DNA of 64,000 nucleotides from the NCBI RefSeq assembly GCF_014635185.1, contig NZ_BMCM01000001.1, positions 1,240,001-1,304,000 of the forward strand, written 5' to 3'. Positions 1 through 64,000 of this stretch are shown in pieces (the stretch's first letter is position 1; the number at the start of each line of letters is the position of its first letter). The notes below the pieces were generated by a model that worked only from the letters and a program-made list of their open reading frames with translations, was not told where the DNA came from and searched no databases. The stretch comes from Microbacterium murale. GTDB taxonomy: Bacteria; Actinomycetota; Actinomycetes; Actinomycetales; Microbacteriaceae. The position numbers and the translations under genes are program-made.

Positions 1-1
1 C

Positions 2-301
2 CCGGAGGGCACCGCGTTGAACGGCAAGCCCGCGACGCTGGTCACCGTGCTGGGCGGCAACTACGCGCCCGGTACGCCCAAGGAGGGCTGGGATCACTCC
101 ACCGGCTGGCTGCGCCGCGTGCTCGAAGACGTCTGGGGCCTCGACCTGCGCGTCGTGCAGCGCCCGTTCACCCTCGTCGGCGTCAACCCGGCGATGGATG
201 CGTTCACGGATGTCGCGAACGAGCTGAAGGACGAGGCCGAGAAGTCGGCACGTGTGTACGGGCAGGAGCTCGCCGCGACGCGCGGTACCAAGGTCGCCTG
301 A
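2..301 (+). CDS. FMN-dependent NADH-azoreductase-like / flavodoxin-fold quinone reductase, C-terminal part
   Basis: This is the C-terminal 99 residues of a gene whose start lies before the window; the frame is open from base 2. The remnant reads like the second half of an AcpD-type azoreductase: a beta strand ending in VTVLGGNY, then SGW/STGW-like and LRRVLEDVWGL segments, and a final helix. That family transfers electrons from NAD(P)H to quinones or azo dyes through bound FMN in the cytoplasm. Flavin-binding residues would be in the missing part, so the family call rests on the C-terminal pattern only. A long nested inverted repeat follows the stop and probably ends transcription. Confidence 0.6.
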   Translation, partial: PEGTALNGKPATLVTVLGGNYAPGTPKEGWDHSTGWLRRVLEDVWGLDLRVVQRPFTLVGVNPAMDAFTDVANELKDEAEKSARVYGQELAATRGTKVA

Positions 302-320
302 AGCGCCGGCGAATCCGGCC

Positions 321-403
321 GACACTCTGGGGGTCGGATTCACGGATGTCGGACGATCTTCGCCGATCAGTCCGACATTCGTAATTCCGACCCCCAAGGT
401 GTC
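321..403. terminator. nested inverted repeat between convergent genes, probable bidirectional terminator
   Basis: Outer arms 321-338 and 386-403 pair at 16 of 18 positions. Inside them 341-353 (CACGGATGTCGGA) and 370-382 pair almost completely. The structure fills the gap between two convergent genes. A copy with the same 42-base inner core length and conserved inner arms lies at 35011-35052. Confidence 0.6.
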
Positions 404-418
404 CGACAAAAGTCGCGC

Positions 419-1576
419 TCAGCGCAGCTCGCGGAAGAACTCCCGCACGTCCGCCAGCAGCATCTCGGGCTCTTCCAAGGCGGCGAAGTGCCCACCACGA
501 CCCTCGACATCCGTCCAGCGGACGATGTTGTTCGCCTTCTCCTCGGCGAAGCGCAGGCCGACGTCGTGCGCGAACACGATCACCGCGGTAGGCACTCCGG
601 AGTTGGAAGGTTCCTCGCCCCAGCCGGCATCCTGCGTATACCCGACGTACGCCGCCGATCCGCCGGTCGCGGTGAACCAGTACAACGAGGCGTTGTCGAA
701 CAGGAACTGCTCGCCGATGAGGTCGGCGACCGGCACATCTGCGGGGTGCGTCCACTCCTGGAACTTGTCGTGGATCCACGCGAACTGGGCGACAGGACTG
801 TCCGCCGTCATCGCGCCGATGAGCGCCGGCCGCGTCGACTGGATGGCGATGTAACCGAACTCCTTCTGCATGAACTCGCCGACCCGGCGCATGCGATCCA
901 GCTCGATCGGGGTCAGCGTCGCCGCGGTCGCTTCGTCGACTTCCCCGACGAATGAGCCGACGGATCCGTTCGCGTGCACGCCGATCACTCGGTCGGGCGC
1001 GAGGCGCCCCATCTCCGGAGCGACTCCCGCGCCCACATCCCCGCCCTGCGCCGCGAAGCGGTCGTAGCCGAGCCGGGTCATCAGCTTGAGCATCACCACG
1101 GCGATGTCACCGGGCTTCCAGTCGCTGCCGACCAACGGCATCGAGAATCCGAAACCCGGATGCGACGGGATCACGACATCGAATGCGTCGGATGCTTCTC
1201 CGCCGTGCGCGACCGGATCAGTCAGGGGGCCGATCAGCTGCTCGAACTCGAGGAACGATCCGGGCCAGCCGTGCATCAGCAGCAGCGGCGTCGCGTCAGG
1301 ATGCGGTGACCGCACATGCACGGCATGGATGTTCTGCCCGTCGATGTTCGTGATGATCTGCGGCAGGGCATTGAGCCGCTCTTCGGTCGCGCGCCAGTCG
1401 TGGTCAGCCCAGCGGGCGATGAGGGTCTGCAATTCGGAAGACGGGATGCCGGTGCTGCGGTCGTCGACCGGAAGCGGCGGTGCGAACCGTGCGTTCACGA
1501 GTCGCGAGCGGAGGTCTGCGACGGCGGAGTCGGAGATCTCGATACGGAAGGGCTGGACGGTCTCGTTCGTGTTCAT
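419..1576 (-). CDS. epoxide hydrolase-like alpha/beta hydrolase (EHN domain)
   Basis: The 385-residue product has the epoxide hydrolase N-terminal region at about residues 8-115 (FRIEISDSAVADLRSRL) followed by an alpha/beta-hydrolase core. Visible motifs are the oxyanion-hole HGWPGS at 102-107, the nucleophile elbow GGDVG with Asp180, and a C-terminal GGHFAALE with the likely catalytic His363. The family hydrolyses epoxides to diols through a covalent Asp ester, usually in the cytosol; the natural substrate here is unknown. I chose the ATG at 1576 because GAGGATGAAG lies just upstream and an upstream extension lacks family sequence. It diverges from a WYL regulator, its likely controller. Confidence 0.85.
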   Translation of the reverse strand: MNTNETVQPFRIEISDSAVADLRSRLVNARFAPPLPVDDRSTGIPSSELQTLIARWADHDWRATEERLNALPQIITNIDGQNIHAVHVRSPHPDATPLLLMHGWPGSFLEFEQLIGPLTDPVAHGGEASDAFDVVIPSHPGFGFSMPLVGSDWKPGDIAVVMLKLMTRLGYDRFAAQGGDVGAGVAPEMGRLAPDRVIGVHANGSVGSFVGEVDEATAATLTPIELDRMRRVGEFMQKEFGYIAIQSTRPALIGAMTADSPVAQFAWIHDKFQEWTHPADVPVADLIGEQFLFDNASLYWFTATGGSAAYVGYTQDAGWGEEPSNSGVPTAVIVFAHDVGLRFAEEKANNIVRWTDVEGRGGHFAALEEPEMLLADVREFFRELR

Positions 1577-1640
1577 GACTTCATCCTCTCGATCTAAAAG
1601 GCCATAATGTGTCCTGATAGAGAATGAGGATGAAGCCATG
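1574..1640. promoter_or_regulatory. mirror-symmetric divergent initiation region (epoxide hydrolase / WYL regulator)
   Basis: The sequence GAGGATGAAG-Y-CATG, containing ribosome-binding site and start codon, occurs at the start of both divergent genes in opposite orientation (1574-1588 and 1626-1640, 14 of 15 positions complementary). CATAAT at 1603-1608 could be a -10 for the plus strand. The symmetry could be a regulator site or simply two similar translation starts. Confidence 0.4.
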
Positions 1641-2594
1641 ACTCGCACCACCGGCCGCACGCTCGCCCTCCTCTCGCTGCTTCAGGTACGCCGCGAGTGG
1701 AGCGGCTCCGAACTGCGCGATCGTCTCGAGGTGAGTGACCGCACGCTGCGCCGCGACATCGATGATCTGCGCGAGCTCGGCTATGGCATCGAGGCGACCC
1801 GCGGGCGGCACGGCGGCTACCGACTAGGAGCGGGGGCCGAGGTGCCGCCGCTCGCACTCGCACCGGATGAGTCCGTCGCGATCGCCGTCGGACTGCGGGC
1901 GGCGACCGGCAGCGTGGTCACCGGAATGGAGGATGCCGCGGCACGGGCACTCGCGAAGCTCGAGCAGTCGCTGTCGCCGGCGACCAGACAGCAGATCGCC
2001 GAGGTCGAGCAGGCGATGGTGCCGCTCGCCGCTGGAGCGACGCCGGACATCGACCTGGGTGTCGTGACCGCCGCGGCGTCGGCCATCGCCGGGCGGATGC
2101 GGCTGCGCATCGACTACACGCGTCACGACGGCGTCGACGTACAGCGCGTCATCGAGCCGCATCGGATCGTGCACACCGCCGAGCGCTGGTACCTGATCGC
2201 CTGGGTGCCGGAGCATGAGGCATGGCGCACGCTGCGCGTCGACCGCATCCGCCGGCCTGTTCACCTTCGCGAGGAGTTCCCGCGCCGCGACATCCCCGAC
2301 GACGCGCTCCGCGAGTTCACGACCCGCAGCATCACCACCGCCCCCTACCCCTACCGGGCTCGACTGCGCATGCACGCCCCGGCAGAGGTCGTGTCGCAGC
2401 ACTTCGACCCCACCGTCGCTGAGGTCGTCGCGGACGGCGATGACACCAGCATCCTCACCGCGGGGTCGCGCTCGCCGGAGGAATTCGCGCTCTACATCGG
2501 CATGAGCGGGATCGAGTTCGAGGTGCTCGAAGGCGACGAGGTGCGAGAGGCGCTTCGCGCAGTCGGCGAGCGGATGCTGCGCGCCACCGCGTGA
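1638..2594 (+). CDS. WYL-domain transcriptional regulator (YafY type)
   Basis: The 318-residue protein starts with a DeoR-like winged helix-turn-helix (about residues 5-60, SLLQVRREWSGSELRDRLEVSDRTLRRDIDDL). It continues into a WYL ligand-sensing domain (about 140-215, with RVIEPHRIVHTAERWYLIAW) and a WCX-like C-terminal extension. WYL regulators bind DNA as oligomers and respond to small ligands or nucleic acid. Its start is preceded by GAGGATGAAG. The divergent epoxide hydrolase gene is the obvious target. The effector is unknown. Confidence 0.9.
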   Translation: MTRTTGRTLALLSLLQVRREWSGSELRDRLEVSDRTLRRDIDDLRELGYGIEATRGRHGGYRLGAGAEVPPLALAPDESVAIAVGLRAATGSVVTGMEDAAARALAKLEQSLSPATRQQIAEVEQAMVPLAAGATPDIDLGVVTAAASAIAGRMRLRIDYTRHDGVDVQRVIEPHRIVHTAERWYLIAWVPEHEAWRTLRVDRIRRPVHLREEFPRRDIPDDALREFTTRSITTAPYPYRARLRMHAPAEVVSQHFDPTVAEVVADGDDTSILTAGSRSPEEFALYIGMSGIEFEVLEGDEVREALRAVGERMLRATA

Positions 2595-2598
2595 CCTC

Positions 2599-3681
2599 TC
2601 ACTCGACAGGCAGTCGCACCGTGACGACCAGCCCGCCGCCGTCGCGCGGCGCCAACTCGAGAGTCCCGCCGTGGGCGCGGGTGATCCCCTCGGCGATCGC
2701 GAGGCCGAGGCCGGCACCCGCGTGGGCGGCATCCTTGCTCCGGAAGCGGCCCGCACCGCGTTGGAACGGCTCCCGCAGGATGGCGAGAAGATGCGCCGGA
2801 ATCATCTCTCCGGTGTTCTCGACCACTGCCACCGCGCCGTGAGGAGTCATCTCGGTGCGCACCTCGACGCTGCCGCCGGTCGCGACGTTGTGCACGATCG
2901 CGTTGTGGACCAGGTTCACGATGAGCTGCTGCAGCAGCGCCGGAGACCCGTTGACGGCGGCGGTGGTGCCGCGGATGTCGAGCGTCACGCCGCACCGATC
3001 GGCGAGCGGATGCAGGCTCTCCACCGCCTCTTCCGCCAGCAGCGACAACTCCACGCGCTCGCGCGTGAACGTGCCACGGTCGGCCCTGGCCAGCAGGAGC
3101 AGCGCCTCGGTCAGGGCGATCGCCCGCGCGTTGACGTTCTGCAGACGGTCGATGAGCACGTCGACATCGCGCTCGGGGTCCTCGCGAGCGACCTCGAGCA
3201 TCGTCTGCGAGATCGCCAACGGCGTCCGCAGCTCGTGCGAGGCGTTCGCAGCGAAGCGCTGCTGCTCCTCGACGTGTGCCTCGAGCCTCGAGAGCATCGT
3301 GTCGAACACGTCCGCGAGGTCACGAAACTCATCCTTCGCGCCCGGCATGTCGACGCGATGCGAAAGCGATCCCTCTGCCGCCAGACGGGCGGCCTCGTTG
3401 AGACGGGTCAGTGGCGCCAGCATCCGACCGGCGAGAAACCAGCCGCCGATCAGGCCGAGCGCGAGCAGGAAGGCGAGCGCCGCGATCGTGCGCGGGACGA
3501 ATGCGCGCACCAGATCGGAGCGGTTGGGCACGCGCATGTTCGCGTTGATCTGAACATCCGGGATGTATCGCAGCAGAAACAGATTGACGACCGCCAGGAG
3601 CAGGATTCCCGCGATCATGAGGAATCCGGCGTAGCTGAGCGTGAGCTTCAGTCGCGCGCTCATGCCGCGGCGCCTAGCCAT
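2599..3681 (-). CDS. two-component sensor histidine kinase
   Basis: The 360-residue membrane kinase has two transmembrane helices (about residues 12-36 and 65-85) with a short external loop. A HAMP region follows (about 85-137), then a HisKA domain with phospho-acceptor His149 in the ASHELRTPLA box, and an HATPase_c domain with N-box (VNLVHNAIVHN) and GAGLGLAI. The ATG at 3681 overlaps the stop of the upstream response-regulator gene, implying translational coupling; ATG 3663 is also possible. The short sensor loop says little about the signal. With the divergent VanY-type peptidase nearby, cell-wall stress or a glycopeptide-like cue is plausible but unproven. Confidence 0.92.
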   Translation of the reverse strand: MARRRGMSARLKLTLSYAGFLMIAGILLLAVVNLFLLRYIPDVQINANMRVPNRSDLVRAFVPRTIAALAFLLALGLIGGWFLAGRMLAPLTRLNEAARLAAEGSLSHRVDMPGAKDEFRDLADVFDTMLSRLEAHVEEQQRFAANASHELRTPLAISQTMLEVAREDPERDVDVLIDRLQNVNARAIALTEALLLLARADRGTFTRERVELSLLAEEAVESLHPLADRCGVTLDIRGTTAAVNGSPALLQQLIVNLVHNAIVHNVATGGSVEVRTEMTPHGAVAVVENTGEMIPAHLLAILREPFQRGAGRFRSKDAAHAGAGLGLAIAEGITRAHGGTLELAPRDGGGLVVTVRLPVE

Positions 3682-4348
3682 CGGCGGCATCCGTGTCGAT
3701 CCGATACCCCACGCCCGGCACCGTCAGGATCAGCCAGGGTTCGCCGAGGCGCTTGCGCAGCGACGAGACCGTGATGCGCACGGCGTTCGTGAACGGGTCG
3801 GCGTTCTCGTCCCACGCGCGCTCGAGCAGCTCTTCGGCGCTGACCACTCCGCCTCCAGCGCTGACCAACACTTCCAGCACCGCGAACTGCTTGCGGGTCA
3901 GCGCGACGTAGCGGTCATCTCGATACACCTCGCGGCGGAACGGGTCGAGGCGGAGGCCGGCGATCTCGTGCACCGGCGGGCGGACGTGCGTGCGCCGCCG
4001 GTCGAGCGCACGCAGCCGTAACACGAGCTCGCGCAACTCGAACGGCTTGGTGAGGTAGTCGTCGGCGCCGAGTTCGAATCCGGATTCCTTGTCATCGAGG
4101 CGGTCGGCGGCCGTGAGCATCAGGATCGGGATGCCGCTGCCGGAGTCGACGATCCATCGGGCGACCTCATCGCCGGACGGGCCGGGTATGTCGCGGTCGA
4201 GCACGGCGAGATCGTATGAGTTGATGCTCAGCATCTCGAGCGCGGTGTCACCGTCACCGGCGATGTCGGCGGCGATGGCCTCGAGCCTCAGCCCGTCCCG
4301 TACGGCTTCGGCGAGGTAGGGCTCGTCCTCGACGATCAGTACGCGCAC
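3674..4348 (-). CDS. OmpR-family response regulator
   Basis: The 224-residue product has a receiver domain (residues 1-115) with acidic residues EDE at 7-9, phospho-acceptor Asp51 in AVLDRDIPG and a conserved Lys in the LTKPFEL motif. A winged-helix DNA-binding domain follows (about 130-224, ending TVPGVGYRID). I take GTG 4348 as start because the protein then begins at the family start VRVLIVEDE and GAGAG lies upstream. It is co-transcribed with the kinase gene and diverges from the peptidase gene at 4466. Repeated ATATGAGAGC and GCATAT elements in the intergenic region are candidate binding sites. Confidence 0.92.
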   Translation of the reverse strand: MRVLIVEDEPYLAEAVRDGLRLEAIAADIAGDGDTALEMLSINSYDLAVLDRDIPGPSGDEVARWIVDSGSGIPILMLTAADRLDDKESGFELGADDYLTKPFELRELVLRLRALDRRRTHVRPPVHEIAGLRLDPFRREVYRDDRYVALTRKQFAVLEVLVSAGGGVVSAEELLERAWDENADPFTNAVRITVSSLRKRLGEPWLILTVPGVGYRIDTDAADG

Positions 4349-4354
4349 GGTGCG

Positions 4355-4430
4355 GCTCTCATATACCGGGCTCTCATATGCAGAAATCCTACGCACCCGC
4401 GCATATCGGGAGCATATGAAGAAACGCATA
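4355..4430. promoter_or_regulatory. direct-repeat cluster, candidate response-regulator operator
   Basis: GCTCTCATAT occurs at 4355-4364 and again at 4370-4379, 15 bases apart. GCATAT occurs at 4401 and 4412, 11 bases apart, with a further GCATA at 4426. OmpR-type regulators bind direct repeats about one helical turn apart. The cluster lies between the regulator gene and the VanY-like gene. Confidence 0.5.
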
Positions 4431-4465
4431 CGGGCCTGCAACCGCTCGCCGGGTTCGCTGGAGGC

Positions 4466-5143
4466 ATGAGAACCACGCATGTGCTCGTCCCTCCGTCGAC
4501 TTCATCCCCCGAGGTCCGCCGCAGGCAGCGTCGCGCCGTGGCCGCGCTCGTCGTCACGTTGATCGCGCTGGTGATCGCTCTGGTGCTGGTGGTGTCGAAC
4601 GGCTCGCGGTCACTCGCGGAGATCGCCGGCGGATCCGGGCAGCCGGTCGTGTTCGATCCGGTCGGCGACACGGGCTCCGTCCTCACCTCGGAGCACGGCT
4701 ACATCGCCGAGGGCGAGGGGCTGTCGGTGTTCGACGAGCAGGCGCCGGCCGTGACCCGGTTGAACCCCGAACTGCTCGATGCGCTGCGCAGGGCGGCGAC
4801 GGATGCCGGGGCAGACGGTGTCGACTTCGAGATCAACAGCGGCTGGCGCTCCCCGGAGTACCAGAGCTTTCTGCTGCGCGCGGCGGTCGACGACTACGGC
4901 TCGGAGGCGGAGGCGGCGCGCTGGGTCGCGACGGCGCAGACCTCGGCGCATGTCTCCGGGGATGCCGTCGACATCGGTCCGCTCACGTCGACCGACTGGC
5001 TCGCCCAGCACGGCGCGCGGTACGGGCTGTGCCAGATCTACGGCAACGAATCATGGCATTACGAACTGCGCCCGGATGCCGTCGACGCAGGCTGTCCGCC
5101 GGCGTACTCGGATCCGACCGAGGACCCGCGCATGCACGGTTGA
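4466..5143 (+). CDS. VanY-type D-alanyl-D-alanine carboxypeptidase (M15B), membrane-anchored
   Basis: The 225-residue protein has a cytoplasmic basic stretch, one transmembrane helix (about 25-44) and an extracellular peptidase domain. The M15 zinc site is intact: SAHVSGDAVD gives His162 and Asp169, and ESWHYEL gives the general base Glu195 and His198. SGWRSPEYQ at about 125-133 is the usual substrate-pocket motif. Such enzymes trim the terminal D-Ala of peptidoglycan stem peptides. The start has GGAGG only one base upstream, an unusually short spacing. It diverges from a two-component system, as vanY often does, but no vanHAX ligase genes are present, so a cell-wall maintenance role is as likely as glycopeptide resistance. 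Confidence 0.88.
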   Translation: MRTTHVLVPPSTSSPEVRRRQRRAVAALVVTLIALVIALVLVVSNGSRSLAEIAGGSGQPVVFDPVGDTGSVLTSEHGYIAEGEGLSVFDEQAPAVTRLNPELLDALRRAATDAGADGVDFEINSGWRSPEYQSFLLRAAVDDYGSEAEAARWVATAQTSAHVSGDAVDIGPLTSTDWLAQHGARYGLCQIYGNESWHYELRPDAVDAGCPPAYSDPTEDPRMHG

Positions 5144-5204
5144 ACGCATGGTGTCTTGGCGCGACGGGGTTGCCCATCGCCGTGAGGCGAGCGAGCATAG
5201 CGGC

Positions 5205-5588
5205 ATGACTGAGCAGATCGAGGAGCTGCTGGAGCTCGAGCACCAGGGCTGGCGTTCGCTGTGCGACGGGACGGGGAGCGACGTCTACGGCGCGCTCATG
5301 ACCGAAGACGGCGCGATGCTGCTGGCGTCGGGGCTGTCGATGGATCGCACGCAGGTGATCGCGTCGCTGGCGGATGCTCCGCCGTGGGAACGGTACGAGA
5401 TCATCGAGCCGCGGCTGCTCCCTCTCGCCGACGGCGCGGCGACCCTGCTGTACACCGGGCGGGCGTTCCGTGCAGAGGCGGAGCCGTTCGTCGCCCTCAT
5501 GGCGACCACGTACGTGCGACGCGCGGGTGAGTGGCGGCTCGCGCTCTACCAGCAGACGCCGGTCGACTCCGGCCGGTCCCCGTCGTGA
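5205..5588 (+). CDS. NTF2-like / DUF4440 small protein
   Basis: The 127-residue protein has the pattern of the SnoaL/NTF2-like superfamily: an N-terminal helix (EEQIEELLELEHQGWRSL), a variable middle, and a final strand region ATTYVRRAGEWRLALYQQTP typical of DUF4440. These cone-shaped folds bind small ligands or act as enzymes; no catalytic residues stand out. The stop overlaps the GTG start of the acetyltransferase gene by four bases (GTGA), so the two are probably translated together. Confidence 0.75.
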   Translation: MTEQIEELLELEHQGWRSLCDGTGSDVYGALMTEDGAMLLASGLSMDRTQVIASLADAPPWERYEIIEPRLLPLADGAATLLYTGRAFRAEAEPFVALMATTYVRRAGEWRLALYQQTPVDSGRSPS

Positions 5589-6160
5589 GCGACGGTTCTA
5601 CGTGGATGCCGGAGGCGATCGCCTGGCGCCCGATCGTCGAGGCGGACTTCGCGCTGCTCTCCGACTGGCTGACGCGGCCGCATGTGCACCGGTACTGGAA
5701 CCACGACTTCACTCCGGAGGGTGTGAGCCGCGACTTCGGACCTGGCACCCGCGGTGAGGAGGCAGGGGAGGACCTGCTCGTGTCGGTGGACGGCGTACCA
5801 GAGGCGCTCGTGCAGCGTTCGCGCATCGAGGACTACGCGGAGGACTTCAGCGAACTCGGCGCGATCGTCGATGTTCCGGCCGGTGCGGTGACGATCGACT
5901 ACTTCGTCGCAGATCCGGCACACACGGGGCGCGGTCTCGGCACAGCGGTCATCCGCGCGATCGTCGCCGACACCTGGTCGAGCTACCCCGACTGCCCGGC
6001 CATCATCGTGCCAGTGGTCGCGGGGAACACGGCGTCGTGGCGTGCCCTGGAGCGGGCTGGATTCCGCCGCGTCGGCGAAGGCGATATGGAGCCCGAGAAT
6101 CCGATCGACCCGCCGCTCCACGTCATCTCGCGGATCGTCCGTCCGGAGGCGCGCGCCTAG
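5585..6160 (+). CDS. GNAT acetyltransferase, aminoglycoside 6'-N-acetyltransferase-like
   Basis: The 191-residue protein carries a GNAT fold. TRPHVHRYWNHD near residues 29-40 resembles the substrate region of AAC(6')/IucB-type enzymes. The acetyl-CoA loop region IDYFVADPAHTGRGLGTAVIRAIV contains the R/Q-x-x-G-x-G/A-type motif (RGLGTA). A late strand reads VVAGNTASWRALERAGF. It would transfer acetyl groups to an amine. An aminoglycoside target is only suggested by the family; other amines are possible. The GTG start overlaps the upstream stop, and the stop overlaps that of the convergent helicase gene. Confidence 0.8.
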   Translation: MSDGSTWMPEAIAWRPIVEADFALLSDWLTRPHVHRYWNHDFTPEGVSRDFGPGTRGEEAGEDLLVSVDGVPEALVQRSRIEDYAEDFSELGAIVDVPAGAVTIDYFVADPAHTGRGLGTAVIRAIVADTWSSYPDCPAIIVPVVAGNTASWRALERAGFRRVGEGDMEPENPIDPPLHVISRIVRPEARA

Positions 6161-8700
6161 AGCCGATCCACCCCGGTCACCGTCACGACCGCCTCGCCCG
6201 CCTCATCGGATGCTGCGAGATCGATCGTCGCGGAGATGCCCCAGTCGTGGTCGCCGGCGGGGTCGTCGAGGATCTGACGCGCGGTCCAGTTGCTCGCCCC
6301 CTCGGTGAGCAGCAGCAGCTTCGAGCTGCGGGCATCTGAGCCGGTGAGGATCTCGTCGTGCTCGGCGAAATACGCGTCGAGTGCGTCGTTCCAGCCGTCC
6401 TCGCCGAAAGCGGGATCGAGCGCCGCAAGAGCATCCACGTCTTCGCGGGCGGCCAGCTGCACACGGCGGAAAAGCTCGTTGCGCACCAGGATGCGGAACG
6501 CGCGCACATTGCTCGTGAGGCGCTTCGGCGCTGGCGGAACGATCGGCTCTTCGAGGTGCTCGGCTGCCTTCAGCGCATCGAGATCGACGACGCCGTTGTC
6601 GGTGCCGGCCCGCAGCTCCTCCCACTCATCCAGGAGCGAGGAGTCGACCTGGCGGACGAGTTCGCCGAGCCACTCGATGAGGTCGCGCAGGTCTTCGTTC
6701 TTCAGATCCTCCGGGATCGTCTGCGATGCCGCGCGATAGGCATCCGACAGGTATCGCAGCACGACGCCCTCTGACCGCGCGATCTTGTAGTACGCGACAT
6801 ATTCCCCGAACGACATGGCGCGCTCGTACATGTCGCGAACGACGGCCTTCGGACGCAGTTCGAAGTCACGGATCCACGGCTGCGCAGCACTGTACGTCTC
6901 GAACGTCGCGCCCAGCAGCTCTTCCAGTGGCTTCGGGTACGTGACCTGTTCGAGCAGCTCCATGCGCTCGTCGTACTCGATGCCCTCGCGCTTCATCTCC
7001 GCGACGGCATCGCCGCGCGCGAGGAATTCCTGCTGGCTCAGCACCGCACGAGGATCGTCGAGCGTCGCCTCGACGATCGAGATCATGTCGAGCGAGAAGG
7101 TCGCGGCATCCGGATCCAGCAGCTCGAAGGCAGCCAACGCGAACGGCGACAACGGCTGGTTCAGCGCGAAGTTCGGCTGCAGGTCAACGGTGAGGGTGAT
7201 CGTGCCATCCGCTGACTGCTCGACGATCCCCGATTCCCGCAGCGTCCGATAGATTCCCAGCGCCCGGAGCGCCAGCATCCGCTGCCTTGCTCGAGGTTCG
7301 TGGTTGTCGTATACCAGTGCGCGCATATTTCCGAACACGTCCCCGCCGCGGCCGATCACGTTGAGCATCATCGCGCTCGTGATCTGCATGTGCGAGGTCA
7401 AAGTCTCCGGCTCGGCGTCGATCAATTTGCGGAAAGAGGGCTCGCCCCACGACACGAAGCCGTCCGGGGCCTTCTTGCGGATGATCTTGCGCTTCTTCTT
7501 CGGATCGTCGCCCGCCTTGCGGATCAGTGCGGCGTTCTCGGTCTCGTGCTCCGGCGCCTGGGCGACGACGGTGCCGGCGGTGTCGAAGCCGGCCCGGCCA
7601 GCGCGACCGGCGATCTGATGGAACTCGCGGGCATTGAGCTGCCGCATGCGCGTGCCGTCGAACTTCGTCAGCGCGGTGAGCAGCACCGTGCGGATCGGCA
7701 CGTTGATGCCGACGCCGAGCGTGTCGGTGCCGCAGATCACGCGCAGCATCCCGCGTTGCGCGAGCTGCTCGACGAGGCGCCGGTACTTGGGCAGCATGCC
7801 GGCGTGATGCACGCCGATGCCCGCGCGCAGGAACTTGGACAGCGTCTTGCCGAACGCCGTCGTGAAACGGAACTCGCCGATCAGCTCCGCGATCTGGTCG
7901 CGTTGCTCACGCGTCGCGATCTTCGTGCTCGACAGCGCCTGCGCGCGCTCCATGGCGGCGGCCTGTGAGAAGTGCACGACGTAGACGGGCGCCTGACCGG
8001 TGGTGAGCAGGTCTTCGACCGTCTCGTGGATCGGGGTGAGCTCGTAGTAGAAGTGCAACGGCACGGGTCGCTCGACGCCGGTGACCGTCGCCGTCTCTCG
8101 GCCGGTGCGGCGGGTGAGATCCGACGCCAGCGCGGTCACATCGCCGAGCGTTGCCGACATCAGGATGAACTGCGCCTGCGGCAGCGTGAGCAGCGGAACC
8201 TGCCACGCCCACCCGCGATCCGGGTCGGCGTAGAAGTGGAACTCGTCCATCACGACCTGGCCCACATCCGCCGAAGGGCCGTGGCGCAGAGCGAGGTTGG
8301 CGAGGATCTCTGCCGTGCAGCAGATGATCGGAGCATCCGCGTTCACTGACGAATCGCCCGTGATCATGCCGACGTTCTCTGGTCCGAAGGTGTCGACGAG
8401 TGCGAAGAATTTCTCGCTCACGAGGGCCTTGATCGGCGCGGTGTAGTAGCTGCGGCGACCGTCGACGAGCGCGGCGAAGTGCGCGGCGACGGCGACGAGC
8501 GACTTCCCGGTGCCGGTCGGAGTCGACAGGATCAGGTTCTGACCCGAGACGATCTCGATGACCGCCTCATCCTGGGCGGGGTACAGCTGGATGCCGCCGG
8601 CCTCTGCCCATTCGACGAACGCCGTGTAGACGGCATCCGGGTCGACAGCCCCGGACGGGTCGCGCAGGGAGGTCGGATCGAGGCGCGCGGAGGAAGTCAT
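6157..8700 (-). CDS. Ski2-like DExH RNA/DNA helicase with DUF3516
   Basis: The 847-residue protein has a superfamily-2 helicase core. Visible are Walker A STPTGTGK (60-67), motif II DEFH (152-155), motif III SAT (182-184), a helicase C domain with GVGINVPIRTVLLTAL and motif VI QIAGRAGRAGFD. The long C-terminal region, with LRYLSDAYRA and a terminal NTF2-like segment, fits DUF3516, a helicase subtype common in actinobacteria. It unwinds nucleic acid using ATP in the cytoplasm; whether RNA or DNA is unknown. I use ATG 8700, where the recognisable protein begins, although the frame extends further upstream. It ends on top of the acetyltransferase stop, a convergent three-base overlap. Confidence 0.88.
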   Translation of the reverse strand: MTSSARLDPTSLRDPSGAVDPDAVYTAFVEWAEAGGIQLYPAQDEAVIEIVSGQNLILSTPTGTGKSLVAVAAHFAALVDGRRSYYTAPIKALVSEKFFALVDTFGPENVGMITGDSSVNADAPIICCTAEILANLALRHGPSADVGQVVMDEFHFYADPDRGWAWQVPLLTLPQAQFILMSATLGDVTALASDLTRRTGRETATVTGVERPVPLHFYYELTPIHETVEDLLTTGQAPVYVVHFSQAAAMERAQALSSTKIATREQRDQIAELIGEFRFTTAFGKTLSKFLRAGIGVHHAGMLPKYRRLVEQLAQRGMLRVICGTDTLGVGINVPIRTVLLTALTKFDGTRMRQLNAREFHQIAGRAGRAGFDTAGTVVAQAPEHETENAALIRKAGDDPKKKRKIIRKKAPDGFVSWGEPSFRKLIDAEPETLTSHMQITSAMMLNVIGRGGDVFGNMRALVYDNHEPRARQRMLALRALGIYRTLRESGIVEQSADGTITLTVDLQPNFALNQPLSPFALAAFELLDPDAATFSLDMISIVEATLDDPRAVLSQQEFLARGDAVAEMKREGIEYDERMELLEQVTYPKPLEELLGATFETYSAAQPWIRDFELRPKAVVRDMYERAMSFGEYVAYYKIARSEGVVLRYLSDAYRAASQTIPEDLKNEDLRDLIEWLGELVRQVDSSLLDEWEELRAGTDNGVVDLDALKAAEHLEEPIVPPAPKRLTSNVRAFRILVRNELFRRVQLAAREDVDALAALDPAFGEDGWNDALDAYFAEHDEILTGSDARSSKLLLLTEGASNWTARQILDDPAGDHDWGISATIDLAASDEAGEAVVTVTGVDRL

Positions 8701-8717
8701 GGTCCTTCGATCATCCC

Positions 8718-9569
8718 TCACCGCGGGGCTCGGCGCAGACGAGCAGGGTCGGCGAGCACCTCCAGCGCGACGATCCGTCCCTCGGCCACCTCGAAGGTCA
8801 TCAGCGAGACGATCCGATCCCCGAACGTCGCGGCGACGCCGGGCAGCCCGTCGATGAGCACCGGAGTCGAGTGGGCGGCCAGGCGAGCGGCGAGAACGGC
8901 CTGTGCGGCGATCTCGTCGGCGCCATGCAGCGTCTGGGTGCGGGTGCCGTAGTCGGCGTGCAGGGTGGCGTCTACATGCAGCAGGCTCAGGAGGCCATCG
9001 AGGTCTCCCTCCTGCACCGCCGCCAGCCACGCCTCCACCAGTGCGCGTCCGCGGTGACGATCAGCGCGCGCAGGTGCGGATGCTTCGCGCAGCCGTCGCC
9101 GTGCTCGCGATGCCAGTTGGCGGGCGGCTGCCGGCGAGCGGTCCACAGCATCGGCGACCTCGTCGAACGGCTGACCGAAGACGTCATGCAGAACGAAGGC
9201 GATCCGTTCTGCTGGGGTCAGAGCATCCAGGACGACGAGCAGGGCGACGTTCACGCGATCCGACCGGTCGACGAGATCGGCCAGATCCGGCGCAGGGTCG
9301 ACCGGTTCATCACGCCACGGCTCGACATTCCACGAGCGTTCGCGGGTCGATCGTGGCGCGCGGAGCATGTCGAGGCTGATGCGGGAGACGACGGTCGTGC
9401 ACCACGCATCGAGGTTGTCGATCGTCGCAGCATCCGATCTGGCAAGACGCAACCACGTCTCCTGGACGGCGTCGTCCGCATCCGCGCTCGACCCGAGTAG
9501 TCGCGTCGCGATGGCCCGCAGGCGTGGGCGGGCGAGTTCGAAGCGTTCTGCGAGTTCTTCGTCGTCCAT
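8718..9569 (-). CDS. ECF41-type RNA polymerase sigma factor with C-terminal SnoaL-like domain
   Basis: The 283-residue protein has sigma region 2 (about residues 8-75, RLLGSSADADDAVQETWLRLAR), region 4 (about 105-160, LTPAERIAFVLHDVFGQPFDEVADAVDRSPAAARQLASRARRRL split by a turn) and a C-terminal SnoaL-like domain (about 175-280). This fusion defines the ECF41/SigJ-like group, in which the extension controls activity instead of a separate anti-sigma factor. ECF41 genes usually sit beside a carboxymuconolactone decarboxylase, oxidoreductase or epimerase; here an NAD(P)-binding protein diverges from it. ATG 9569 has GGAGA upstream. Its own promoter appears to be an ECF41 site at 9604-9630. Confidence 0.92.
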   Translation of the reverse strand: MDDEELAERFELARPRLRAIATRLLGSSADADDAVQETWLRLARSDAATIDNLDAWCTTVVSRISLDMLRAPRSTRERSWNVEPWRDEPVDPAPDLADLVDRSDRVNVALLVVLDALTPAERIAFVLHDVFGQPFDEVADAVDRSPAAARQLASRARRRLREASAPARADRHRGRALVEAWLAAVQEGDLDGLLSLLHVDATLHADYGTRTQTLHGADEIAAQAVLAARLAAHSTPVLIDGLPGVAATFGDRIVSLMTFEVAEGRIVALEVLADPARLRRAPR

Positions 9570-9595
9570 GTCACATCTCCTCATCGTCGATCGTC
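9569..9595 (+). promoter_or_regulatory. ECF41-type promoter toward the NAD(P)-binding protein gene
   Basis: TGTCACA at 9569-9575, then exactly 16 bases, then CGTC at 9592-9595. As I recall, ECF41 target promoters carry TGTCACA as -35 and CGTC as -10. Transcription would start near 9602, leaving about 60 bases before ATG 9662. The -35 begins at the last base of the sigma-factor start codon complement. Confidence 0.75.
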
Positions 9596-9603
9596 AAGAT
9601 CTC

Positions 9604-9630
9604 GACGGATGCACCGACCGAAACGTGACA
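9604..9630 (-). promoter_or_regulatory. ECF41-type promoter toward the sigma factor gene
   Basis: On the minus strand TGTCACG (9630-9624), 16 bases, then CGTC (9607-9604). It mirrors the plus-strand site across an 8-base centre, so the whole stretch 9569-9630 is an interrupted palindrome. Start of transcription would be near 9597, giving a leader of about 28 bases with the ribosome-binding site. Suggests autoregulation. Confidence 0.7.
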
Positions 9631-9661
9631 GGTCGGTGCGACAGGCGAAAGGACGACGAAC

Positions 9662-10435
9662 ATGAGCACTCCCATTCTTGTCACAGGAGGCACCGGGAAC
9701 ATCGGACGGCGCACCGTTGCGCTGCTGCGCGCTGCTGGTAGCGAGATCCGCATCCTCAGCAGGCAATCGCGAACGGCCGAACAGGGGATCGAGTATGCGG
9801 AAGGCGACACCGTCAAGGGGACGGGACTCGACGCGGCACTCGACGGCGTCGAGACCGTTCTGCACCTCGCGGGTGGAGCGAAGGGGGACGACGTCGCGGC
9901 GCGGAATCTTGTCGCGGCGGCGCAGCGTGCCGGGACGCGGCATCTCGTGCTCATCTCGGTGGTCGGCGCCGGCAGCATGCCGATCGGCTACTTCAGGATG
10001 AAGGCCGATGCCGAGCACGCTTTCGAGACTTCGGGCATCCCGTTCACGGTGCTGCGCGTTGCGCAGCTGCACGACTTCGCGCTGCCGATGGTGAAGGCGC
10101 TGTCCAAGATGCGGATCGCTCCTCGCGGACTGCGTTTTGAATCCGTCGGCGTCGATGAGGTCGCCGCGCGGCTGACCGAGCTCACCCTCGGGGCGCCGGC
10201 CGGGCGAGTGGTAGATCTCGCGGGACCGCAGGTGCGGGAGATCGGCGACATGGTGCGTGCCTTCGACGAAGCGCGGGGGCGTACGCACCGGCTGCTGCCG
10301 ATCCGCCTGCCCGGCGCCATCGGCCGCGCGTACCGGGCAGGTGGCAACCTCGCCGACGAAACCGCGGCGCGGGGGAAGGAGACCTGGGAGGAGTTCCTCG
10401 TGCACCGCGACGTCGTCTCATCGGCGGCGCGGTGA
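9662..10435 (+). CDS. NAD(P)-binding atypical SDR / NmrA-like protein, likely ECF41 partner
   Basis: The 257-residue protein begins with a Rossmann motif (VTGGTGNIGRRTVALL) and continues as an atypical short-chain dehydrogenase of the NmrA/SDR-a5 kind (HLVLISVVGAGSMPIGYFRMKADAEHAF, where Tyr and Lys suggest a YxxxK-like pair). The C-terminal half resembles YwnB/azoB-type proteins with a substrate lid. These proteins sense or use NAD(P)H or reduce quinone-like substrates. The divergent ECF41-type sigma factor and the matching promoter make it the likely regulon member and possibly the modulator of the sigma factor. The start follows GAAAGGACG. Confidence 0.82.
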   Translation: MSTPILVTGGTGNIGRRTVALLRAAGSEIRILSRQSRTAEQGIEYAEGDTVKGTGLDAALDGVETVLHLAGGAKGDDVAARNLVAAAQRAGTRHLVLISVVGAGSMPIGYFRMKADAEHAFETSGIPFTVLRVAQLHDFALPMVKALSKMRIAPRGLRFESVGVDEVAARLTELTLGAPAGRVVDLAGPQVREIGDMVRAFDEARGRTHRLLPIRLPGAIGRAYRAGGNLADETAARGKETWEEFLVHRDVVSSAAR

Positions 10436-10473
10436 TGTCACGAGTCGGCCGATCGGATGCCGTTGGCGAAGGA

Positions 10474-12765
10474 TCAGCTCAGAGCAGGCTCGGGCTGACG
10501 CGCCTCGACCTCGGCATCCGCCTCGGCCTCGAAGACGGCCTCCGCATCCACCTCGAAGACAGCCTCCCCATCGAGCGCATCGAGCGCATCCGGCTTAACG
10601 ATCACAGCCAAGTCGCCGAAGTCGTGCCTAGTGCGCACGGTCTTCAGCGAATCGATCACGAACACGATCGCCAGCGACACGAGCCCCCAGAGACCGAGCA
10701 CCTGCAGGTTGTGGGCCACGACGTCGCCGTCGAAGTAGAGGATCGATCGTGCTGCCTCCACAGCCGCGGGGAACGGCAGGATGTCGTGCAGCGCGCGGAA
10801 CCACTCCGGCGCCATGTACATCGAGAACGCGCCGTTGGATGCCGGCACCCCGAGGAACATCAGGATGCCGACCGCGGGAATCACCGCCAGCATCCCGATC
10901 AGCCGCTCGAAGATCATCGCGAACATGGCGACGCAGAAGATCGCCACAGCGCCTGCGCCGAACAGCGGCCAGAACTGCCCGTCGACCGAGCCGGTGATGG
11001 GACCGGCGATCAGCCAGATGACCGCTGACATGAACGGAGCGTACACGGCTGTGAGCGGCAGCATCCGACGCAGTGGACGGGTGGCCGGCGCCGCGTTCGC
11101 TCCGACGACGACGACCATGAATCCGGCGAGGATCCACCCCATCGCCAGGTACATCGTCACGATGCCCTGGCTGTCGCGGTCGGGCAGCGGTGCGACGTCG
11201 TCGATCTTCAGCGGCATCTGCTGCGCATCGGCGATCTGCGTGAACACGCGCACCGCGACCTGGTAGGCGCTCGAGCTGCCGGCCTGGTTCGCCAACAGGG
11301 TGAACTCGGGGGAGCTCTGCGAGGGCAGCACGAGGGCGGCGACGAGGTCACGGTCCTCGATCATGACCTGCACGTCGGAGGCGGCATCCGTCGAGTACGC
11401 GGTGAACTCGAAGAGCCCATCCATGTTCTCTTCAAGGCCGGTGATGGTCTGCTCGGCCTGCTCGATGGTCGATCCGACCACCGCAACGGGCATGTCCTTC
11501 GGTGTCGGCTGGTGCATGGCACCGAGCATCAGGCTGATCATCATCGTGACCATGGCGAGCGGGAAGAAGATCAGTGAGGCATAACGCCAGAAGTTGTTCT
11601 TCGGCCGGGCGCCGCCGTGCAGTGACGGGACGTTGACGTCCATCGCGACGCCCTCAGGATGTTTCTTACCGAGCGTCGCGTCGTACGCCTTGGTCGCAAG
11701 GAGCCCGACGACAGCGCCGATCGCGAGGACGAGCAGGTGTCCGGTGAGACCTGTGCCGTCGAAGTAGAGGATCGATCGCATCGACTCGCCGATGGCCGCC
11801 ATCGGCAGGAATTCGTGCAGCACACGGTAGAAGTCGGGCATCGTGTACATCGACATGCTCATGTTCGATGCGGGCATGCCGAGCACCATCAACAGGAACA
11901 TGCCGGCGATCACCCCGAGCGCGCCGAACAGGCGGGTGATGAACAGCTGCACGCAACTGATCGCGAAGACGCCGAGCCAGGCGACGCCGAGCACACCCAG
12001 ATAGTGCTCGCTGGTGACGACGCCCATGATCGGGCCGGTCACGACCCACACGAGAGCGGCGATGAGTGCCGCCCATCCGGCCAGCAGGGGCACGATCCGA
12101 CGGAACTTCAGCAGCTCAGGCGAGTTCGAACGCAGCACGCTGAACGGAAGGTACCCGGCCATCACGAGGGCCGTGGCGAGGAACATCGCGCCGAGGCCGG
12201 ACATGTCGTTGTCCGGCAGGGGCACGAGGTCTTCGGCGACGACCGTGAGGCCCTCGCCGAGGATGATGGGCGTCACCAGCGATGTGACGGTGCTGACCTG
12301 AGATGCTCCGGCCGCCGTGGCGGTGTAGAGCGTGGCGGTGTCGCCGTCGATCACGACGGCGGCGACGGCCTCGCGGTCGATCACCAGCTGGCGCGCCTCC
12401 ATCGCAGTGTCGATGACCTCGACTTCAACCGCGTCCTCGTCGGAGGCCGTCAGCGCGTCGGCAAAGGAATCGGCGGCGGATGCAGATCCGACCACTGCGA
12501 TGGGCATGTCGTTCGGCGTGGGCGAGTGCATCGTGGCCAGGTACCCGGTGATCATCATGCCGACGATGATGAGCGGCATGATGAACACCGCCGCCGTGCG
12601 TCCGATCATCTCCGCCTTGGCGCGCTTCGCCGCGGCGGCGGTCGCTGCGGCCTCATCCGTCACGGAGTCGTCCGCGACCGTCTCTTCAGCCTCCGGGGAT
12701 GTGCCGGTCTCGGATGGCATGCCCGTTTCGCGGGCTTCCTTGCGAGAGAGGGGAGGGTTGGTCAC
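10474..12765 (-). CDS. tandem-duplicated YhgE/Pip-like (ABC-2-type) membrane protein
   Basis: The 763-residue protein is two copies of one module joined head to tail. Each has a leading transmembrane helix (57-78; about 395-415), the signature MH-SPTP-ND / MH-QPTP-KD then MP(I/V)AVVGS, an external domain of about 110 residues, and a block of five helices. The pair SMYTMPDFYRVLHEFLP / SMYMAPEWFRALHDILP with RSILYFDG closes each copy. YhgE/Pip relatives occur in phage-infection proteins, ESX-like secretion and drug export. A single gene with both halves suggests a self-contained dimer. GTG 12765 has AGGAG upstream. It diverges from a TetR gene, so inducible efflux is the simplest guess. Confidence 0.78.
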   Translation of the reverse strand: MTNPPLSRKEARETGMPSETGTSPEAEETVADDSVTDEAAATAAAAKRAKAEMIGRTAAVFIMPLIIVGMMITGYLATMHSPTPNDMPIAVVGSASAADSFADALTASDEDAVEVEVIDTAMEARQLVIDREAVAAVVIDGDTATLYTATAAGASQVSTVTSLVTPIILGEGLTVVAEDLVPLPDNDMSGLGAMFLATALVMAGYLPFSVLRSNSPELLKFRRIVPLLAGWAALIAALVWVVTGPIMGVVTSEHYLGVLGVAWLGVFAISCVQLFITRLFGALGVIAGMFLLMVLGMPASNMSMSMYTMPDFYRVLHEFLPMAAIGESMRSILYFDGTGLTGHLLVLAIGAVVGLLATKAYDATLGKKHPEGVAMDVNVPSLHGGARPKNNFWRYASLIFFPLAMVTMMISLMLGAMHQPTPKDMPVAVVGSTIEQAEQTITGLEENMDGLFEFTAYSTDAASDVQVMIEDRDLVAALVLPSQSSPEFTLLANQAGSSSAYQVAVRVFTQIADAQQMPLKIDDVAPLPDRDSQGIVTMYLAMGWILAGFMVVVVGANAAPATRPLRRMLPLTAVYAPFMSAVIWLIAGPITGSVDGQFWPLFGAGAVAIFCVAMFAMIFERLIGMLAVIPAVGILMFLGVPASNGAFSMYMAPEWFRALHDILPFPAAVEAARSILYFDGDVVAHNLQVLGLWGLVSLAIVFVIDSLKTVRTRHDFGDLAVIVKPDALDALDGEAVFEVDAEAVFEAEADAEVEARQPEPALS

Positions 12766-12904
12766 GATCGTGCTCCTGACGTGATGTTGCTGTCCTGGAG
12801 ATCACCGTTGATCGTGGGCTAGACTAAATTTAAGACACGTGACGTAAAAACGTGAAATCGAGAGCGCTATGTCACAGTGAACTCACATACATTCGGAGGG
12901 TGGC

Positions 12905-13564
12905 TTGGGTCAGCACAGTGATCGCGCGCGTGAGGCGCTGCTGGATGCGGCGGAGGAGCTATTCGCTCAGCACGGCATAGACGCGGTCTCGAATCGGAGC
13001 ATCGCCGAGCACGCCGGTTCGGCAAATCACTCGGCGATCGCCTACCACTTCGGAACACGCGAGGATCTGATCCGGGCGATGCTCCTGCGCCACACGGTGC
13101 CGATGGCCGCCCGGCGCGAGGAGCTCGTGGCCGAACTCGGTGCCGAACCGACCGTGCATGACGTCATCCGATGCCGGCTGCTGCCCCTGGTGGAGGTGCT
13201 GGACTCGTTGCCGCGCCCGAGCTGGCGGGCGCAGTTCCTCGCACAGATCCGTGCGGTGCCGTCGGCGGTCGCCGTGCTGGAGGAATCGGTCGACGCCCTC
13301 GATGTGGGCGGCGACTTCAGGTCATTGACTGCCAAGGTCGATGGCGTGTCGGATGCCATCATGCGTGCGCGCTCCGGGATCGTCGGCCACCTCGTGCTCG
13401 GGGTGTGCGCCGAGTACGAGGCGCAGATGAGTGCGGGCACTCACCGCGGCAGCTGGATCAAGGTCGGCTACTTCCTCATCGACGCCGCCGCCGGGATGCT
13501 GTCCGCTCCGGTCACCCAGCCGGGCGGGGTCCTGGACGTGCGGGAACGGCCCCGTCTGATCTAG
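12905..13564 (+). CDS. TetR-family transcriptional regulator
   Basis: The 219-residue protein has an N-terminal TetR helix-turn-helix (about residues 8-55, REALLDAAEELFAQHGIDAVSNRSIAEHAG then AIAYHFGTREDL) and a helical ligand domain that is not recognisable. The TTG at 12905 is taken as start because GGAGGG lies just before it and no ATG or GTG fits the domain. It diverges from the duplicated membrane protein and probably represses it. The 139-base gap is AT-richer than its surroundings and contains CACGTG at 12836-12841 followed by two ACGTGA half-sites, a weak operator candidate. Confidence 0.88.
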   Translation: MGQHSDRAREALLDAAEELFAQHGIDAVSNRSIAEHAGSANHSAIAYHFGTREDLIRAMLLRHTVPMAARREELVAELGAEPTVHDVIRCRLLPLVEVLDSLPRPSWRAQFLAQIRAVPSAVAVLEESVDALDVGGDFRSLTAKVDGVSDAIMRARSGIVGHLVLGVCAEYEAQMSAGTHRGSWIKVGYFLIDAAAGMLSAPVTQPGGVLDVRERPRLI

Positions 13565-13584
13565 GGCATCGGGGCGCCGGCGCG

Positions 13585-14295
13585 TCAGGCGGTGGCCGCG
13601 CGCAGGGCGATCTCGATCATGTCGCCGAAGGTCTGCTCACGCTCCTGCGCCGTGGTCTCCTCGCCCGTGACGATGTGATCGGAGACCGTGCAGATGCTCA
13701 GCGCTCGACGGTCGTAGTGCGCCGCCAGCGTGTACAGCCCGCTCGTCTCCATCTCGACGCCCAAAGCGCCATGGGCGACGAACGGCTCGGTGAGCTCAGG
13801 GCGAGTGCTGTAGAACTGATCGCTCGAGAACAGCAGGCCTACGTGCACGGCAGACTCCAGCGTCATCTGCTCGCTCGCCTCGACGGCTGCGCGCAGCAGC
13901 GAGAAGTCGGCGACGGGTGCGTAGTCGAGCCCGTTGAACCGCACGCGATTGATGCCGGAATCGGTGCACGCGCCGTTCGCGATGATGATGTCACGCACGG
14001 CGAGGCGCTCCGTCAGCGCGCCGCAGGATCCGACCCGCACGATCGTCTGCACGTCGTAGTTCTTGAACAGCTCGGTGGCGTAGATCGCCATGGACGGCTG
14101 GCCCATGCCCGACCCCTGCACGGAGACGCGGTGCCCGTTCCAGGTGCCCGTGAATCCCAACATCCCGCGGGTCTCCGAATAGAGCTGCGCATCCGTGAGG
14201 AACGTCTCAGCGATCCACTTCGCGCGCAGCGGGTCGCCGGGGAAAAGGACGATGGGGGCGATCTGACCGGGCCCGGCGGCGATGTGCGTGCTCAT
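13585..14295 (-). CDS. deoD: purine-nucleoside phosphorylase, DeoD type
   Basis: The 236-residue protein matches hexameric DeoD: STHIAAGPGQIAPIVLFPGDPLRAKWIAE at the N-terminus gives the phosphate-binding GDP-RA motif, followed by MLGFTGTWNG, GSGMGQPSMAIYATEL (family signature), RVGSCGAL and EMETSGLYTLAA. It cleaves purine (deoxy)ribonucleosides with phosphate to base plus sugar-1-phosphate in the cytoplasm. The length equals E. coli DeoD (239). ATG 14295 starts the conserved sequence. It converges with the TetR gene, with a short GC palindrome between. Confidence 0.95.
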   Translation of the reverse strand: MSTHIAAGPGQIAPIVLFPGDPLRAKWIAETFLTDAQLYSETRGMLGFTGTWNGHRVSVQGSGMGQPSMAIYATELFKNYDVQTIVRVGSCGALTERLAVRDIIIANGACTDSGINRVRFNGLDYAPVADFSLLRAAVEASEQMTLESAVHVGLLFSSDQFYSTRPELTEPFVAHGALGVEMETSGLYTLAAHYDRRALSICTVSDHIVTGEETTAQEREQTFGDMIEIALRAATA

Positions 14296-14326
14296 CTGTC
14301 GAGCGTACCCAGGGGGGCGTGGGTCG

Positions 14327-14785
14327 TCAGTCCGTCGACGCGCGCCGAAGGCTCTGGTGCAGCGCCACGATGGCCTCGGTCGCGGCATCCAGAGCGGCGC
14401 GCTGTTTCGCGGACAGCTCTTCCAGGGCGGCGTCCACCGGGCTCGACCACGCCTCGGAGATCGCGGTGTGCTCGGAGACGCCGAGCGGGGTCGGGAAGAG
14501 GAGCGACACCCGGCGGTCTTCTTCGCTCTTCTCCCTGGTGATGAATCCTCGCGCCACGAGCACGCGGATCGCCGTGCTGACGTTCGGCTGCTGCAGCCCG
14601 AGAGCGGCCGCGAGATCCCCGACAGTCGAACCAGGGTTGTCGATCACCTGCTTGAGCAGCGCGATCTCGGTCGTAGGGATCGGTCCGACCCCGGCACGCT
14701 CTGGAGCAGTCCGGTGGATCGCCCACGCGAGCTCGCGCAGGGCGGTGCTCACGTCGGAGTGGGCTGTGGATGCCGGATTCACCAT
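14327..14785 (-). CDS. MarR-family transcriptional regulator
   Basis: The 152-residue protein has the MarR winged helix (about residues 30-105: TTEIALLKQVIDNPGSTVGDLAAALGLQQPNVSTAIRVLVARGFITREKSEEDRRVSLLFPT) with the wing Asp-Arg pair EEDRR, flanked by dimerisation helices. MarR proteins sense aromatic acids and repress catabolic or efflux genes. The ATG at 14785 lacks a good ribosome-binding site; GTG 14782 is the alternative. It lies downstream of a flavin monooxygenase gene but a hairpin separates them. The palindromes at 16142-16194 are candidate sites for it. Confidence 0.88.
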   Translation of the reverse strand: MVNPASTAHSDVSTALRELAWAIHRTAPERAGVGPIPTTEIALLKQVIDNPGSTVGDLAAALGLQQPNVSTAIRVLVARGFITREKSEEDRRVSLLFPTPLGVSEHTAISEAWSSPVDAALEELSAKQRAALDAATEAIVALHQSLRRASTD

Positions 14786-14847
14786 GGGAGGCCAGCTTAT
14801 CGGCGAGTCGCATCGGCGAAGACGCGACAGACGGAGAAGGACCAGGA

Positions 14848-14886
14848 GCCCGGCCGAAGTCCAAGGAGGCGAACCCTCGGCCGGGC
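14848..14886 (-). terminator. stem-loop after the flavin monooxygenase gene
   Basis: GCCCGGCCGA at 14848-14857 and its complement at 14877-14886 form a 10-base-pair GC stem with a 19-base loop just after the monooxygenase stop. There is no U-tract, as is usual in actinobacteria. Confidence 0.55.
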
Positions 14887-14907
14887 ACCTGGAGTGTGAG
14901 GGGCAGG

Positions 14908-16041
14908 TCAGAGCGGCTTGGCCATCTCCTTGAGCACATGCATGGTCGCAGCGACGTTGTCGAAGTCGGGCAGGCGGCCCATCTCCCACTCGCCGATGTT
15001 CAGGGACGTCTCGACGATCAGCTTGCAGCGCTCGAAGCGGCGAGCGGTGAACTCCTCGAACGCCGCCTCGTGATCGTCGTGCGCAGTGAGCACCTCGCCG
15101 AGCACGACGCCGTCTTCGATCGCCTGCGCCGCCCCCTGCCCGAGGTGCGGGGTGATCGCATGCACGGCATCGCCCATGAGGATGACGCGGCCGCGGTGCC
15201 ACGGCGCGGGAGCGATCAGCGACTCCTCCGGACGCAGCACGATGTCGGCCGGATCTTCGCTGAGGAACTCGTCACGGAAACGGCCGGCAAGACCTCCGAA
15301 ACCCTCCAGCTCCTTGCGCAGGGCCTTGGGGAGGTCCTCGGTCGCCGGACGCTCGCCGCGCTCCATCGGCTTGTTGAAAAACATGTAGGCGAGGTCGGGC
15401 CCGATCGGCACGAATCCGGCCATGCCGCTGGGGCCGTCCTGCAGGATGATGCGATCAATCTCCGGCAGTGCAGGCATGTTCTGCCGGTAGGCGGACTGCC
15501 CGATATAGCGCGGCTGCAACTCGGCATCCAGCACATAGCCGCGCACCTTCGAGCGCACGCCGTCCGCACCGACGACCACGTCGGCCGTGATCTGCGCGCC
15601 GCCCTCGAGCGTGACGAGCACGTCGTCCGCCCGCTCCTCCAGGGTCTCGAACGCCGTCGAGTACTGGATGCTCACGCCGATCTCGAGAGCACGCGCCGTG
15701 AGGATCTCGTGCAGCTTCGGCCGCGTGACGCCGTTCATCGGCGGCAGCGTGCTGCTCTCGATCGGCGTGCCATGGATGTCGCGGATGAAGTTGCCGTCGT
15801 GGTCGTACATCGCACCCCAGGCCTTCGCGGGGTAGCCGGCATCGATGCAGGCCTGTGCGCACCCGAGAGCATCGAGGGCGCGTAGCGCGTTGATCGGCTG
15901 GATGATGCCGACGCCGAACACGGACGCGTGGGCGTCGGGGTAGCGCTCGACGACGTGGACCTCGTGGCCTTCCTGGCGGAGGGCGATCGCTGCGGAGAGC
16001 CCGCCGATGCCGCCGCCGACTACGAGAATCTTTCTGGCCAT
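14908..16041 (-). CDS. FAD-dependent aromatic monooxygenase (salicylate/3-hydroxybenzoate hydroxylase-like)
   Basis: The 377-residue protein is a group A flavoprotein hydroxylase. It has the N-terminal dinucleotide motif VGGGIGGLSAA, a central VVGADGVRSKVR (DG motif for FAD/NADPH) and a late MGDAVHAITPHLGQGAAQAIEDG (GD motif). Such enzymes hydroxylate phenolic or carboxylated aromatic rings using NAD(P)H and O2 in the cytoplasm, often preparing a diol for ring cleavage; the extradiol dioxygenase gene at 19891 fits that order. ATG 16041 follows AGGTGAGAG. It diverges from the ribose-type ABC operon across a region with strong palindromes, so both sides are probably co-regulated. The exact substrate is unknown. 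Confidence 0.88.
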   Translation of the reverse strand: MARKILVVGGGIGGLSAAIALRQEGHEVHVVERYPDAHASVFGVGIIQPINALRALDALGCAQACIDAGYPAKAWGAMYDHDGNFIRDIHGTPIESSTLPPMNGVTRPKLHEILTARALEIGVSIQYSTAFETLEERADDVLVTLEGGAQITADVVVGADGVRSKVRGYVLDAELQPRYIGQSAYRQNMPALPEIDRIILQDGPSGMAGFVPIGPDLAYMFFNKPMERGERPATEDLPKALRKELEGFGGLAGRFRDEFLSEDPADIVLRPEESLIAPAPWHRGRVILMGDAVHAITPHLGQGAAQAIEDGVVLGEVLTAHDDHEAAFEEFTARRFERCKLIVETSLNIGEWEMGRLPDFDNVAATMHVLKEMAKPL

Positions 16042-16141
16042 TTCTCTCACCTACATCTTCGTGGTTCCAGGCTCCGCGCGTCTTCGCGGGGAGATGTCGG
16101 GGTTCGTCGCACGGATTTCTCCGAAGGTCTCGCCCTGGCGT

Positions 16142-16169
16142 AGAACATATGATTACATATATATGTTCT
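16142..16169. promoter_or_regulatory. palindromic operator 1 (AGAACATAT half-sites)
   Basis: AGAACATAT at 16142-16150 and ATATGTTCT at 16161-16169 are perfect 9-base complements separated by 10 bases. It overlaps operator 2 at its right arm. AT-rich in a GC-rich setting, between two divergent catabolic units. Confidence 0.65.
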
Positions 16170-16194
16170 GAAATGTTCTTCTGATTTCAGAACA
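16164..16194. promoter_or_regulatory. palindromic operator 2 (TGTTCTGAAAT half-sites)
   Basis: TGTTCTGAAAT at 16164-16174 and ATTTCAGAACA at 16184-16194 are perfect 11-base complements with a 9-base spacer. The TGTTCT end is shared with operator 1, so binding at one would exclude or help binding at the other. The regulator is unknown; MarR (14327) and GntR (22012) are the local candidates. Confidence 0.7.
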
Positions 16195-16252
16195 CACCGA
16201 TCCGGCCGACGACGGCCGGTGAGCCAACTGCGACGAAGCAGGGAGTGTGGTG

Positions 16253-17779
16253 ATGACGAGTCTCGACTCGACTCAGGCGCAGACGACGGGCATGCCCATC
16301 CTCGCGCTGGCAGGCGTTTCCAAGTCCTTCGGCGGTGCCGCGGCACTGCGTGACGTCGACTTCGATGTGCGCCCCGGCGAGGTGCACGCGCTGGTCGGAA
16401 TGAACGGTGCCGGAAAATCCACGCTGGTCGGCGTGCTCAGTGGCGCACACAACCCTGACGGCGGTGAGATCCGCTTCGACGGAGAACAGCTGTCGGGGCT
16501 GACACCACGCCGTGCGCGCGAGCAGGGCATCGCCACGGTTCCGCAGAAGCGCGATCTCGTGCTCGATCTCTCGGTCGCGGAGAACCTCTTCCTCGGCGAC
16601 CTTCCTCGCCGGGGCGGATGGGTCGGGTGGAAGGCCGTGCGATCGCAGGCCCGCGAGACGCTGCAGAGCATCGGACTCGACATCGACGAGCGGATGCCGG
16701 CAGGAGCGCTGACTGCGGCAGAACAGACCATGGTCGAGATCGCCCGAGAAGTCCGCCGCGGCGGCCGCGTACTGATCCTCGACGAGCCGACGGCATCCCT
16801 CGGGGGAGCGGCCGCCGAGCAGGTGCGCGATCTCGTCCGCCGCCTCCGCGCGCAGGGCACCGCGATCGTCTACATCTCCCACCACCTCGACGAGATCCTC
16901 GACATCGCCGACCGCGTCACGGTGCTCCGCGACGGACGCCGTCAGCTCACGGTGCCCGCATCCGAACTCGACATGGGATCGCTCGTCTATGCCATCGCCG
17001 GCGAGCATGTCGAATCCGAGCGTCCGGCGGCGCGCAGTGAATGGGGCGAGACGCGCCTGCGACTGGATGCCGTCAATGACGGAACCCGGCTGCGGGACCT
17101 CTCGCTCGAGGTTCGCGCCGGCGAAGTCGTCGCGGTGCTCGGTCCTGCGGGCGATGGGCAGTCGGCACTGTTCTCGCTGCTCTCCGGGACTGCGAGGCCG
17201 GATACCGGAACGCTCGAAGTCGAAGGCCGCCAGGTGGCGTGGGGCAGCGTCGCGCAGTCGCTGCGCAGCGGACTGCGGTGCGTCACCGGCGACCGCCTCG
17301 CGAACGGACTGATCGGTGCCCTCGGCATCAATGAGAACATCGTGCTCGCGATCGATCGTCGCACGGGTCGCCCCTGGGTCGATTGGAAGGCGTTGCGCGC
17401 ACGCGCGACGGTGATCCGCGACCGCTTCGGCGTGCGCACGATCCAGGCCGATCCGCCGGTCGGCCAGCTCTCCGGCGGCAATCAGCAGAAGGTGCTGCTC
17501 GGGAAATGGCTCGACGGCGATCCTCGGGTGTGCTTCCTGGAAGACCCCACCAATGGCGTCGACGTGCACGCCAAGGCCGACATCCATCACCTCATCGACG
17601 CTCTTGCGGCGCGCGGCACGGCGGTTCTTCTCGCCTCGTCGGATGTCGCGGAGGTCCAGCGTCTCGCCGACCGTGTCGTCGTCGTCAGCGCGGGCCGCCC
17701 GACGGCGGTGCTCGATGTCGCCGATACATCCCGCGACGAACTCGTCGCCCTCACCGTAGGAGGAACCTCCCGTGATTGA
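16253..17779 (+). CDS. ribose-type ABC importer ATPase (two ABC domains)
   Basis: The 508-residue protein has two ABC domains, as in RbsA/MglA. Domain 1 has Walker A GMNGAGKST, LTAAEQTMVEIARE in place of the usual signature, and Walker B VLILDEPTASL. Domain 2 has a degenerate Walker A (GPAGDGQSA, Lys replaced by Gln), signature LSGGNQQKVLLGKW and FLEDPTNGVD. Degeneration of the second P-loop is normal for this family. It energises uptake by the permease at 17772 and the binding protein at 18846. ATG 16253 follows GGGAG at 16241-16245; GTG 16247 is an alternative. The cargo is usually a sugar, but the setting suggests a glycoside or a non-sugar aromatic. Confidence 0.92.
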   Translation: MTSLDSTQAQTTGMPILALAGVSKSFGGAAALRDVDFDVRPGEVHALVGMNGAGKSTLVGVLSGAHNPDGGEIRFDGEQLSGLTPRRAREQGIATVPQKRDLVLDLSVAENLFLGDLPRRGGWVGWKAVRSQARETLQSIGLDIDERMPAGALTAAEQTMVEIAREVRRGGRVLILDEPTASLGGAAAEQVRDLVRRLRAQGTAIVYISHHLDEILDIADRVTVLRDGRRQLTVPASELDMGSLVYAIAGEHVESERPAARSEWGETRLRLDAVNDGTRLRDLSLEVRAGEVVAVLGPAGDGQSALFSLLSGTARPDTGTLEVEGRQVAWGSVAQSLRSGLRCVTGDRLANGLIGALGINENIVLAIDRRTGRPWVDWKALRARATVIRDRFGVRTIQADPPVGQLSGGNQQKVLLGKWLDGDPRVCFLEDPTNGVDVHAKADIHHLIDALAARGTAVLLASSDVAEVQRLADRVVVVSAGRPTAVLDVADTSRDELVALTVGGTSRD

Positions 17780-18761
17780 CAACGACGTCCGATCCACGAT
17801 GACCGCAACGGTCGCCCTGCAGGCCATGACCAAGCGTCGCTTCAGCCTCGGCGGTCACGGCGGACTGCTCATCGTCCTGCTGGTGGTCATCGTGATCACA
17901 GCCATCGGCTCCGAGGTGTTCCTCACCGCCCCCAACCTCATCAACGTGCTGCGACAGGTGAGCGTGATGGGAGTGATCGCCGCGGGTCTGACCGTGCTGA
18001 TGATCTCCGGCGGCATCGACTTCTCGATGGGGTCGAATGCCGTGGTCACGATGGCGCTCGTCGCGCAGCTCGTGACGAATGGTACGCCCACGATGATCGC
18101 AGTGCTGGTCGGCATCATCGCGGCAACGGTCGTCGGTCTGATTAACGGGCTCGTGGTGACGTTCACCAGGGTCGCACCCTTCGTCGCGACCCTGGCCGCC
18201 GCCACGCTGCTGGACGGTCTGGCGCTGTTCATCCTGAACGGCATGAGCGTCTCGGCCGGCCCTGACCTCAGCACCTTCGGCGTCGCCGAGCTCGGCGGCA
18301 TCCCGTATCTCCTCATCGCCGCGATCGTGATCTGCGTCGCGCTCGGTCTCACGCTGAAGTACACGAGCTTCGGGCGTGATGCCTTCGCGATCGGCGGCAA
18401 CGAGGACGCCGCACGTCTCAGCGGCATCCCTGTGGCTGCGCGCAAGATCACGCTCTACGCCCTGATGGGCCTGCTCGCCGGCATCACCGGCGTCATGCTG
18501 CTCGGGCGCCTGGGCGCCGCCAGCCCAGGCACCGCGGGACTCACGCTCGAACTGCAGGCCGTCGCTGCGGTCGTCATCGGCGGCACCTCGCTCGCAGGCG
18601 GCAGGGGCACGATGATCGGCACCGCCCTCGGCGTGATCCTGCTCGGCGTGCTCTCCAACGCATTGAACCTGCTCAGCATCTCCGCCTACATCCAGATGAT
18701 GGTCGTCGGCGGCGTGCTGCTGCTCGCGGCCATCGCCAATTCCTGGCGGAGCAGGCGCTGA
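17772..18761 (+). CDS. ribose-type ABC importer permease (RbsC family)
   Basis: The 329-residue protein has about nine to ten hydrophobic helices and the BPD_transp_2 pattern: VLMISGGIDFSMGSNAV near residue 75 and a cytoplasmic loop GGNEDAARLSGIPVAARKITLYALMG that contacts the ATPase. It ends in VAAVVIGGTSLAGGRGTMIGTALGV. It forms the membrane channel of the importer. GTG 17772 overlaps the ATPase stop by eight bases, so the pair is coupled. Confidence 0.92.
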   Translation: MIDNDVRSTMTATVALQAMTKRRFSLGGHGGLLIVLLVVIVITAIGSEVFLTAPNLINVLRQVSVMGVIAAGLTVLMISGGIDFSMGSNAVVTMALVAQLVTNGTPTMIAVLVGIIAATVVGLINGLVVTFTRVAPFVATLAAATLLDGLALFILNGMSVSAGPDLSTFGVAELGGIPYLLIAAIVICVALGLTLKYTSFGRDAFAIGGNEDAARLSGIPVAARKITLYALMGLLAGITGVMLLGRLGAASPGTAGLTLELQAVAAVVIGGTSLAGGRGTMIGTALGVILLGVLSNALNLLSISAYIQMMVVGGVLLLAAIANSWRSRR

Positions 18762-18845
18762 GCCGGACCCGTTCCGCGCGAATCCGACGCGCAACCCGTG
18801 CGCTCCTGTCCGGAGTGCACATCCACTGAGAGAAAGGCACGGCAG

Positions 18846-19811
18846 ATGAACAGGCAAAGAAGGCTGATTCCTCTCCTGACGGCGACCATCGCAGCAGGAC
18901 TCGTCTTCACCGGGTGCAGCGCATCCGGCACGGACAGCGGCGACGACGCGGCGGCAGGCGGTGACGCGGCGACCAAGATCGGCTTCATAAGCAGCGCGAA
19001 CAACGAGTGGGGCGCGTGCCTGCAGAACGGCATGGAATCCGCCGCCGAGGCGGAGGGCGTCGAGCTCCTGGTCGCCAACTCCGACGCGGATGCCGCGAAG
19101 GAGACGGGCAACATCGAGGACATGATCGCTCGGGGTGTCGACGCGATCGTGCTGAACACCGTGAGCGTCGACGCGATGGCGGGCGGCATCCAGAAGGCGA
19201 ATGCCGCGGATGTGCCGATCTATCTCGTCGCGGTCGTTCCCGACGATCTCACGGGTGTGCTCGGTGCGGCAGTCGTCGATCTCCCGGGAGTGGGCGGCAT
19301 CGCCGCCGACTGGATCGCTGAGGACTCCGGCGGCGACGACGTGAACGTCGCCGTGATCGGCGGAGCCCCCGGCGCATCGTCCGACTATGTCGTGAACGGT
19401 TTCAAGGAAGCCGTCGCTTCGAACGTCACGATCGTCGGCGAGCAGCCCGGGATGTACAACCGTGGCAAGGCGCAGGAGGTCGCCGAGAACTTCGCCCAGT
19501 CCAACCCCGACCTGGACTACGTCTTCGTCCTGAATGAAGACATGGCGTTCGGTGCCCGCAGCGCGTTCGACGCCGCGGGTATGGACGACGTGCGGATCGT
19601 GACGATGAACGGCACGGATGACGGCCTCGCGGCCATCGAGAGCGGTGAGTTCTCGGCCACGGTCGCCGATTCCGCGGCGAACCTCGGCGTGACATCGATC
19701 GAGAACACGTTGGCGTTGTTGAAGGATGTCTCCGGGGAGAAGGTCTTCGCAATGCCGACGGCGCTGATCACCGACGCCAACCTCGACGAAGCCATCCCGT
19801 TCTGCGGCTGA
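18846..19811 (+). CDS. ribose-type ABC substrate-binding lipoprotein
   Basis: The 321-residue protein has a lipoprotein signal (basic MNRQRR, hydrophobic stretch, lipobox FTGC with the lipidated Cys at about 23) and a type I periplasmic binding fold. KIGFISSANNEWGACLQNGM starts the domain, followed by DMIARGVDAIVLNTVSVDA, a hinge region, and DYVFVLNEDMAFGARSAFDAAG. It captures the ligand outside the membrane for the adjacent permease. ATG 18846 has a purine-rich GAGAAAGG upstream. Ligand specificity is not readable; family members bind pentoses, hexoses and autoinducer-like sugars. Confidence 0.9.
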   Translation: MNRQRRLIPLLTATIAAGLVFTGCSASGTDSGDDAAAGGDAATKIGFISSANNEWGACLQNGMESAAEAEGVELLVANSDADAAKETGNIEDMIARGVDAIVLNTVSVDAMAGGIQKANAADVPIYLVAVVPDDLTGVLGAAVVDLPGVGGIAADWIAEDSGGDDVNVAVIGGAPGASSDYVVNGFKEAVASNVTIVGEQPGMYNRGKAQEVAENFAQSNPDLDYVFVLNEDMAFGARSAFDAAGMDDVRIVTMNGTDDGLAAIESGEFSATVADSAANLGVTSIENTLALLKDVSGEKVFAMPTALITDANLDEAIPFCG

Positions 19812-19823
19812 TCGATCCCATGA

Positions 19824-19862
19824 GAAGAGCCGCCCTCCCCGATCGGGAAGGGCGGCTCTTCC
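19824..19862 (+). terminator. intrinsic-type hairpin after the importer operon
   Basis: GAAGAGCCGCCCTCCC at 19824-19839 pairs with GGGAAGGGCGGCTCTTC at 19845-19861 with a single bulge and a five-base loop. It follows the binding-protein stop by 13 bases and precedes the convergent dioxygenase gene, so it may act for both. Confidence 0.85.
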
Positions 19863-19890
19863 ACGTGCGTGCGCCTCGTCGGCAGATGCG

Positions 19891-20886
19891 TCAGTGCAGC
19901 CCGAGGAACTCCTCGAGCGTCGCGGGGTTGGCCTTGAGAAGCGGGTCGAGCACCGGCTCGGCCGGGAACTCGCTGGCCTCGAAGAACCAGCGCCTGGATG
20001 CGGGCATGCCCCACAGCTGCGCTCGCTGCGGGTTGCTGACGTCCCAGCGCATCGGCGGGGTCTCCAGGTCGATGAACTGGTAATGAGTGGTGAACAGCTC
20101 GATGCGGTGCTGGTCGGGGTCGCGCACATACAGGAACAGTGCGTTGCTGATCCCGTGTCGGCCGGGGCCGCGATCGATCTCCTGGCCGAAGCCGGTCGCG
20201 CCGCACACGTCGGCCGCGTGGATCAGGGCGGCGGCGTCGGGAACCGTGTACGCGAAGTGGTGCAGGCGAGGGCCGCGGCCATTCGTGAAGACGAGGTCGT
20301 GCGTGTTGCCCTTCACCTCGAGCCAGGTGCCCCAGAGCTCATCGGTGCCGTCGGCTGCGGTGTACTCGGCCATGCGCATGCCGAGCCCCGCCCAGAAGTC
20401 GGTCGCGGACTGCACATCATGGATGGCCACCTGGTAGTGGTCGAGGCGCTGCGGGAACGAGCCGCGGAACTCGTCGAAGTTCTGCATCTTGCGCTCGACG
20501 ACGTCCATCGAGCTGGTGAGTTCGATGTGTGTGCCGACCGCATCGCGGAAGCGGATCGTCGGACCCTGGTGATCGACCTCGACGCGCTCGTATTCGATGC
20601 CCGTGCCGGCGAAGTGCTTCTCGGCGGCGACGATGTCATCGTCGGTGCGCACGCGCAGACCGATGTGCAGCGCCTGCGGCGCATCGGCACGCACGAGCAC
20701 CAGGCTGTGGTGCGCGGCCTCTTCCAGGCCGCGCAGGTACACGGTGTCATCGGCCTCTTCGGTGACGACGAGGCCGATCACGTCGCGGTAGAAATCGCGG
20801 CTGGCCTCGAGGTCGGTGACGGCGAGCGAGACGTGGCTCGCGCGGGTGAGCGCGAACGGCGGGGCGTCGTTGGTGGTGGGGAGCAC
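19891..20886 (-). CDS. type I extradiol ring-cleavage dioxygenase, homoprotocatechuate 2,3-dioxygenase-like
   Basis: The 331-residue protein has two VOC modules (about 14-135 and 148-270). The metal triad of the extradiol family is visible: His150 (RLDHYQVA), His209 or 210 (RLHHFAY) and Glu263 (HRIELFT). These positions and the C-terminal extension closely match Brevibacterium homoprotocatechuate dioxygenase (His155, His214, Glu267 as I recall). It would open a catecholic ring next to the diol using Fe(II) or Mn(II) and O2. GTG 20886 has AAGGAGG five bases upstream. It diverges from a LysR regulator. No semialdehyde dehydrogenase, isomerase or aldolase of the classic pathway is nearby. Confidence 0.88.
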   Translation of the reverse strand: MLPTTNDAPPFALTRASHVSLAVTDLEASRDFYRDVIGLVVTEEADDTVYLRGLEEAAHHSLVLVRADAPQALHIGLRVRTDDDIVAAEKHFAGTGIEYERVEVDHQGPTIRFRDAVGTHIELTSSMDVVERKMQNFDEFRGSFPQRLDHYQVAIHDVQSATDFWAGLGMRMAEYTAADGTDELWGTWLEVKGNTHDLVFTNGRGPRLHHFAYTVPDAAALIHAADVCGATGFGQEIDRGPGRHGISNALFLYVRDPDQHRIELFTTHYQFIDLETPPMRWDVSNPQRAQLWGMPASRRWFFEASEFPAEPVLDPLLKANPATLEEFLGLH

Positions 20887-20967
20887 AGCATCCTCCTTGA
20901 TGAGAGCGGAGTTCCAGTCTTCGCCGATCGGATGCTGCGCGGAACCGCCTATCTGACTGTCGCGGCC

Positions 20968-20982
20968 ATAGGTCAGGACTAT
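20968..20982. promoter_or_regulatory. LysR-type operator in the dioxygenase/LysR gap
   Basis: ATAG-N7-CTAT at 20968-20982 contains the T-N11-A pattern (T20969, A20981) of LysR sites. A second, overlapping CTAT...CTAT run follows to 20993, close to the LysR start at 21012. Confidence 0.5.
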
Positions 20983-21011
20983 ATCGACGCTATCCGCGTA
21001 GTATCTGATCA

Positions 21012-21917
21012 ATGGAACTTCGCCACCTGAGGTACTTCGCAGCTGTGGTCGAGGCCGGCTCGATCTCGGCCGCGGCGGCGCAGCTGCGCCTGTCGCAGCC
21101 CTCGCTCAGCGTGGCCATCTCGCGGCTTGAGACCGAAGTCGGCACACCACTGCTGGAGCGGTCGACGCGCGGCGTCGAACCCACCAGTGCCGGACGCTAT
21201 CTGCTCGGCGCGTCCTCTCGCGTGCTGAGCGACGTCGACGAGATCGCGAGCACGCTGACGCGGTTCGGCGCCGGGGTCGCCGGCACCCTCACGATCGCCG
21301 CAGTCCCCGTGCTGATGTGGCGCCGCATCCCCGAACTGCTCCGCCGATACGCCGCCGAGGCGCCCGATGTCGAGATCAACCTGCTCGATCCTCCTCCATG
21401 GGATGCCGTCGACATGCTGCAGCAGCGCACGGTCGACGTCGCGGCGGTCCTCGTCGCCGAGCCGAAGCGATTCGCGCGTCGGCATGCCTCTTCGTTCGAG
21501 GTGCACGACTGGGGCGAGGTTCCTCTGGTCGCCGTGCTCCCACCCGACCTGGCAGACGCGCCGGACCCGTTTCCCCTGCGTTCATTCGACGACCGCGTCC
21601 TCGTGCTGCCGCACCGCACCGCGGCGGTGCCGAGCCTGCCCGAGGCGGTGGATGCCGCACTGCGCCGGCACGGCGTCACGCCCTCCCGGATTCGCACGGT
21701 CGAGACGATCCAGGCGAGCCTCCCGCTCATCGAGGCCGGCCTCGCGTGGGGCATCCTGCCCGACCCTGATCGAGCCAGCCTCACCAGGTTCAACGTCACC
21801 ATGCGTCGGCTCGATCCTGATCCGAAGGGCCTGCAGGCGCTTGCTCTCGCGCGGCAGGGCGCGATGCAGTATCCGGCTCAGGCGCGACTGCTCGCCCTGA
21901 TCGACGAAACCGGCTGA
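21012..21917 (+). CDS. LysR-family transcriptional regulator
   Basis: The 301-residue protein has the LysR helix-turn-helix at residues 1-60 (MELRHLRYFAAVVEAGSISA with QLRLSQPSLSVAISRLETEVG) and a two-lobed effector domain from about 90. It diverges from the extradiol dioxygenase gene and very likely activates it in response to a pathway intermediate, the usual arrangement for aromatic catabolism. ATG 21012 starts right at the conserved MELRHL. No effector can be deduced. Confidence 0.9.
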   Translation: MELRHLRYFAAVVEAGSISAAAAQLRLSQPSLSVAISRLETEVGTPLLERSTRGVEPTSAGRYLLGASSRVLSDVDEIASTLTRFGAGVAGTLTIAAVPVLMWRRIPELLRRYAAEAPDVEINLLDPPPWDAVDMLQQRTVDVAAVLVAEPKRFARRHASSFEVHDWGEVPLVAVLPPDLADAPDPFPLRSFDDRVLVLPHRTAAVPSLPEAVDAALRRHGVTPSRIRTVETIQASLPLIEAGLAWGILPDPDRASLTRFNVTMRRLDPDPKGLQALALARQGAMQYPAQARLLALIDETG

Positions 21918-21924
21918 TCTCTCC

Positions 21925-21953
21925 CTGAGATCGTGTGCGAAATTTGATAGGAT
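21925..21953 (+). promoter_or_regulatory. gntR promoter with spacer operator ATCGTGTGCGA
   Basis: CTGAGA (21925-21930), 17 bases, TAGGAT (21948-21953) form a plausible sigma-70 promoter. ATCGTGTGCGA at 21930-21940 fills the start of the spacer and recurs at the same place in the catabolic promoter at 25110. Confidence 0.6.
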
Positions 21954-22011
21954 CGAGACTGCACGACTGACGTACGCTGATGTCGTCGGAGAGCAGACAA
22001 GGGGGCTCGCG

Positions 22012-22674
22012 ATGGCGCCGAGCAAAGCCGAGCAGGCGTACACGATCCTGAAGACGAAGATCATGGACGGTGTCTTCGCGCCCGGCCATCGACTCGTCAT
22101 CGATCAGCTCGGTCGGGAGTACAACATCAGCTCCGTTCCATGGCGTGAGTCGCTGCGGCGACTCGAAGCCGAGGGGTGGGTCGACATCGTCCCCAACGTC
22201 GGTGCGCTGGTCAAGACCTTCGATACCGGGTCCTGGAAGCGTTCGATCCGTCTGCTCGCACGACTCGAAGGGCTCGCCACTGCGCTGTCTGCAGTGAACC
22301 TCACCGCAGATGACCTCGCCAAGGCGCGCGGCCTCAACCGCGACATGGCCGACGCGCTGGCGAATTTCGACACGATCCGCTTCGGCCGGCTCAACCGGCA
22401 GTTCCACATCGTGCTCTGCTCGCGCTGCGACGATGAGCGACTGAGCGAACTCGTCGAGACAGAGTGGACCCGGATGGACATCATCCGCCGCTCGGCCTTC
22501 TGGTACGCACCCGGCCGAGCCATGGCATCCCTCTCCGAGCACGACGAGTTGCTCGACCTCATCGAGAGCGGAGCGGATGCCGAGACGATCGAGACGGCCG
22601 CCCGCCGCCACGAGATCGCGACGCTCGACGCGGTGCTCGCGCACGACGAAGTCAGTCGCAACGACCCGAGCTGA
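22012..22674 (+). CDS. GntR-family regulator (FadR/FCD subfamily)
   Basis: The 220-residue protein has the GntR winged helix (about residues 5-70: QAYTILKTKIMDGVFAPGHRLVIDQLGREYNISSVPWRESLRRLEAEGWV, longer than shown in one piece) and an FCD-type helical effector domain with metal-binding-like histidines (NRQFHIVL near 125, EHDELLDLI near 180, RRHEIATLDAVL near 205). FCD regulators respond to organic acids. A shared promoter-spacer motif links it to its own gene and to the dienelactone hydrolase operon at 25169, so it is the best candidate for master control of that operon. ATG 22012 is preceded by AAGGGGG. Confidence 0.9.
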   Translation: MAPSKAEQAYTILKTKIMDGVFAPGHRLVIDQLGREYNISSVPWRESLRRLEAEGWVDIVPNVGALVKTFDTGSWKRSIRLLARLEGLATALSAVNLTADDLAKARGLNRDMADALANFDTIRFGRLNRQFHIVLCSRCDDERLSELVETEWTRMDIIRRSAFWYAPGRAMASLSEHDELLDLIESGADAETIETAARRHEIATLDAVLAHDEVSRNDPS

Positions 22675-22680
22675 ACGGGC

Positions 22681-23985
22681 TCAGCGCGCGCTGCGCGCAG
22701 CCCACTGAGCGAGATACGCCTTGGCGTAGTCGTTGCCGTTGGGCAGTCGCAGTGTGGTGTGCACGTGGAAACGCGCCGGCAGACGATTGTTCAGCCATAC
22801 TCCGGCATGGTGATCGAGTTCGGCGAGGATCACCGGGCTCTGGATGCGGAAGTAGAACGGCTGCGATCCGTCGGTCGCCCCGTACCAGCTGAAGTACGTC
22901 TCGTCGCGGTGCGCATCGACGTCGGCGAGAGCCTGCGCGCGCTGCGGTTCGGTGAGCAGCAAGAAATCTTCGACGACCCGCCGCAGCAGTGACCACTGCG
23001 CGTCGTCGAGCGCGGACGCGCGGATGCCCTCATAGGGCACCACACGGTTGTCGCGGAAAGCCCCGGCGACATGTCGCTCGTCGGCCGGATGCAGCCGCCC
23101 CTCCGGCATCGCCGGGTCGAGAACCGACGCGAACACGACGGCTTCCGCTCGCTGGGTCTCATCGAACGACTCGGCCAACTCGATCGCGAGCTGCTCTCGG
23201 GCATCGAACAACGGCGGCCGCTCGTCGTCCGACAGCGCAGGCTCCGCGCCGAGGAACACCGGCGCGATCACGTGCCGCCCGCCGACCGAGACGAAGTTCA
23301 GCGCGACATGGTGCCCGAACAGTTGCCAGCCCCATGGCTCGTCGGCCGAAGGCGTGCCGTACAGCGCGAACCAGTAGCTGCGATCGTTCATGATCGTGGG
23401 CAGGTCGACGAGCTCTCCGAGGTATCCGTTCAGCGCCATCGCCTCGACGACCCGCGCGTAGCCGTCCGGGCTCAGAGACGCCTCGATCACCGCGAGCGCG
23501 GCGTGCACGACAGCATCCGACTGCTCCTCCAGGCGCAAGCCGATCCGGAAGAAGACGAACTCGGGGTTGCTCCACCCGCGCCACTGCGCGGCGTCCAGCG
23601 GATAGCAGAGCTTGGCGCGCTGATGCGGGGTGAGCAGGTCGAGCAGAGCGGATGCCGCGGCGGCCGGCGCCGGGTCGGACGATACGCCCGCCGGGAGCGA
23701 GTACACCCCTTCTTGGCGTTCGCCGTCGGAGGTGATGCCGACGAAGGGCTCGTCGTACAGGCCACGCCAGTACTCCAGCAGGTCGCGCAGGAACGGCGCC
23801 TGGTATCGATCGTCGGCGAACTGCTCGTAATCCATGCCGCGCACATCGACCAGCATCGGATCGTCGTGTTCGATCAGGTGCTCGCGATAGCTCTTCGAAC
23901 TGAGCTCGATCGCTTCGTCTCGCCCGGCGACGCGGTCGCTGGAGAAGAAGTCGTCGATGTCGTTGTGCGAGGAGTGCTCACTCAT
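22681..23985 (-). CDS. DUF3500-domain protein
   Basis: The 434-residue cytosolic protein (no signal peptide or membrane helix) matches the DUF3500 pattern: an N-terminal YDEPFVGITSDGERQEGVYSL, a central WGWQLFGHHVALNFVSVGGRHVIAPVFLGAEPA and a C-terminal FYFRIQSPVILAELDHH. The repeated His residues (GHH, ELDHHAG, FHVHTTLR) look like metal or substrate ligands, but no enzyme activity is established for the family to my knowledge. It lies 21 bases after the amidohydrolase gene on the same strand, so it is part of that catabolic transcript and probably acts on the same compound. Confidence 0.8.
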   Translation of the reverse strand: MSEHSSHNDIDDFFSSDRVAGRDEAIELSSKSYREHLIEHDDPMLVDVRGMDYEQFADDRYQAPFLRDLLEYWRGLYDEPFVGITSDGERQEGVYSLPAGVSSDPAPAAAASALLDLLTPHQRAKLCYPLDAAQWRGWSNPEFVFFRIGLRLEEQSDAVVHAALAVIEASLSPDGYARVVEAMALNGYLGELVDLPTIMNDRSYWFALYGTPSADEPWGWQLFGHHVALNFVSVGGRHVIAPVFLGAEPALSDDERPPLFDAREQLAIELAESFDETQRAEAVVFASVLDPAMPEGRLHPADERHVAGAFRDNRVVPYEGIRASALDDAQWSLLRRVVEDFLLLTEPQRAQALADVDAHRDETYFSWYGATDGSQPFYFRIQSPVILAELDHHAGVWLNNRLPARFHVHTTLRLPNGNDYAKAYLAQWAARSAR

Positions 23986-24006
23986 CGGATGCTCCGCGGG
24001 CGTTGT

Positions 24007-25056
24007 TCAGATCGGGAGGTTGAACATGCGCTTGGCGTTGCCGTAGAGCACGGCCTCGCGGTCGGCGTCGCTGATGTCGAGCTCGTTCTTCACGAACTCG
24101 ACGCCCTGGCTCATCCAGCTGTAGAACACAGGGAACGAGGAGCCGAACATGTAGTGGTCGGCGCCGTTGATCTTCAGCGCAGCCTCGACCTGCACCTTGC
24201 CCCAGGAGTGCGGGTGGGTCAGGTCGAAGAAGATGTTCTGGTCCAGGTACTGCTTGATCTTCTCGCCGCCGGTCGGATCGAGGCGCTGCATGGCCTCCTG
24301 CTTCTTCGGCTGCTTCGGGGTGAGCAGCTCGGTGTTCGCGAACCAGTTGCCGCCGAGCATCGTGTGGATCATGCGGAGGCCAGGCATCTCGTCGAACATG
24401 CCGCTGAACAGCTCGCGTCCGACCGCGACGCCCTGGTCCATGATGCGCCCGAACTCGCGGCGGAGGTTGGTGTAGTCGAGCACCGACTTGTACTCGACCG
24501 GCAGCGGGGTGTGGTGCACGATCACCGGGATGTCGAGCTTCTCGATCACCTTCAGGTACGGCCTGAAGACCTCGTCGTCGAGGTAGAGCTGACCGTAGTG
24601 GCAGGCGAGCTGCACGCCGACGGCGCCGAGCTCCTTCACCGAACGCTCCAGTTCGTAGATGTTCTCCTTGCCGCCCCACGGCGGAACGCACGCGGTGGCG
24701 AACAGGCGGCCGTTCGAACGCTTCACGATCTCGGCGGCGTTGTCGTTGACGGCCTTGCAGGTCTCCAGACCCAGCCACTCCTGCCAGACGGGCACGCGCA
24801 TGACGCCGTAGTCGACGCCGGCCTCGTCCATGGCGGCGAGCTTCGATTCGGCGGAGTAGTCGCCCTCGACGTAGTTGAGGTTCGGGTAGCCCTTGGGCTT
24901 CTCGAGCACGAGCTGCTTCTTGCCGCTCTCCATCTCGATGACGCTGGCGATCTCACCGAAGCCACGGGGAGCGCTGTCGAGGAAGCCGTTCAGGATCTTC
25001 TCGTTCGTGAACAGGTCCTCAGGGAGGTGGTGGATGTTGATGTCTACGACGGGCAT
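24007..25056 (-). CDS. amidohydrolase-2 family protein (ACMSD/resorcylate decarboxylase-like) with altered metal site
   Basis: The 349-residue TIM-barrel protein belongs to the family of 2-amino-3-carboxymuconate semialdehyde decarboxylase and gamma-resorcylate decarboxylase (DINIHHLPEDL start, VPPWGG, VIVHHTPLP, RMIHTMLGGNW, MFGSSFP). Those enzymes hold a metal with HxH, two His and an Asp. Here the first His is Asn7 (DINIHH), His9, His181 and His231 remain, and the Asp of the usual GSDYP is Ser (GSSFP, 305-309). Activity may therefore differ from the textbook decarboxylases. ATG 25056 has AAAGGAGAG upstream. It diverges from the dienelactone hydrolase operon. Confidence 0.82.
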   Translation of the reverse strand: MPVVDINIHHLPEDLFTNEKILNGFLDSAPRGFGEIASVIEMESGKKQLVLEKPKGYPNLNYVEGDYSAESKLAAMDEAGVDYGVMRVPVWQEWLGLETCKAVNDNAAEIVKRSNGRLFATACVPPWGGKENIYELERSVKELGAVGVQLACHYGQLYLDDEVFRPYLKVIEKLDIPVIVHHTPLPVEYKSVLDYTNLRREFGRIMDQGVAVGRELFSGMFDEMPGLRMIHTMLGGNWFANTELLTPKQPKKQEAMQRLDPTGGEKIKQYLDQNIFFDLTHPHSWGKVQVEAALKINGADHYMFGSSFPVFYSWMSQGVEFVKNELDISDADREAVLYGNAKRMFNLPI

Positions 25057-25109
25057 GACGCTCTCCTTTGTGCGCTCGGGCTCTTGAAAATAACAGTAGC
25101 GCATCGCGC

Positions 25110-25138
25110 TTGAAATCGTGTGCGATCCTGCGTACGAT
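25110..25138 (+). promoter_or_regulatory. catabolic operon promoter with spacer operator ATCGTGTGCGA
   Basis: TTGAAA (25110-25115), 17 bases, TACGAT (25133-25138). The spacer holds ATCGTGTGCGAT (25115-25126), a palindrome ATCG-TGTG-CGAT, in the same register relative to the -10 as at 21930-21940. Likely GntR site. Start of transcription about 25145, just before the AAGGAGG of the dienelactone hydrolase gene. Confidence 0.7.
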
Positions 25139-25168
25139 CAATCTCACGTTCAAGGAGGAATGACGACG

Positions 25169-25912
25169 ATGGCCGATCTGACACACCGCGACGTCGAGTA
25201 CGTGCTCGGCGAAACCGCGATGCGCGGCCTGGTCGTGGCGCCCGCGAACGCCAGAGCACTGCCGACCGTCATGCTCATTCACGACGCCTTCGGTCTCGGT
25301 GAGGACATGATCGCGATCGCCGAAGACCTCGCAGCACGCGGGCTCACCGTCTTCGCCGCAGACGTCTGGGGAGACCGCGCCACCCCCACCGCGCAGCCGG
25401 AGATCGGACCACTGATCGGGGCGATGGCCGGCAACCGGCATGAATGGCACGGCCGGATCGCCGCGGCGCACCGGATCGCGAGCGCACAGCCCGAGGTCGA
25501 CCGAGGGAACATCGCACTGCTGGGCTACTGCTTCGGCGGCTCGTCCGCCCTCGAGTTCATCCGCACAGGAGGCAGGGCGCGCGGCGTGATCGCGATCCAC
25601 CCCGGACTCGACCTTCTCGAAGACGACTGGTCAGAGGCTGCGGCATCCGGTGTGCAGGCGTACATCGCCGTCGGCTCGATCGATCCGATGGCGACGCGTG
25701 AGCAGCGCATCCGACTCGAGAATGCGCTCACTGCCGCCGACCTCGACTGGGAGATCGACGTCTACAGCCACACCACTCACGCCTTCACCAGCCCCAAGTC
25801 CCAGAACTCACCGCACCCCGAGCTCTTCGCTCACCACCCGCGCAACGCCTCACGGGCATGGCGGGCGACGACCGGCGTGCTCGACGAACTTTTCCAGACC
25901 ACCGGCGTCTAG
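25169..25912 (+). CDS. dienelactone hydrolase family protein
   Basis: The 247-residue alpha/beta hydrolase keeps the dienelactone hydrolase triad: Cys121 in GYCFGG, Asp172 in GSIDPM and His204 in HTTHAFT, almost exactly the numbers of the classical enzyme (123, 171, 202). The oxyanion region is LIHDAFGL. Such enzymes open lactones or other activated esters produced after ring cleavage. ATG 25169 lies 10 bases after GGAGG; ATG 25160 is almost on top of it and less likely. First gene of a plus-strand operon running at least to 33856. Confidence 0.85.
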   Translation: MADLTHRDVEYVLGETAMRGLVVAPANARALPTVMLIHDAFGLGEDMIAIAEDLAARGLTVFAADVWGDRATPTAQPEIGPLIGAMAGNRHEWHGRIAAAHRIASAQPEVDRGNIALLGYCFGGSSALEFIRTGGRARGVIAIHPGLDLLEDDWSEAAASGVQAYIAVGSIDPMATREQRIRLENALTAADLDWEIDVYSHTTHAFTSPKSQNSPHPELFAHHPRNASRAWRATTGVLDELFQTTGV

Positions 25913-25936
25913 CCGGATCCGACAGAGAGAGACCAC

Positions 25937-27211
25937 ATGCACGACATCGCGATCATCGGAGCCGGTCCAGGCGGACTCGTCACCGCCCTGCGTCTTCAGC
26001 AGCAGGGCATCACGGCGACCGTCTACGAAGCCGTCCCTGAGCTCAAGCCCCTCGGCGTCGGCGTAGACATCAAGACCGTCGGCACGAAGGAGTTCGAAGA
26101 GCTGGGGTTGCTCGATGAGTTCCGAGCGATCTCCGTCGACGCCGAGGACTCGATCTTCTACAACCACTTCGGCCAGGAGATCTATGCCGAGAAGTGCGGT
26201 GTGCACATGGGGTATCTGCACGAGCAGCGGTTCGTGCATCGCGGCATCCTGCAGATGCTCCTGTATCGCACGGTGCTCGAGCGGCTCGGTGCGGACGCGG
26301 TCGTGCTCGGCGCTCGCGTCGTGCGCTACTCGCAGGACGCCGACGGCGTCACGCTCGACATCGAGCACCGTGACGGGCGCGGTGAGCAGGTGCGGCATGA
26401 CGCCGTGATCGCGGCGGACGGCATCAGGTCGGCCGTGCGTCGTCAGATGCACCCGAACCTGGCCGAGCCGGAGTTCTCCGGCATCACGATGTGGCGAGGC
26501 ACGACGCTTCGCGAGCCGATCCGCGGGGGACACACGATCCTGCATCTCGGCGACCCTCGTATCTCGACCATGATCATCTACCCGATCGCTGAGAACTTCG
26601 AGGGCACGGGCCTCGATCTCATCAACTGGGTCGTCGAGACCAATGGCGAGGAGACCGTCGAGGACTGGAATCAGGTCGCCGACCCTGAGCAGATCATTCC
26701 CGCGTTCGAGACCCTGGAGCTGCCGTTCCTCGATGTGCAGCAACTGATCCGCGATGCGCGCGAGGTGTACCTCTTCCCCCTCATCCGGCATTTCCCCCTG
26801 GAGTCCTGGATCGACGGCCGTGTCGTGCTTCTCGGCGACTCGGCGCACGCCATGTACCCGCGCGGCGGGAACGGGATCACCCAGGCGATGCTCGATGCCC
26901 GCGTTCTGACCGAGAAGCTCGCCGAACACGGTGATCCCGTCTTGGCATTCGCCGAGTATGAAGCCGCACGCCGTCAGCTCGTGAACCGCATCGCCGACAA
27001 CATGCGCGGTGAGGGCTACGAGGTGATCCGGCGCATGGTCGCCGAGCGCACCGATGGTAAGCCCTTCGATGACATCGAACAGGTGCTGCCTCTCGCCGAG
27101 GCCGATGAGATCTTCAGCAGGTACCACGCTCTGGTCGGCGCTCCGCGTCCAGGCCATGAGGCCGGCGAAGCCACCGGATTCCGCACCTGGGACGAGGTGG
27201 CTGCGCGATGA
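25937..27211 (+). CDS. PhzS-like flavin-dependent monooxygenase
   Basis: The 424-residue flavoprotein has GAGPGGLVTAL near the N-terminus, the DG motif AADGIRSAVRRQ and the GD motif LGDSAHAMYPRGGNGITQAMLDA. Sequence features such as ELKPLGVGVDI and the long C-terminal part resemble PhzS, which hydroxylates and decarboxylates a methylphenazine carboxylate. Here it sits in a catabolic operon without phenazine biosynthesis genes, so an oxidative decarboxylation or hydroxylation of a heteroaromatic acid is a reasonable inference. It follows the hydrolase by 24 bases with GAGAGAG as ribosome-binding site. Confidence 0.86.
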   Translation: MHDIAIIGAGPGGLVTALRLQQQGITATVYEAVPELKPLGVGVDIKTVGTKEFEELGLLDEFRAISVDAEDSIFYNHFGQEIYAEKCGVHMGYLHEQRFVHRGILQMLLYRTVLERLGADAVVLGARVVRYSQDADGVTLDIEHRDGRGEQVRHDAVIAADGIRSAVRRQMHPNLAEPEFSGITMWRGTTLREPIRGGHTILHLGDPRISTMIIYPIAENFEGTGLDLINWVVETNGEETVEDWNQVADPEQIIPAFETLELPFLDVQQLIRDAREVYLFPLIRHFPLESWIDGRVVLLGDSAHAMYPRGGNGITQAMLDARVLTEKLAEHGDPVLAFAEYEAARRQLVNRIADNMRGEGYEVIRRMVAERTDGKPFDDIEQVLPLAEADEIFSRYHALVGAPRPGHEAGEATGFRTWDEVAAR

Positions 27212-27630
27212 CCGGCACGGTTGAAGAGGAGGTCCTGGCGGTCGAGAAGCGTCGGCAGGCCGCCCTGGTCGCGGGCGACACCGCCGCGCTCGACGAGATC
27301 TTCGACGACTCACTGATCCACATCCACGCGCCGGGGCTCGTGCACACCAAGACGCTGCTCCTCGAGCACGTGTCGGTGCGCAGGGCGTACATCGAGATCA
27401 CCCGTCAGGATCTGCTGGTGCGCGTCTTCGGGGATACCGCCGTCGTCACGGGCGGCATCGTGAATCGCATGCACGCCCCCGGAGGCGGCGAGCGCATCGT
27501 CGACGGCGTCGTCACTCAGGTGCTGCATCGCGGCGAAGACGGACAGTGGCGGTTCGTGAGCTTCCAGATGACGCCGTTCGGTGAAGAGGTCTGGGGCACG
27601 CTGCCGAGCGAGCAGAAGGAGAACGCATGA
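27208..27630 (+). CDS. NTF2-like (SnoaL/DUF4440) protein
   Basis: The 140-residue protein shows the DUF4440 pattern: VEEEVLAVEKRRQAALVAGDTAALDEIFDDSLIHIHAPG, then a middle helix, then RIVDGVVTQVLHRGEDGQWRFVSFQMTP. The HIHAPG motif places His residues where members of this fold keep catalytic bases. It may be a small isomerase, cyclase or hydratase of the pathway. The ATG overlaps the monooxygenase stop by four bases, and its own stop overlaps the next start (ATGA). Confidence 0.78.
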   Translation: MTGTVEEEVLAVEKRRQAALVAGDTAALDEIFDDSLIHIHAPGLVHTKTLLLEHVSVRRAYIEITRQDLLVRVFGDTAVVTGGIVNRMHAPGGGERIVDGVVTQVLHRGEDGQWRFVSFQMTPFGEEVWGTLPSEQKENA

Positions 27631-28496
27631 AGCTCGCACGCTTCCACACCGGGGACGGGCTGATTCGCATCGGCCTCGTCGACGGCGCTGAGGTCGTCGA
27701 TCTCTCGGGCGTCGAGGGCGTCGGCACCTCGCTGAAGGCGCTGATCCCCGAGCTCGATGCTCTGCGGGACAGCATCCTCGTGGCATCCGGCCCGCGGCAT
27801 CCGCTTCGTGGTGTCACTCTGCTGGCGCCGATCGATGACCCGCAGAAGTTCCTCGGCATCGGGATGAACTATGCGGCCCACGCCGAAGAGGCGCGCGCCG
27901 CCGGCATCCCGATCCCCACCAGCCAGATGTGGTTCAACAAGCAGGTCTCCTGCATCAACGATCCGTTCGGCGACATCGTGCGTCCGGCCGTGTCGGAGCA
28001 GCTCGACTACGAGATCGAGCTCGGCGTCGTGATCGGCAAGGCCGCCCGCAACGTCACCGCGGAAGACGCGCGAGAGTACATCGCGGGCTACCTCGTCGCC
28101 AACGATGTGTCGGTGCGCGACTGGCTGGCCAAGCTCTCGCCGACGTTCACGCTGGGCAAGTCGTTCGACACGCACGGTCCGATCGGGCCGTGGCTGACGA
28201 CCGTCGATGAGATCGTCGACCCGCTGAAACTGCAGATGACGCTCAGCGTGAACGGTGAAGTGCGACAGAATGCAGACACCTCAGACATGATCTACGACAT
28301 CTACATGCAGATCGCGTATCTCAGTCAGGTGATGACGCTGATGCCCGGTGACATCCTCGCCACCGGCACTCCCTCGGGGATCGGCGCGCCGACGCAGAAC
28401 TGGCTCGTGCCGGGCGACGTCGTGCGCGCCGAGATCCAGGGACTCGGCATGATCGAGAACACCGTCGTGGCGAACGAACTCGTCGAGGACGACTGA
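27627..28496 (+). CDS. fumarylacetoacetate hydrolase family protein
   Basis: The 289-residue protein has an N-terminal lid-like region and the FAH core: FLGIGMNYAAHAEEA, metal motif DYEIELGVVIGK (Glu-x-Glu), a conserved NDVSVRDW, GKSFDTHGPIGPW and DILATGTPSGIG. The family hydrolyses or decarboxylates 1,3-diketo or dienedioate products of ring cleavage (fumarylpyruvate hydrolase, HHDD isomerase, acylpyruvase) using Mg2+ or Mn2+. It is the expected step after an extradiol or gentisate-type cleavage in this cluster. Overlaps the upstream gene by four bases. Confidence 0.9.
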   Translation: MKLARFHTGDGLIRIGLVDGAEVVDLSGVEGVGTSLKALIPELDALRDSILVASGPRHPLRGVTLLAPIDDPQKFLGIGMNYAAHAEEARAAGIPIPTSQMWFNKQVSCINDPFGDIVRPAVSEQLDYEIELGVVIGKAARNVTAEDAREYIAGYLVANDVSVRDWLAKLSPTFTLGKSFDTHGPIGPWLTTVDEIVDPLKLQMTLSVNGEVRQNADTSDMIYDIYMQIAYLSQVMTLMPGDILATGTPSGIGAPTQNWLVPGDVVRAEIQGLGMIENTVVANELVEDD

Positions 28497-28592
28497 CATG
28501 AGGATCTGCTTCTCGAGGGCCCACGGGTCCAGCGAGAACCCCTAGACCCCCGGACCCGATCCGGTGGACCAATTGATGCCAAGGAGGCAAAG

Positions 28593-30116
28593 GTGCCACG
28601 CAAGAGTGCAGTAATGAGGTCGGTGACGCTGTTGGCGGTCACCGGCGTGCTGATCGCGGGATGTTCCGCGGCCGAACCGGAGGCGGATGACGGCGGAACC
28701 ACCGTGTCCGACGCCACGCTTCGAGTGAACTTCGGTCAGTTCCCCGAGAACTGGTCCCCCGGCCAGGAGATGGAGGGCGGTCCGCTCCGCATCCCCTACG
28801 AGACCCTGCTCGCACCCGGAGAGGACGGGCAGCCCGCGCCGTTCCTCGCCACCGATTATGAGCTCACCGCCGATGCCCTGACGCTGACGCTGCGCGAGGG
28901 CGTCACCTTCCACGACGGTGAACCCTTCAACGCCGAAGCGGTCAAGGCCAACGTGGAGTTCGTCCGCGACGGCGCCACCGCCTATGCCGGTCCGCTGCAG
29001 GCCGTGGCATCCGTTGATGTGGTCGACGAGTACACGGTGCGGCTCAATCTGACCGGCCCGACGCCGTCGATCGCGAACACGCTCACCACGCGTGTGCTGC
29101 CGATCGCGAGCCCTGCCGCCATCGCCGACGGCTCGATCGCCCAGACGCCGGTGGGCACATCGCCCTGGGCATATGACGAGGCTGGATCGGTCATCGGCAC
29201 GCGCATGCTGTTCAGCGCCTTCGACGACTACTGGGGCGATGAGCCCGGTTTCGCGAACGTCGAGCTCTACGCGATCGATGAGGCGGAGTCTTCGGCGGCG
29301 GCCCTGCTCGCCGGCGAGATCGACATCACCGACACCGAGATCACCACCCTGCCCCGATTCGAGGGTTCGAACATCGAATCGCTCCAGTACCCGGCGATCC
29401 GCAACAACCTGTTCTTCTTCGATCGCGGACCCGGCGGCACTTTCGAGTCCGTCGAACTGCGCCAGGCGGTCTGCTACGCGATCGACGTCGACCAGTTCGT
29501 CAAGGTCGAGGGCGAGGGCGAGTCAGCCACGCAGCACTTCGTCGAAGGCGAGCTCGGCTACAACCCCGACATCGAGGGGTACCCGACGGATCTCGCTCAG
29601 GCGCAGGAGCTCTATGAGGCGGCGGGCAGCCCGTCGGTCGATGTCGAGATGGTCGCCGCGCCTTACAACGCGAGCCAGATCGAGATCTACATGACCCAGG
29701 CCGCCGAGATCGGCGACTTCAACGTCAGCGTCCAGACGCTGCCGCCGCCCCAGTACAACGGCGAGTGGAACTCGGGCAAGTACCCCATGGGTCTGTCGTC
29801 GAACGACGAGCTGACTCCGTTCGAGTGGTACAGCGCGTGGTTCGCCGCCGACGCTCCTGGGAACCCGTCCGGTGTGGAGAGCGCGGAGCTCGCCGACGCC
29901 GCAGCGGCAGCGATCGCTGCGGGCGACTCGGAGGAGGCCGCGGATCTGTGGGCCGAGGTCACGAAGATCATCTCCGAAGAGGCCCTCACCTGCGCCCACC
30001 AGCGCGGTGTGGAGACTCTGGCGTGGAACGCTGACGCCGTCGCCGGTGTCGACGCGCCGAACGAGCCCTGGGAGCCGAAGTCGGTCAACTACCGAGAGCT
30101 GACACCCGTCTCGTGA
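28593..30116 (+). CDS. peptide/nickel-type ABC substrate-binding lipoprotein (SBP_bac_5)
   Basis: The 507-residue protein has a lipoprotein signal ending LIAGCSA and the family 5 binding fold. YELTADALTLTLREGVTFHDGEPFNAEAVKANVEF is the family signature, followed by VGTSPWAYDEAG and later LRQAVCYAIDVDQF. Family 5 proteins bind peptides, but also glycosides, opines and metal chelates. GTG 28593 has AAGGAGG five bases upstream. It heads the importer genes of the catabolic operon, so it probably captures the pathway substrate rather than peptides. Confidence 0.9.
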   Translation: MPRKSAVMRSVTLLAVTGVLIAGCSAAEPEADDGGTTVSDATLRVNFGQFPENWSPGQEMEGGPLRIPYETLLAPGEDGQPAPFLATDYELTADALTLTLREGVTFHDGEPFNAEAVKANVEFVRDGATAYAGPLQAVASVDVVDEYTVRLNLTGPTPSIANTLTTRVLPIASPAAIADGSIAQTPVGTSPWAYDEAGSVIGTRMLFSAFDDYWGDEPGFANVELYAIDEAESSAAALLAGEIDITDTEITTLPRFEGSNIESLQYPAIRNNLFFFDRGPGGTFESVELRQAVCYAIDVDQFVKVEGEGESATQHFVEGELGYNPDIEGYPTDLAQAQELYEAAGSPSVDVEMVAAPYNASQIEIYMTQAAEIGDFNVSVQTLPPPQYNGEWNSGKYPMGLSSNDELTPFEWYSAWFAADAPGNPSGVESAELADAAAAAIAAGDSEEAADLWAEVTKIISEEALTCAHQRGVETLAWNADAVAGVDAPNEPWEPKSVNYRELTPVS

Positions 30117-30165
30117 TCACGATGCACTGCCTGCCGGGGCGAGTCGACGAGAGGATGGACCTGAA

Positions 30166-31110
30166 ATGATCAAGCTCATCCTCTCCCGCCTCGCCCTGGC
30201 GATCCCTCAGCTGATCCTTCTGTCGTTCTTCGTCTTCCTGCTCGTCTACCTGGTTCCAGGCAGCCCGGCGGCGGCGATCCTGGGTGCTGCGGCGACGCCG
30301 GAGAGCATCGCGGGACTCGAAGCCCAGCTGGGGCTGGATCGACCCTTCTTCGTTCGACTCGGTGAGTACTACGCCGGGGTGCTTCAGGGCGACTTCGGCA
30401 ACTCGTTCGCCTCGGGTCGTCCCGTCACGGCGATCTTCGCGGAGCGACTGCCGGCAACACTGTCGCTGCTCCTCGGCGGAGTCATCGTCGCAGTGCTCCT
30501 CGGTCTTGCACTCGGGCTCATCGGCGGCACCAAGCCTGGATCCATCCGCGACCGCGTCGCCACGGCCGTCACGAGCCTGACGATGGCAGTGCCCGAGTTC
30601 TGGATCGGCATCGTGCTGATGCTGGTGTTCGCCGTGCAGCTGCAGATCTTCCCTGTGGTCGCCTACGTGCCGATCACCGTCGATCCCGTCGCCTGGATGC
30701 GCGGCCTCGTGCTTCCCTCGATCGCACTCGGCATCGCCGGCGCGGCACTGATAGCCAGGCAGACACGCACCGCCATGGCGCAGACCATGTCATCGCGCTA
30801 CATCGACTCACTCGCCGCCGCCGGGGTACCGCGGAGTCGACTGATCTTCCGCTACGGCTTCAAGAACGCGCTCGTGCCGATCCTCGCGTCGACCGGCATC
30901 ACGGTGAGCATCATGCTCGGCGCGAGCTTCGCCGTCGAGAAGGTGTTCGCGTTCCCCGGCGTCGGCACCCTCATCGTCCGCAGCGTCACGAGCAAGGACT
31001 TCGCCGTCGTGCAGGGCGGCGTGCTGCTGATCGCCACCCTGGTGATCCTCATCAACCTCATACTCGACATCAGCTACGGGCTGATCGATCCGAAATCGCG
31101 ACCCCAATGA
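30166..31110 (+). CDS. DppB-type ABC importer permease
   Basis: The 314-residue membrane protein has six predicted helices and the DppB layout: an N-terminal helix (RLALAIPQLILLSFFVFLLVYLVPG), LGLDRPFFVRLGEYYAGVLQGDFGNSF, and the cytoplasmic loop DSLAAAGVPRSRLIFRYGFKNALVP that docks on the ATPases. It pairs with the permease half encoded at 31107. ATG 30166 is preceded by GAGAGG. The next gene overlaps its stop (ATGA). Confidence 0.93.
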   Translation: MIKLILSRLALAIPQLILLSFFVFLLVYLVPGSPAAAILGAAATPESIAGLEAQLGLDRPFFVRLGEYYAGVLQGDFGNSFASGRPVTAIFAERLPATLSLLLGGVIVAVLLGLALGLIGGTKPGSIRDRVATAVTSLTMAVPEFWIGIVLMLVFAVQLQIFPVVAYVPITVDPVAWMRGLVLPSIALGIAGAALIARQTRTAMAQTMSSRYIDSLAAAGVPRSRLIFRYGFKNALVPILASTGITVSIMLGASFAVEKVFAFPGVGTLIVRSVTSKDFAVVQGGVLLIATLVILINLILDISYGLIDPKSRPQ

Positions 31111-33023
31111 GCGACACCTACACGACGACGGTCCAGGCCGCATCGCCCCGCAAGCACGCGTCGAACATCGGCAGAGTGCTCTCCAGAGTGCGCCGTCAGC
31201 CCGCGACGCTGCTCGCCTTCGCGTTCATCGTGCTGCTGATCGTCGTGGCCATCGCGGCGCCGTGGATCGCGCCGTACGACCCGAATCAGGCGCACCTCGA
31301 CAACGTGCTCGAGGCACCGTCCGCCCAGTTCCTGCTCGGCACAGACGACCTCGGTCGAGACCAGCTGAGCCGTCTCATCTACGGTGCGCGGATCGTGCTG
31401 CTCATCGCCGTCGGCTCGGTGCTGATCGCGATGGTCATCGGCGTTCCGCTCGGTCTGGTGTTCGGCTTCCACGGCGGCTGGTGGGACCGCATCGGCATGC
31501 GCTTCGTCGACATGGCGCAGTCACTGCCGGGCATGATGATCGGCATCACGGTCATCGCGATCCTCGGCCGGAACATGTTCATCCTCATGTTCGCGATCGG
31601 CCTCATCTTCTCGATGGCGTTCGCGCGCATGACGAGAGCGACCGTGCTGGTCGAGCGTCGCAAGCTCTACGTCGAGGCCGCCGAGGTCGTGGGACTGCGC
31701 CGTGGTCAGATCATCTTCGGGCAGGTGCTGCCGAACCTGATCGGTCCGATCATCACCCAGGGTGCTGTCTTCCTCGGATCGGCGATCATGATCGAGTCGG
31801 CCATGAGCTTCCTCGGCGTCGGTCTCGACAGCGACACCCCGACGTGGGGCTCCATGCTGAGCCTCGCGGTGGACAAGCAGAATGTCGCCCCGTATCTGAG
31901 CTGGCCGCCCGGCATCGCGATCGTGCTCGTCGTATTGTCGTTCAGCGTCTTCGGCGACGGATTGAACGATGCGCTCGTCGGCGAGAAGCGCCGTGTGCCG
32001 CGTCTCGGCGTCCGCTCGCGGGGCACGGTGGACGATTCCTTCGCCGTGGCCGGTGCCGGCGCTGCGGTGTCGGTCGGCACTTCGAAGAAGGCGGCATCCG
32101 CGGTCGCCGCCGACCGCCCGGCAGCCATCGTGGACGGCCCATCGCCGCTTCTGCACGCCCGTGATGTCAGCGTCTCCGTGCTGCGACCCGATGGCGAGCA
32201 GGTCGACCTCGTCACGCGCATCGGGCTCGACGTCGCGAAGGGCGAGATCGTCGGGCTGCTCGGCGAATCAGGCTCCGGCAAGTCGACATTCGCGCGCGCG
32301 GTGCTCGGAATGCTTCCCGCCGGCACCTGGCTGTCGTCGGGCGACATCCGCCTCGACGGCGAGCAGATCGCAGGCAAGACCGAACGCGAGCTGCGATCGG
32401 TGCGCGGCGCGAAGATCGGGGCGGTGTTCCAGGACCCGATGACGGCGCTGTCACCCGTGCACACCGTGGGAACGCAGCTCATCGAACCGCTGCGCATCCA
32501 CAAGGGCATGAACCGTTCACAGGCTCGGGCGAGGGCGGTCGAGCTGCTGGAGCGTGTCGGTGTACGCGGCGCCGCCTCGCGGCTGGACGACTACCCGCAT
32601 CAGTTCTCCGGCGGAATGGCCCAGCGCGTCGCGATCGCCATGGCGCTCGCCGCAGACCCGGAACTGCTCATCGCCGACGAGGCGACGAGCGCGCTCGACG
32701 TCACCACACAGAGCCAGGTGCTCGATCTCATCCTGGACCTGCGCGACGAGTACGGAATGGGCGTTCTGATGATCACGCACAGCCTGGGGGTGGTCGCCGA
32801 GACCTGCGACCGTGCTGCCGTCATGTATCGAGGGCGCATCGTCGAGGATGCTGCGGTCGACCGCCTCTTCGACTCGCCTCAGCATCCCTATACCGCAGCG
32901 CTGCTGCAGGCGAACCCGATGAATGCGGTCGGGCGCGATCGGCTGCCCGTGATCGATGCGCAGCTGCGCGCCACCATCGACGCCTCACTGGATGCCATCG
33001 ATGCGAAGGAGGGCCGCCGATGA
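31107..33023 (+). CDS. fused DppC-type permease and DppD-type ATPase
   Basis: The 638-residue protein joins two subunits that are usually separate. Residues 1-290 are a DppC permease ([19 protein letters not shown] near 77-95, coupling loop [20 protein letters not shown] about 190-209). A linker of about 55 Ala/Val/Gly-rich residues follows. From about 345 comes an ABC ATPase with Walker A GESGSGKS (386-393), signature [16 protein letters not shown] and [13 protein letters not shown]. The frame is open throughout, with no sign of an assembly frameshift. Similar fusions occur in some actinobacterial transporters. It partners the permease at 30166 and the ATPase at 33020. Confidence 0.9.
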
Positions 33024-33856
33024 GTACGCCACTCCTCGAGGTTCGCGGACTGTCCGCAGGCTACGAACAGAAGGTCGGCCTGTTCCGGCGCAGGGTCGTG
33101 CCCGCCGTGCGCGACATCAGCTTCGACATCCATCCGGGTGAGACTCTGGCGTTCGTCGGGGAATCCGGTTCGGGCAAGAGCACGACGGGCCGCGCGATCC
33201 TGCGGTTGCTCCCGACACTGGCGGGGAGCATCCGTTTCGACGGGCAGGACCTGGCGGAGTGGGGGGAGCGCACCCCGTTGGCATATCGGCGGCAGGTGCA
33301 GGCGGTCTTCCAGGATCCGAGCGCGTCGCTGAACCCGCGCCACCTCATCTCGCACACCCTCGACACCGCGCTCGAGCGTCACGGGCACCGAGATCGACGC
33401 GACCGACGTGATCGGATGGTCGAGGCGATCGAGCTCGTCGGGCTCGGCGTGGAGCATCTCGATCGTTTCCCGGTCGAGATGTCGGGAGGGCAGCAGCAGC
33501 GCGCGGCGATCGCCAGGGCTCTGGTGCTCGAGCCGAGGCTCGTCGTGTGCGATGAGGCCGTGAGCGCCCTCGACCTCTCGACGCAGGGGCAGATCATCAA
33601 CCTGCTCGCCGACCTGCAGCAGAAGACCGGCGTGAGCTACCTGTTCATCGCGCATGACCTGGCACTCGTGCGGCACATCGCCGATCGGGTCGGGGTGATG
33701 AGCCAGGGGGACCTGGTCGAACTCGCCGAAACCGAGGAACTGTTCGAGTCTCCGCAGGATGCCTACACGCGGCGGCTGCTTGCCGCGACGCCGGCGTCGC
33801 ATCCGGCCGGCCGCGAGGAGAGACGGCTGCAGCGGAAGACGATCAGGACGGCATGA
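33020..33856 (+). CDS. DppF/OppF-type ABC importer ATPase
   Basis: The 278-residue protein has Walker [27 protein letters not shown] typical of OppF/DppF, signature MSGGQQQRAAIARAL, Walker B LVVCDEAVSALDLS and the H-loop FIAHDLALVRHI. It would be the second nucleotide-binding subunit with the fused ATPase. It is shorter than the usual 320-330 residues; the C-terminal region that carries an iron-sulfur or regulatory extension in some relatives is missing. ATGA overlap with the upstream gene. Confidence 0.9.
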   Translation: MSTPLLEVRGLSAGYEQKVGLFRRRVVPAVRDISFDIHPGETLAFVGESGSGKSTTGRAILRLLPTLAGSIRFDGQDLAEWGERTPLAYRRQVQAVFQDPSASLNPRHLISHTLDTALERHGHRDRRDRRDRMVEAIELVGLGVEHLDRFPVEMSGGQQQRAAIARALVLEPRLVVCDEAVSALDLSTQGQIINLLADLQQKTGVSYLFIAHDLALVRHIADRVGVMSQGDLVELAETEELFESPQDAYTRRLLAATPASHPAGREERRLQRKTIRTA

Positions 33857-33892
33857 CGATCATGCGGTGTCGGCTGCAGTGAAGGAGGATCC

Positions 33893-34279
33893 ATGGGCGG
33901 ACGTGTGAGCATCGAACTGCCCGGCTTCGGGCACGCGAACCCCATTCCGGCGGCGAGCCGCATCGGGCCGTTCCTCGCGTCGGGCGCGCTCACCGGGCGC
34001 GACCCGCAGACCCGCGAGATGCCGGAAGGGCTCGACGAGCAGTGCGCGAATGTGTTCCAGCACATCCGTGCGCTGATGGATGCCGCGGGCGGATCGACCG
34101 ACGACATCCTCAAACTCACGATCCACCTGACGACGTATCGCGATCGTGATGCGCTGAACCGTGAGTGGTCGGCGATGTTCCCCGACCCGGCCTCCCGGCC
34201 CGCGCGCCAGGTGCTGGCCGCCGAGCTCGACGGCGGCGCACTCGTCCACGCCGATGTGCTGGCGGTGCTCAGCGGCTGA
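33893..34279 (+). CDS. RidA-family protein (YjgF/YER057c/UK114)
   Basis: The 128-residue protein has the RidA trimer pattern (SGALTGRDPQTREMPEGLDEQCANVFQHIRALM, then DILKLTIHLTTY). Arg105 in RPARQV, the residue that holds the substrate carboxylate, is kept, while the Glu120 of the classical deaminase is Ala. RidA proteins hydrolyse enamine/imine intermediates, and one branch contains 2-aminomuconate deaminase. With an ACMSD-like gene in the same locus, an amino-substituted ring-cleavage intermediate is conceivable. Good GGAGGATCC before ATG 33893. Last gene of the plus-strand operon. Confidence 0.88.
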   Translation: MGGRVSIELPGFGHANPIPAASRIGPFLASGALTGRDPQTREMPEGLDEQCANVFQHIRALMDAAGGSTDDILKLTIHLTTYRDRDALNREWSAMFPDPASRPARQVLAAELDGGALVHADVLAVLSG

Positions 34280-34295
34280 GCTGAGCCGGCTCAGC
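34280..34295. terminator. 16-base palindrome between convergent genes
   Basis: GCTGAGCCGGCTCAGC is a perfect palindrome overlapping the end of the alkylation-repair gene (stop at 34291-34293) and 1 base after the RidA stop. It may terminate both transcripts. Confidence 0.4.
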
Positions 34296-34962
34296 CCTCG
34301 CGGCGCCTGACGATCTCGCCGATCCAGCTCGGCGCGAACGGCGAGGTGCAGCCAGGCGCTGTCGGGTAGTCGGCCAGCACCTGCAGGCGTTCGCCGATCT
34401 CCAGCGCACGTGCACGCAGGTGCGGGTGATAGATGCCGATCTGCGCGAGTGTTTCGTTCATCGTCCATTGCGGACGCGTGGGGGCGTCCTTCATATCGCG
34501 CTCGATCCGGTCGAGCAGATCTTCGAGATCGAGGCCCTCCGGCTTCTTCGCGACGCGTTCGCTCGTCAGCGACCACGCGGCCGCGGCGACCGTCGGATCC
34601 GCGTCGTCGAACCACCGCACGCGCATCTCCTCGGCGAGTGGCGACTTCTTCGCGATGTAGCTCACGAACCACTCGTTGACCTTCGGCGGGCGTGTCTCGC
34701 GCAGCATCGCATCCAACTCATCCGCGGAGAACTCCCGCGGCTTGCAGATCAGCAGCGCGAGCAGGCGCGGCGCGGTCTCACCCGTCGACCACAGCTCCTT
34801 CGCCAGGGCATGATTCGTCTTGACCTGCTTCGCGAGCCCGCGCATCTTCGACAGGTTGATGCCGTGGTCGTCGCCGCGCTTCTCGTTCGCGGACCGCATC
34901 TTCGGGTCTTCGAGCGCGGCGAGCTCGGAGAGCACGTCAGGGACGGTCATCGTGGCGGTCAT
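34291..34962 (-). CDS. AlkD-like DNA alkylation repair protein (HEAT-repeat fold)
   Basis: The 223-residue protein matches the DNA alkylation repair family: NEKRGDDHGINLSKMRGLAKQVK near the N-terminus, LWSTGETAPRLLALLICKP, VNEWFVSYIAKKSPL, and the C-terminal PGCTSPFAPSWIGEIVRRR. Helical HEAT-like repeats wrap DNA and excise alkylated bases. It has no link to the catabolic genes, with which it converges. ATG 34962 or 34950 are both possible. A nested palindrome lies upstream. Confidence 0.85.
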   Translation of the reverse strand: MTATMTVPDVLSELAALEDPKMRSANEKRGDDHGINLSKMRGLAKQVKTNHALAKELWSTGETAPRLLALLICKPREFSADELDAMLRETRPPKVNEWFVSYIAKKSPLAEEMRVRWFDDADPTVAAAAWSLTSERVAKKPEGLDLEDLLDRIERDMKDAPTRPQWTMNETLAQIGIYHPHLRARALEIGERLQVLADYPTAPGCTSPFAPSWIGEIVRRREG

Positions 34963-34987
34963 GATCCCAGCCTACGACCGGCTGTCG

Positions 34988-35077
34988 CGAGTACACCTGT
35001 CGGCCGAGATCACAGATGTCGGCTCGGATCGGCCATTTCGGCCGACATCCGTGACAATCCACCGACGGGTGTACTCG
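34988..35077. terminator. nested inverted repeat, second copy
   Basis: Outer arms 34988-35003 (CGAGTACACCTGTCGG) and 35062-35077 pair at 15 of 16 positions. Inner arms 35012-35025 and 35041-35054 pair at 13 of 14. The inner 42-base core (35011-35052) has the same length and the same arm sequence as that at 341-382. It follows the FUSC gene and is upstream of the AlkD-like gene. Confidence 0.55.
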
Positions 35078-35089
35078 GGCGCCGGGTCG

Positions 35090-36124
35090 TCAATCCTCCC
35101 CGACGAGTTCGTCGCGGATACGGCGCAGGTCTTCCATGAGTGAGCCGATCAGGATCCAATGACCTGATGCCGGCGGCTTCACCCGCAGCGGAGCTGTCAG
35201 CGCCGGGATGGCCGATGTCTCCGCGGAAGGCTCAGGTGCGACGTCGGCGACCTGCACTGCAAGGCGCACATCATGGCCGGCGCGGCGAAGCTGCTCAGCG
35301 ATCGCGTGCACGGTCGGTTCGTCGGCGAGGGTGTCGTCATAGTGGTCGAAGTACGCCCGCGTCATCCCGATCACCTGCGTGACGATCGGAGACAGCTTCT
35401 CGAGGAGGGCTCGCATCTCCACGAGGTCACCGCGTTGGGATCGGCGTGGGTTGAGCGTCAGCGCCTCCTCACCTGCGGAGATGGATGCTTCGGCTGCGAT
35501 CAGCATCGGCCGCAGCAGTCGCGCTTCCACCATCAGCCCCTGAAGCTGCGCTGGGGTCTGCGCAGTGGGCAGCGCCGAGGCCAGCCGGTCGAGACTGGCG
35601 GCGATCTCCGCGCCGAGCAGCCCCAGGTCGCGCCGCGCGGGGGCGGTGAGCACCGGTGGCACGATCAGGGCGTTGACGATGATGCCGATCGCGACGCCGA
35701 TCAGGGTCTCGACGATGCGGTCCAGGGCGTATTGAGGGCTGGATGATCCGAGCGCGAGGACGAGCATCGCCGAGATCGCGACCTGGTTCCCCATGCCAGG
35801 AGTGGCGCGGAAGACCCATGCCACCAGCATCGCCACCACGATCGCGAGCAGAACGACCCAGCTCTGCGGACCCAACAGCAGGCTGAGGCCCGTCGCGATA
35901 ACGACGCCGACGATCACGCCGAGGCTGCGCTCGATCGCCTTTGCGAACGACTGGTTCACACTCGGGAGCACCACCAGCAGGGCGGCGATCGCGGCGAACA
36001 CAGGCAGCGGTCCTGGCACCAGCCACCCGGCGATCAGCCATGCGCCGATCGTCGCCACCGCCGACTTCACGACCTGCAGTAGAGGTGCGCGTTTCGCGCT
36101 GCGCACCGCCGATGTCATCCGCAT
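35090..36124 (-). CDS. FUSC/aromatic acid exporter-family membrane protein
   Basis: The 344-residue protein has five to six hydrophobic helices in its first half (residues about 18-155, AVATIGAWLIAGWLVPG then AIAALLVVLPSVNQSFAKAIERSLGVIVGVVIATG) and a cytosolic helical second half, the layout of half-size FUSC proteins such as YgaA/ArAE relatives. These are suspected exporters of aromatic acids, but proof exists for few. ATG 36124 follows GTGGGGA. It diverges from the siderophore operon and its promoter may overlap the iron box. Confidence 0.78.
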   Translation of the reverse strand: MRMTSAVRSAKRAPLLQVVKSAVATIGAWLIAGWLVPGPLPVFAAIAALLVVLPSVNQSFAKAIERSLGVIVGVVIATGLSLLLGPQSWVVLLAIVVAMLVAWVFRATPGMGNQVAISAMLVLALGSSSPQYALDRIVETLIGVAIGIIVNALIVPPVLTAPARRDLGLLGAEIAASLDRLASALPTAQTPAQLQGLMVEARLLRPMLIAAEASISAGEEALTLNPRRSQRGDLVEMRALLEKLSPIVTQVIGMTRAYFDHYDDTLADEPTVHAIAEQLRRAGHDVRLAVQVADVAPEPSAETSAIPALTAPLRVKPPASGHWILIGSLMEDLRRIRDELVGED

Positions 36125-36190
36125 GTTCCCCACGTTAGCCCTGGGCGATATCGGCCGAACCGTATGAGGCCAGCCTAACTCTCTGATAAA

Positions 36191-36209
36191 TTAGGGCAGG
36201 CTTACCAAA
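36191..36209 (+). promoter_or_regulatory. iron box (IdeR/DmdR-type) of the first siderophore operon
   Basis: The 19 bases TTAGGGCAGGCTTACCAAA match 15 of 19 positions of the consensus TTAGGTTAGGCTAACCTAA. A -10-like TAAATT (36187-36192) overlaps its left edge. The site is 51 bases before the GTG of the binding-protein gene, so iron-loaded repressor would block transcription. Confidence 0.75.
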
Positions 36210-36259
36210 GCATCCGGCGCTCTTCGTGCCATCCCCCGACAACCCGAAAGGGAAATCCC

Positions 36260-37342
36260 GTGCGCATCTCTCGTATTCTCGGCATCGGTGCGGTCGCAGT
36301 CATGGCAGTCGGCCTTGCCGCCTGCGCGACCCCCGCACCTTCCGACAGTTCGGACTCCGACTCCCTGATCGGCACGAACCCGGCATCCGCCGACGCGTTC
36401 CCGGTCACCGTGGAGCACTTCTTCGGAGAGACCACGATCAGCGAGAAGCCCGATCGCATCGCGACCGTCAACTGGGCCAATCACGAGGTCCCGCTCGCCC
36501 TCGGCGTCGTGCCGGTCGGAATGAGCAAGGTCGCCTGGGGGGACGACGACGACAACGGCGTGCTCCCGTGGGTCGAGGACAAGCTCGATGAACTCGGCAT
36601 CGATGTGTCGCTGATGGGTGACAAGGATGCAGAGAAGGCGGGCGAGGTGCCGGTGCTGTTCGACGAGGCCGACGGCATCGACTTCGAAGCCGTCGCCGAC
36701 ACGAGCCCCGACGTCATCCTCGCTTCGTACTCCGGCCTCACGCAGGAGGACTACGACACCCTCTCCAAGATCGCACCTGTCGTCGCGTACCCCGAGGTCG
36801 CATGGGGCACCTCGGTGCAGGACATGATCACGCTGAACTCCGAGGCGATCGGACTCGCCGACGAGGGCGAGGCACTGATCGAGGATCTGGATGCCCAGAC
36901 GCAGGCGGCACTCGACGCGCACCCCGCGCTGAAGGACGCGAAGCTGCTCTTCAGCTACATCGACCCGAACGACCTCAGCCAGGTCGGCTACTACACGCGC
37001 ATCGACACCCGCCCCGGCTTCCTGCTCGAACTCGGTCTGCCGGAGCCGCAGGTCGTCGCGGACAACGCCGACAGCACCGACTTCTACCTGATGGTCAGCG
37101 CGGAAGAGGTCGAGAAGTTCGACGACGTCGACGTGTTCATCACCTACGGCGACGAGTCGATCATCCCGCTGCTGCAGGCCGATCCCCTGCTAGGTAAGAT
37201 CCCCGCGATCGCCGCCGGCAACATCGCGATCCTTCCCGACGCGTCTCCGATGGCGAACTCCGCGAACCCGTCGCCGCTCTCGATTCCGTGGGGCATCGAC
37301 GACTACTTCGCGATTCTCGAAGCACCGCTGCTCGACGAGTGA
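36260..37342 (+). CDS. iron-siderophore ABC substrate-binding lipoprotein (FecB/FepB-type)
   Basis: The 360-residue protein has a lipoprotein signal (MRISRILGIGAVAVMAVGLAACAT, Cys at about 22) and the two-lobe helical-backbone fold of siderophore receptors. Key segments are ISEKPDRIATVNWANHEVPLALGVVPVG, FEAVADTSPDVILASYSGLTQEDYDTLSKIAPVV and the C-terminal AIAAGNIAILPD. It delivers ferric siderophore to the two permeases. GTG 36260 follows AAAGGGA. First gene of a five-gene operon with four-base overlaps. Confidence 0.92.
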   Translation: MRISRILGIGAVAVMAVGLAACATPAPSDSSDSDSLIGTNPASADAFPVTVEHFFGETTISEKPDRIATVNWANHEVPLALGVVPVGMSKVAWGDDDDNGVLPWVEDKLDELGIDVSLMGDKDAEKAGEVPVLFDEADGIDFEAVADTSPDVILASYSGLTQEDYDTLSKIAPVVAYPEVAWGTSVQDMITLNSEAIGLADEGEALIEDLDAQTQAALDAHPALKDAKLLFSYIDPNDLSQVGYYTRIDTRPGFLLELGLPEPQVVADNADSTDFYLMVSAEEVEKFDDVDVFITYGDESIIPLLQADPLLGKIPAIAAGNIAILPDASPMANSANPSPLSIPWGIDDYFAILEAPLLDE

Positions 37343-38385
37343 CCTCAGTCGCCCACGCTTCGACGTCGGGCGCCGCGAGACTGCGGCGCCCGACGTCGGT
37401 GCGTGTGCTCTGGCTGCTGATCGGCGCCGGCGTCATCCTCGTCCTGTGCATCCTGTCGGTCTCGTTCGGTGTGCGCACCGTATCGCTCGACGACATCGCC
37501 GCTGCGCTCACCGGGCACGACGACACCGTCTCGCAGGCCGCGATCATCAAGCGGATCCCCCGGACAGTGCTCGCCATCCTCGTCGGCGCCGCGCTCGCAC
37601 TCTCAGGAGCTGCGATGCAGGCCGTCACCCGCAACCCCATCGCCGACCCCGGCATCCTCGGAGTCACGAACGGCGCCTCGCTCGCGGTCGTGTTCGGGAT
37701 CGCCTTCTTCGGCATCTCGACCGCCTACGGTTACATGCTGCTGGCCATCCTCGGTGCCGCGGTCGCCGCTGTCTTCGTGTACGCGGTCGGCTCGCTCGGC
37801 CGGGGCGGTGCGACGCCCCTCAAACTCGCCCTCGCCGGGGCTGCGACCTCGGCGGCGCTCGGCTCACTGATCAGCGCGGTCATGCTGCCCCGCGTCGACC
37901 TGCTGCAGACGTTCCAGTCCTGGCAGGTCGGCGGCGTTGGCGGCGCGGAGTGGCCGCGCATCGCGATCACCGCTCCCGTGCTCGCCATCGGCGCGCTCAT
38001 CTGCTTCATGTGCGCACGCGGCATGAACTCCCTGGCGCTCGGCGACGACATGGCGGCCGGCCTCGGCGAGCGGGTCTTCCGCACCCGCCTCGTCTCGGCG
38101 GTCGGCGCCGTGATCCTCGCGGGCGCCGCCACGGCGATCGCCGGTCCGATCGGCTTCGTCGGCCTCGTCATCCCGCACATGTGCCGGATGCTGATCGGCA
38201 CGGACCACCGCTGGCTACTGCCGTTCTCCGCCCTCGGCGGCGCCGCACTGCTGCTCGCGAGCGACATCATCGGACGAGTGATCGCCCCATCGTCGGAGGA
38301 GATCCAGGTCGGCATCATCACGGCGGTCATCGGCGCACCGTTCTTCATCTGGATCGTCCGCCGCCAGAAGGTGCGCGAGCTGTGA
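37339..38385 (+). CDS. FecCD-type siderophore permease 1
   Basis: The 348-residue membrane protein has the FecCD layout with about nine helices: RIPRTVLAILVGAALALSGAAMQAVTRNPIADPGILGVTNGA is the family signature, followed by LGDDMAAGLGERV and a coupling region GPIGFVGLVIPHMCRMLIGTDHR. GTG 37339 overlaps the upstream stop. Forms a heterodimer with the next permease. Confidence 0.93.
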   Translation: MTSVAHASTSGAARLRRPTSVRVLWLLIGAGVILVLCILSVSFGVRTVSLDDIAAALTGHDDTVSQAAIIKRIPRTVLAILVGAALALSGAAMQAVTRNPIADPGILGVTNGASLAVVFGIAFFGISTAYGYMLLAILGAAVAAVFVYAVGSLGRGGATPLKLALAGAATSAALGSLISAVMLPRVDLLQTFQSWQVGGVGGAEWPRIAITAPVLAIGALICFMCARGMNSLALGDDMAAGLGERVFRTRLVSAVGAVILAGAATAIAGPIGFVGLVIPHMCRMLIGTDHRWLLPFSALGGAALLLASDIIGRVIAPSSEEIQVGIITAVIGAPFFIWIVRRQKVREL

Positions 38386-39443
38386 CCCTTCTGAAGCCCC
38401 TGGCCCCGGCCCCTATGCAGGGCCCGGCCGTGATCATGGCCGGCCGGCGCGCCCGCCACCGCCGTCACGCCGTGGCCACGATCGTCCTCGGCCTGCTGCT
38501 CTTCGCGCTCGCCGCGGTCGCGCTGATGTTCGGCAACTCGTTCTACACACCCGGCGAGATCATCCGGGTCATGCTGGGCGAGACCGTGCCGGGAGCATCC
38601 TTCACAGTCGGAGAGCTGCGCCTGCCGCGCACCGCGCTCGCGATCCTCGCCGGATTCGCCTTCGGGATCGCCGGTGTCACCTTCCAGACCCTGCTGCGCA
38701 ACCCGCTCGCCTCGCCCGACATCATCGGCATCACCGAGGGCGCGAGCGCCGCGGCCGTCGTCGGCATCGTCGTGCTCGGGCTGAGCGGCCCCGCCGTTTC
38801 AGCGATGGCATTGGGCGGAGTCCTGATCACCGCGATCGCGATCTATCTGCTCTCGAACAAGGGCGGCTTCTCCGGCATCCGCTTGATCCTGATCGGCATC
38901 GGAGTCGCCGCGATGCTGCAGAGCGTCGTGTCGTACGTCCTCTCGCGCGCGGCGGACTGGGACATCCAGATGGCGATGCGCTGGATCACCGGCAGCCTGA
39001 ACAACGCCGCCTGGGACGACGTCATCCCGCTCGCGATCGCCAGCGTCGTGATCCTGCCGTTCCTATTCAGTCAGGCGCAGGCGCTCGGGATGCTGCAACT
39101 CGGCGACGACTCGGCCGCCGGCCTCGGCGTGCGCGTCACGGTAACGCGGCTGATGTTCATCATCGGCGCCGTCGCGTTGCTCGCGTTCGCGACGGCGGGC
39201 ACCGGACCGATCGCGTTCGTCGCGTTCATGGCCGGACCCATCGCCGCGCGCATCACCGGCCCCGGCGCGAATCTGCTGCTGCCGTCGGCCTTCGTCGGCG
39301 CGGTGCTCGTGCTCGGCGGCGATCTGATCGGTCAGTTCGCGTTCGATGCGCGCTACCCGGTCGGCGTCATCACCGGTGTGCTCGGCGCTCCCTACCTGAT
39401 CTACCTGCTCATCCGCACCAACCGCTCTGGGGGCTCGCTGTGA
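38382..39443 (+). CDS. FecCD-type siderophore permease 2
   Basis: The 353-residue partner permease shows LRLPRTALAILAGFAFGIAGVTFQTLLRNPLASPDIIGITEGA, QLGDDSAAGLGVRV and GTGPIAFVAFMAGPIAARITGPG, again FecCD motifs. A Pro/Arg-rich N-terminal tail of about 35 residues precedes the first helix. GTG 38382 overlaps the first permease by four bases. Confidence 0.93.
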   Translation: MTLLKPLAPAPMQGPAVIMAGRRARHRRHAVATIVLGLLLFALAAVALMFGNSFYTPGEIIRVMLGETVPGASFTVGELRLPRTALAILAGFAFGIAGVTFQTLLRNPLASPDIIGITEGASAAAVVGIVVLGLSGPAVSAMALGGVLITAIAIYLLSNKGGFSGIRLILIGIGVAAMLQSVVSYVLSRAADWDIQMAMRWITGSLNNAAWDDVIPLAIASVVILPFLFSQAQALGMLQLGDDSAAGLGVRVTVTRLMFIIGAVALLAFATAGTGPIAFVAFMAGPIAARITGPGANLLLPSAFVGAVLVLGGDLIGQFAFDARYPVGVITGVLGAPYLIYLLIRTNRSGGSL

Positions 39444-40240
39444 CCGAGGCACACACACTGACCGCCGAGGGGGTGACTCTCGCGTACGGCGACCGCACTG
39501 TCATCGAGGGGCTCGATCTTCAGGTCGCGCCGGGCAAGATCACCTCGATCGTCGGGGCGAACGGATGCGGCAAGTCGACGCTGCTGCGATCGCTCGCGCG
39601 GCTGCTGTCGCCGGCATCCGGTCAGATCGTGCTGGACGGCAAATCGGTGCACTCCCGCCCCACCAAGGAGGTCGCCCGCGTGCTCGGCCTGCTGCCGCAG
39701 TCGCCGATCGCGCCGGAGGGGATCGCCGTGGCCGACCTGGTCGGGCGGGGACGGCATCCGCATCAGAAGGTGCTCGCCCGCTGGACCACGCACGACTACG
39801 AGGTCGTCGCCGACGCGCTCGAGGCGACAGGGATCACCGATCTCGCGGACCGCAGCGTCGACGAGCTGTCCGGCGGACAGCGTCAGCGCGTGTGGATCGC
39901 GATGGCGCTCGCGCAGGAGACCGACATCCTGCTGCTCGACGAGCCGACCACGTTCCTCGACGTCGCGCACCAGGTCGAGGTGCTCGATCTGCTCACCGAC
40001 CTCAGCGTCTCGCGCGGCACGACCATCGTCATGGTGCTGCACGATCTCAACCTCGCCGCGCGCTATTCCGACGAGCTCGTCGCGATGCGCGGCGGCCAGG
40101 TGCATGCGCTCGGCGCCCCGGACGACATCCTCACTCATACGCTGGTCGAAGAGGTCTTCGGCATGGCGAACCAGATCACCACCGACCCGGTCTCCGGGAA
40201 GCCGATGGTGACCCCGATCGGAAGGCATCATGTCCGCTGA
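39440..40240 (+). CDS. siderophore ABC importer ATPase (FecE/FepC-type)
   Basis: The 266-residue ATPase has Walker A GANGCGKSTLLRSLARL, signature LSGGQRQRVWIAMALA, Walker B ILLLDEPTTFLDV and H-loop VLHDLNLAAR. GRGRHPHQ is the usual FepC segment. GTG 39440 overlaps the upstream stop. It energises uptake through the two preceding permeases. Confidence 0.94.
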   Translation: MTEAHTLTAEGVTLAYGDRTVIEGLDLQVAPGKITSIVGANGCGKSTLLRSLARLLSPASGQIVLDGKSVHSRPTKEVARVLGLLPQSPIAPEGIAVADLVGRGRHPHQKVLARWTTHDYEVVADALEATGITDLADRSVDELSGGQRQRVWIAMALAQETDILLLDEPTTFLDVAHQVEVLDLLTDLSVSRGTTIVMVLHDLNLAARYSDELVAMRGGQVHALGAPDDILTHTLVEEVFGMANQITTDPVSGKPMVTPIGRHHVR

Positions 40241-41171
40241 CACTCGCACCCGCACCCCGTACGTCCTCGCCCGCGCCGAGGTGCGCGCGGTCGACCGGGT
40301 ATCGCCGAACTTCGTGCGCGTCACATTCGGCGGTCTCGACCTCGAGGATTTCGGCACGCCAGGCGATGTCTACGACGCGCGGATCAAGCTGGTCTTCCCG
40401 CCGGCGTCCGGCATCCTCCCCGATCTCGATCGCGACACCGACGACTGGTGGGGCTCGTATCTCGCCGTCCCCGAGGAATTGCGCGGATCGATGCGCACCT
40501 ACTCGGTGCGATCTCTGAACGTCGCGGATGCCGGCACCGAGGTCGTCGTCGACTTCGTGCTGCACCTGGCGCCGGGCCTCACCGGACCCGCCTCGCTGTG
40601 GGCGAGTGCGGCCGGTGTCGGCGACGAGCTCTGGATGGTCGGACCGCGCCGCGGCCGCGAAGACCGCAGCGGCATCGAGTACGCGCCGGGAGAGACATCG
40701 TCGGTGATGCTGGTCGGCGATGAGACCGCCGCTCCTGCGATCGCCCGCATCCTGGAGGATGCACCGCGGGGCCTCCGCGGCCTCGCGTTCATCGAGGTGC
40801 CGACCGCCGAGGACATCCTGCCCATCGACGCACCGGACGGAGTCGAGGTGCACTGGCTGCCGCGCGGCGATGCCGCACACGGACTGCGCCTCATCCCCAC
40901 CGTGCTCGACTGCCTCGGCGACGCCGATGCCAGTGGCGAGATCAAGATCACCGATCTCGAGGGCGAAGAGATGGTCTGGGAGACCCCGGTCTACTCGGGC
41001 AGCGGCGAAGACGTCGCGAGTGCCGCTGCGGGCGAGCGGTACTTCTGGATCGCGGGGGAGAGCGGCGTCGTCACGACGCTGCGTCGACACCTCGTGAAGG
41101 ATCTCGGCATCGACCGCGCGCAGGTGGCGTTCATGGGGTACTGGCGCCGCGGCGTCGCGATGCGCGGCTAG
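40230..41171 (+). CDS. siderophore-interacting protein (FAD-binding ferric-siderophore reductase)
   Basis: The 313-residue protein is of the SIP/ViuB type. The FAD-binding domain reads RVSPNFVRVTFGGLDLEDF and RTYSVRSLN, followed by the NAD(P)H part MLVGDETAAPAIARIL and the C-terminal WIAGESGVVTTLRRHLVKDLG. It reduces ferric siderophore in the cytoplasm to release Fe(II). ATG 40230 overlaps the ATPase gene by 11 bases. It closes the operon. Confidence 0.92.
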   Translation: MSADTRTRTPYVLARAEVRAVDRVSPNFVRVTFGGLDLEDFGTPGDVYDARIKLVFPPASGILPDLDRDTDDWWGSYLAVPEELRGSMRTYSVRSLNVADAGTEVVVDFVLHLAPGLTGPASLWASAAGVGDELWMVGPRRGREDRSGIEYAPGETSSVMLVGDETAAPAIARILEDAPRGLRGLAFIEVPTAEDILPIDAPDGVEVHWLPRGDAAHGLRLIPTVLDCLGDADASGEIKITDLEGEEMVWETPVYSGSGEDVASAAAGERYFWIAGESGVVTTLRRHLVKDLGIDRAQVAFMGYWRRGVAMRG

Positions 41172-41216
41172 CGAGCCGCATCCGCTCGTGTCACCGGCCC
41201 GTGGTTCGATGGAGGC

Positions 41217-42272
41217 ATGGATCAGCAGCAGCGGATGAGGCAGGAGTCCCGCGCGGTGTGGGCGACCGTCGTCTGCTTCCTGGTGGGCACCGGCATCGGC
41301 ACGATGCTGCTGTGGGGCAACCCGCGACCTATCGCCGGTGACGGCTCGGTTGGGTTGCCGGCAGCCGCCGTCGCCGGCGTGATCGCCGCGGCATCCTTCG
41401 CCGTCAGCACGTTCATGCACCGCAGGGGCGAGCACGCGGCGATGCCACGGTGGCAGAGCATCATCTCCGCGGCCTCCGCCGTCGCCCTGACGATCGCGTT
41501 CGCCGGCGTGACCGCGCTGGGCGTTCTGCTGGCGAGTGAGGTGCTCGGTGTCGGACTGCAGGGGCTCGAGCTCCCACCGGTCGGCGGCGGCATCATCACC
41601 GGCGTCGCCAGTGCCGTCGCCGGCAGGCTGACGTTCGGCGCGGGGATCGGCCTGCGCACCACCGATCTCGCCACGCTGCTGTTCAGTTACCTCGTCATCG
41701 GCACGCTGCTCGCGATGCTCACCGCCGCCGATCCACGGTGGTGGGAGACGAACTTCTCCCAGCTCGGCATCGGAGTCGGATCCTGGGCGTTCAACGGCAC
41801 CCTCGTCGTCGCCGGCATTCTCATCGCCACCGTCGGTTCGTACATCGGCCGTGATCTGCACCGTATCCTCGGCGACACTGCGCTCGGACGCATCGCATGG
41901 GTGGTCGCGTTGTGGGCGGCCACCGGAGTCGCGCTCGCCGCGGTCGGACTGTTCCCGATCGAGAACATCGTCGTGCTCCACAACATCTCAGCGGGGTCGG
42001 CGCTCGCGCTGTTCATCGCGGCCGGAGTACTCACGACCACGGCGATGCCTGGGCCACCGCTGCCACTGCTGCTGACCACGGTCGGCATCGCCCTGCTGCT
42101 GGTGATCGCGTCCGTTCTCGCCGTAGGTTTCGACCTGTACTCGATCACCGTGCTCGAGGCGATCGTGATCGGCCTCGGACTGCTCTGGCTCACGACGCTC
42201 GTGCGGGTGCTCGCGGTGCTGACGCCGGATGCCAGCCGCCCGTCGGCACGGTGGTCGCTGCTGCGCGGATAG
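41217..42272 (+). CDS. multi-pass membrane protein, DUF998-like
   Basis: The 351-residue protein has about nine to ten hydrophobic helices. The central stretch WWETNFSQLGIGVGSWAFNGTLVVAGILIATVG with a later VLHNISAGSALALFIAAG resembles the Asn/His pattern of DUF998 proteins, whose function is unknown. It follows the siderophore operon by 45 bases and could be on the same transcript, but nothing ties it to iron. I cannot assign a role. Confidence 0.7.
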   Translation: MDQQQRMRQESRAVWATVVCFLVGTGIGTMLLWGNPRPIAGDGSVGLPAAAVAGVIAAASFAVSTFMHRRGEHAAMPRWQSIISAASAVALTIAFAGVTALGVLLASEVLGVGLQGLELPPVGGGIITGVASAVAGRLTFGAGIGLRTTDLATLLFSYLVIGTLLAMLTAADPRWWETNFSQLGIGVGSWAFNGTLVVAGILIATVGSYIGRDLHRILGDTALGRIAWVVALWAATGVALAAVGLFPIENIVVLHNISAGSALALFIAAGVLTTTAMPGPPLPLLLTTVGIALLLVIASVLAVGFDLYSITVLEAIVIGLGLLWLTTLVRVLAVLTPDASRPSARWSLLRG

Positions 42273-42279
42273 CGCGGGC

Positions 42280-43287
42280 TCAGGCGCTCTCGCGCACCAC
42301 CAGCTCGGTGTCGAGGATGACCGATCGCGGCTCCGCCCCTGCGATCGCCTCGAGAAGCACCGACACCATCTGCGCGCTGATCTGCTCCCACGGCTGCCGC
42401 ATCGTCGTGATGGCAGGCTCGTGCGTCGCGGCAAGACCGGAATCGTCGAAGCCGGCGACCGCGACATCCTCCGGCACCCGGAGTCCGGCCCGACGGACGG
42501 CGGCGATGGCGCCCGCGGCCATGCGGTCGTTCGCGGCGAACACGGCATCGACCCCACGCTCGAGCAGCCGGGTCATCGCTGTCTGGCCAGACTCGAACGA
42601 GTAGTCGCCGACCTCCACGAGCGCGTCATCGAAATCGTCGCCGAGCTCCTCGCGGAATCCGACCAGCCGGTAGCGCCCACCCGGGGTGTCATCCGGCCCC
42701 GCGATCATCCCGATCCGCGCGTAACCCTTCTGCTGCAGGTACGCGACCATCGTCTTCGCCGATGCGACCTCTTCGACCGAGACGGTCGACAGCTCCCGCT
42801 CGTGGCCCAGCGGCACCCCGCAACTCACGATCGGGACGCCGGAGTCGAGCAGCTGATCGAGCAGCGGCTCCGACTCGTGCGACGAGATCAGCAGCACGCC
42901 GTCGACGTGTCCGGCACTGATGAAGTGCGCCACGCTCTCCCGCTCAGCCGGCGTACCAGCGACGAGCAGCACGAGGGTCATCGCGCGCTGTGCCAGCGCC
43001 TCGGCCGCTCCGCGCAGCAGCAGAGCGAATGTCGGGTCATCGAACAGCAGCTGCTGGGGTTCGGTCAGCAGGAACGCCATGGAGCCCGCGCGACCGGTGG
43101 CGAGGCTGCGTGCATGGTGGTTGGCCGTGTAGCCGGTGGCGACGATCGCCTCTTCTACCGCGACACGAGCGTCGGGCGAGACCCAGTGCCCACCGTTGAT
43201 GACGCGCGAGACCGTGCTGCGGGATACCCCCGCCTGCACCGCCACGTCGCGGATCGTCGGCTTGCGCCGTACCGTCACTTCGCTCAT
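42280..43287 (-). CDS. ganR: LacI-family repressor of the galactan locus
   Basis: The 335-residue protein has the LacI helix-turn-helix at the N-terminus (TIRDVAVQAGVSRSTVSRVIN) followed by a periplasmic-binding-like sensor domain with FAANDRMAAGAIAAVRRAG and VPEDVAVAGFDDS. It diverges from the beta-galactosidase gene and the three 16-base palindromes lie between them, one 45 bases before its own start. By position it corresponds to Bacillus GanR, so galactobiose or allolactose-like sugars are likely inducers. ATG 43287 is chosen; the frame opens at 43305. Confidence 0.88.
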   Translation of the reverse strand: MSEVTVRRKPTIRDVAVQAGVSRSTVSRVINGGHWVSPDARVAVEEAIVATGYTANHHARSLATGRAGSMAFLLTEPQQLLFDDPTFALLLRGAAEALAQRAMTLVLLVAGTPAERESVAHFISAGHVDGVLLISSHESEPLLDQLLDSGVPIVSCGVPLGHERELSTVSVEEVASAKTMVAYLQQKGYARIGMIAGPDDTPGGRYRLVGFREELGDDFDDALVEVGDYSFESGQTAMTRLLERGVDAVFAANDRMAAGAIAAVRRAGLRVPEDVAVAGFDDSGLAATHEPAITTMRQPWEQISAQMVSVLLEAIAGAEPRSVILDTELVVRESA

Positions 43288-43331
43288 CGCAATGACTCTA
43301 CTCACTCCGCGCCGACGATCCGCGCGCCACC

Positions 43332-43347
43332 CTGGGACCGGTCTCAG
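43332..43347. promoter_or_regulatory. LacI-type operator O1
   Basis: CTGGGACCGGTCTCAG, a near-perfect palindrome with central CCGG, 45 bases upstream of the repressor start. It is the reverse complement of O2 and O3. Probably autoregulates the repressor gene. Confidence 0.85.
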
Positions 43348-43401
43348 TTGGGTAACGGTTCACGGATCGCATGCGTGTATCCACTTCTCCATGAGGTAGA
43401 A

Positions 43402-43417
43402 CTGAGACCGGTCCCAG
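43402..43417. promoter_or_regulatory. LacI-type operator O2
   Basis: CTGAGACCGGTCCCAG, centred 70 bases from O1. TAGAAC at 43397-43402, a weak -10 candidate for the beta-galactosidase gene, touches its left edge, so repressor would block promoter use. Confidence 0.85.
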
Positions 43418-43434
43418 TGTTCGTGTCCGCGAGA

Positions 43435-43450
43435 CTGAGACCGGTCCCAG
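43435..43450. promoter_or_regulatory. LacI-type operator O3
   Basis: CTGAGACCGGTCCCAG, identical to O2 and centred 33 bases from it, about three helical turns, so both can be bound on one face. It ends 49 bases before the beta-galactosidase start. Confidence 0.85.
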
Positions 43451-43499
43451 CCTCGTACGCGAAGGCTGCGCACAACCGAACCGACCCGATGGAGTGACG

Positions 43500-45518
43500 A
43501 TGACCGCCCCCCATGCCTGGCCCGAACTACGGGGAATCGCCTATGGCGGCGACTACAACCCCGAGCAGTGGCCGCGGGAGACCTGGCGTGAAGACGTCGA
43601 GCTCATGCGCGAGGCGGGCGTGAATCTGGTCAGCGTCGGCATCTTCTCCTGGGCGCTCATCGAGACGGCCGAGGGCGAGTTCGACTTCACCTGGCTCGAC
43701 GAACTGCTCGAACTGCTGCACGCGAACGGCATCGCGGTCGACCTCGGCACTCCCACCGCATCACCGCCGGCCTGGTTCTTCGCTGCGCACCCCGATGCCA
43801 GGGTCATCGACCGGGACGGACGCGTCATGGGCTTCGGGTCGCGCGGCATGGCGTCGCACTCGTCGCCCGCGTACCGCGAAGCCATCTTCCGCTATGCCGA
43901 CACGCTCGCGGCTCGTTACGCGCAGCATCCGGCCGTCGTCCTCTGGCACGTGCACAACGAGTACGGCGTGCCCGTCGGTGAAGACCACTCGGCGCATTCG
44001 GCCGCAGCGTTCCGGGTCTGGCTCGAGAAGAAGTACGGCACGCTCGACGGCCTCAACAGCGCGTGGGGAACCGCCTTCTGGGGCCAGCACTACACCGACT
44101 GGCAGCACATCAACACGCCGACGGTCGCGCCCAGCGTCGTCAACCCCACCCAGCGCCTCGACTTCGCCCGCTTCACCGACCACCAGCTGCGGGAGTGCTT
44201 CATCGTCGAACGCGACGCGATCCGCGCGCATGCCGACCAGCCCATCACGACCAACTTCATGGCCAACCAGAGCTGGACCACCGATCTGTGGGCATGGGGC
44301 CGCGAGGTCGACATCGTCTCGGACGACCACTATTTGTGGGCGGCAGACGAGGACGCGCACATCGGACTGTCCATCGCCGCAGACCTCAGCCGCTCCGTCG
44401 GCGGAGGCAAGCCGTGGATCCTCATGGAGCACTCCACCTCCGCCGTGAACTGGCAGCCCCGCAACATCGCCAAGCGTCCGGGCGAGATGGCCCGCAACTC
44501 GCTCACGCATCTGGGTCGCGGTGCCGACGGCATCCTGTTCTTCCAATGGCGAGCGGGTCGTTCCGGCGCCGAGAAGTTCCACTCCGCGATGCTGCCGCAC
44601 GCCGGAGTGAACTCTCGCGTGTTCCGCGAGGTCACAGCACTCGGCGCCGACCTGCAGCGCCTCGAAGAGGTGCAGGGCAGCACGGTCGAGGCCGAGGTCG
44701 CGATCCTGTGGGACTTCGAATCCTTCTGGGCGCAGGACCTCGAGTGGCGCCCCACCGAGGACCTCTCGCATCAGGAGCGCATCCGCGCCTTCTACGAGCG
44801 GCTCTGGCTCGACGGCATCACCTGCGACTTCGCGCTGCCCGGCCAGGATCTGTCGCGCTACAGACTGGTCATCGCTCCGGCCCAGTACCTGCTGACGGCG
44901 GCGGATGCCGAGAACCTCACCCGCTACGTCGAAGGAGGTGGCACGCTGCTGGTGTCGTACTTCTCGGCCGTCGTCGACGAGAACGACGCCGTGCACCCCG
45001 GAGGCTTCCTCGCTCCTCTGCGCGATGTGCTCGGAGTCGATGTCGAAGAGCATCTACCGCTGCGCGCCGGCCAGACCGCGTCGGTTCAGACCAAGTCGGG
45101 CGACAGCCTCGGCGCTGATCACTGGCAGGAGGCGCTGCGCGTGCAGACGGCAGAGGTCTTCGCCACCTATCAGCAGGGCCCAGCCACCGGCGAGCCCGCG
45201 ATCACCCGCAACGCTCGCGGCGAGGGCACCGGCTGGTATGTGAGCACCCGGCTCGACGCCGCGGGCCTCGACGCCCTCATGTCCGCGGTCTACGCCGACG
45301 CCGGTGTCGCACCGGCCGATCTCCCCGAAGACCTCGAGGTCATCACGCGTCACGCCGACGACGCGGTCTTCCGGATCGTCGTCAATCACGCCGACGAGGA
45401 TGCCGCGTTGCCGGCGATCGGTCGCGAGTTGCTGACCGGCACCGACGTGGAAGACACCTTCACGATCCCCGCAGGCGGCGTCGCCGTCATCCGCAGCCCG
45501 AGATCCCGCACCACCTGA
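43500..45518 (+). CDS. ganA: GH42 beta-galactosidase
   Basis: The 672-residue enzyme has the GH42 barrel with acid/base Glu154 (WHVHNEYG) and nucleophile Glu310 (WILMEHSTS). A trimerisation domain follows (about 390-600, VEAEVAILWDFESFWA) and a C-terminal beta domain. There is no signal peptide, so it works in the cytosol on imported galacto-oligosaccharides. It removes galactose from beta-1,4-galactobiose and related sugars. ATG 43500 has GGAG five bases before it. It is the first gene of the operon here, whereas in Bacillus ganA follows the transporter genes. Confidence 0.94.
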   Translation: MTAPHAWPELRGIAYGGDYNPEQWPRETWREDVELMREAGVNLVSVGIFSWALIETAEGEFDFTWLDELLELLHANGIAVDLGTPTASPPAWFFAAHPDARVIDRDGRVMGFGSRGMASHSSPAYREAIFRYADTLAARYAQHPAVVLWHVHNEYGVPVGEDHSAHSAAAFRVWLEKKYGTLDGLNSAWGTAFWGQHYTDWQHINTPTVAPSVVNPTQRLDFARFTDHQLRECFIVERDAIRAHADQPITTNFMANQSWTTDLWAWGREVDIVSDDHYLWAADEDAHIGLSIAADLSRSVGGGKPWILMEHSTSAVNWQPRNIAKRPGEMARNSLTHLGRGADGILFFQWRAGRSGAEKFHSAMLPHAGVNSRVFREVTALGADLQRLEEVQGSTVEAEVAILWDFESFWAQDLEWRPTEDLSHQERIRAFYERLWLDGITCDFALPGQDLSRYRLVIAPAQYLLTAADAENLTRYVEGGGTLLVSYFSAVVDENDAVHPGGFLAPLRDVLGVDVEEHLPLRAGQTASVQTKSGDSLGADHWQEALRVQTAEVFATYQQGPATGEPAITRNARGEGTGWYVSTRLDAAGLDALMSAVYADAGVAPADLPEDLEVITRHADDAVFRIVVNHADEDAALPAIGRELLTGTDVEDTFTIPAGGVAVIRSPRSRTT

Positions 45519-45623
45519 CAACTCAATCGCGGCAGGCCGCCCGGCCACCGCACACCACCCCGGTCGTGACGATGCGGCTCGCACTTGGAAGCGCATCGAC
45601 GGCCACAACAGATAGGAAATCGC

Positions 45624-46850
45624 ATGCGCAAGCACATCGCAGTCGGCGCCTTCGCGTTGGCAGCGGCCGTCGTCCTGACCGGCTGCACATCGAGCGCCCC
45701 GGAGGGCGGGGACGACGCCCCAGCCGGCGACGGCGCGGAACTGGTCATCTGGACGGATGCCGAGCGCGAGGCTGCGCTCACGGCCGCCGCCGAGTCGTTC
45801 GAAGAAGAGACCGGCGCCAAGTTCACCCTCGTGCAGAAGAACTTCGAAGACCTCCGCAACGACTTCATCGCCCAGGTGCCGACCGGTGAGGGCCCCGACA
45901 TCACCGTCGGCGCGCACGACTGGCTCGGCGCTCTTGTCGCGGCCGGCGTCGTCGACACGATCGACCTCGGCGACACCGCGAGCGAGTTCGAGCAGGTCGC
46001 GCTCGATGCGATGACCTACGACGGTCAGCTGTACGCGCTGCCCTACTCGCTCGAGACCATCGCGCTCATCCAGAACGTCGACCTCGTCGGCGATGCGGCA
46101 CCGGCGACCTGGGACGAGATGATCCAGAGCGGCATCGACTCCGGCGCCGAGCGTCCGTTCGTGATCAACACGGCAGGCGAGACCGGCGACGGCTACACGA
46201 TGTACGGCCTGCAGACCTCGTTCGGCGCACCGGTGTTCGTGCAGGACGAGTCCGGCTCGTACACGACCGAGGTCGGCATGGGCGGGGCCGCTGGCGAGGC
46301 GTTCGCGAACTGGCTCGGGGCGAACGGCTCCGCCGGCACCGGCTACATCTCCACCACGGTCGACTACGACATCAACAACGAGCTGTTCTCGACCGGCAAG
46401 GCGCCGTACACGATCCAGGGCCCGTGGGCGATGAGCCTGTTCGAGGACATGAACGTCGCGGTGAACCAGATCCCGTCCGCGGGCGGCGAGCCCGCCTCGC
46501 CGTTCGTGGGCGTGCAGGGCTTCTACCTCTCCAGCGAGAGCAAGAACGCTCTGCTCGCTCAGGAGTTCCTGGTGAACTACCTCGGCACCGAAGACGCGCA
46601 GCGCGCGCTCTACGAGGCAGACCCGCGCATCCCGGCGTGGACGACGCTCGCCGACGAGGTCTCCTCCGACCCGATCACCGCCGGTTTCGTGGAGTCCGCC
46701 AAGGGCGGAGTGCCGATGCCCTCGATCCCCGAGATGGGCTCGGTCTGGGATCTGTGGAACGCCGCCCAGGTGCAGATCATCAACGGTGCCGAACCCGTGT
46801 CGACGTGGAACACCATGGTCACCGACCTCCAGGCGACCCTGGCCGGTTGA
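45624..46850 (+). CDS. ganS: galacto-oligosaccharide-binding lipoprotein (MalE/GanS-type)
   Basis: The 408-residue protein has a lipoprotein signal (MRKHIAVGAFALAAAVVLTGCTS, Cys at about 21) and a family 1 binding fold: LVIWTDAEREAALTAAAESFEEETG, ITVGAHDWLGALVAAGVVD, and later APYTIQGPWAMSLFEDM as in maltose-binding proteins. Within the galactan locus it corresponds to GanS. ATG 45624 follows GATAGGA. A strong hairpin after its stop may stabilise this part of the mRNA so that binding protein exceeds permease. Confidence 0.9.
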   Translation: MRKHIAVGAFALAAAVVLTGCTSSAPEGGDDAPAGDGAELVIWTDAEREAALTAAAESFEEETGAKFTLVQKNFEDLRNDFIAQVPTGEGPDITVGAHDWLGALVAAGVVDTIDLGDTASEFEQVALDAMTYDGQLYALPYSLETIALIQNVDLVGDAAPATWDEMIQSGIDSGAERPFVINTAGETGDGYTMYGLQTSFGAPVFVQDESGSYTTEVGMGGAAGEAFANWLGANGSAGTGYISTTVDYDINNELFSTGKAPYTIQGPWAMSLFEDMNVAVNQIPSAGGEPASPFVGVQGFYLSSESKNALLAQEFLVNYLGTEDAQRALYEADPRIPAWTTLADEVSSDPITAGFVESAKGGVPMPSIPEMGSVWDLWNAAQVQIINGAEPVSTWNTMVTDLQATLAG

Positions 46851-46857
46851 CCCATCG

Positions 46858-46885
46858 GGCCGGGCGGCGTTCGCGCCGCCCGGCC
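46858..46885 (+). terminator. intra-operon TTCG tetraloop hairpin
   Basis: GGCCGGGCGGCG (46858-46869), loop TTCG, and a perfect 12-base complement (46874-46885). It lies between binding-protein and permease genes, where partial termination or 3'-end protection is common in sugar ABC operons. Confidence 0.8.
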
Positions 46886-46927
46886 TTGCTCACCCGAACC
46901 CCTGGCGACCCGAACAAGGAGTGATGG

Positions 46928-48549
46928 ATGTCGACCGAGGCACCGACGACCGATACCGCGCAGCCGCAGCCGGCACCGCGGCGCGAACCGCACGCCAGAC
47001 GCTGGCGCGGCCTGGGCTGGGGGTTCCTCGTCAAGCTCGCACTGATGGCGCTCGTCAACGCCTTCGGCATCCTGACGGCGATCTCGGCCTGGCGGGCGGA
47101 ATCGTGGATCGTGCTGGGTGTCGTGGTGGCGCTCGTCGTCATCGCCGACATCGTCTACTTCGGCAAGCGCGCGCTGCCTATGAAGTATCTGCTGCCAGGG
47201 CTGATCTTCCTGCTGGTGTTCCAGGTGTTCATCTTCGGCTACACCGCCTACATCGCGTTCACCAACTACGGCACCGGCCACATCGGCTCGCAGGAGCAGG
47301 CCGTCGAAGCGGCGCTCATCCAGGGCGAGCGCCGCGTGGACGACTCGCCCACCTATCCGCTCTCAGTCGTGCAGCGCGGCGATGAACTGGGCTTCGCGAT
47401 CGTCACCGACGATGACGAGGTGCTCGTCGGATCGGCGATCGAGCCGCTCTCGGAATCATCGGATGGCGAGATCGGCAGCGGCGGTGCACCGACCGAGGTG
47501 CCCGGCTGGACGGTCGTCCCGCGTGCGACACTGCTGACGGATGCCGCGCTGCAGGCGCAGATCACCGAACTGCGCGTGCCCGTCTCCGACGACCCGAACG
47601 ACGGATCGATCCGCACCCGCGAGGGATCGTCGGGTGCGGTCTACGAGTCGACCCTGGTGTGGGATGCCGAGGCGCAGACCATCACCGATACCACCAGCGG
47701 CACGGTCTACAGCGCGGACGATCGCGGCACGTTCGTCTCGGAGGACGGCGAAGAACTGCCCACCGGCTGGTTCGTCAATGTCGGCTTCGAGAACTTCATC
47801 CGGCTGTTCACGGACTCCATGCTCGCGGGGACGCTCGGGAGCGTGACCCTGTGGACCTTCGCGTTCGCGATCCTCTCCGTGGCACTGAGCTTCGCCGTGG
47901 GGCTCGGCCTCGCGATGGTCTACAACGACCCGCGGGTGAAGGGCCGCCGCATCCTGCGCGCGCTGTTCATCCTTCCGTATGCGTTCCCCGCATTCATGGC
48001 CGCGCTGCTATTCCGCGGCATGTTCAACGCCGAGTTCGGCGTGATCAACGACCTGTTCCTGTTCGGCAGCCAGATCAACTGGCTCGGCGATCCATGGCTC
48101 ACCAGGGCTGCGGTCATCTTCGTGAACGTCTGGCTCAGCTATCCGTACTGGTTCCTGGTGTGCACCGGCGCGCTGCAGTCCCTTCCGGGAGACACGCTCG
48201 AGGCCGCCGAGATCGACGGCGCGAACAAGTGGCAGCGGTTCCGCTCGATCGTGCTGCCTCTGCTGCTGGTGTCGACGGCTCCGCTGCTGATCGCGTCGTT
48301 CGCGGTGGCGTTCAACAACTTCACGGTCATCTACACCTTCAACAACGGTGGTCCGGCGATACCCGGCGCGCCATACGCGCTCGGTTCGACGGACATCCTG
48401 GTGTCGGCGATCTACGACGTCTCCGGCATCTCCGGCGGCGCCAGCGACTACGGCCTCGCCAGCGCCCTCTCCATCGTCGCCTTCATCGTGGTCGGCATCA
48501 TCTCAGCGGTGAGCTTCCGCCAGACCCGCAAACTCGAGGAGTACCAGTG

Positions 48550-48550
<1 letters not shown>
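46928..48550 (+). CDS. ganP: MalF/GanP-type sugar ABC permease
   Basis: The 540-residue permease has N-terminal helices (about 35-110), a long external region (about 120-275, rich in Asp/Ser/Thr) and a C-terminal BPD_transp_1 domain with five to six helices. The coupling loop EAAEIDGANKWQRFRSIVLPLL is near residue 425. MalF carries a similar external domain that contacts the binding protein. It pairs with the next gene; no ATPase is encoded here. ATG 46928 follows AAGGAGTG. Confidence 0.92.
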
Positions 48551-52087
<3,537 letters not shown>

Positions 52088-52154
52088 GGCCAGGGTGGCA
52101 CCGGGCGTCCGTCCCTGTCAGTATCGGGGGACCGACCTCGACGAAAGGACGACG

Positions 52155-53687
52155 ATGTCCGACCAGATATTCATCTTCATCGCGTTGGGACTCTACTTCG
52201 CGGCAATGCTCCTCATCGGGTATCTGGCGTTCCGCCGGACGACCGATCACGAGGACTACATGCTCGGCGGCAGGAACCTGCCGCCGTGGGTCGCGGCGCT
52301 CAGCGCCGGGGCATCCGACATGTCCGGCTGGCTGGTCATGGGCCTTCCGGGTGCCATCTACCTGTCGGGTCTGATCGAGGCGTGGATCGCAGTGGGCCTC
52401 ACGATCGGTGCCTACCTGAACTGGCTGCTCGTCGCCCCGCGTCTGCGCGCCTACACGCAGGTGTCGCGCAACTCGATCACCATCCCGAGCTTCTTCGAGA
52501 ACCGGCTGCGCGATTCGTCACGGTTGCTGAGGATCCTCGCCGGCGTCGTGATCCTGGTGTTCTTCACGCTGTACATCTCCAGCGGCATGGTCGCCGGAGG
52601 ATTCTTCTTCGAGAGCTCGTTCAACTCCGACTATCTGCTCGGCATGGTCCTGGTCGCCGGCGTCACCCTGCTGTACACGCTGTTCGGCGGATTCCTCGGC
52701 GCTTCGTTCACCGACGTCGTGCAGGGGCTGATGATGGTGATAGCCCTGATCGTCGTCCCGGTCGCGGCCGTGATCGCCGTGGGCGGTTTCGGTGAGGTCG
52801 GCACGTACATCGACGATCTCGCTCCGAACCACCTGTCGCTCATCGGTGGAACGGCGTTGACCGGTGGGGTCGTGCTGACGATCATCTCCGGCCTCGCGTG
52901 GGGCCTCGGATACTTCGGTCAGCCGCACATCATCGTGCGGTTCATGGCGCTGCGCAATCCTGGTGAGGCGAAGACCGCCCGCCGCATCGGCATGACGTGG
53001 ATGATCGTCTCGCTGGTCGGAGCGGTGTTCTCGGGCCTGATCGGCATCGCGTACATGGCGCAGAAGGGCATCGACCTCACCAACCCCGAGACCGTCGTGC
53101 TGGTGATGTCGCAGACGCTGCTGCACCCGTTCGTCGCCGGTCTGGTGCTCGCGGCCGTGCTCGCCGCGATCATGAGCACGATCTCGAGCCAGCTCATCGT
53201 CGCGTCGTCCGCCCTCGTGGAAGACCTCTTCAAGGTCGTCAAGAAGGAGCCGTCGCCGAAGTTGCTGGTGCTGCTCGGGCGGATGACGGTGCTCGGCGTC
53301 GGCGTCATCGCCGCGCTGCTGGCCCTTGTGCCGAATGACACGATCCTCGGGCTCGTCTCGTTCGCGTGGGCGGGCTTCGGTGCGGCGTTCGGTCCGCTGA
53401 TCCTGCTCAGCCTGTTCTGGCGCAAGCTCACGAACTGGGGCGCACTCGCCGGCATGTTCGTCGGGGCGGCCGGCGTCTTCGTGTTCAAGGCGATCTGGCC
53501 AGGGCTCTACGAACTGCTGCCGGGATTCATCGCAGCCACGATCGTGGCCGTGGTCGTGAGCCTGCTCACCCACCGCGACGGATCCGAGCGTCAGAACGAG
53601 ATCCTGCAGGAGTTCACCGACACCGGCGCGCTGTTGACGCTGAACGGCGTGGGTCGCGGGGCGCGTACCGACCGAATGACGCCGTAG
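52155..53687 (+). CDS. putP: sodium/proline symporter, PutP family
   Basis: The 510-residue protein has about 12-13 transmembrane helices and sodium:solute symporter motifs: DYMLGGRNLPPWVAALSAGASDMSGWLVMGLPG near the N-terminus, GGFLGASFTDVVQGLMM, GLGYFGQPHIIVRFMA and AAIMSTISSQLIVASSALVEDL. These match PutP closely, so proline uptake with Na+ is the probable function. ATG 52155 follows GAAAGGACG. Independent of the gan operon as far as can be seen. Confidence 0.92.
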   Translation: MSDQIFIFIALGLYFAAMLLIGYLAFRRTTDHEDYMLGGRNLPPWVAALSAGASDMSGWLVMGLPGAIYLSGLIEAWIAVGLTIGAYLNWLLVAPRLRAYTQVSRNSITIPSFFENRLRDSSRLLRILAGVVILVFFTLYISSGMVAGGFFFESSFNSDYLLGMVLVAGVTLLYTLFGGFLGASFTDVVQGLMMVIALIVVPVAAVIAVGGFGEVGTYIDDLAPNHLSLIGGTALTGGVVLTIISGLAWGLGYFGQPHIIVRFMALRNPGEAKTARRIGMTWMIVSLVGAVFSGLIGIAYMAQKGIDLTNPETVVLVMSQTLLHPFVAGLVLAAVLAAIMSTISSQLIVASSALVEDLFKVVKKEPSPKLLVLLGRMTVLGVGVIAALLALVPNDTILGLVSFAWAGFGAAFGPLILLSLFWRKLTNWGALAGMFVGAAGVFVFKAIWPGLYELLPGFIAATIVAVVVSLLTHRDGSERQNEILQEFTDTGALLTLNGVGRGARTDRMTP

Positions 53688-53690
53688 GGC

Positions 53691-53755
53691 GCGCAACTCT
53701 GGCGGCCGCGCGCAACTCTGGCGGCCGCAATGCTGCGGATCGGCCGCCAGAGTTG
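53691..53755. terminator. duplicated-arm hairpin after putP
   Basis: GCGCAACTCTGGCGGCCGC occurs twice in tandem (53691-53709 and 53710-53728). CAACTCTGGCGGCCG at 53713-53727 pairs perfectly over 15 bases with 53741-53755. Either arm copy could form the stem. The arm ACTCTGG-N-GG-Y-CG also resembles the outer arm of the repeat at 321-338. The rest of the gap up to 53906 shows no gene. Confidence 0.6.
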
Positions 53756-53906
53756 GCTTGAGCCGCCACAGTCGGTGCTCATCGACGCTGACGTCTGAGG
53801 TCGTCTGGCAGCGGAAATAGGGCATCTGCCGGATGCTCGGGGGGTGCCTTAGAGCGGAGTGTTGACTCAGCGCATCAGGACGATGCGCAGCAGAGGAGTC
53901 AGCATC

Positions 53907-54155
53907 ATGTTCGAGCACCCTTCCTACATCTACAGCAGCATCGTCGTCGAGCAGGAGCGCGTGGACCGCGCCAACGAGTTGCGGCGCATCATCGCCGAGA
54001 ACCCGGCCAGGATCGTTCCGCGTGCTCATCCGGTCATCGATCGGTTGCGCGACTGGTTCGGCGGGCGGCAGGCGGATGCTGCGGTGTCGGCGGCAGCATC
54101 TGACGGCTCGCGGCGCATCTGCGAGGAGAACGCGCGGCCGGCGCACGCGCAGTGA
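53907..54155 (+). CDS. small hypothetical protein
   Basis: An 82-residue protein starting MFEHPSYIYSSIVVEQERVDRANELRRIIAENPARI, with a likely amphipathic helix (residues 12-28) and a basic segment ending RDWFGG. ATG 53907 has GAGGAG eight to nine bases before it, which supports translation. No domain is recognised. Short proteins of this look occur in actinobacteria beside regulators, but I cannot assign a function. Confidence 0.6.
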   Translation: MFEHPSYIYSSIVVEQERVDRANELRRIIAENPARIVPRAHPVIDRLRDWFGGRQADAAVSAAASDGSRRICEENARPAHAQ

Positions 54156-54233
54156 GCACCGTGGCCGCGGGTGCGTTGGGTCCGCGCCCGTCGGAGATCA
54201 CCCCCCGATGTCGGTGCTGCGTGGCACCATGAA

Positions 54234-57089
54234 GTGGTGACGGTTCCGACGGACAGCACGGCGATGGTGGGTCGCGACGCCGACCTCGACGAGTTGCGGC
54301 GCGCCTTCGAACGGGCGGCCGGGGGCGAACCGTCGGCCGTACTCGTCGAGGGCGAAGCCGGCATCGGCAAGACGCGTCTGCTGAGGGAGTTCCTGACTGA
54401 GGTGGCCGTGGGTGCTGACGTCCATGTCGGTCGTTGCCTCGACCTCGGCACCGCCCGATCCGCGTACGGACCGCTCATCAGCATCCTCCGATCGATCGTC
54501 GAACGGCTCGGCGTGGCCGACGCGCGCGCCGCAGTCGGTGTCGGCGCAGAGGCGCTGCGCATGCTCGTCCCCGAACTGGGCGATGGTGCGGCGCAGCGAG
54601 AGCTCACGAGTCCAGACGCGTTGCGCGGCGCGGTCATCACCCTGATCGAGGCCGCCGCCGAACGCGCCCCTCAGGTCCTCGTGGTCGAAGACGTGCATTG
54701 GACCGACGACTCCACGCTCGGCATGCTCTCCTTCCTGCTCCGGACTCTGCAGTCCGGCCGTGTGCTCATGGTCATCACCTGCCGCAGCGACGACGTGCGC
54801 CGCGGCGACGCCGTGAGCCGCTTCATCGCCGAGACGACGCGCGCACGGCTCATCGAACGGCTCCCGCTGCAGCGCCTGGATGAAGCCGCGACGCGGCTGC
54901 TGGTCGAACAGCTCTCCGGAGGCGCTCTCACCGAGGCCGCGCTGGAGCGCCTGATGGAACGAGCCGAAGGCGTGCCGTTCTTCATAGAAGAGGTCGCGTG
55001 CTGCGCGGCTGGGCCGCTGCCCGATTCGCTGCGAGACATGCTGCTCGTACGCTTCGATCAGCTCGACGACGACGCCCGGCACGTCGTACGTGTCGCATCG
55101 GGTGCCGAAGGGATGCTGTCGCACACTCTGCTGGCCGAGCTCGCAGGTCTTCCTGACGAGCGATTCGACGACGCCATCCGCGGGGCGGTGCGGGGCGGCA
55201 TCCTCTCCGTCGACGACGATCAGTACACCTTCCGGCACGCCCTGCTGCGCGAGGCCGTGCACGATGATCTGTTGCCGGGGGAGCGCGCTCGACTGCACCG
55301 CGGGTACGCCGAGGCTCTCGAGAAGCGCGCCGCGTCGCTCGACCGGTGCGACCGCTCCTCGCTCGCCCATCACTGGCGTCTCGCTCAGGTGCCCGACCGT
55401 GCGCTCGTCGCATCAGTGGCGGCGATGCATGAGGCCAAAAACCGGTTCGCGTTCGCAACGGCGGCCCGCTTCGGAGAACTCGCCCTCGAACTGTGGGAAC
55501 AGGTGCCGGATGCCGAGTCCACAGCCGGGTTGTCGCAAGTGCACCTGATGCGACAGATCGGGTCCATCCTGCGCAATGCGGGCGAAGCGGAACGCGCGCT
55601 GTCCGTCGCCGAGCGCGCGCTCGACCTGATCGACGCCGATCCGCATGCCGATCCGGCCGAGCACGCGCGACTGCTGCGAGACAAGGCCCAGTTCCGCAGC
55701 AACCTCGGACTGCCGGGATCGACCGAGCTCTACGTGCAGGCCCTCGAGATCGTGGACGCCGCGCTCGACGATGATCGTCTGCGCGCCACGCTTCTCAATC
55801 AGATCGCCGGCAAGCACATGCTCGCATCGATGCCGCGTGAAGCGATCATCACGGCGACGCAGGCGCTCGAGATCGCGCAGCGCGTCGGTGATCCGTATGA
55901 GATCTCCGTCGCGCACAATCTCCGAGGCACGTGCCGGGCGTATCTGGGGCAGCTCGATGCGGCTTTCGCCGACTATCGCGAAGCAGCGCGGGTGGCATCG
56001 TTGAGCAACGGCGGGGCCGAGCTGCGCTACGGCGTCAACTACTCGGACATCCTGTCGCTGCTCGGACGCCACCACGAGGCCTTCGAAGTGGCCGAGGCCG
56101 GCGTGGCGCGGGCGCGAGAACTCGGCGTCGAACGCGCAACGGGAACCCTCATGGTGCAGAACGTCGTCGAGCCGCTTCTCACACTCGGCGACATCGACGC
56201 CGTGACAGCGAGGTTGGCGGTGGTGCCGATCGGCAGGCCGCAGGTGCTCAACGATCAGTACGTCGTCCTCACCCGGATCCGGGTCCTCGCGTGGCAGGGC
56301 AAAGTCGATGAAGCCGAGCGTCTGCGCGAAGAGTGGATGCCCACGCTGCACCGCACCGGCGAACTCGAACGGCAGGCGTGGTACCGGATCATCGAGAACG
56401 ACATCGCACTCGCCGTCGCCCGCGGGCAGTGGCCGGATGCCCTGGACTGCCTCGTCGCGATGACCAGGGATGACGGCTTCGTGCTGTTACACGCATATCG
56501 GCTGCTGCTCGAGTCGGGCTGGCTCGTCGCCGAGGTGCGTGCATCCGGTCAGTCCACCGAGGTGGCCGTGACAGCGATCCGCCGACTGTGGTCAGAGCTG
56601 CCGGCCGCCGTGCGCGCCGACGGCTGGGCGAGCATGCTCGACGCGATGCTCGACCCCTCGACGGATGCGCTGCGGGCGGCGATCGATGCGTCCGAGCAGT
56701 ACGACGTGCCCGCGATCATGCGCGGTGTCACGCGTCTCGAACTCGCCCGGTTGCTGGTCCGGGCCGGTGAGCGAGGCGAGGCGCAGGCCGTGCTGGCGGA
56801 TGCGACGGCCGTGGCGCACGAGATCGGCCACGTGCCGCTTCAGAAGAGCATCGCCGCATTCGGTCGGGCGAGCGGGGTTGCTGCCGCCGATCGCGCTGCC
56901 GATGATCTGGAACTCACCGTCAGGGAGCGTCAGGTGCTCGAACTCGTCGCCGAAGGACTCAGCAACCGGCAGATCGGCGAGCGGCTGTTCATCAGCGCCA
57001 AGACGGCGAGCGTGCACGTCTCGGCGATCCTGCGCAAGCTCGGCGTCGCGACGCGCACCGAGGCGGCATTGGTAGGCGCCAGGCACTGA
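54234..57089 (+). CDS. large LuxR-type regulator (LAL) with N-terminal AAA ATPase
   Basis: The 951-residue protein has an N-terminal ATPase with Walker A GEAGIGKT (40-47) and Walker B VLVVEDVHWTDD. A long helical TPR-like middle follows (about 380-850), then a C-terminal LuxR helix-turn-helix (about 890-945: LTVRERQVLELVAEGLSNRQIGERLFISAKTASVHVSAIL, shown as two runs). These large ATP-dependent activators control carbon use or secondary metabolism; the inducer is unknown. GTG 54234 or 54237 is chosen because the ATPase begins right after; neither has a strong ribosome-binding site. The next genes belong to iron uptake, with a separate iron box. Confidence 0.88.
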   Translation: MVTVPTDSTAMVGRDADLDELRRAFERAAGGEPSAVLVEGEAGIGKTRLLREFLTEVAVGADVHVGRCLDLGTARSAYGPLISILRSIVERLGVADARAAVGVGAEALRMLVPELGDGAAQRELTSPDALRGAVITLIEAAAERAPQVLVVEDVHWTDDSTLGMLSFLLRTLQSGRVLMVITCRSDDVRRGDAVSRFIAETTRARLIERLPLQRLDEAATRLLVEQLSGGALTEAALERLMERAEGVPFFIEEVACCAAGPLPDSLRDMLLVRFDQLDDDARHVVRVASGAEGMLSHTLLAELAGLPDERFDDAIRGAVRGGILSVDDDQYTFRHALLREAVHDDLLPGERARLHRGYAEALEKRAASLDRCDRSSLAHHWRLAQVPDRALVASVAAMHEAKNRFAFATAARFGELALELWEQVPDAESTAGLSQVHLMRQIGSILRNAGEAERALSVAERALDLIDADPHADPAEHARLLRDKAQFRSNLGLPGSTELYVQALEIVDAALDDDRLRATLLNQIAGKHMLASMPREAIITATQALEIAQRVGDPYEISVAHNLRGTCRAYLGQLDAAFADYREAARVASLSNGGAELRYGVNYSDILSLLGRHHEAFEVAEAGVARARELGVERATGTLMVQNVVEPLLTLGDIDAVTARLAVVPIGRPQVLNDQYVVLTRIRVLAWQGKVDEAERLREEWMPTLHRTGELERQAWYRIIENDIALAVARGQWPDALDCLVAMTRDDGFVLLHAYRLLLESGWLVAEVRASGQSTEVAVTAIRRLWSELPAAVRADGWASMLDAMLDPSTDALRAAIDASEQYDVPAIMRGVTRLELARLLVRAGERGEAQAVLADATAVAHEIGHVPLQKSIAAFGRASGVAAADRAADDLELTVRERQVLELVAEGLSNRQIGERLFISAKTASVHVSAILRKLGVATRTEAALVGARH

Positions 57090-57119
57090 ACGGCGTAACA
57101 AATCTCGAGGAATAAAGAT

Positions 57120-57138
57120 ATAGGTTAGGCTCTCCTAA
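57120..57138 (+). promoter_or_regulatory. iron box of the second siderophore operon
   Basis: The 19 bases ATAGGTTAGGCTCTCCTAA match 16 of 19 consensus positions of TTAGGTTAGGCTAACCTAA. TAGGTT (57121-57126) and TAGGCT (57126-57131) inside it fit a -10. It ends one base before the GTG start at 57140. Confidence 0.8.
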
Positions 57139-57139
57139 C

Positions 57140-57979
57140 GTGAGCTCAGATCTTCTTCGCACCTCCGAGGGTGTCCTCCGTGGCGAGAATCTGGCGCTGG
57201 GTTACCGCAAGGACCGCGTCGTGCACGACGTGTCCCTGCAGCTCCGCCCCGGTGCTGTCACCGCCCTCATCGGCCCGAACGGAAGCGGCAAATCGACCGT
57301 GCTGCGGGCGCTCGCCCGGCTCCATCCTGTCGATGGCGGCACGGTCCACGTCGGCGCCTCCGAAGCACGGGCGCTTTCGGCCCGCGAGTTCGCGCGCACC
57401 GTCGCGATGCTGTCGCAGTCGAGGCCGCATCCATCCGGCCTCGAGATCCGCGATGTCGTCGCGTTCGGACGGCACCCGCATCGCGCGCGCTTCTCCGGGG
57501 TGAGCGATGCCGATCGCGCGGCCATCGACAGTGCATTGGCACTGGCCGGCCTCGTCGATATGGCTCACCGTGCCGTGGACGAACTCTCCGGCGGAGAACT
57601 GCAGCGCGTGTGGCTCGCGACGTGTCTTGCTCAGGACACCGGCATCCTGCTCCTGGACGAGCCGACCAACCATCTCGACCTGCGCTATCAGATCGAGACT
57701 CTCGACCTGGTCCGCGATCTCGCCGATCGGGGCACGGCACTGGGCGTGGTTCTCCACGATCTCGGGCACGCGGCCTCCGTCGCAGACGAGGTCATCCTGC
57801 TGCACAACGGTCGGGTCCGCGCCAGCGGCCTTCCCTCTGAAGTACTCACCTCCGAGAATCTCTCCGAGGTGTACGGACTGCACATCGACACCGTCGTCGA
57901 CGAAGACACAGGGCACGTCCGCGTACTGCCGCGCGGGCGGCACCAGCAGCGGCGTCTCGTCGACGCATCGATGTCATGA
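57140..57979 (+). CDS. siderophore ABC importer ATPase (FecE/FepC-type), second system
   Basis: The 279-residue ATPase has Walker A GPNGSGKSTVLRALARL, GRHPHRARF, signature LSGGELQRVWLATCLA, Walker B ILLLDEPTNHLDL and H-loop VLHDLGHAAS. It is the first gene of the second iron operon, unlike the first where it is fourth. GTG 57140 lies immediately behind the iron box without a ribosome-binding site, so the mRNA may be leaderless. The next start overlaps its stop region. Confidence 0.92.
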   Translation: MSSDLLRTSEGVLRGENLALGYRKDRVVHDVSLQLRPGAVTALIGPNGSGKSTVLRALARLHPVDGGTVHVGASEARALSAREFARTVAMLSQSRPHPSGLEIRDVVAFGRHPHRARFSGVSDADRAAIDSALALAGLVDMAHRAVDELSGGELQRVWLATCLAQDTGILLLDEPTNHLDLRYQIETLDLVRDLADRGTALGVVLHDLGHAASVADEVILLHNGRVRASGLPSEVLTSENLSEVYGLHIDTVVDEDTGHVRVLPRGRHQQRRLVDASMS

Positions 57980-58005
57980 ACACAGGACGAGTGAACAGAG
58001 GAAGC

Positions 58006-59037
58006 ATGAAGAAGACCCCGATCATCGCGCTCGCGACCGCCGGCATCCTGGTGCTGGCGCTGTCCGGATGCGGCACCACTGACGTCGCCGCGCAGGACAC
58101 CGCCGCGCCGGAATCCGTGGCGAGTGAGGACTGCGCTGCGGATGAGACCACCACCTCGACCGATCCGGTCACGCTGACCGACGATTTCGGACGCACGGTC
58201 GAGTTGGAAAAGCCCGCCGAGCGCGTCGCCGTGCTCGAGTGGCAGCAGATCGAAGACACCTTGACCCTGTGCGTGACGCCGGTCGCCGTGGCGGATGCCG
58301 AGGGTTACACGACCTGGGACACCGCAGAGGCGCTTCCCGAGGGCGTGGTCGATGTCGGCACGCGGCAGGAGCCGAACCTCGACGCGCTGTTCGCGACGAA
58401 CCCCGACCTCGTGATCGTCGAGGCGACCGGTGCCGACGACGAGATCATCTCCCAGCTCGAGGCCTACGACGTGCCGGTGATCGCCACGATCGGCGCTGAT
58501 GCCGCCGACCCGATCGCGAAGATGCTCGCCACGTTCGACCTGATCGCCGAGGCCACCGGGCGTGAAGAGCGCGCCGACGTCGTGAAGGACGAGTTCGACG
58601 CCTACCTCGCAGATGCCAAGGGCGCGCTCGCGGACGCCGACCTGCCCACCACCGACTTCGTGTTCTTCGACGGCTGGATCGACGGTGGCAACGTCGCACT
58701 TCGGCCCTTCGGACAGGGATCGCTGATCGGCGAGCTGGGCGAGGAGCTCGGTCTCACGAATGCGTGGACCGGCGAGGTCGACGCGGCGTACGGCCTCGGT
58801 CAGACCGACATCGAGGGCATGCTCGCCGTCGGCGACGCCACCCTGCTGCACACCGGCACCGTGGGCGACGACTCGGACGAGTTCCTCGCAGCCCTCGACG
58901 GCAACAGCATCTGGAAGACCGTGCCGGCCGTGGCGGAGGAGCGCATCTACAGCTTCCCGGCGGGTATCTGGACCTTCGGCGGCCCCCGCTCGGCGCAGCA
59001 GATCATCGACGCGTACGTCGCGGCACTGAGCAAGTGA
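58006..59037 (+). CDS. iron-siderophore ABC substrate-binding lipoprotein, second system
   Basis: The 343-residue protein has a lipoprotein signal (MKKTPIIALATAGILVLALSGCGT, Cys at about 22) and the helical-backbone binding fold: TLTDDFGRTVELEKPAERVAVLEW, VGTRQEPNLDALFATNPDLVIVE and the C-terminal AEERIYSFPAGIWTFGGPRSAQQIID. ATG 58006 has AGAGGAAG before it; an upstream ATG at 57976 overlaps the ATPase stop and could couple translation. It probably binds a different siderophore from the 36260 protein, as the two share little beyond family motifs. Confidence 0.9.
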   Translation: MKKTPIIALATAGILVLALSGCGTTDVAAQDTAAPESVASEDCAADETTTSTDPVTLTDDFGRTVELEKPAERVAVLEWQQIEDTLTLCVTPVAVADAEGYTTWDTAEALPEGVVDVGTRQEPNLDALFATNPDLVIVEATGADDEIISQLEAYDVPVIATIGADAADPIAKMLATFDLIAEATGREERADVVKDEFDAYLADAKGALADADLPTTDFVFFDGWIDGGNVALRPFGQGSLIGELGEELGLTNAWTGEVDAAYGLGQTDIEGMLAVGDATLLHTGTVGDDSDEFLAALDGNSIWKTVPAVAEERIYSFPAGIWTFGGPRSAQQIIDAYVAALSK

Positions 59038-59047
59038 CGCTGAACCA

Positions 59048-61099
59048 GTGACGCTAACCGAGGCGCGCGGCACCCAGGCGGAGGCGCCGGCCGCTCCCGT
59101 CCGCCGCGCCGCGCGCCTCGGCGCGGTGGGTGCGCTGATCGCCCTCGCCGTACTTCTCGTCCTCGCTGCGCTGTGGCACCTCACGCAGGGCACGAGTGGG
59201 GCGGTCTTCGCCGACGAGACGGTGCTGTGGGGGTCGCGGATCCCGCGTCTCGCCGCCGGCGTCACGGTCGGCGTCGCGCTGGGCGTCGCCGGCACCCTGC
59301 TGCAGTCGCTGTCGCGCAATGCGCTCGCATCACCCGACACGCTCGGTGTGACGGCCGGCTCGTATCTGGCTGTCACCGTGATCGCCGCGTTCGGCATCGC
59401 ACTGCCGATCTGGGCATCGGGGACAGTGGCCTTCATCGGCGGTCTCGTCGGCGCCGTGATCGTGCTCGGCCTTGCCGGCGGTGCGGCGTCGTCGACCACA
59501 CGGCTCGTGCTCGCCGGCTCCGCACTGGCGATGGCCTTCCAGGCCGGATCGTCCACGCTGCTCATCCTGTTCTCCGAGGAGACCAAGGGGCTGCTGGCCT
59601 GGGGGAGCGGTTCGCTGACGCAGCTCAAACTGGACGCCTTCCTGCAGGCGGCCCCGGTCGTCGTGCTCGTGCTGGCGGCCTCTCTGCTGCTCGCCCGCCG
59701 GTTCGACGTGCTGGCTCTCGGCGATGACACCGCCTCCTCCCTCGGCATCCCGATCCGTTCGACGCGGGCCATCGGCATCCTCTTCGGCGTCGCGCTGACC
59801 GCCGTCTCGGTCACGCTCGCCGGCCCGCTCGGCTTCGTCGGGCTGTGCGCCCCTGTCCTCGCGCGGCTGCTCACCCGTGTCGTCCCAGGGCTCAGTCGTC
59901 ACATCCTCCTCCTCCCGGCATCCGGGCTCATCGGTGCGCTCGTCGTGATCGTTTCGGATGCCGTCCTCAGGGCGATCCTCGGCGCGGAGCAGGCGATCAG
60001 CATCCCCACCGGTGTGGCCACGACGCTGCTCGGCGCGCTCGTGCTCGTGCTCATGGCGCGGCGCCTGCGCGATGCCGGCCCCACCAGAGAGCCCCCGAAG
60101 GTGCGCTTCGGCGTGCGGAGCGTTGCCCGTTTCCGGCTCGTGCTCGTGATCGCAGGGGTCGCAGTGGTCGCCATCGGACTGGTCGGACTGTTGCTCGGGC
60201 ACACCGCGCTGCTCACCGGCGACGTGATGCTGTGGCTGCAGGGACAGGCTCCGCCGCAGATCGCCTTCGCGCTCTCCGAACGTGCACCGCGCGTCGCAGC
60301 GGCGATGTGCGCCGGCGCCGCCCTCGCCCTCGCCGGAACCCTCATCCAGGCCGTCAGCCGCAACCCGCTCGCCGATCCTGGCATCCTCGGAGTGACGGGC
60401 GGTGCGGGCCTGGGTGCCGTGATCATCGTGACCAGCGCTGTCGCCTCCACCGCAGGCATGATCGCGGCTGCTGTCGTCGGCGCGCTGCTCGCCTTCGCGC
60501 TCGTGTACCTGCTCGCCTGGCGGGGTGGCCTGAACGCCGACCGCTTCATACTCATCGGCATCGGCGTCTCGTACGGCGCCTCGGCGCTGACCACGTTCCT
60601 GCTGCTGCGCGCCAACCCGTGGGACACCCCGAAGATCTACACCTGGCTCTCCGGCACGACCTATGGGCGCGTCTGGGAGCAGGTCATCCCCGTCGCCATC
60701 GTGCTGATCATCGCCCTGCCGCTCGCCTTCGCGGTGCGCCGCGAGGCCGACGTGCTCGCGCTCGACGAGGACACCCCGCGCCTGATCGGCATCGGCGTCG
60801 AACGCACGCGCATGATCATGCTCATCGCCGCGGCGGTGCTGGCCGCGCTCAGCGTCACGGCGGTCGGCGTGATCGGCTTTGTCGGGCTCGTCGCCCCTCA
60901 CGCCGCCCGCGCACTGGTCGGCTCCCGGCACACTCGGGTGATCCCGGTCGCGGTGCTGCTGGGCGCGCTGCTGGTGGGTGCCGCCGACACGATCGGCCGC
61001 ACGATCATCGCGCCCGAGCAGCTGCCGGCCGGTCTCGTCGTCGCGCTGCTGGGCGCGCCGTACTTCGTGTGGCTGCTCTGGCGCTCGCGCGACACGTGA
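59048..61099 (+). CDS. fused FecCD siderophore permease (FhuB-like)
   Basis: The 683-residue protein joins two FecCD permeases. Half 1 (about 1-335) has RIPRLAAGVTVGVALGVAGTLLQSLSRNALASPDTLGVTAGS and GPLGFVGLCAPVLARLLT. Half 2 (about 345-683) has RAPRVAAAMCAGAALALAGTLIQAVSRNPLADPGILGVTGGA and GVIGFVGLVAPHAARALVGSRH. This is the FhuB arrangement (about 660 residues in E. coli). GTG 59048 follows the binding-protein stop by 10 bases. It converges with the kdpE-like gene with one base between stops. Confidence 0.92.
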   Translation: MTLTEARGTQAEAPAAPVRRAARLGAVGALIALAVLLVLAALWHLTQGTSGAVFADETVLWGSRIPRLAAGVTVGVALGVAGTLLQSLSRNALASPDTLGVTAGSYLAVTVIAAFGIALPIWASGTVAFIGGLVGAVIVLGLAGGAASSTTRLVLAGSALAMAFQAGSSTLLILFSEETKGLLAWGSGSLTQLKLDAFLQAAPVVVLVLAASLLLARRFDVLALGDDTASSLGIPIRSTRAIGILFGVALTAVSVTLAGPLGFVGLCAPVLARLLTRVVPGLSRHILLLPASGLIGALVVIVSDAVLRAILGAEQAISIPTGVATTLLGALVLVLMARRLRDAGPTREPPKVRFGVRSVARFRLVLVIAGVAVVAIGLVGLLLGHTALLTGDVMLWLQGQAPPQIAFALSERAPRVAAAMCAGAALALAGTLIQAVSRNPLADPGILGVTGGAGLGAVIIVTSAVASTAGMIAAAVVGALLAFALVYLLAWRGGLNADRFILIGIGVSYGASALTTFLLLRANPWDTPKIYTWLSGTTYGRVWEQVIPVAIVLIIALPLAFAVRREADVLALDEDTPRLIGIGVERTRMIMLIAAAVLAALSVTAVGVIGFVGLVAPHAARALVGSRHTRVIPVAVLLGALLVGAADTIGRTIIAPEQLPAGLVVALLGAPYFVWLLWRSRDT

Positions 61100-61100
61100 C

Positions 61101-61772
61101 TCAGAGCACCAGCCGGTAGCCCATTCCCGACTCGGTCAGCAGATGCGCAGGCTCAGCGGGCGACGCCTCGAGCTTCTTGCGCAGCTGCGACATGTACAGC
61201 CGCAGGTAGCCGGAGTCGGACACCTGCTCGCTGCCCCAGATCCCCTTCAGCAGGTCCTGGCGGGTGACGAGGGCGCCTGGGTTGCGGGCGAGGTGCTCCA
61301 GCATCCGCCACTCGGTCGGAGTCAGGTGCACCCTGGCGCCGGAGCGGGTCACGGCTTTGGCGGCCAGGTCGATCACGACGTCGCCGAAGCGCACGGTCGA
61401 CTCGCCGGTCGCGGGCGCAGCGCGGCGCGACAACGCCCGCAGCCGCGCGAGCAACTCATCGACCTGGAAGGGTTTCGTGACGAAGTCGTCCGCGCCGGCG
61501 TCGAGGGCCTCCACCTTGTCCGCCGAGCCGGTGCGACCGGAGACCACGATGATGGGCGCCGTCGTCCAGCCGCGCAGGGCATGGATCACCTCGATGCCGT
61601 CGAGTCTGGGCATCCCGAGATCGAGAAGGATGATGTCAGGGTGGGTCTGCGCGGCGGCGGCGATCGCGGCGGCACCGTCTGCGGCCGCCACGATGTCGTA
61701 GCCGTGCGCCGCAAGGGTGATCCGGAGTGCGCGCACCATCTGCGGATCGTCGTCGGCGATGAGCAGCTTCAC
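61101..61772 (-). CDS. kdpE: KdpE-like response regulator
   Basis: The 223-residue protein has a receiver domain with DDD at 7-9, phospho-acceptor Asp51 (ILLDLGMPRLDG) and VTKPFQVDELLARL. A winged helix follows with LTPTEWRMLEHLARNPGALVTRQDLLKGIWG and DSGYLRLYMSQLRKKLEA, the KdpE pattern. It overlaps the kinase gene (61769) by four bases. No kdpFABC transporter genes are in the window, so potassium control is inferred from the family only. Confidence 0.88.
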   Translation of the reverse strand: MKLLIADDDPQMVRALRITLAAHGYDIVAAADGAAAIAAAAQTHPDIILLDLGMPRLDGIEVIHALRGWTTAPIIVVSGRTGSADKVEALDAGADDFVTKPFQVDELLARLRALSRRAAPATGESTVRFGDVVIDLAAKAVTRSGARVHLTPTEWRMLEHLARNPGALVTRQDLLKGIWGSEQVSDSGYLRLYMSQLRKKLEASPAEPAHLLTESGMGYRLVL

Positions 61773-63259
61773 TCCGCCTCCTGGATGTCGGACTCGCCAG
61801 CGGCCAGCGGCAGGGAGATGACCATCGTGAGGCCGCCACCGGGGGTGTCCTCCGGAGTCAGGCTACCGCCCATCCCCTCCGTGAAGCCCTTCGAGAGGGC
61901 GAGTCCCAGGCCGAGTCCGGTCGTGTTGTCGGTGTCGCCGTAGCGCTGGAACGGCTGGAAGATGCTGCTCTGGCGTTCAGTTGGCACGCCCTCGCCGCGA
62001 TCGATGATGCGGATCTCGGCCCGCTCTCCCACGAGGTGCGCTGCGACAGTGACACGACTGCCTTCAGGTGAATGCGCGAGCGCATTCGCGAGCAGATTCA
62101 CGAGAACCCTCTGCAGCAGCACCGGATCAGCATGCAGCCCCGGAAGGTCCGGATCCAGGGCGAGTGCGACGTCATCCGGACCGAGACGAAGTTCGTCGAG
62201 CGCGGACAGGATGCTGGCTTCCGCGTCGACTCGGGTGGCCGAGACAGCGAGCACTCCCGCTTGCACTCTGCTGACATCCAGCAGGTCGGTGATCAGCCTG
62301 GACAGCGTCGACAGACTCTCGTCGGCGGTGGCCAGTAGTTCTTCACGATCGGGTTCCGAGAGCCCATGCACTCCGCGCAGCCCGCCGATGGCGGCGACGG
62401 CTGCGGAGAGCGGACGACGAAGATCGTGACTGAGTGCGGACAGCAGAGCGCTGCGCACTCGGTCGGTCTCCGCGAGTGTCTTCGCCTCGCCGGCGGTGGC
62501 GCTGAGGTCGGTGTGTTCGATCGCGGCAGACAGTTGTGCCACGATCACCTCGACCAATCGACGTGACGGTGCATCGAGCGGTCCGCCGTGCAGTTCCAGG
62601 AAGGCACGTGGGCCACTGCCCGAGCTCCATCCGACCGGAATCGTGGTCTCTCGGCCATCGCGGACAGGTTCACCATCGCGGGCGAGGACCTCGCCGTCAG
62701 CGCCGACGAGCCGTACGCCGCTCAATCCGAACGCCTCGCGGGTGCGGGTGATGAGTGCGAGCACGGCGCTATCGCCGCGGAGCACGTTGCCGGCGACGGA
62801 GACGAGCAGCTCAGCCTCCGCCGTGGCGCGGCGGGCGGCGCGAGCGCGGTTGGCGGCCTGGACGACGATGAGCCCCACCAGCACCGCGATGATCACGTAC
62901 AGCGCGAGAGCGACGATATGAAGCGGGTGGTCGATCGCGATCGTGAACACAGGGGCCACGAACAGCAGATCGAGTGTGACTCCGGAGAGCACCGCCGTGA
63001 ACACAGCGGGCCGCAGCCCGCCGATGATCGCGACGACGACAACCAGAAGCTGAAATGACAGCACCTCGTAAGTGATCGACTCCTGGCTGCGCAGGGCGAA
63101 CAACAGCCATGAGAGAAGGGGTCCCGCGATGACGGCAGTGGCGAATCCGGCGACCTCGCGCCGCCAGCCGAGGGCGCCGGTACCGAGGCCGCTGGATCGG
63201 GGACTCGGCAGTGGCACGCCCGTCGAGGCGGCGGTGTCCGGCATCCGTTCAGCGCTCAT
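61769..63259 (-). CDS. KdpD-like sensor kinase lacking the N-terminal KdpD/Usp domains
   Basis: The 496-residue kinase starts with four transmembrane helices of the DUF4118 type (about 36-55, 65-85, 88-108, 115-135). A GAF-like region follows (about 150-250), then a HisKA domain with His278 (SHDLRRPLSA) and HATPase_c with VNLLANALAH and GLGLGLALSKGF. Full KdpD has about 350 more residues at the N-terminus, including the K+-related and universal-stress domains, which are absent. ATG 63259 has GGAGG before it. The pair resembles KdpDE but its signal may differ. Confidence 0.87.
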   Translation of the reverse strand: MSAERMPDTAASTGVPLPSPRSSGLGTGALGWRREVAGFATAVIAGPLLSWLLFALRSQESITYEVLSFQLLVVVVAIIGGLRPAVFTAVLSGVTLDLLFVAPVFTIAIDHPLHIVALALYVIIAVLVGLIVVQAANRARAARRATAEAELLVSVAGNVLRGDSAVLALITRTREAFGLSGVRLVGADGEVLARDGEPVRDGRETTIPVGWSSGSGPRAFLELHGGPLDAPSRRLVEVIVAQLSAAIEHTDLSATAGEAKTLAETDRVRSALLSALSHDLRRPLSAAVAAIGGLRGVHGLSEPDREELLATADESLSTLSRLITDLLDVSRVQAGVLAVSATRVDAEASILSALDELRLGPDDVALALDPDLPGLHADPVLLQRVLVNLLANALAHSPEGSRVTVAAHLVGERAEIRIIDRGEGVPTERQSSIFQPFQRYGDTDNTTGLGLGLALSKGFTEGMGGSLTPEDTPGGGLTMVISLPLAAGESDIQEAE

Positions 63260-63424
63260 GATCCTCCGTTCCCTGCATCCTCTGCTTCCGGGATCGGCCG
63301 GATCTCGGAGGAATCGAGCAGCCAGGGAACGACATTACGCGCAAACGCAGCGCAGGCGCGGAATCCTCACGCAATCCATACGGACCGGCGCTGAACGCTC
63401 GCGGAATGCTTACGACTGCATGGG

Positions 63425-64000
63425 TCAGGATGCCGCGGGCCATTCTTCCGCGAGGAGTCCGTAGTTCATCCCGTCCATCCATTCACCCGAGCGATGCAGG
63501 GCGGTCTTGCGGCTGAACTCCTCACGGCGCATCCCGATGCGCTCCATCAGCCGCCACGACGGTTCGTTGTCGGCGAAGCATCCGGCATGCACGCGGTACA
63601 GGCCCAGTGAGCCGAAGCACACGTCGATCGCGGCTCTGACCGCCTCGGTGGCGTAACCGCGCCCGGCGAAAGCCGGGTCGAGAGCCCAGCCGAGTTCGGC
63701 CTGCACGCCCTTGGCTTCGTCCGCGACCTCAAGCTGCGCCCACGCGTCCTGGATGCGCACCATGAGGTCGCCGATCACCGTCCGTTCAGTGTCGGACGTC
63801 GGCAGCAGCTCGATCACGAAGGTCGCGGAGAGACGGTCGGGTTCGAGGTAGCGCTCGCGGAAATCCTCGAGGGTGGTCGGCGCGACACCGAGCCAACGGT
63901 TGACCTCGGGGAGCCGGCGGAACTCCCAGAGCGCTTCGAGATCATCCGGTGAGCAGGCCCGGATCTCGACTCGCGAGGTGCGGATCGGCCATGGATCGCT
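63425..64000 (-). CDS. GNAT (RimJ/RimL-type) N-acetyltransferase, N-terminus outside the window
   Basis: The frame is open from the stop at 63425 to the window edge, giving 191 residues with the start beyond base 64000. SRVEIRACSPDDLEALWEFRRLPEVNRWLG marks the RimJ/RimL N-terminal part. The acetyl-CoA site is AELGWALDPAFAGRGYATEAVRAAI, and RVHAGCFADNEPSWRLMERIGMRRE the C-terminal part. A GTG at 63817 would cut off the conserved first third and is not the start. Substrate unknown: ribosomal-protein N-termini or small amines are the family options. Confidence 0.85.
   Translation of the reverse strand, partial: SDPWPIRTSRVEIRACSPDDLEALWEFRRLPEVNRWLGVAPTTLEDFRERYLEPDRLSATFVIELLPTSDTERTVIGDLMVRIQDAWAQLEVADEAKGVQAELGWALDPAFAGRGYATEAVRAAIDVCFGSLGLYRVHAGCFADNEPSWRLMERIGMRREEFSRKTALHRSGEWMDGMNYGLLAEEWPAAS

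Follow-up and report, generated by a model that had tools for sequence, protein, structure and literature searches.

A recurrent DUF3500 gene cluster in Microbacterium murale with a possible role in the aerobic catabolism of polyhydroxylated benzenes

The DNA analysed here is a 64,000-nucleotide stretch of the Microbacterium murale genome (the window). Its gene content between positions 14327 and 34279 is backed by good coding signal and by matches in a Pfam/NCBIfam profile scan of 30 open reading frames (ORFs). The features are given below, where fractions refer to the 44 related actinobacterial loci described later.

14327..14899, minus strand: MarR-family regulator (Pfam MarR_2; start codon uncertain, the ORF reaching 15202)
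14908..16050, minus strand: FAD monooxygenase 1 (FMO1), PRK06847/HpxO-like, FAD_binding_3 (profile matches)
16247..19811, plus strand: sugar-type (CUT2/RbsB-like) ABC importer comprising ATPase, permease and binding protein (Pfam/NCBIfam)
19891..21012, minus strand: extradiol dioxygenase (EDO) of a divergent HpaD-like subfamily (TIGR02295)
21012..21917, plus strand: LysR regulator (profile match; 25/44)
22012..22674, plus strand: GntR/FCD regulator (profile match; 31/44)
22681..23985, minus strand: DUF3500 protein, proposed ring-opening enzyme (PF12006)
24007..25104, minus strand: Amidohydro_2 protein with an altered metal site (Pfam; 43/44)
25118..25912, plus strand: dienelactone-hydrolase family enzyme (Pfam; 36/44)
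25937..27211, plus strand: PhzS-like FAD monooxygenase (Pfam/NCBIfam, PDB relatives; 40/44)
27208..27630, plus strand: NTF2-like (DUF4440) small protein (Pfam; 33/44)
27627..28496, plus strand: FAH-family hydrolase (Pfam; at least 29/44)
28593..33856, plus strand: Dpp/Opp-type ABC importer comprising SBP_bac_5 binding protein, DppB, fused DppC-DppD (31107-33023) and DppF (Pfam)
33893..34279, plus strand: RidA-family protein (profile match; at least 23/44)

An earlier sequence-only reading had listed both monooxygenases, the EDO, the dienelactone hydrolase, the FAH hydrolase, the amidohydrolase and the NTF2-like, DUF3500 and RidA proteins, and all are present, as are the two ABC importers and the three regulators (MarR, LysR and GntR/FCD), which have Pfam support. 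That reading also joined these genes into a single 20-kb catabolic island for an aromatic compound. The GC content across the 20 kb is without anomaly and gives no sign of an island. Furthermore, comparison of 99 genomes of the genus reveals that positions 14327-19811 (unit 1) are inherited apart from positions 19891-34279 (unit 2). Unit 1 occurs without unit 2 in two of the 99 genomes. The amidohydrolase gene and the gene for the sugar-importer binding protein are each found in three, and only the M. murale genome has both, such that two of the three carriers of the binding protein lack the amidohydrolase. At two loci (L120 and L121), MarR relatives of 58-61% identity adjoin the pair of FMO1 (65-66%) and importer genes where there is no DUF3500 cluster, and on this basis the single 20-kb unit was rejected. 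The left-hand sugar importer was also found at none of the 44 actinobacterial loci at an identity of at least 45%. The recurrent cluster is approximately 14.4 kb long (19891-34279), and the MarR regulator, FMO1 and sugar importer form a separate cassette. The assignment to aromatic catabolism is supported, with its extent narrowed to unit 2.

The sequence-only reading had proposed looking for the same gene set across Actinobacteria, where unit 2 indeed recurs. A genome scan with two peptide patterns from window-like DUF3500 proteins returned 51 loci, which are biased toward close relatives and form no census of the family: 44 are actinobacterial, five are proteobacterial, and two (L100 and L101) have no other cluster genes. 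Identity thresholds were of our own choosing (40-60% by family for the 44 loci and 32-55% for the five, with 40% or more of the query covered), and duplicates were counted once (Demequina loci L034-L037 match L086, L085, L087 and L090, and L122 matches L060). One carrier of the cluster is Microbacterium aoyamense DSM 19461 (L060). Because some loci are truncated at contig ends or at the limit of the 10-kb flanks, the counts for FAH, RidA, importer and EDO genes are lower bounds, and the simple GC3 script used to call genes in relatives missed some of them. The importer is of the Dpp type at 20 or more of the 44 loci and of the CUT2 type at 19 or more, with both present at one. All five proteobacterial loci carry an FAH gene of 64-68% identity, and one Thioclava plasmid holds a near-complete gene set. 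FAH relatives of 60-63% also exist with no DUF3500 gene nearby. Genes resembling syringate/vanillate O-demethylases (under NCBIfam cut-offs) are found at four of the 44 loci, and one relative's locus has two carboxylesterase genes; such genes would be in line with phenolic acids and esters from plants as substrates. Divergence is correlated among seven gene families (r from 0.25 to 0.66 over 21 pairs), but we do not use this as evidence because species history alone could produce it.

The DUF3500 protein scores 306.8 bits against PF12006 (cut-off 27.2), and its residues H225, H226, H407 and H409 are invariant in an alignment of 46 sequences. Its only relative with an E value under 0.001 among PDB sequences is Amc20 (PDB 9x86), for which no function was found among the literature matches listed. 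AN10530, a DUF3500 protein of Aspergillus nidulans, has been proposed to open the ring of 1,2,3,5-tetrahydroxybenzene (THB) to yield 5-hydroxydienelactone (Martins et al. 2024, as relayed in excerpts of PMC12388069 and PMC13094099). The window protein may be tied to AN10530 through their common Pfam family, PF12006, and the DUF3500 literature points to a polyhydroxylated benzene as the substrate. Moreover, 5-hydroxydienelactone belongs to the compound class on which dienelactone hydrolases act, which fits the presence of such an enzyme at 36 of the 44 loci. According to excerpted text, Aspergillus niger still grows on gallate after deletion of all 17 recognised ring-cleavage genes, and thus an unrecognised ring-opening route exists in that fungus. 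Excerpts of a 2026 paper describe the THB pathway as seemingly restricted to fungi (PMC13094099).

Genes for DUF3500, FAH and a flavin monooxygenase are also found together in a second bacterial arrangement. Five of 20 fetched loci (L039-L043, from other Actinobacteria) combine DUF3500 and FAH genes with a FAD_binding_3 monooxygenase gene. This monooxygenase, which we term MhpA-like, is longer than the PhzS-like enzyme and is 24% identical to it over 56%. Three of the five loci include an MFS gene, and the amidohydrolase, the dienelactone hydrolase and the EDO have no close counterpart at any of the five. Eight other fetched loci (L044-L051) have a more distant DUF3500 gene without the other genes, and one (L038) has DUF3500 and FAH genes with no matching monooxygenase. 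The window type and this second type are both built around these three genes. The fungal cluster reportedly has a DUF3500, a flavin monooxygenase and an FAH-like gene as well, and it is not known to include an amidohydrolase or EDO. On that account, the fungal and window clusters share all three (25937-27211 and 27627-28496 for the latter two here), whereas the bacterial cluster adds a dienelactone hydrolase, a noncanonical amidohydrolase, NTF2-like and RidA proteins, ABC importers, and an EDO that is accompanied in relatives by HpaG, HpaH and HpaI.

Catalytic motifs are retained in the dienelactone hydrolase, the FAH hydrolase and the PhzS-like monooxygenase. Residues C138, D189 and H221 of the dienelactone hydrolase, which we take to be its Cys-Asp-His catalytic triad, are conserved at 97% or more among 39 aligned sequences, and the same holds among 35 sequences for E129, E131 and D160 of the FAH hydrolase, presumably the family metal triad (E-x-E ... 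D). The PhzS-like monooxygenase keeps its FAD motifs, and its best PDB matches (2rgj and 3c96, 2e-66) are structures of PhzS; no phenazine core genes occur among the 30 window ORFs scanned. RidA retains, at 97% or more among 28 sequences, an Arg at position 105 that corresponds to the catalytic Arg of Rid deaminases. The amidohydrolase departs from its family. In Amidohydro_2 decarboxylases such as ACMSD, LigW and the gamma-resorcylate enzyme, an Asp near the C-terminus is a conserved metal-binding residue. Here N23, H25, H197, H198, H247 and S323 are invariant in 30 of 30 sequences, and Ser323 aligns to Asp in 4inf and 3s4t. With that Asp missing from its metal site, the protein is noncanonical. 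Its best solved relatives are carboxyvanillate and resorcylate decarboxylases, with ACMSD among the weak ones.

The EDO exceeds the cut-off of the HpaD model TIGR02295 (337.6 versus 321.4 bits). Residues H192, H252 and E305, which correspond to the HpaD Fe ligands His155, His214 and Glu267, are kept in 34 of 34 sequences. Arg293 of homoprotocatechuate 2,3-dioxygenase binds the substrate carboxylate, but all 34 EDOs have Ala (Ala331) at the equivalent position, and further swaps relative to HpaD place Gln for Asn157, Phe for Tyr269 and His for Asp272. An EDO gene is found at 30 or more of the 44 loci. We checked 10 of the 14 actinobacterial genomes whose locus lacks it, and in five (three Streptomyces, one Nocardioides and one Virgisporangium) a close EDO relative is absent genome-wide, although the rest of the cluster is kept and HpaH and HpaI remain beside DUF3500. 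The sequence-only reading had remarked on missing downstream steps. This is true of the window, where tblastn searches to 1e-8 revealed no aldehyde dehydrogenase of the HpaE or SSADH type and no HpaH or HpaI. However, HpaG, RraA, HpaH and HpaI genes are present at 28-30 of the 44 relatives' loci, and another contig of the M. murale genome (locus L104) bears a separate set encoding HpaG-RraA, HpaE, HpaD, HpaH and HpaI. HpaH and HpaI also pass their cut-offs at the loci of two proteobacterial relatives. The cluster thus resembles the hpa pathway in its HpaD-like EDO and, for most relatives, in the adjoining HpaG, HpaH and HpaI, but differs in the missing Arg293 equivalent, in the lack of an HpaE-type dehydrogenase (none at 44 loci at the threshold used), and in the added DUF3500, PhzS-like and amidohydrolase genes.

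Given these features, we propose that the products of unit 2 break down a polyhydroxylated benzene aerobically, with THB or a near analogue as the likeliest compound, and assign this reading a probability of roughly 0.48. The substrate and every reaction are predictions built on gene content, co-inheritance and conserved active-site residues. A plant phenol or phenolic acid brought in by the Dpp-type importer might be the source of this compound, with the PhzS-like monooxygenase and the noncanonical amidohydrolase jointly producing the fully hydroxylated ring. DUF3500 would then open the ring with O2, the dienelactone-hydrolase enzyme would open the resulting hydroxy-dienelactone, and the NTF2-like and RidA proteins might aid isomerisation. 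The FAH enzyme could split the resulting acylpyruvate, the reaction expected from chemistry being 2,4-dioxoadipate to pyruvate and malonate. The EDO may open a second catecholic or pyrogallol-type ring, with its product passing to HpaG, HpaH and HpaI supplied from elsewhere in the M. murale genome and from cluster-adjacent genes in most relatives. The GntR/FCD and LysR proteins would control the cluster.

More tentatively, and with considerable doubt, DUF3500 might represent a widespread bacterial class of ring-opening oxygenases for tetrahydroxylated benzenes. It would be coupled here to a re-tooled EDO that opens a three-hydroxyl ring straight to an acid, with no need for a semialdehyde dehydrogenase, making this an undescribed bacterial route to plant polyphenol rings. 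If the polyhydroxybenzene reading is right, a ring-opening route called seemingly fungal-only in PMC13094099 would also exist in bacteria, spread across Actinobacteria and Proteobacteria and plasmid-borne in at least one case. The large, functionally unassigned DUF3500 family would gain a testable role, a possible means would emerge by which many bacteria of soil, plants and the sea could use gallate- or phloroglucinol-type rings in air, and two enzymes with altered active sites, the EDO and the amidohydrolase, would be singled out.

A special case of the polyhydroxybenzene reading is that the substrate is a two-ring plant polyphenol, perhaps a flavonoid or flavan-3-ol. The amidohydrolase would split the halves. 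Hydroxylation and DUF3500 would deal with the phloroglucinol-type ring, and the EDO together with HpaG/HpaH/HpaI would deal with the catechol-type one. We consider this possible, if somewhat unlikely. Two ring-opening families and two lower pathways do coexist at most loci, the amidohydrolase active site is unusual, and some hosts have plant-derived names (Leifsonia sp. Leaf264 and Root227). However, the five genomes that dispense with a close EDO keep the rest, and no quercetinase, chalcone isomerase or glycosidase was seen among the proteins scanned, which represent a chosen part of 866 called neighbours plus others from further loci. In addition, the fde flavonoid locus, as described in excerpts, has a Rieske component of which the window cluster shows no sign.

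It is also conceivable, but unlikely, that the EDO opens the main substrate while DUF3500 serves some other purpose, for instance hydrolysis or isomerisation. The EDO keeps its Fe ligands and the checked catalytic residues in all 34 sequences, and extradiol cleavage beside a third hydroxyl would yield an acid directly, which matches the absence of HpaE-type dehydrogenases. Yet half of the 10 genomes checked retain DUF3500 when a close EDO is missing, and DUF3500 likewise occurs without such an EDO in the L039-L043 type and, as reviewed in excerpted text, in the fungal pathway.

The sequence-only reading favoured a nitrogen-containing or amino-substituted ring, which we now regard as quite improbable. 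The retained Arg105 of RidA keeps this hint alive. On the other hand, the PhzS-like and ACMSD-like similarities of the monooxygenase and amidohydrolase are family-level resemblances, the latter enzyme is closer to carboxyvanillate and resorcylate decarboxylases and has lost the metal Asp, the minimum count for RidA is 23 of the 44 loci, and no amidase or aminotransferase appears in the identified part of the recurring neighbour families. Very improbable, finally, is an alternative homoprotocatechuate (4-hydroxyphenylacetate) pathway, because the EDO score, the two proteobacterial loci and the HpaH/HpaI homologues at 28-29 of 44 actinobacterial loci are offset by the lost Arg293 equivalent, the missing HpaE-type dehydrogenase and the separate HpaD/HpaE/HpaG/HpaH/HpaI set that M. 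murale already has.

The literature yielded no characterised counterpart of unit 2, in keeping with the earlier view that no known cluster has this exact content. The fde naringenin locus of Herbaspirillum seropedicae likewise pairs a flavin monooxygenase with ring fission within a cluster for an aromatic compound, but it was set aside because its monooxygenase has a Rieske partner, FdeD; the excerpted text makes no mention of DUF3500. The benzoxazinoid (bxd) cluster of Microbacterium was set aside, as a partial exclusion, on its main text, which characterises a lactonase gene, mentions no DUF by name and never uses the term "monooxygenase". The ifc isoflavone cluster, for which excerpts name two cupin proteins, was set aside on a weak comparison. 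As a separate observation, FMO1, though a member of the left cassette, also recurs beside seven related DUF3500 clusters at 56-68% identity.

All genes that the sequence-only reading had placed in one 20-kb island (14327-34279) were verified by codon-composition gene calling and by Pfam and NCBIfam scans. The single unit itself did not survive a test on 99 genomes of the genus and inspection of the loci in two of them (G271 and G270), and the region is described here as two units and their right-hand neighbors.

Features of the window
14327-19811: left cassette (MarR, FAD monooxygenase 1 or FMO1, sugar-type CUT2 ABC importer)
19891-34279: recurrent cluster (extradiol dioxygenase or EDO, LysR, GntR, DUF3500, amidohydrolase, dienelactone hydrolase, PhzS-like monooxygenase, NTF2-like, FAH, Dpp importer, RidA)
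31107-33023 (+): fused second permease and first ATPase of the Dpp importer, 638 residues
34291-34962: DNA alkylation repair gene
35090-36133 (-): FUSC/ArAE-type aromatic acid exporter gene
36260-41171: siderophore uptake set (Peripla_BP_2, FecCD permease, ABC ATPase, siderophore-interacting flavoprotein)

The left cassette is separate from the recurrent cluster. In searches at E up to 1e-60, the amidohydrolase (own genome, G218, G293) and the sugar-type importer's binding protein (own genome, G271, G270) are each present in three of the 99 genomes, and together only in the window's own. Furthermore, G271 and G270 carry FMO1 (65-66%) and MarR (58-61%) back to back with the importer (67-73% identity), and in the 20 kb fetched none of the remaining cluster genes is matched above 35% identity. 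The cassette may feed the same metabolism as the cluster, because FMO1 relatives recur in DUF3500 loci, at 66-68% identity in six of 44 actinobacterial loci and at 56% in locus L123. Its sugar-type importer was found in none of the 44 at 45% identity.

The recurrent cluster is a real and widespread bacterial catabolic cluster and, as far as literature searches show, an uncharacterised one. A genome-collection scan with two peptide patterns derived from a DUF3500 alignment, which are biased towards window-like proteins, yielded 51 DUF3500 loci: 44 actinobacterial (DUF3500 identity at least 56%), five proteobacterial (40-43%), and two others (L100, L101) from which the remaining window genes are absent.

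Cluster genes at DUF3500 loci (for the 44, genes inside the fetched stretches)
Amidohydrolase: 43 of 44 actinobacterial, 4 of 5 proteobacterial
PhzS-like monooxygenase: 40 of 44, 4 of 5
Dienelactone hydrolase: 36 of 44
NTF2-like: 33 of 44, 5 of 5
GntR: 31 of 44
EDO: 30 of 44, 3 of 5
FAH: 29 of 44, 5 of 5 (64-68% identity)
LysR: 25 of 44
RidA: 23 of 44, 4 of 5
SDR: 5 of 5 proteobacterial

Leaving aside these genes, the importer, SDR, succinate-semialdehyde dehydrogenase, Hpa/RraA and FMO1 families, and one antisense-call set, no gene family in the fetched stretches is shared by more than five loci. Nearly the whole pathway set occupies about 14 kb of a plasmid from a mangrove-soil Thioclava (NZ_CP149928.1): FAH, amidohydrolase, monooxygenase, MFS, NTF2, SDR, dienelactone hydrolase, hpaD, DUF3500, a second FAH, hpaH and an HpaI-type aldolase. 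Some 2-3 kb outside this set are a gene for RidA and one annotated as agmatinase. An initial sample of 20 loci, drawn from 34 DUF3500-bearing genomes among 198 of the order, comprised six of the window type, five of a second type (L039-L043), one with DUF3500 and FAH, and eight with distant DUF3500 lacking these neighbors.

The strongest lead to cluster function is DUF3500. In the fungal literature (PMC12388069, PMC13094099), a review covers the proposal that an Aspergillus nidulans DUF3500 protein opens 1,2,3,5-tetrahydroxybenzene to 5-hydroxydienelactone, and this pathway is described as apparently confined to fungi. A. niger without all 17 recognised ring-cleavage genes continues to grow on gallate. 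In bacteria, DUF3500, FAH and a flavin monooxygenase form a trio in two distinct architectures, the window type and L039-L043; the latter has a longer monooxygenase, and three of its five loci carry MFS and GntR genes. According to work by Martins in 2024, the fungal DUF3500 cluster reportedly also includes a monooxygenase and a FAH-like gene. Paraburkholderia sprentiae and Rhodococcus qingshengii likewise have plasmids on which FAH lies close to DUF3500. Because of the fungal proposal and the bacterial trio, we propose a route in which the PhzS-like monooxygenase would complete ring hydroxylation, DUF3500 would open the ring, and dienelactone hydrolase and then FAH would act on the product, with a final cleavage that, judging from the chemistry, would yield pyruvate and malonate. 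The best reading of the cluster is a bacterial form of the tetrahydroxybenzene route that carries additional branches. Elsewhere in the window's genome, another, short DUF3500-like stretch (G000:C1:1165000-1181000, at about 8031-8648) gives weak matches over the family cut-off.

Two observations do not fit this route: the EDO branch, and FAH relatives (60-63%) that occur with no DUF3500 in the surrounding 18 kb. By their residues, EDO and the amidohydrolase differ from what their best-match names imply. Dienelactone hydrolase and FAH retain their catalytic residues. EDO exceeds the HpaD cut-off, and its Fe ligands and the majority of its catalytic residues are conserved, but Asn157, Tyr269, Asp272 and Arg293 of Brevibacterium HpaD are Gln, Phe, His and Ala in all 34 aligned members; Arg293 binds the substrate carboxylate. 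The HpaD encoded on another contig of the same genome retains the RRDWWG motif. Carboxyvanillate and resorcylate decarboxylases are weak relatives of the amidohydrolase, but their metal-binding Asp is replaced in it by Ser, which is invariant in 30 of 30 aligned amidohydrolases. EDO is missing from 14 actinobacterial loci. Among the ten of these whose genomes were examined, five have a 74-76% EDO relative elsewhere; the other five (three Streptomyces, Nocardioides, Virgisporangium) have none above 34% identity, and their loci still carry RraA, HpaH and HpaI homologues after DUF3500.

The sequence-only reading had considered downstream steps missing. The lower pathway is nevertheless present: HpaG, RraA, HpaH and HpaI homologues occur in 28-30 of the 44 loci, and the window's genome encodes all four, together with HpaD and HpaE, in a separate homoprotocatechuate set on a different contig (G000:C2:364500-384400), where HpaG is fused to an RraA-like aldolase domain. 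The two members scanned, an HpaH and an HpaI, both proteobacterial, exceed their NCBIfam cut-offs. An HpaE-type dehydrogenase was found in none of the 44 actinobacterial or five proteobacterial loci at the thresholds used. Seven and two of these, respectively, carry an aldehyde dehydrogenase resembling succinate-semialdehyde dehydrogenase; the actinobacterial ones are 45-48% identical to that enzyme versus 35-38% to the genome's own HpaE, and the single member scanned exceeds that family's cut-off. A two-ring polyphenol is a possible substrate that would account for the two ring-openers and also for the two lower pathways.

Further substrate hints come from individual genes. RidA makes a nitrogen-containing intermediate conceivable. 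Two carboxylesterase genes in the Promicromonospora version (L057, 12732-17005) hint at an ester-linked substrate there, and LigM/DesA O-demethylase-like genes near four clusters (L062, L078, L082, L090; the one scanned falls below NCBIfam cut-offs) hint at methoxylated aromatics.

Importer types interchange among the 44 loci (Dpp only in 19, CUT2 only in 18, both in one, neither in six); a TRAP transporter occurs in the Gemmobacter locus and an MFS gene on the plasmid of Thioclava. Long DppCD-type proteins like the window's fusion also occur in relatives (a family of 19 loci). Immediately right of the cluster, separated from it by the DNA repair gene, the FUSC/ArAE-type exporter could serve as a safety valve for phenolic acids.
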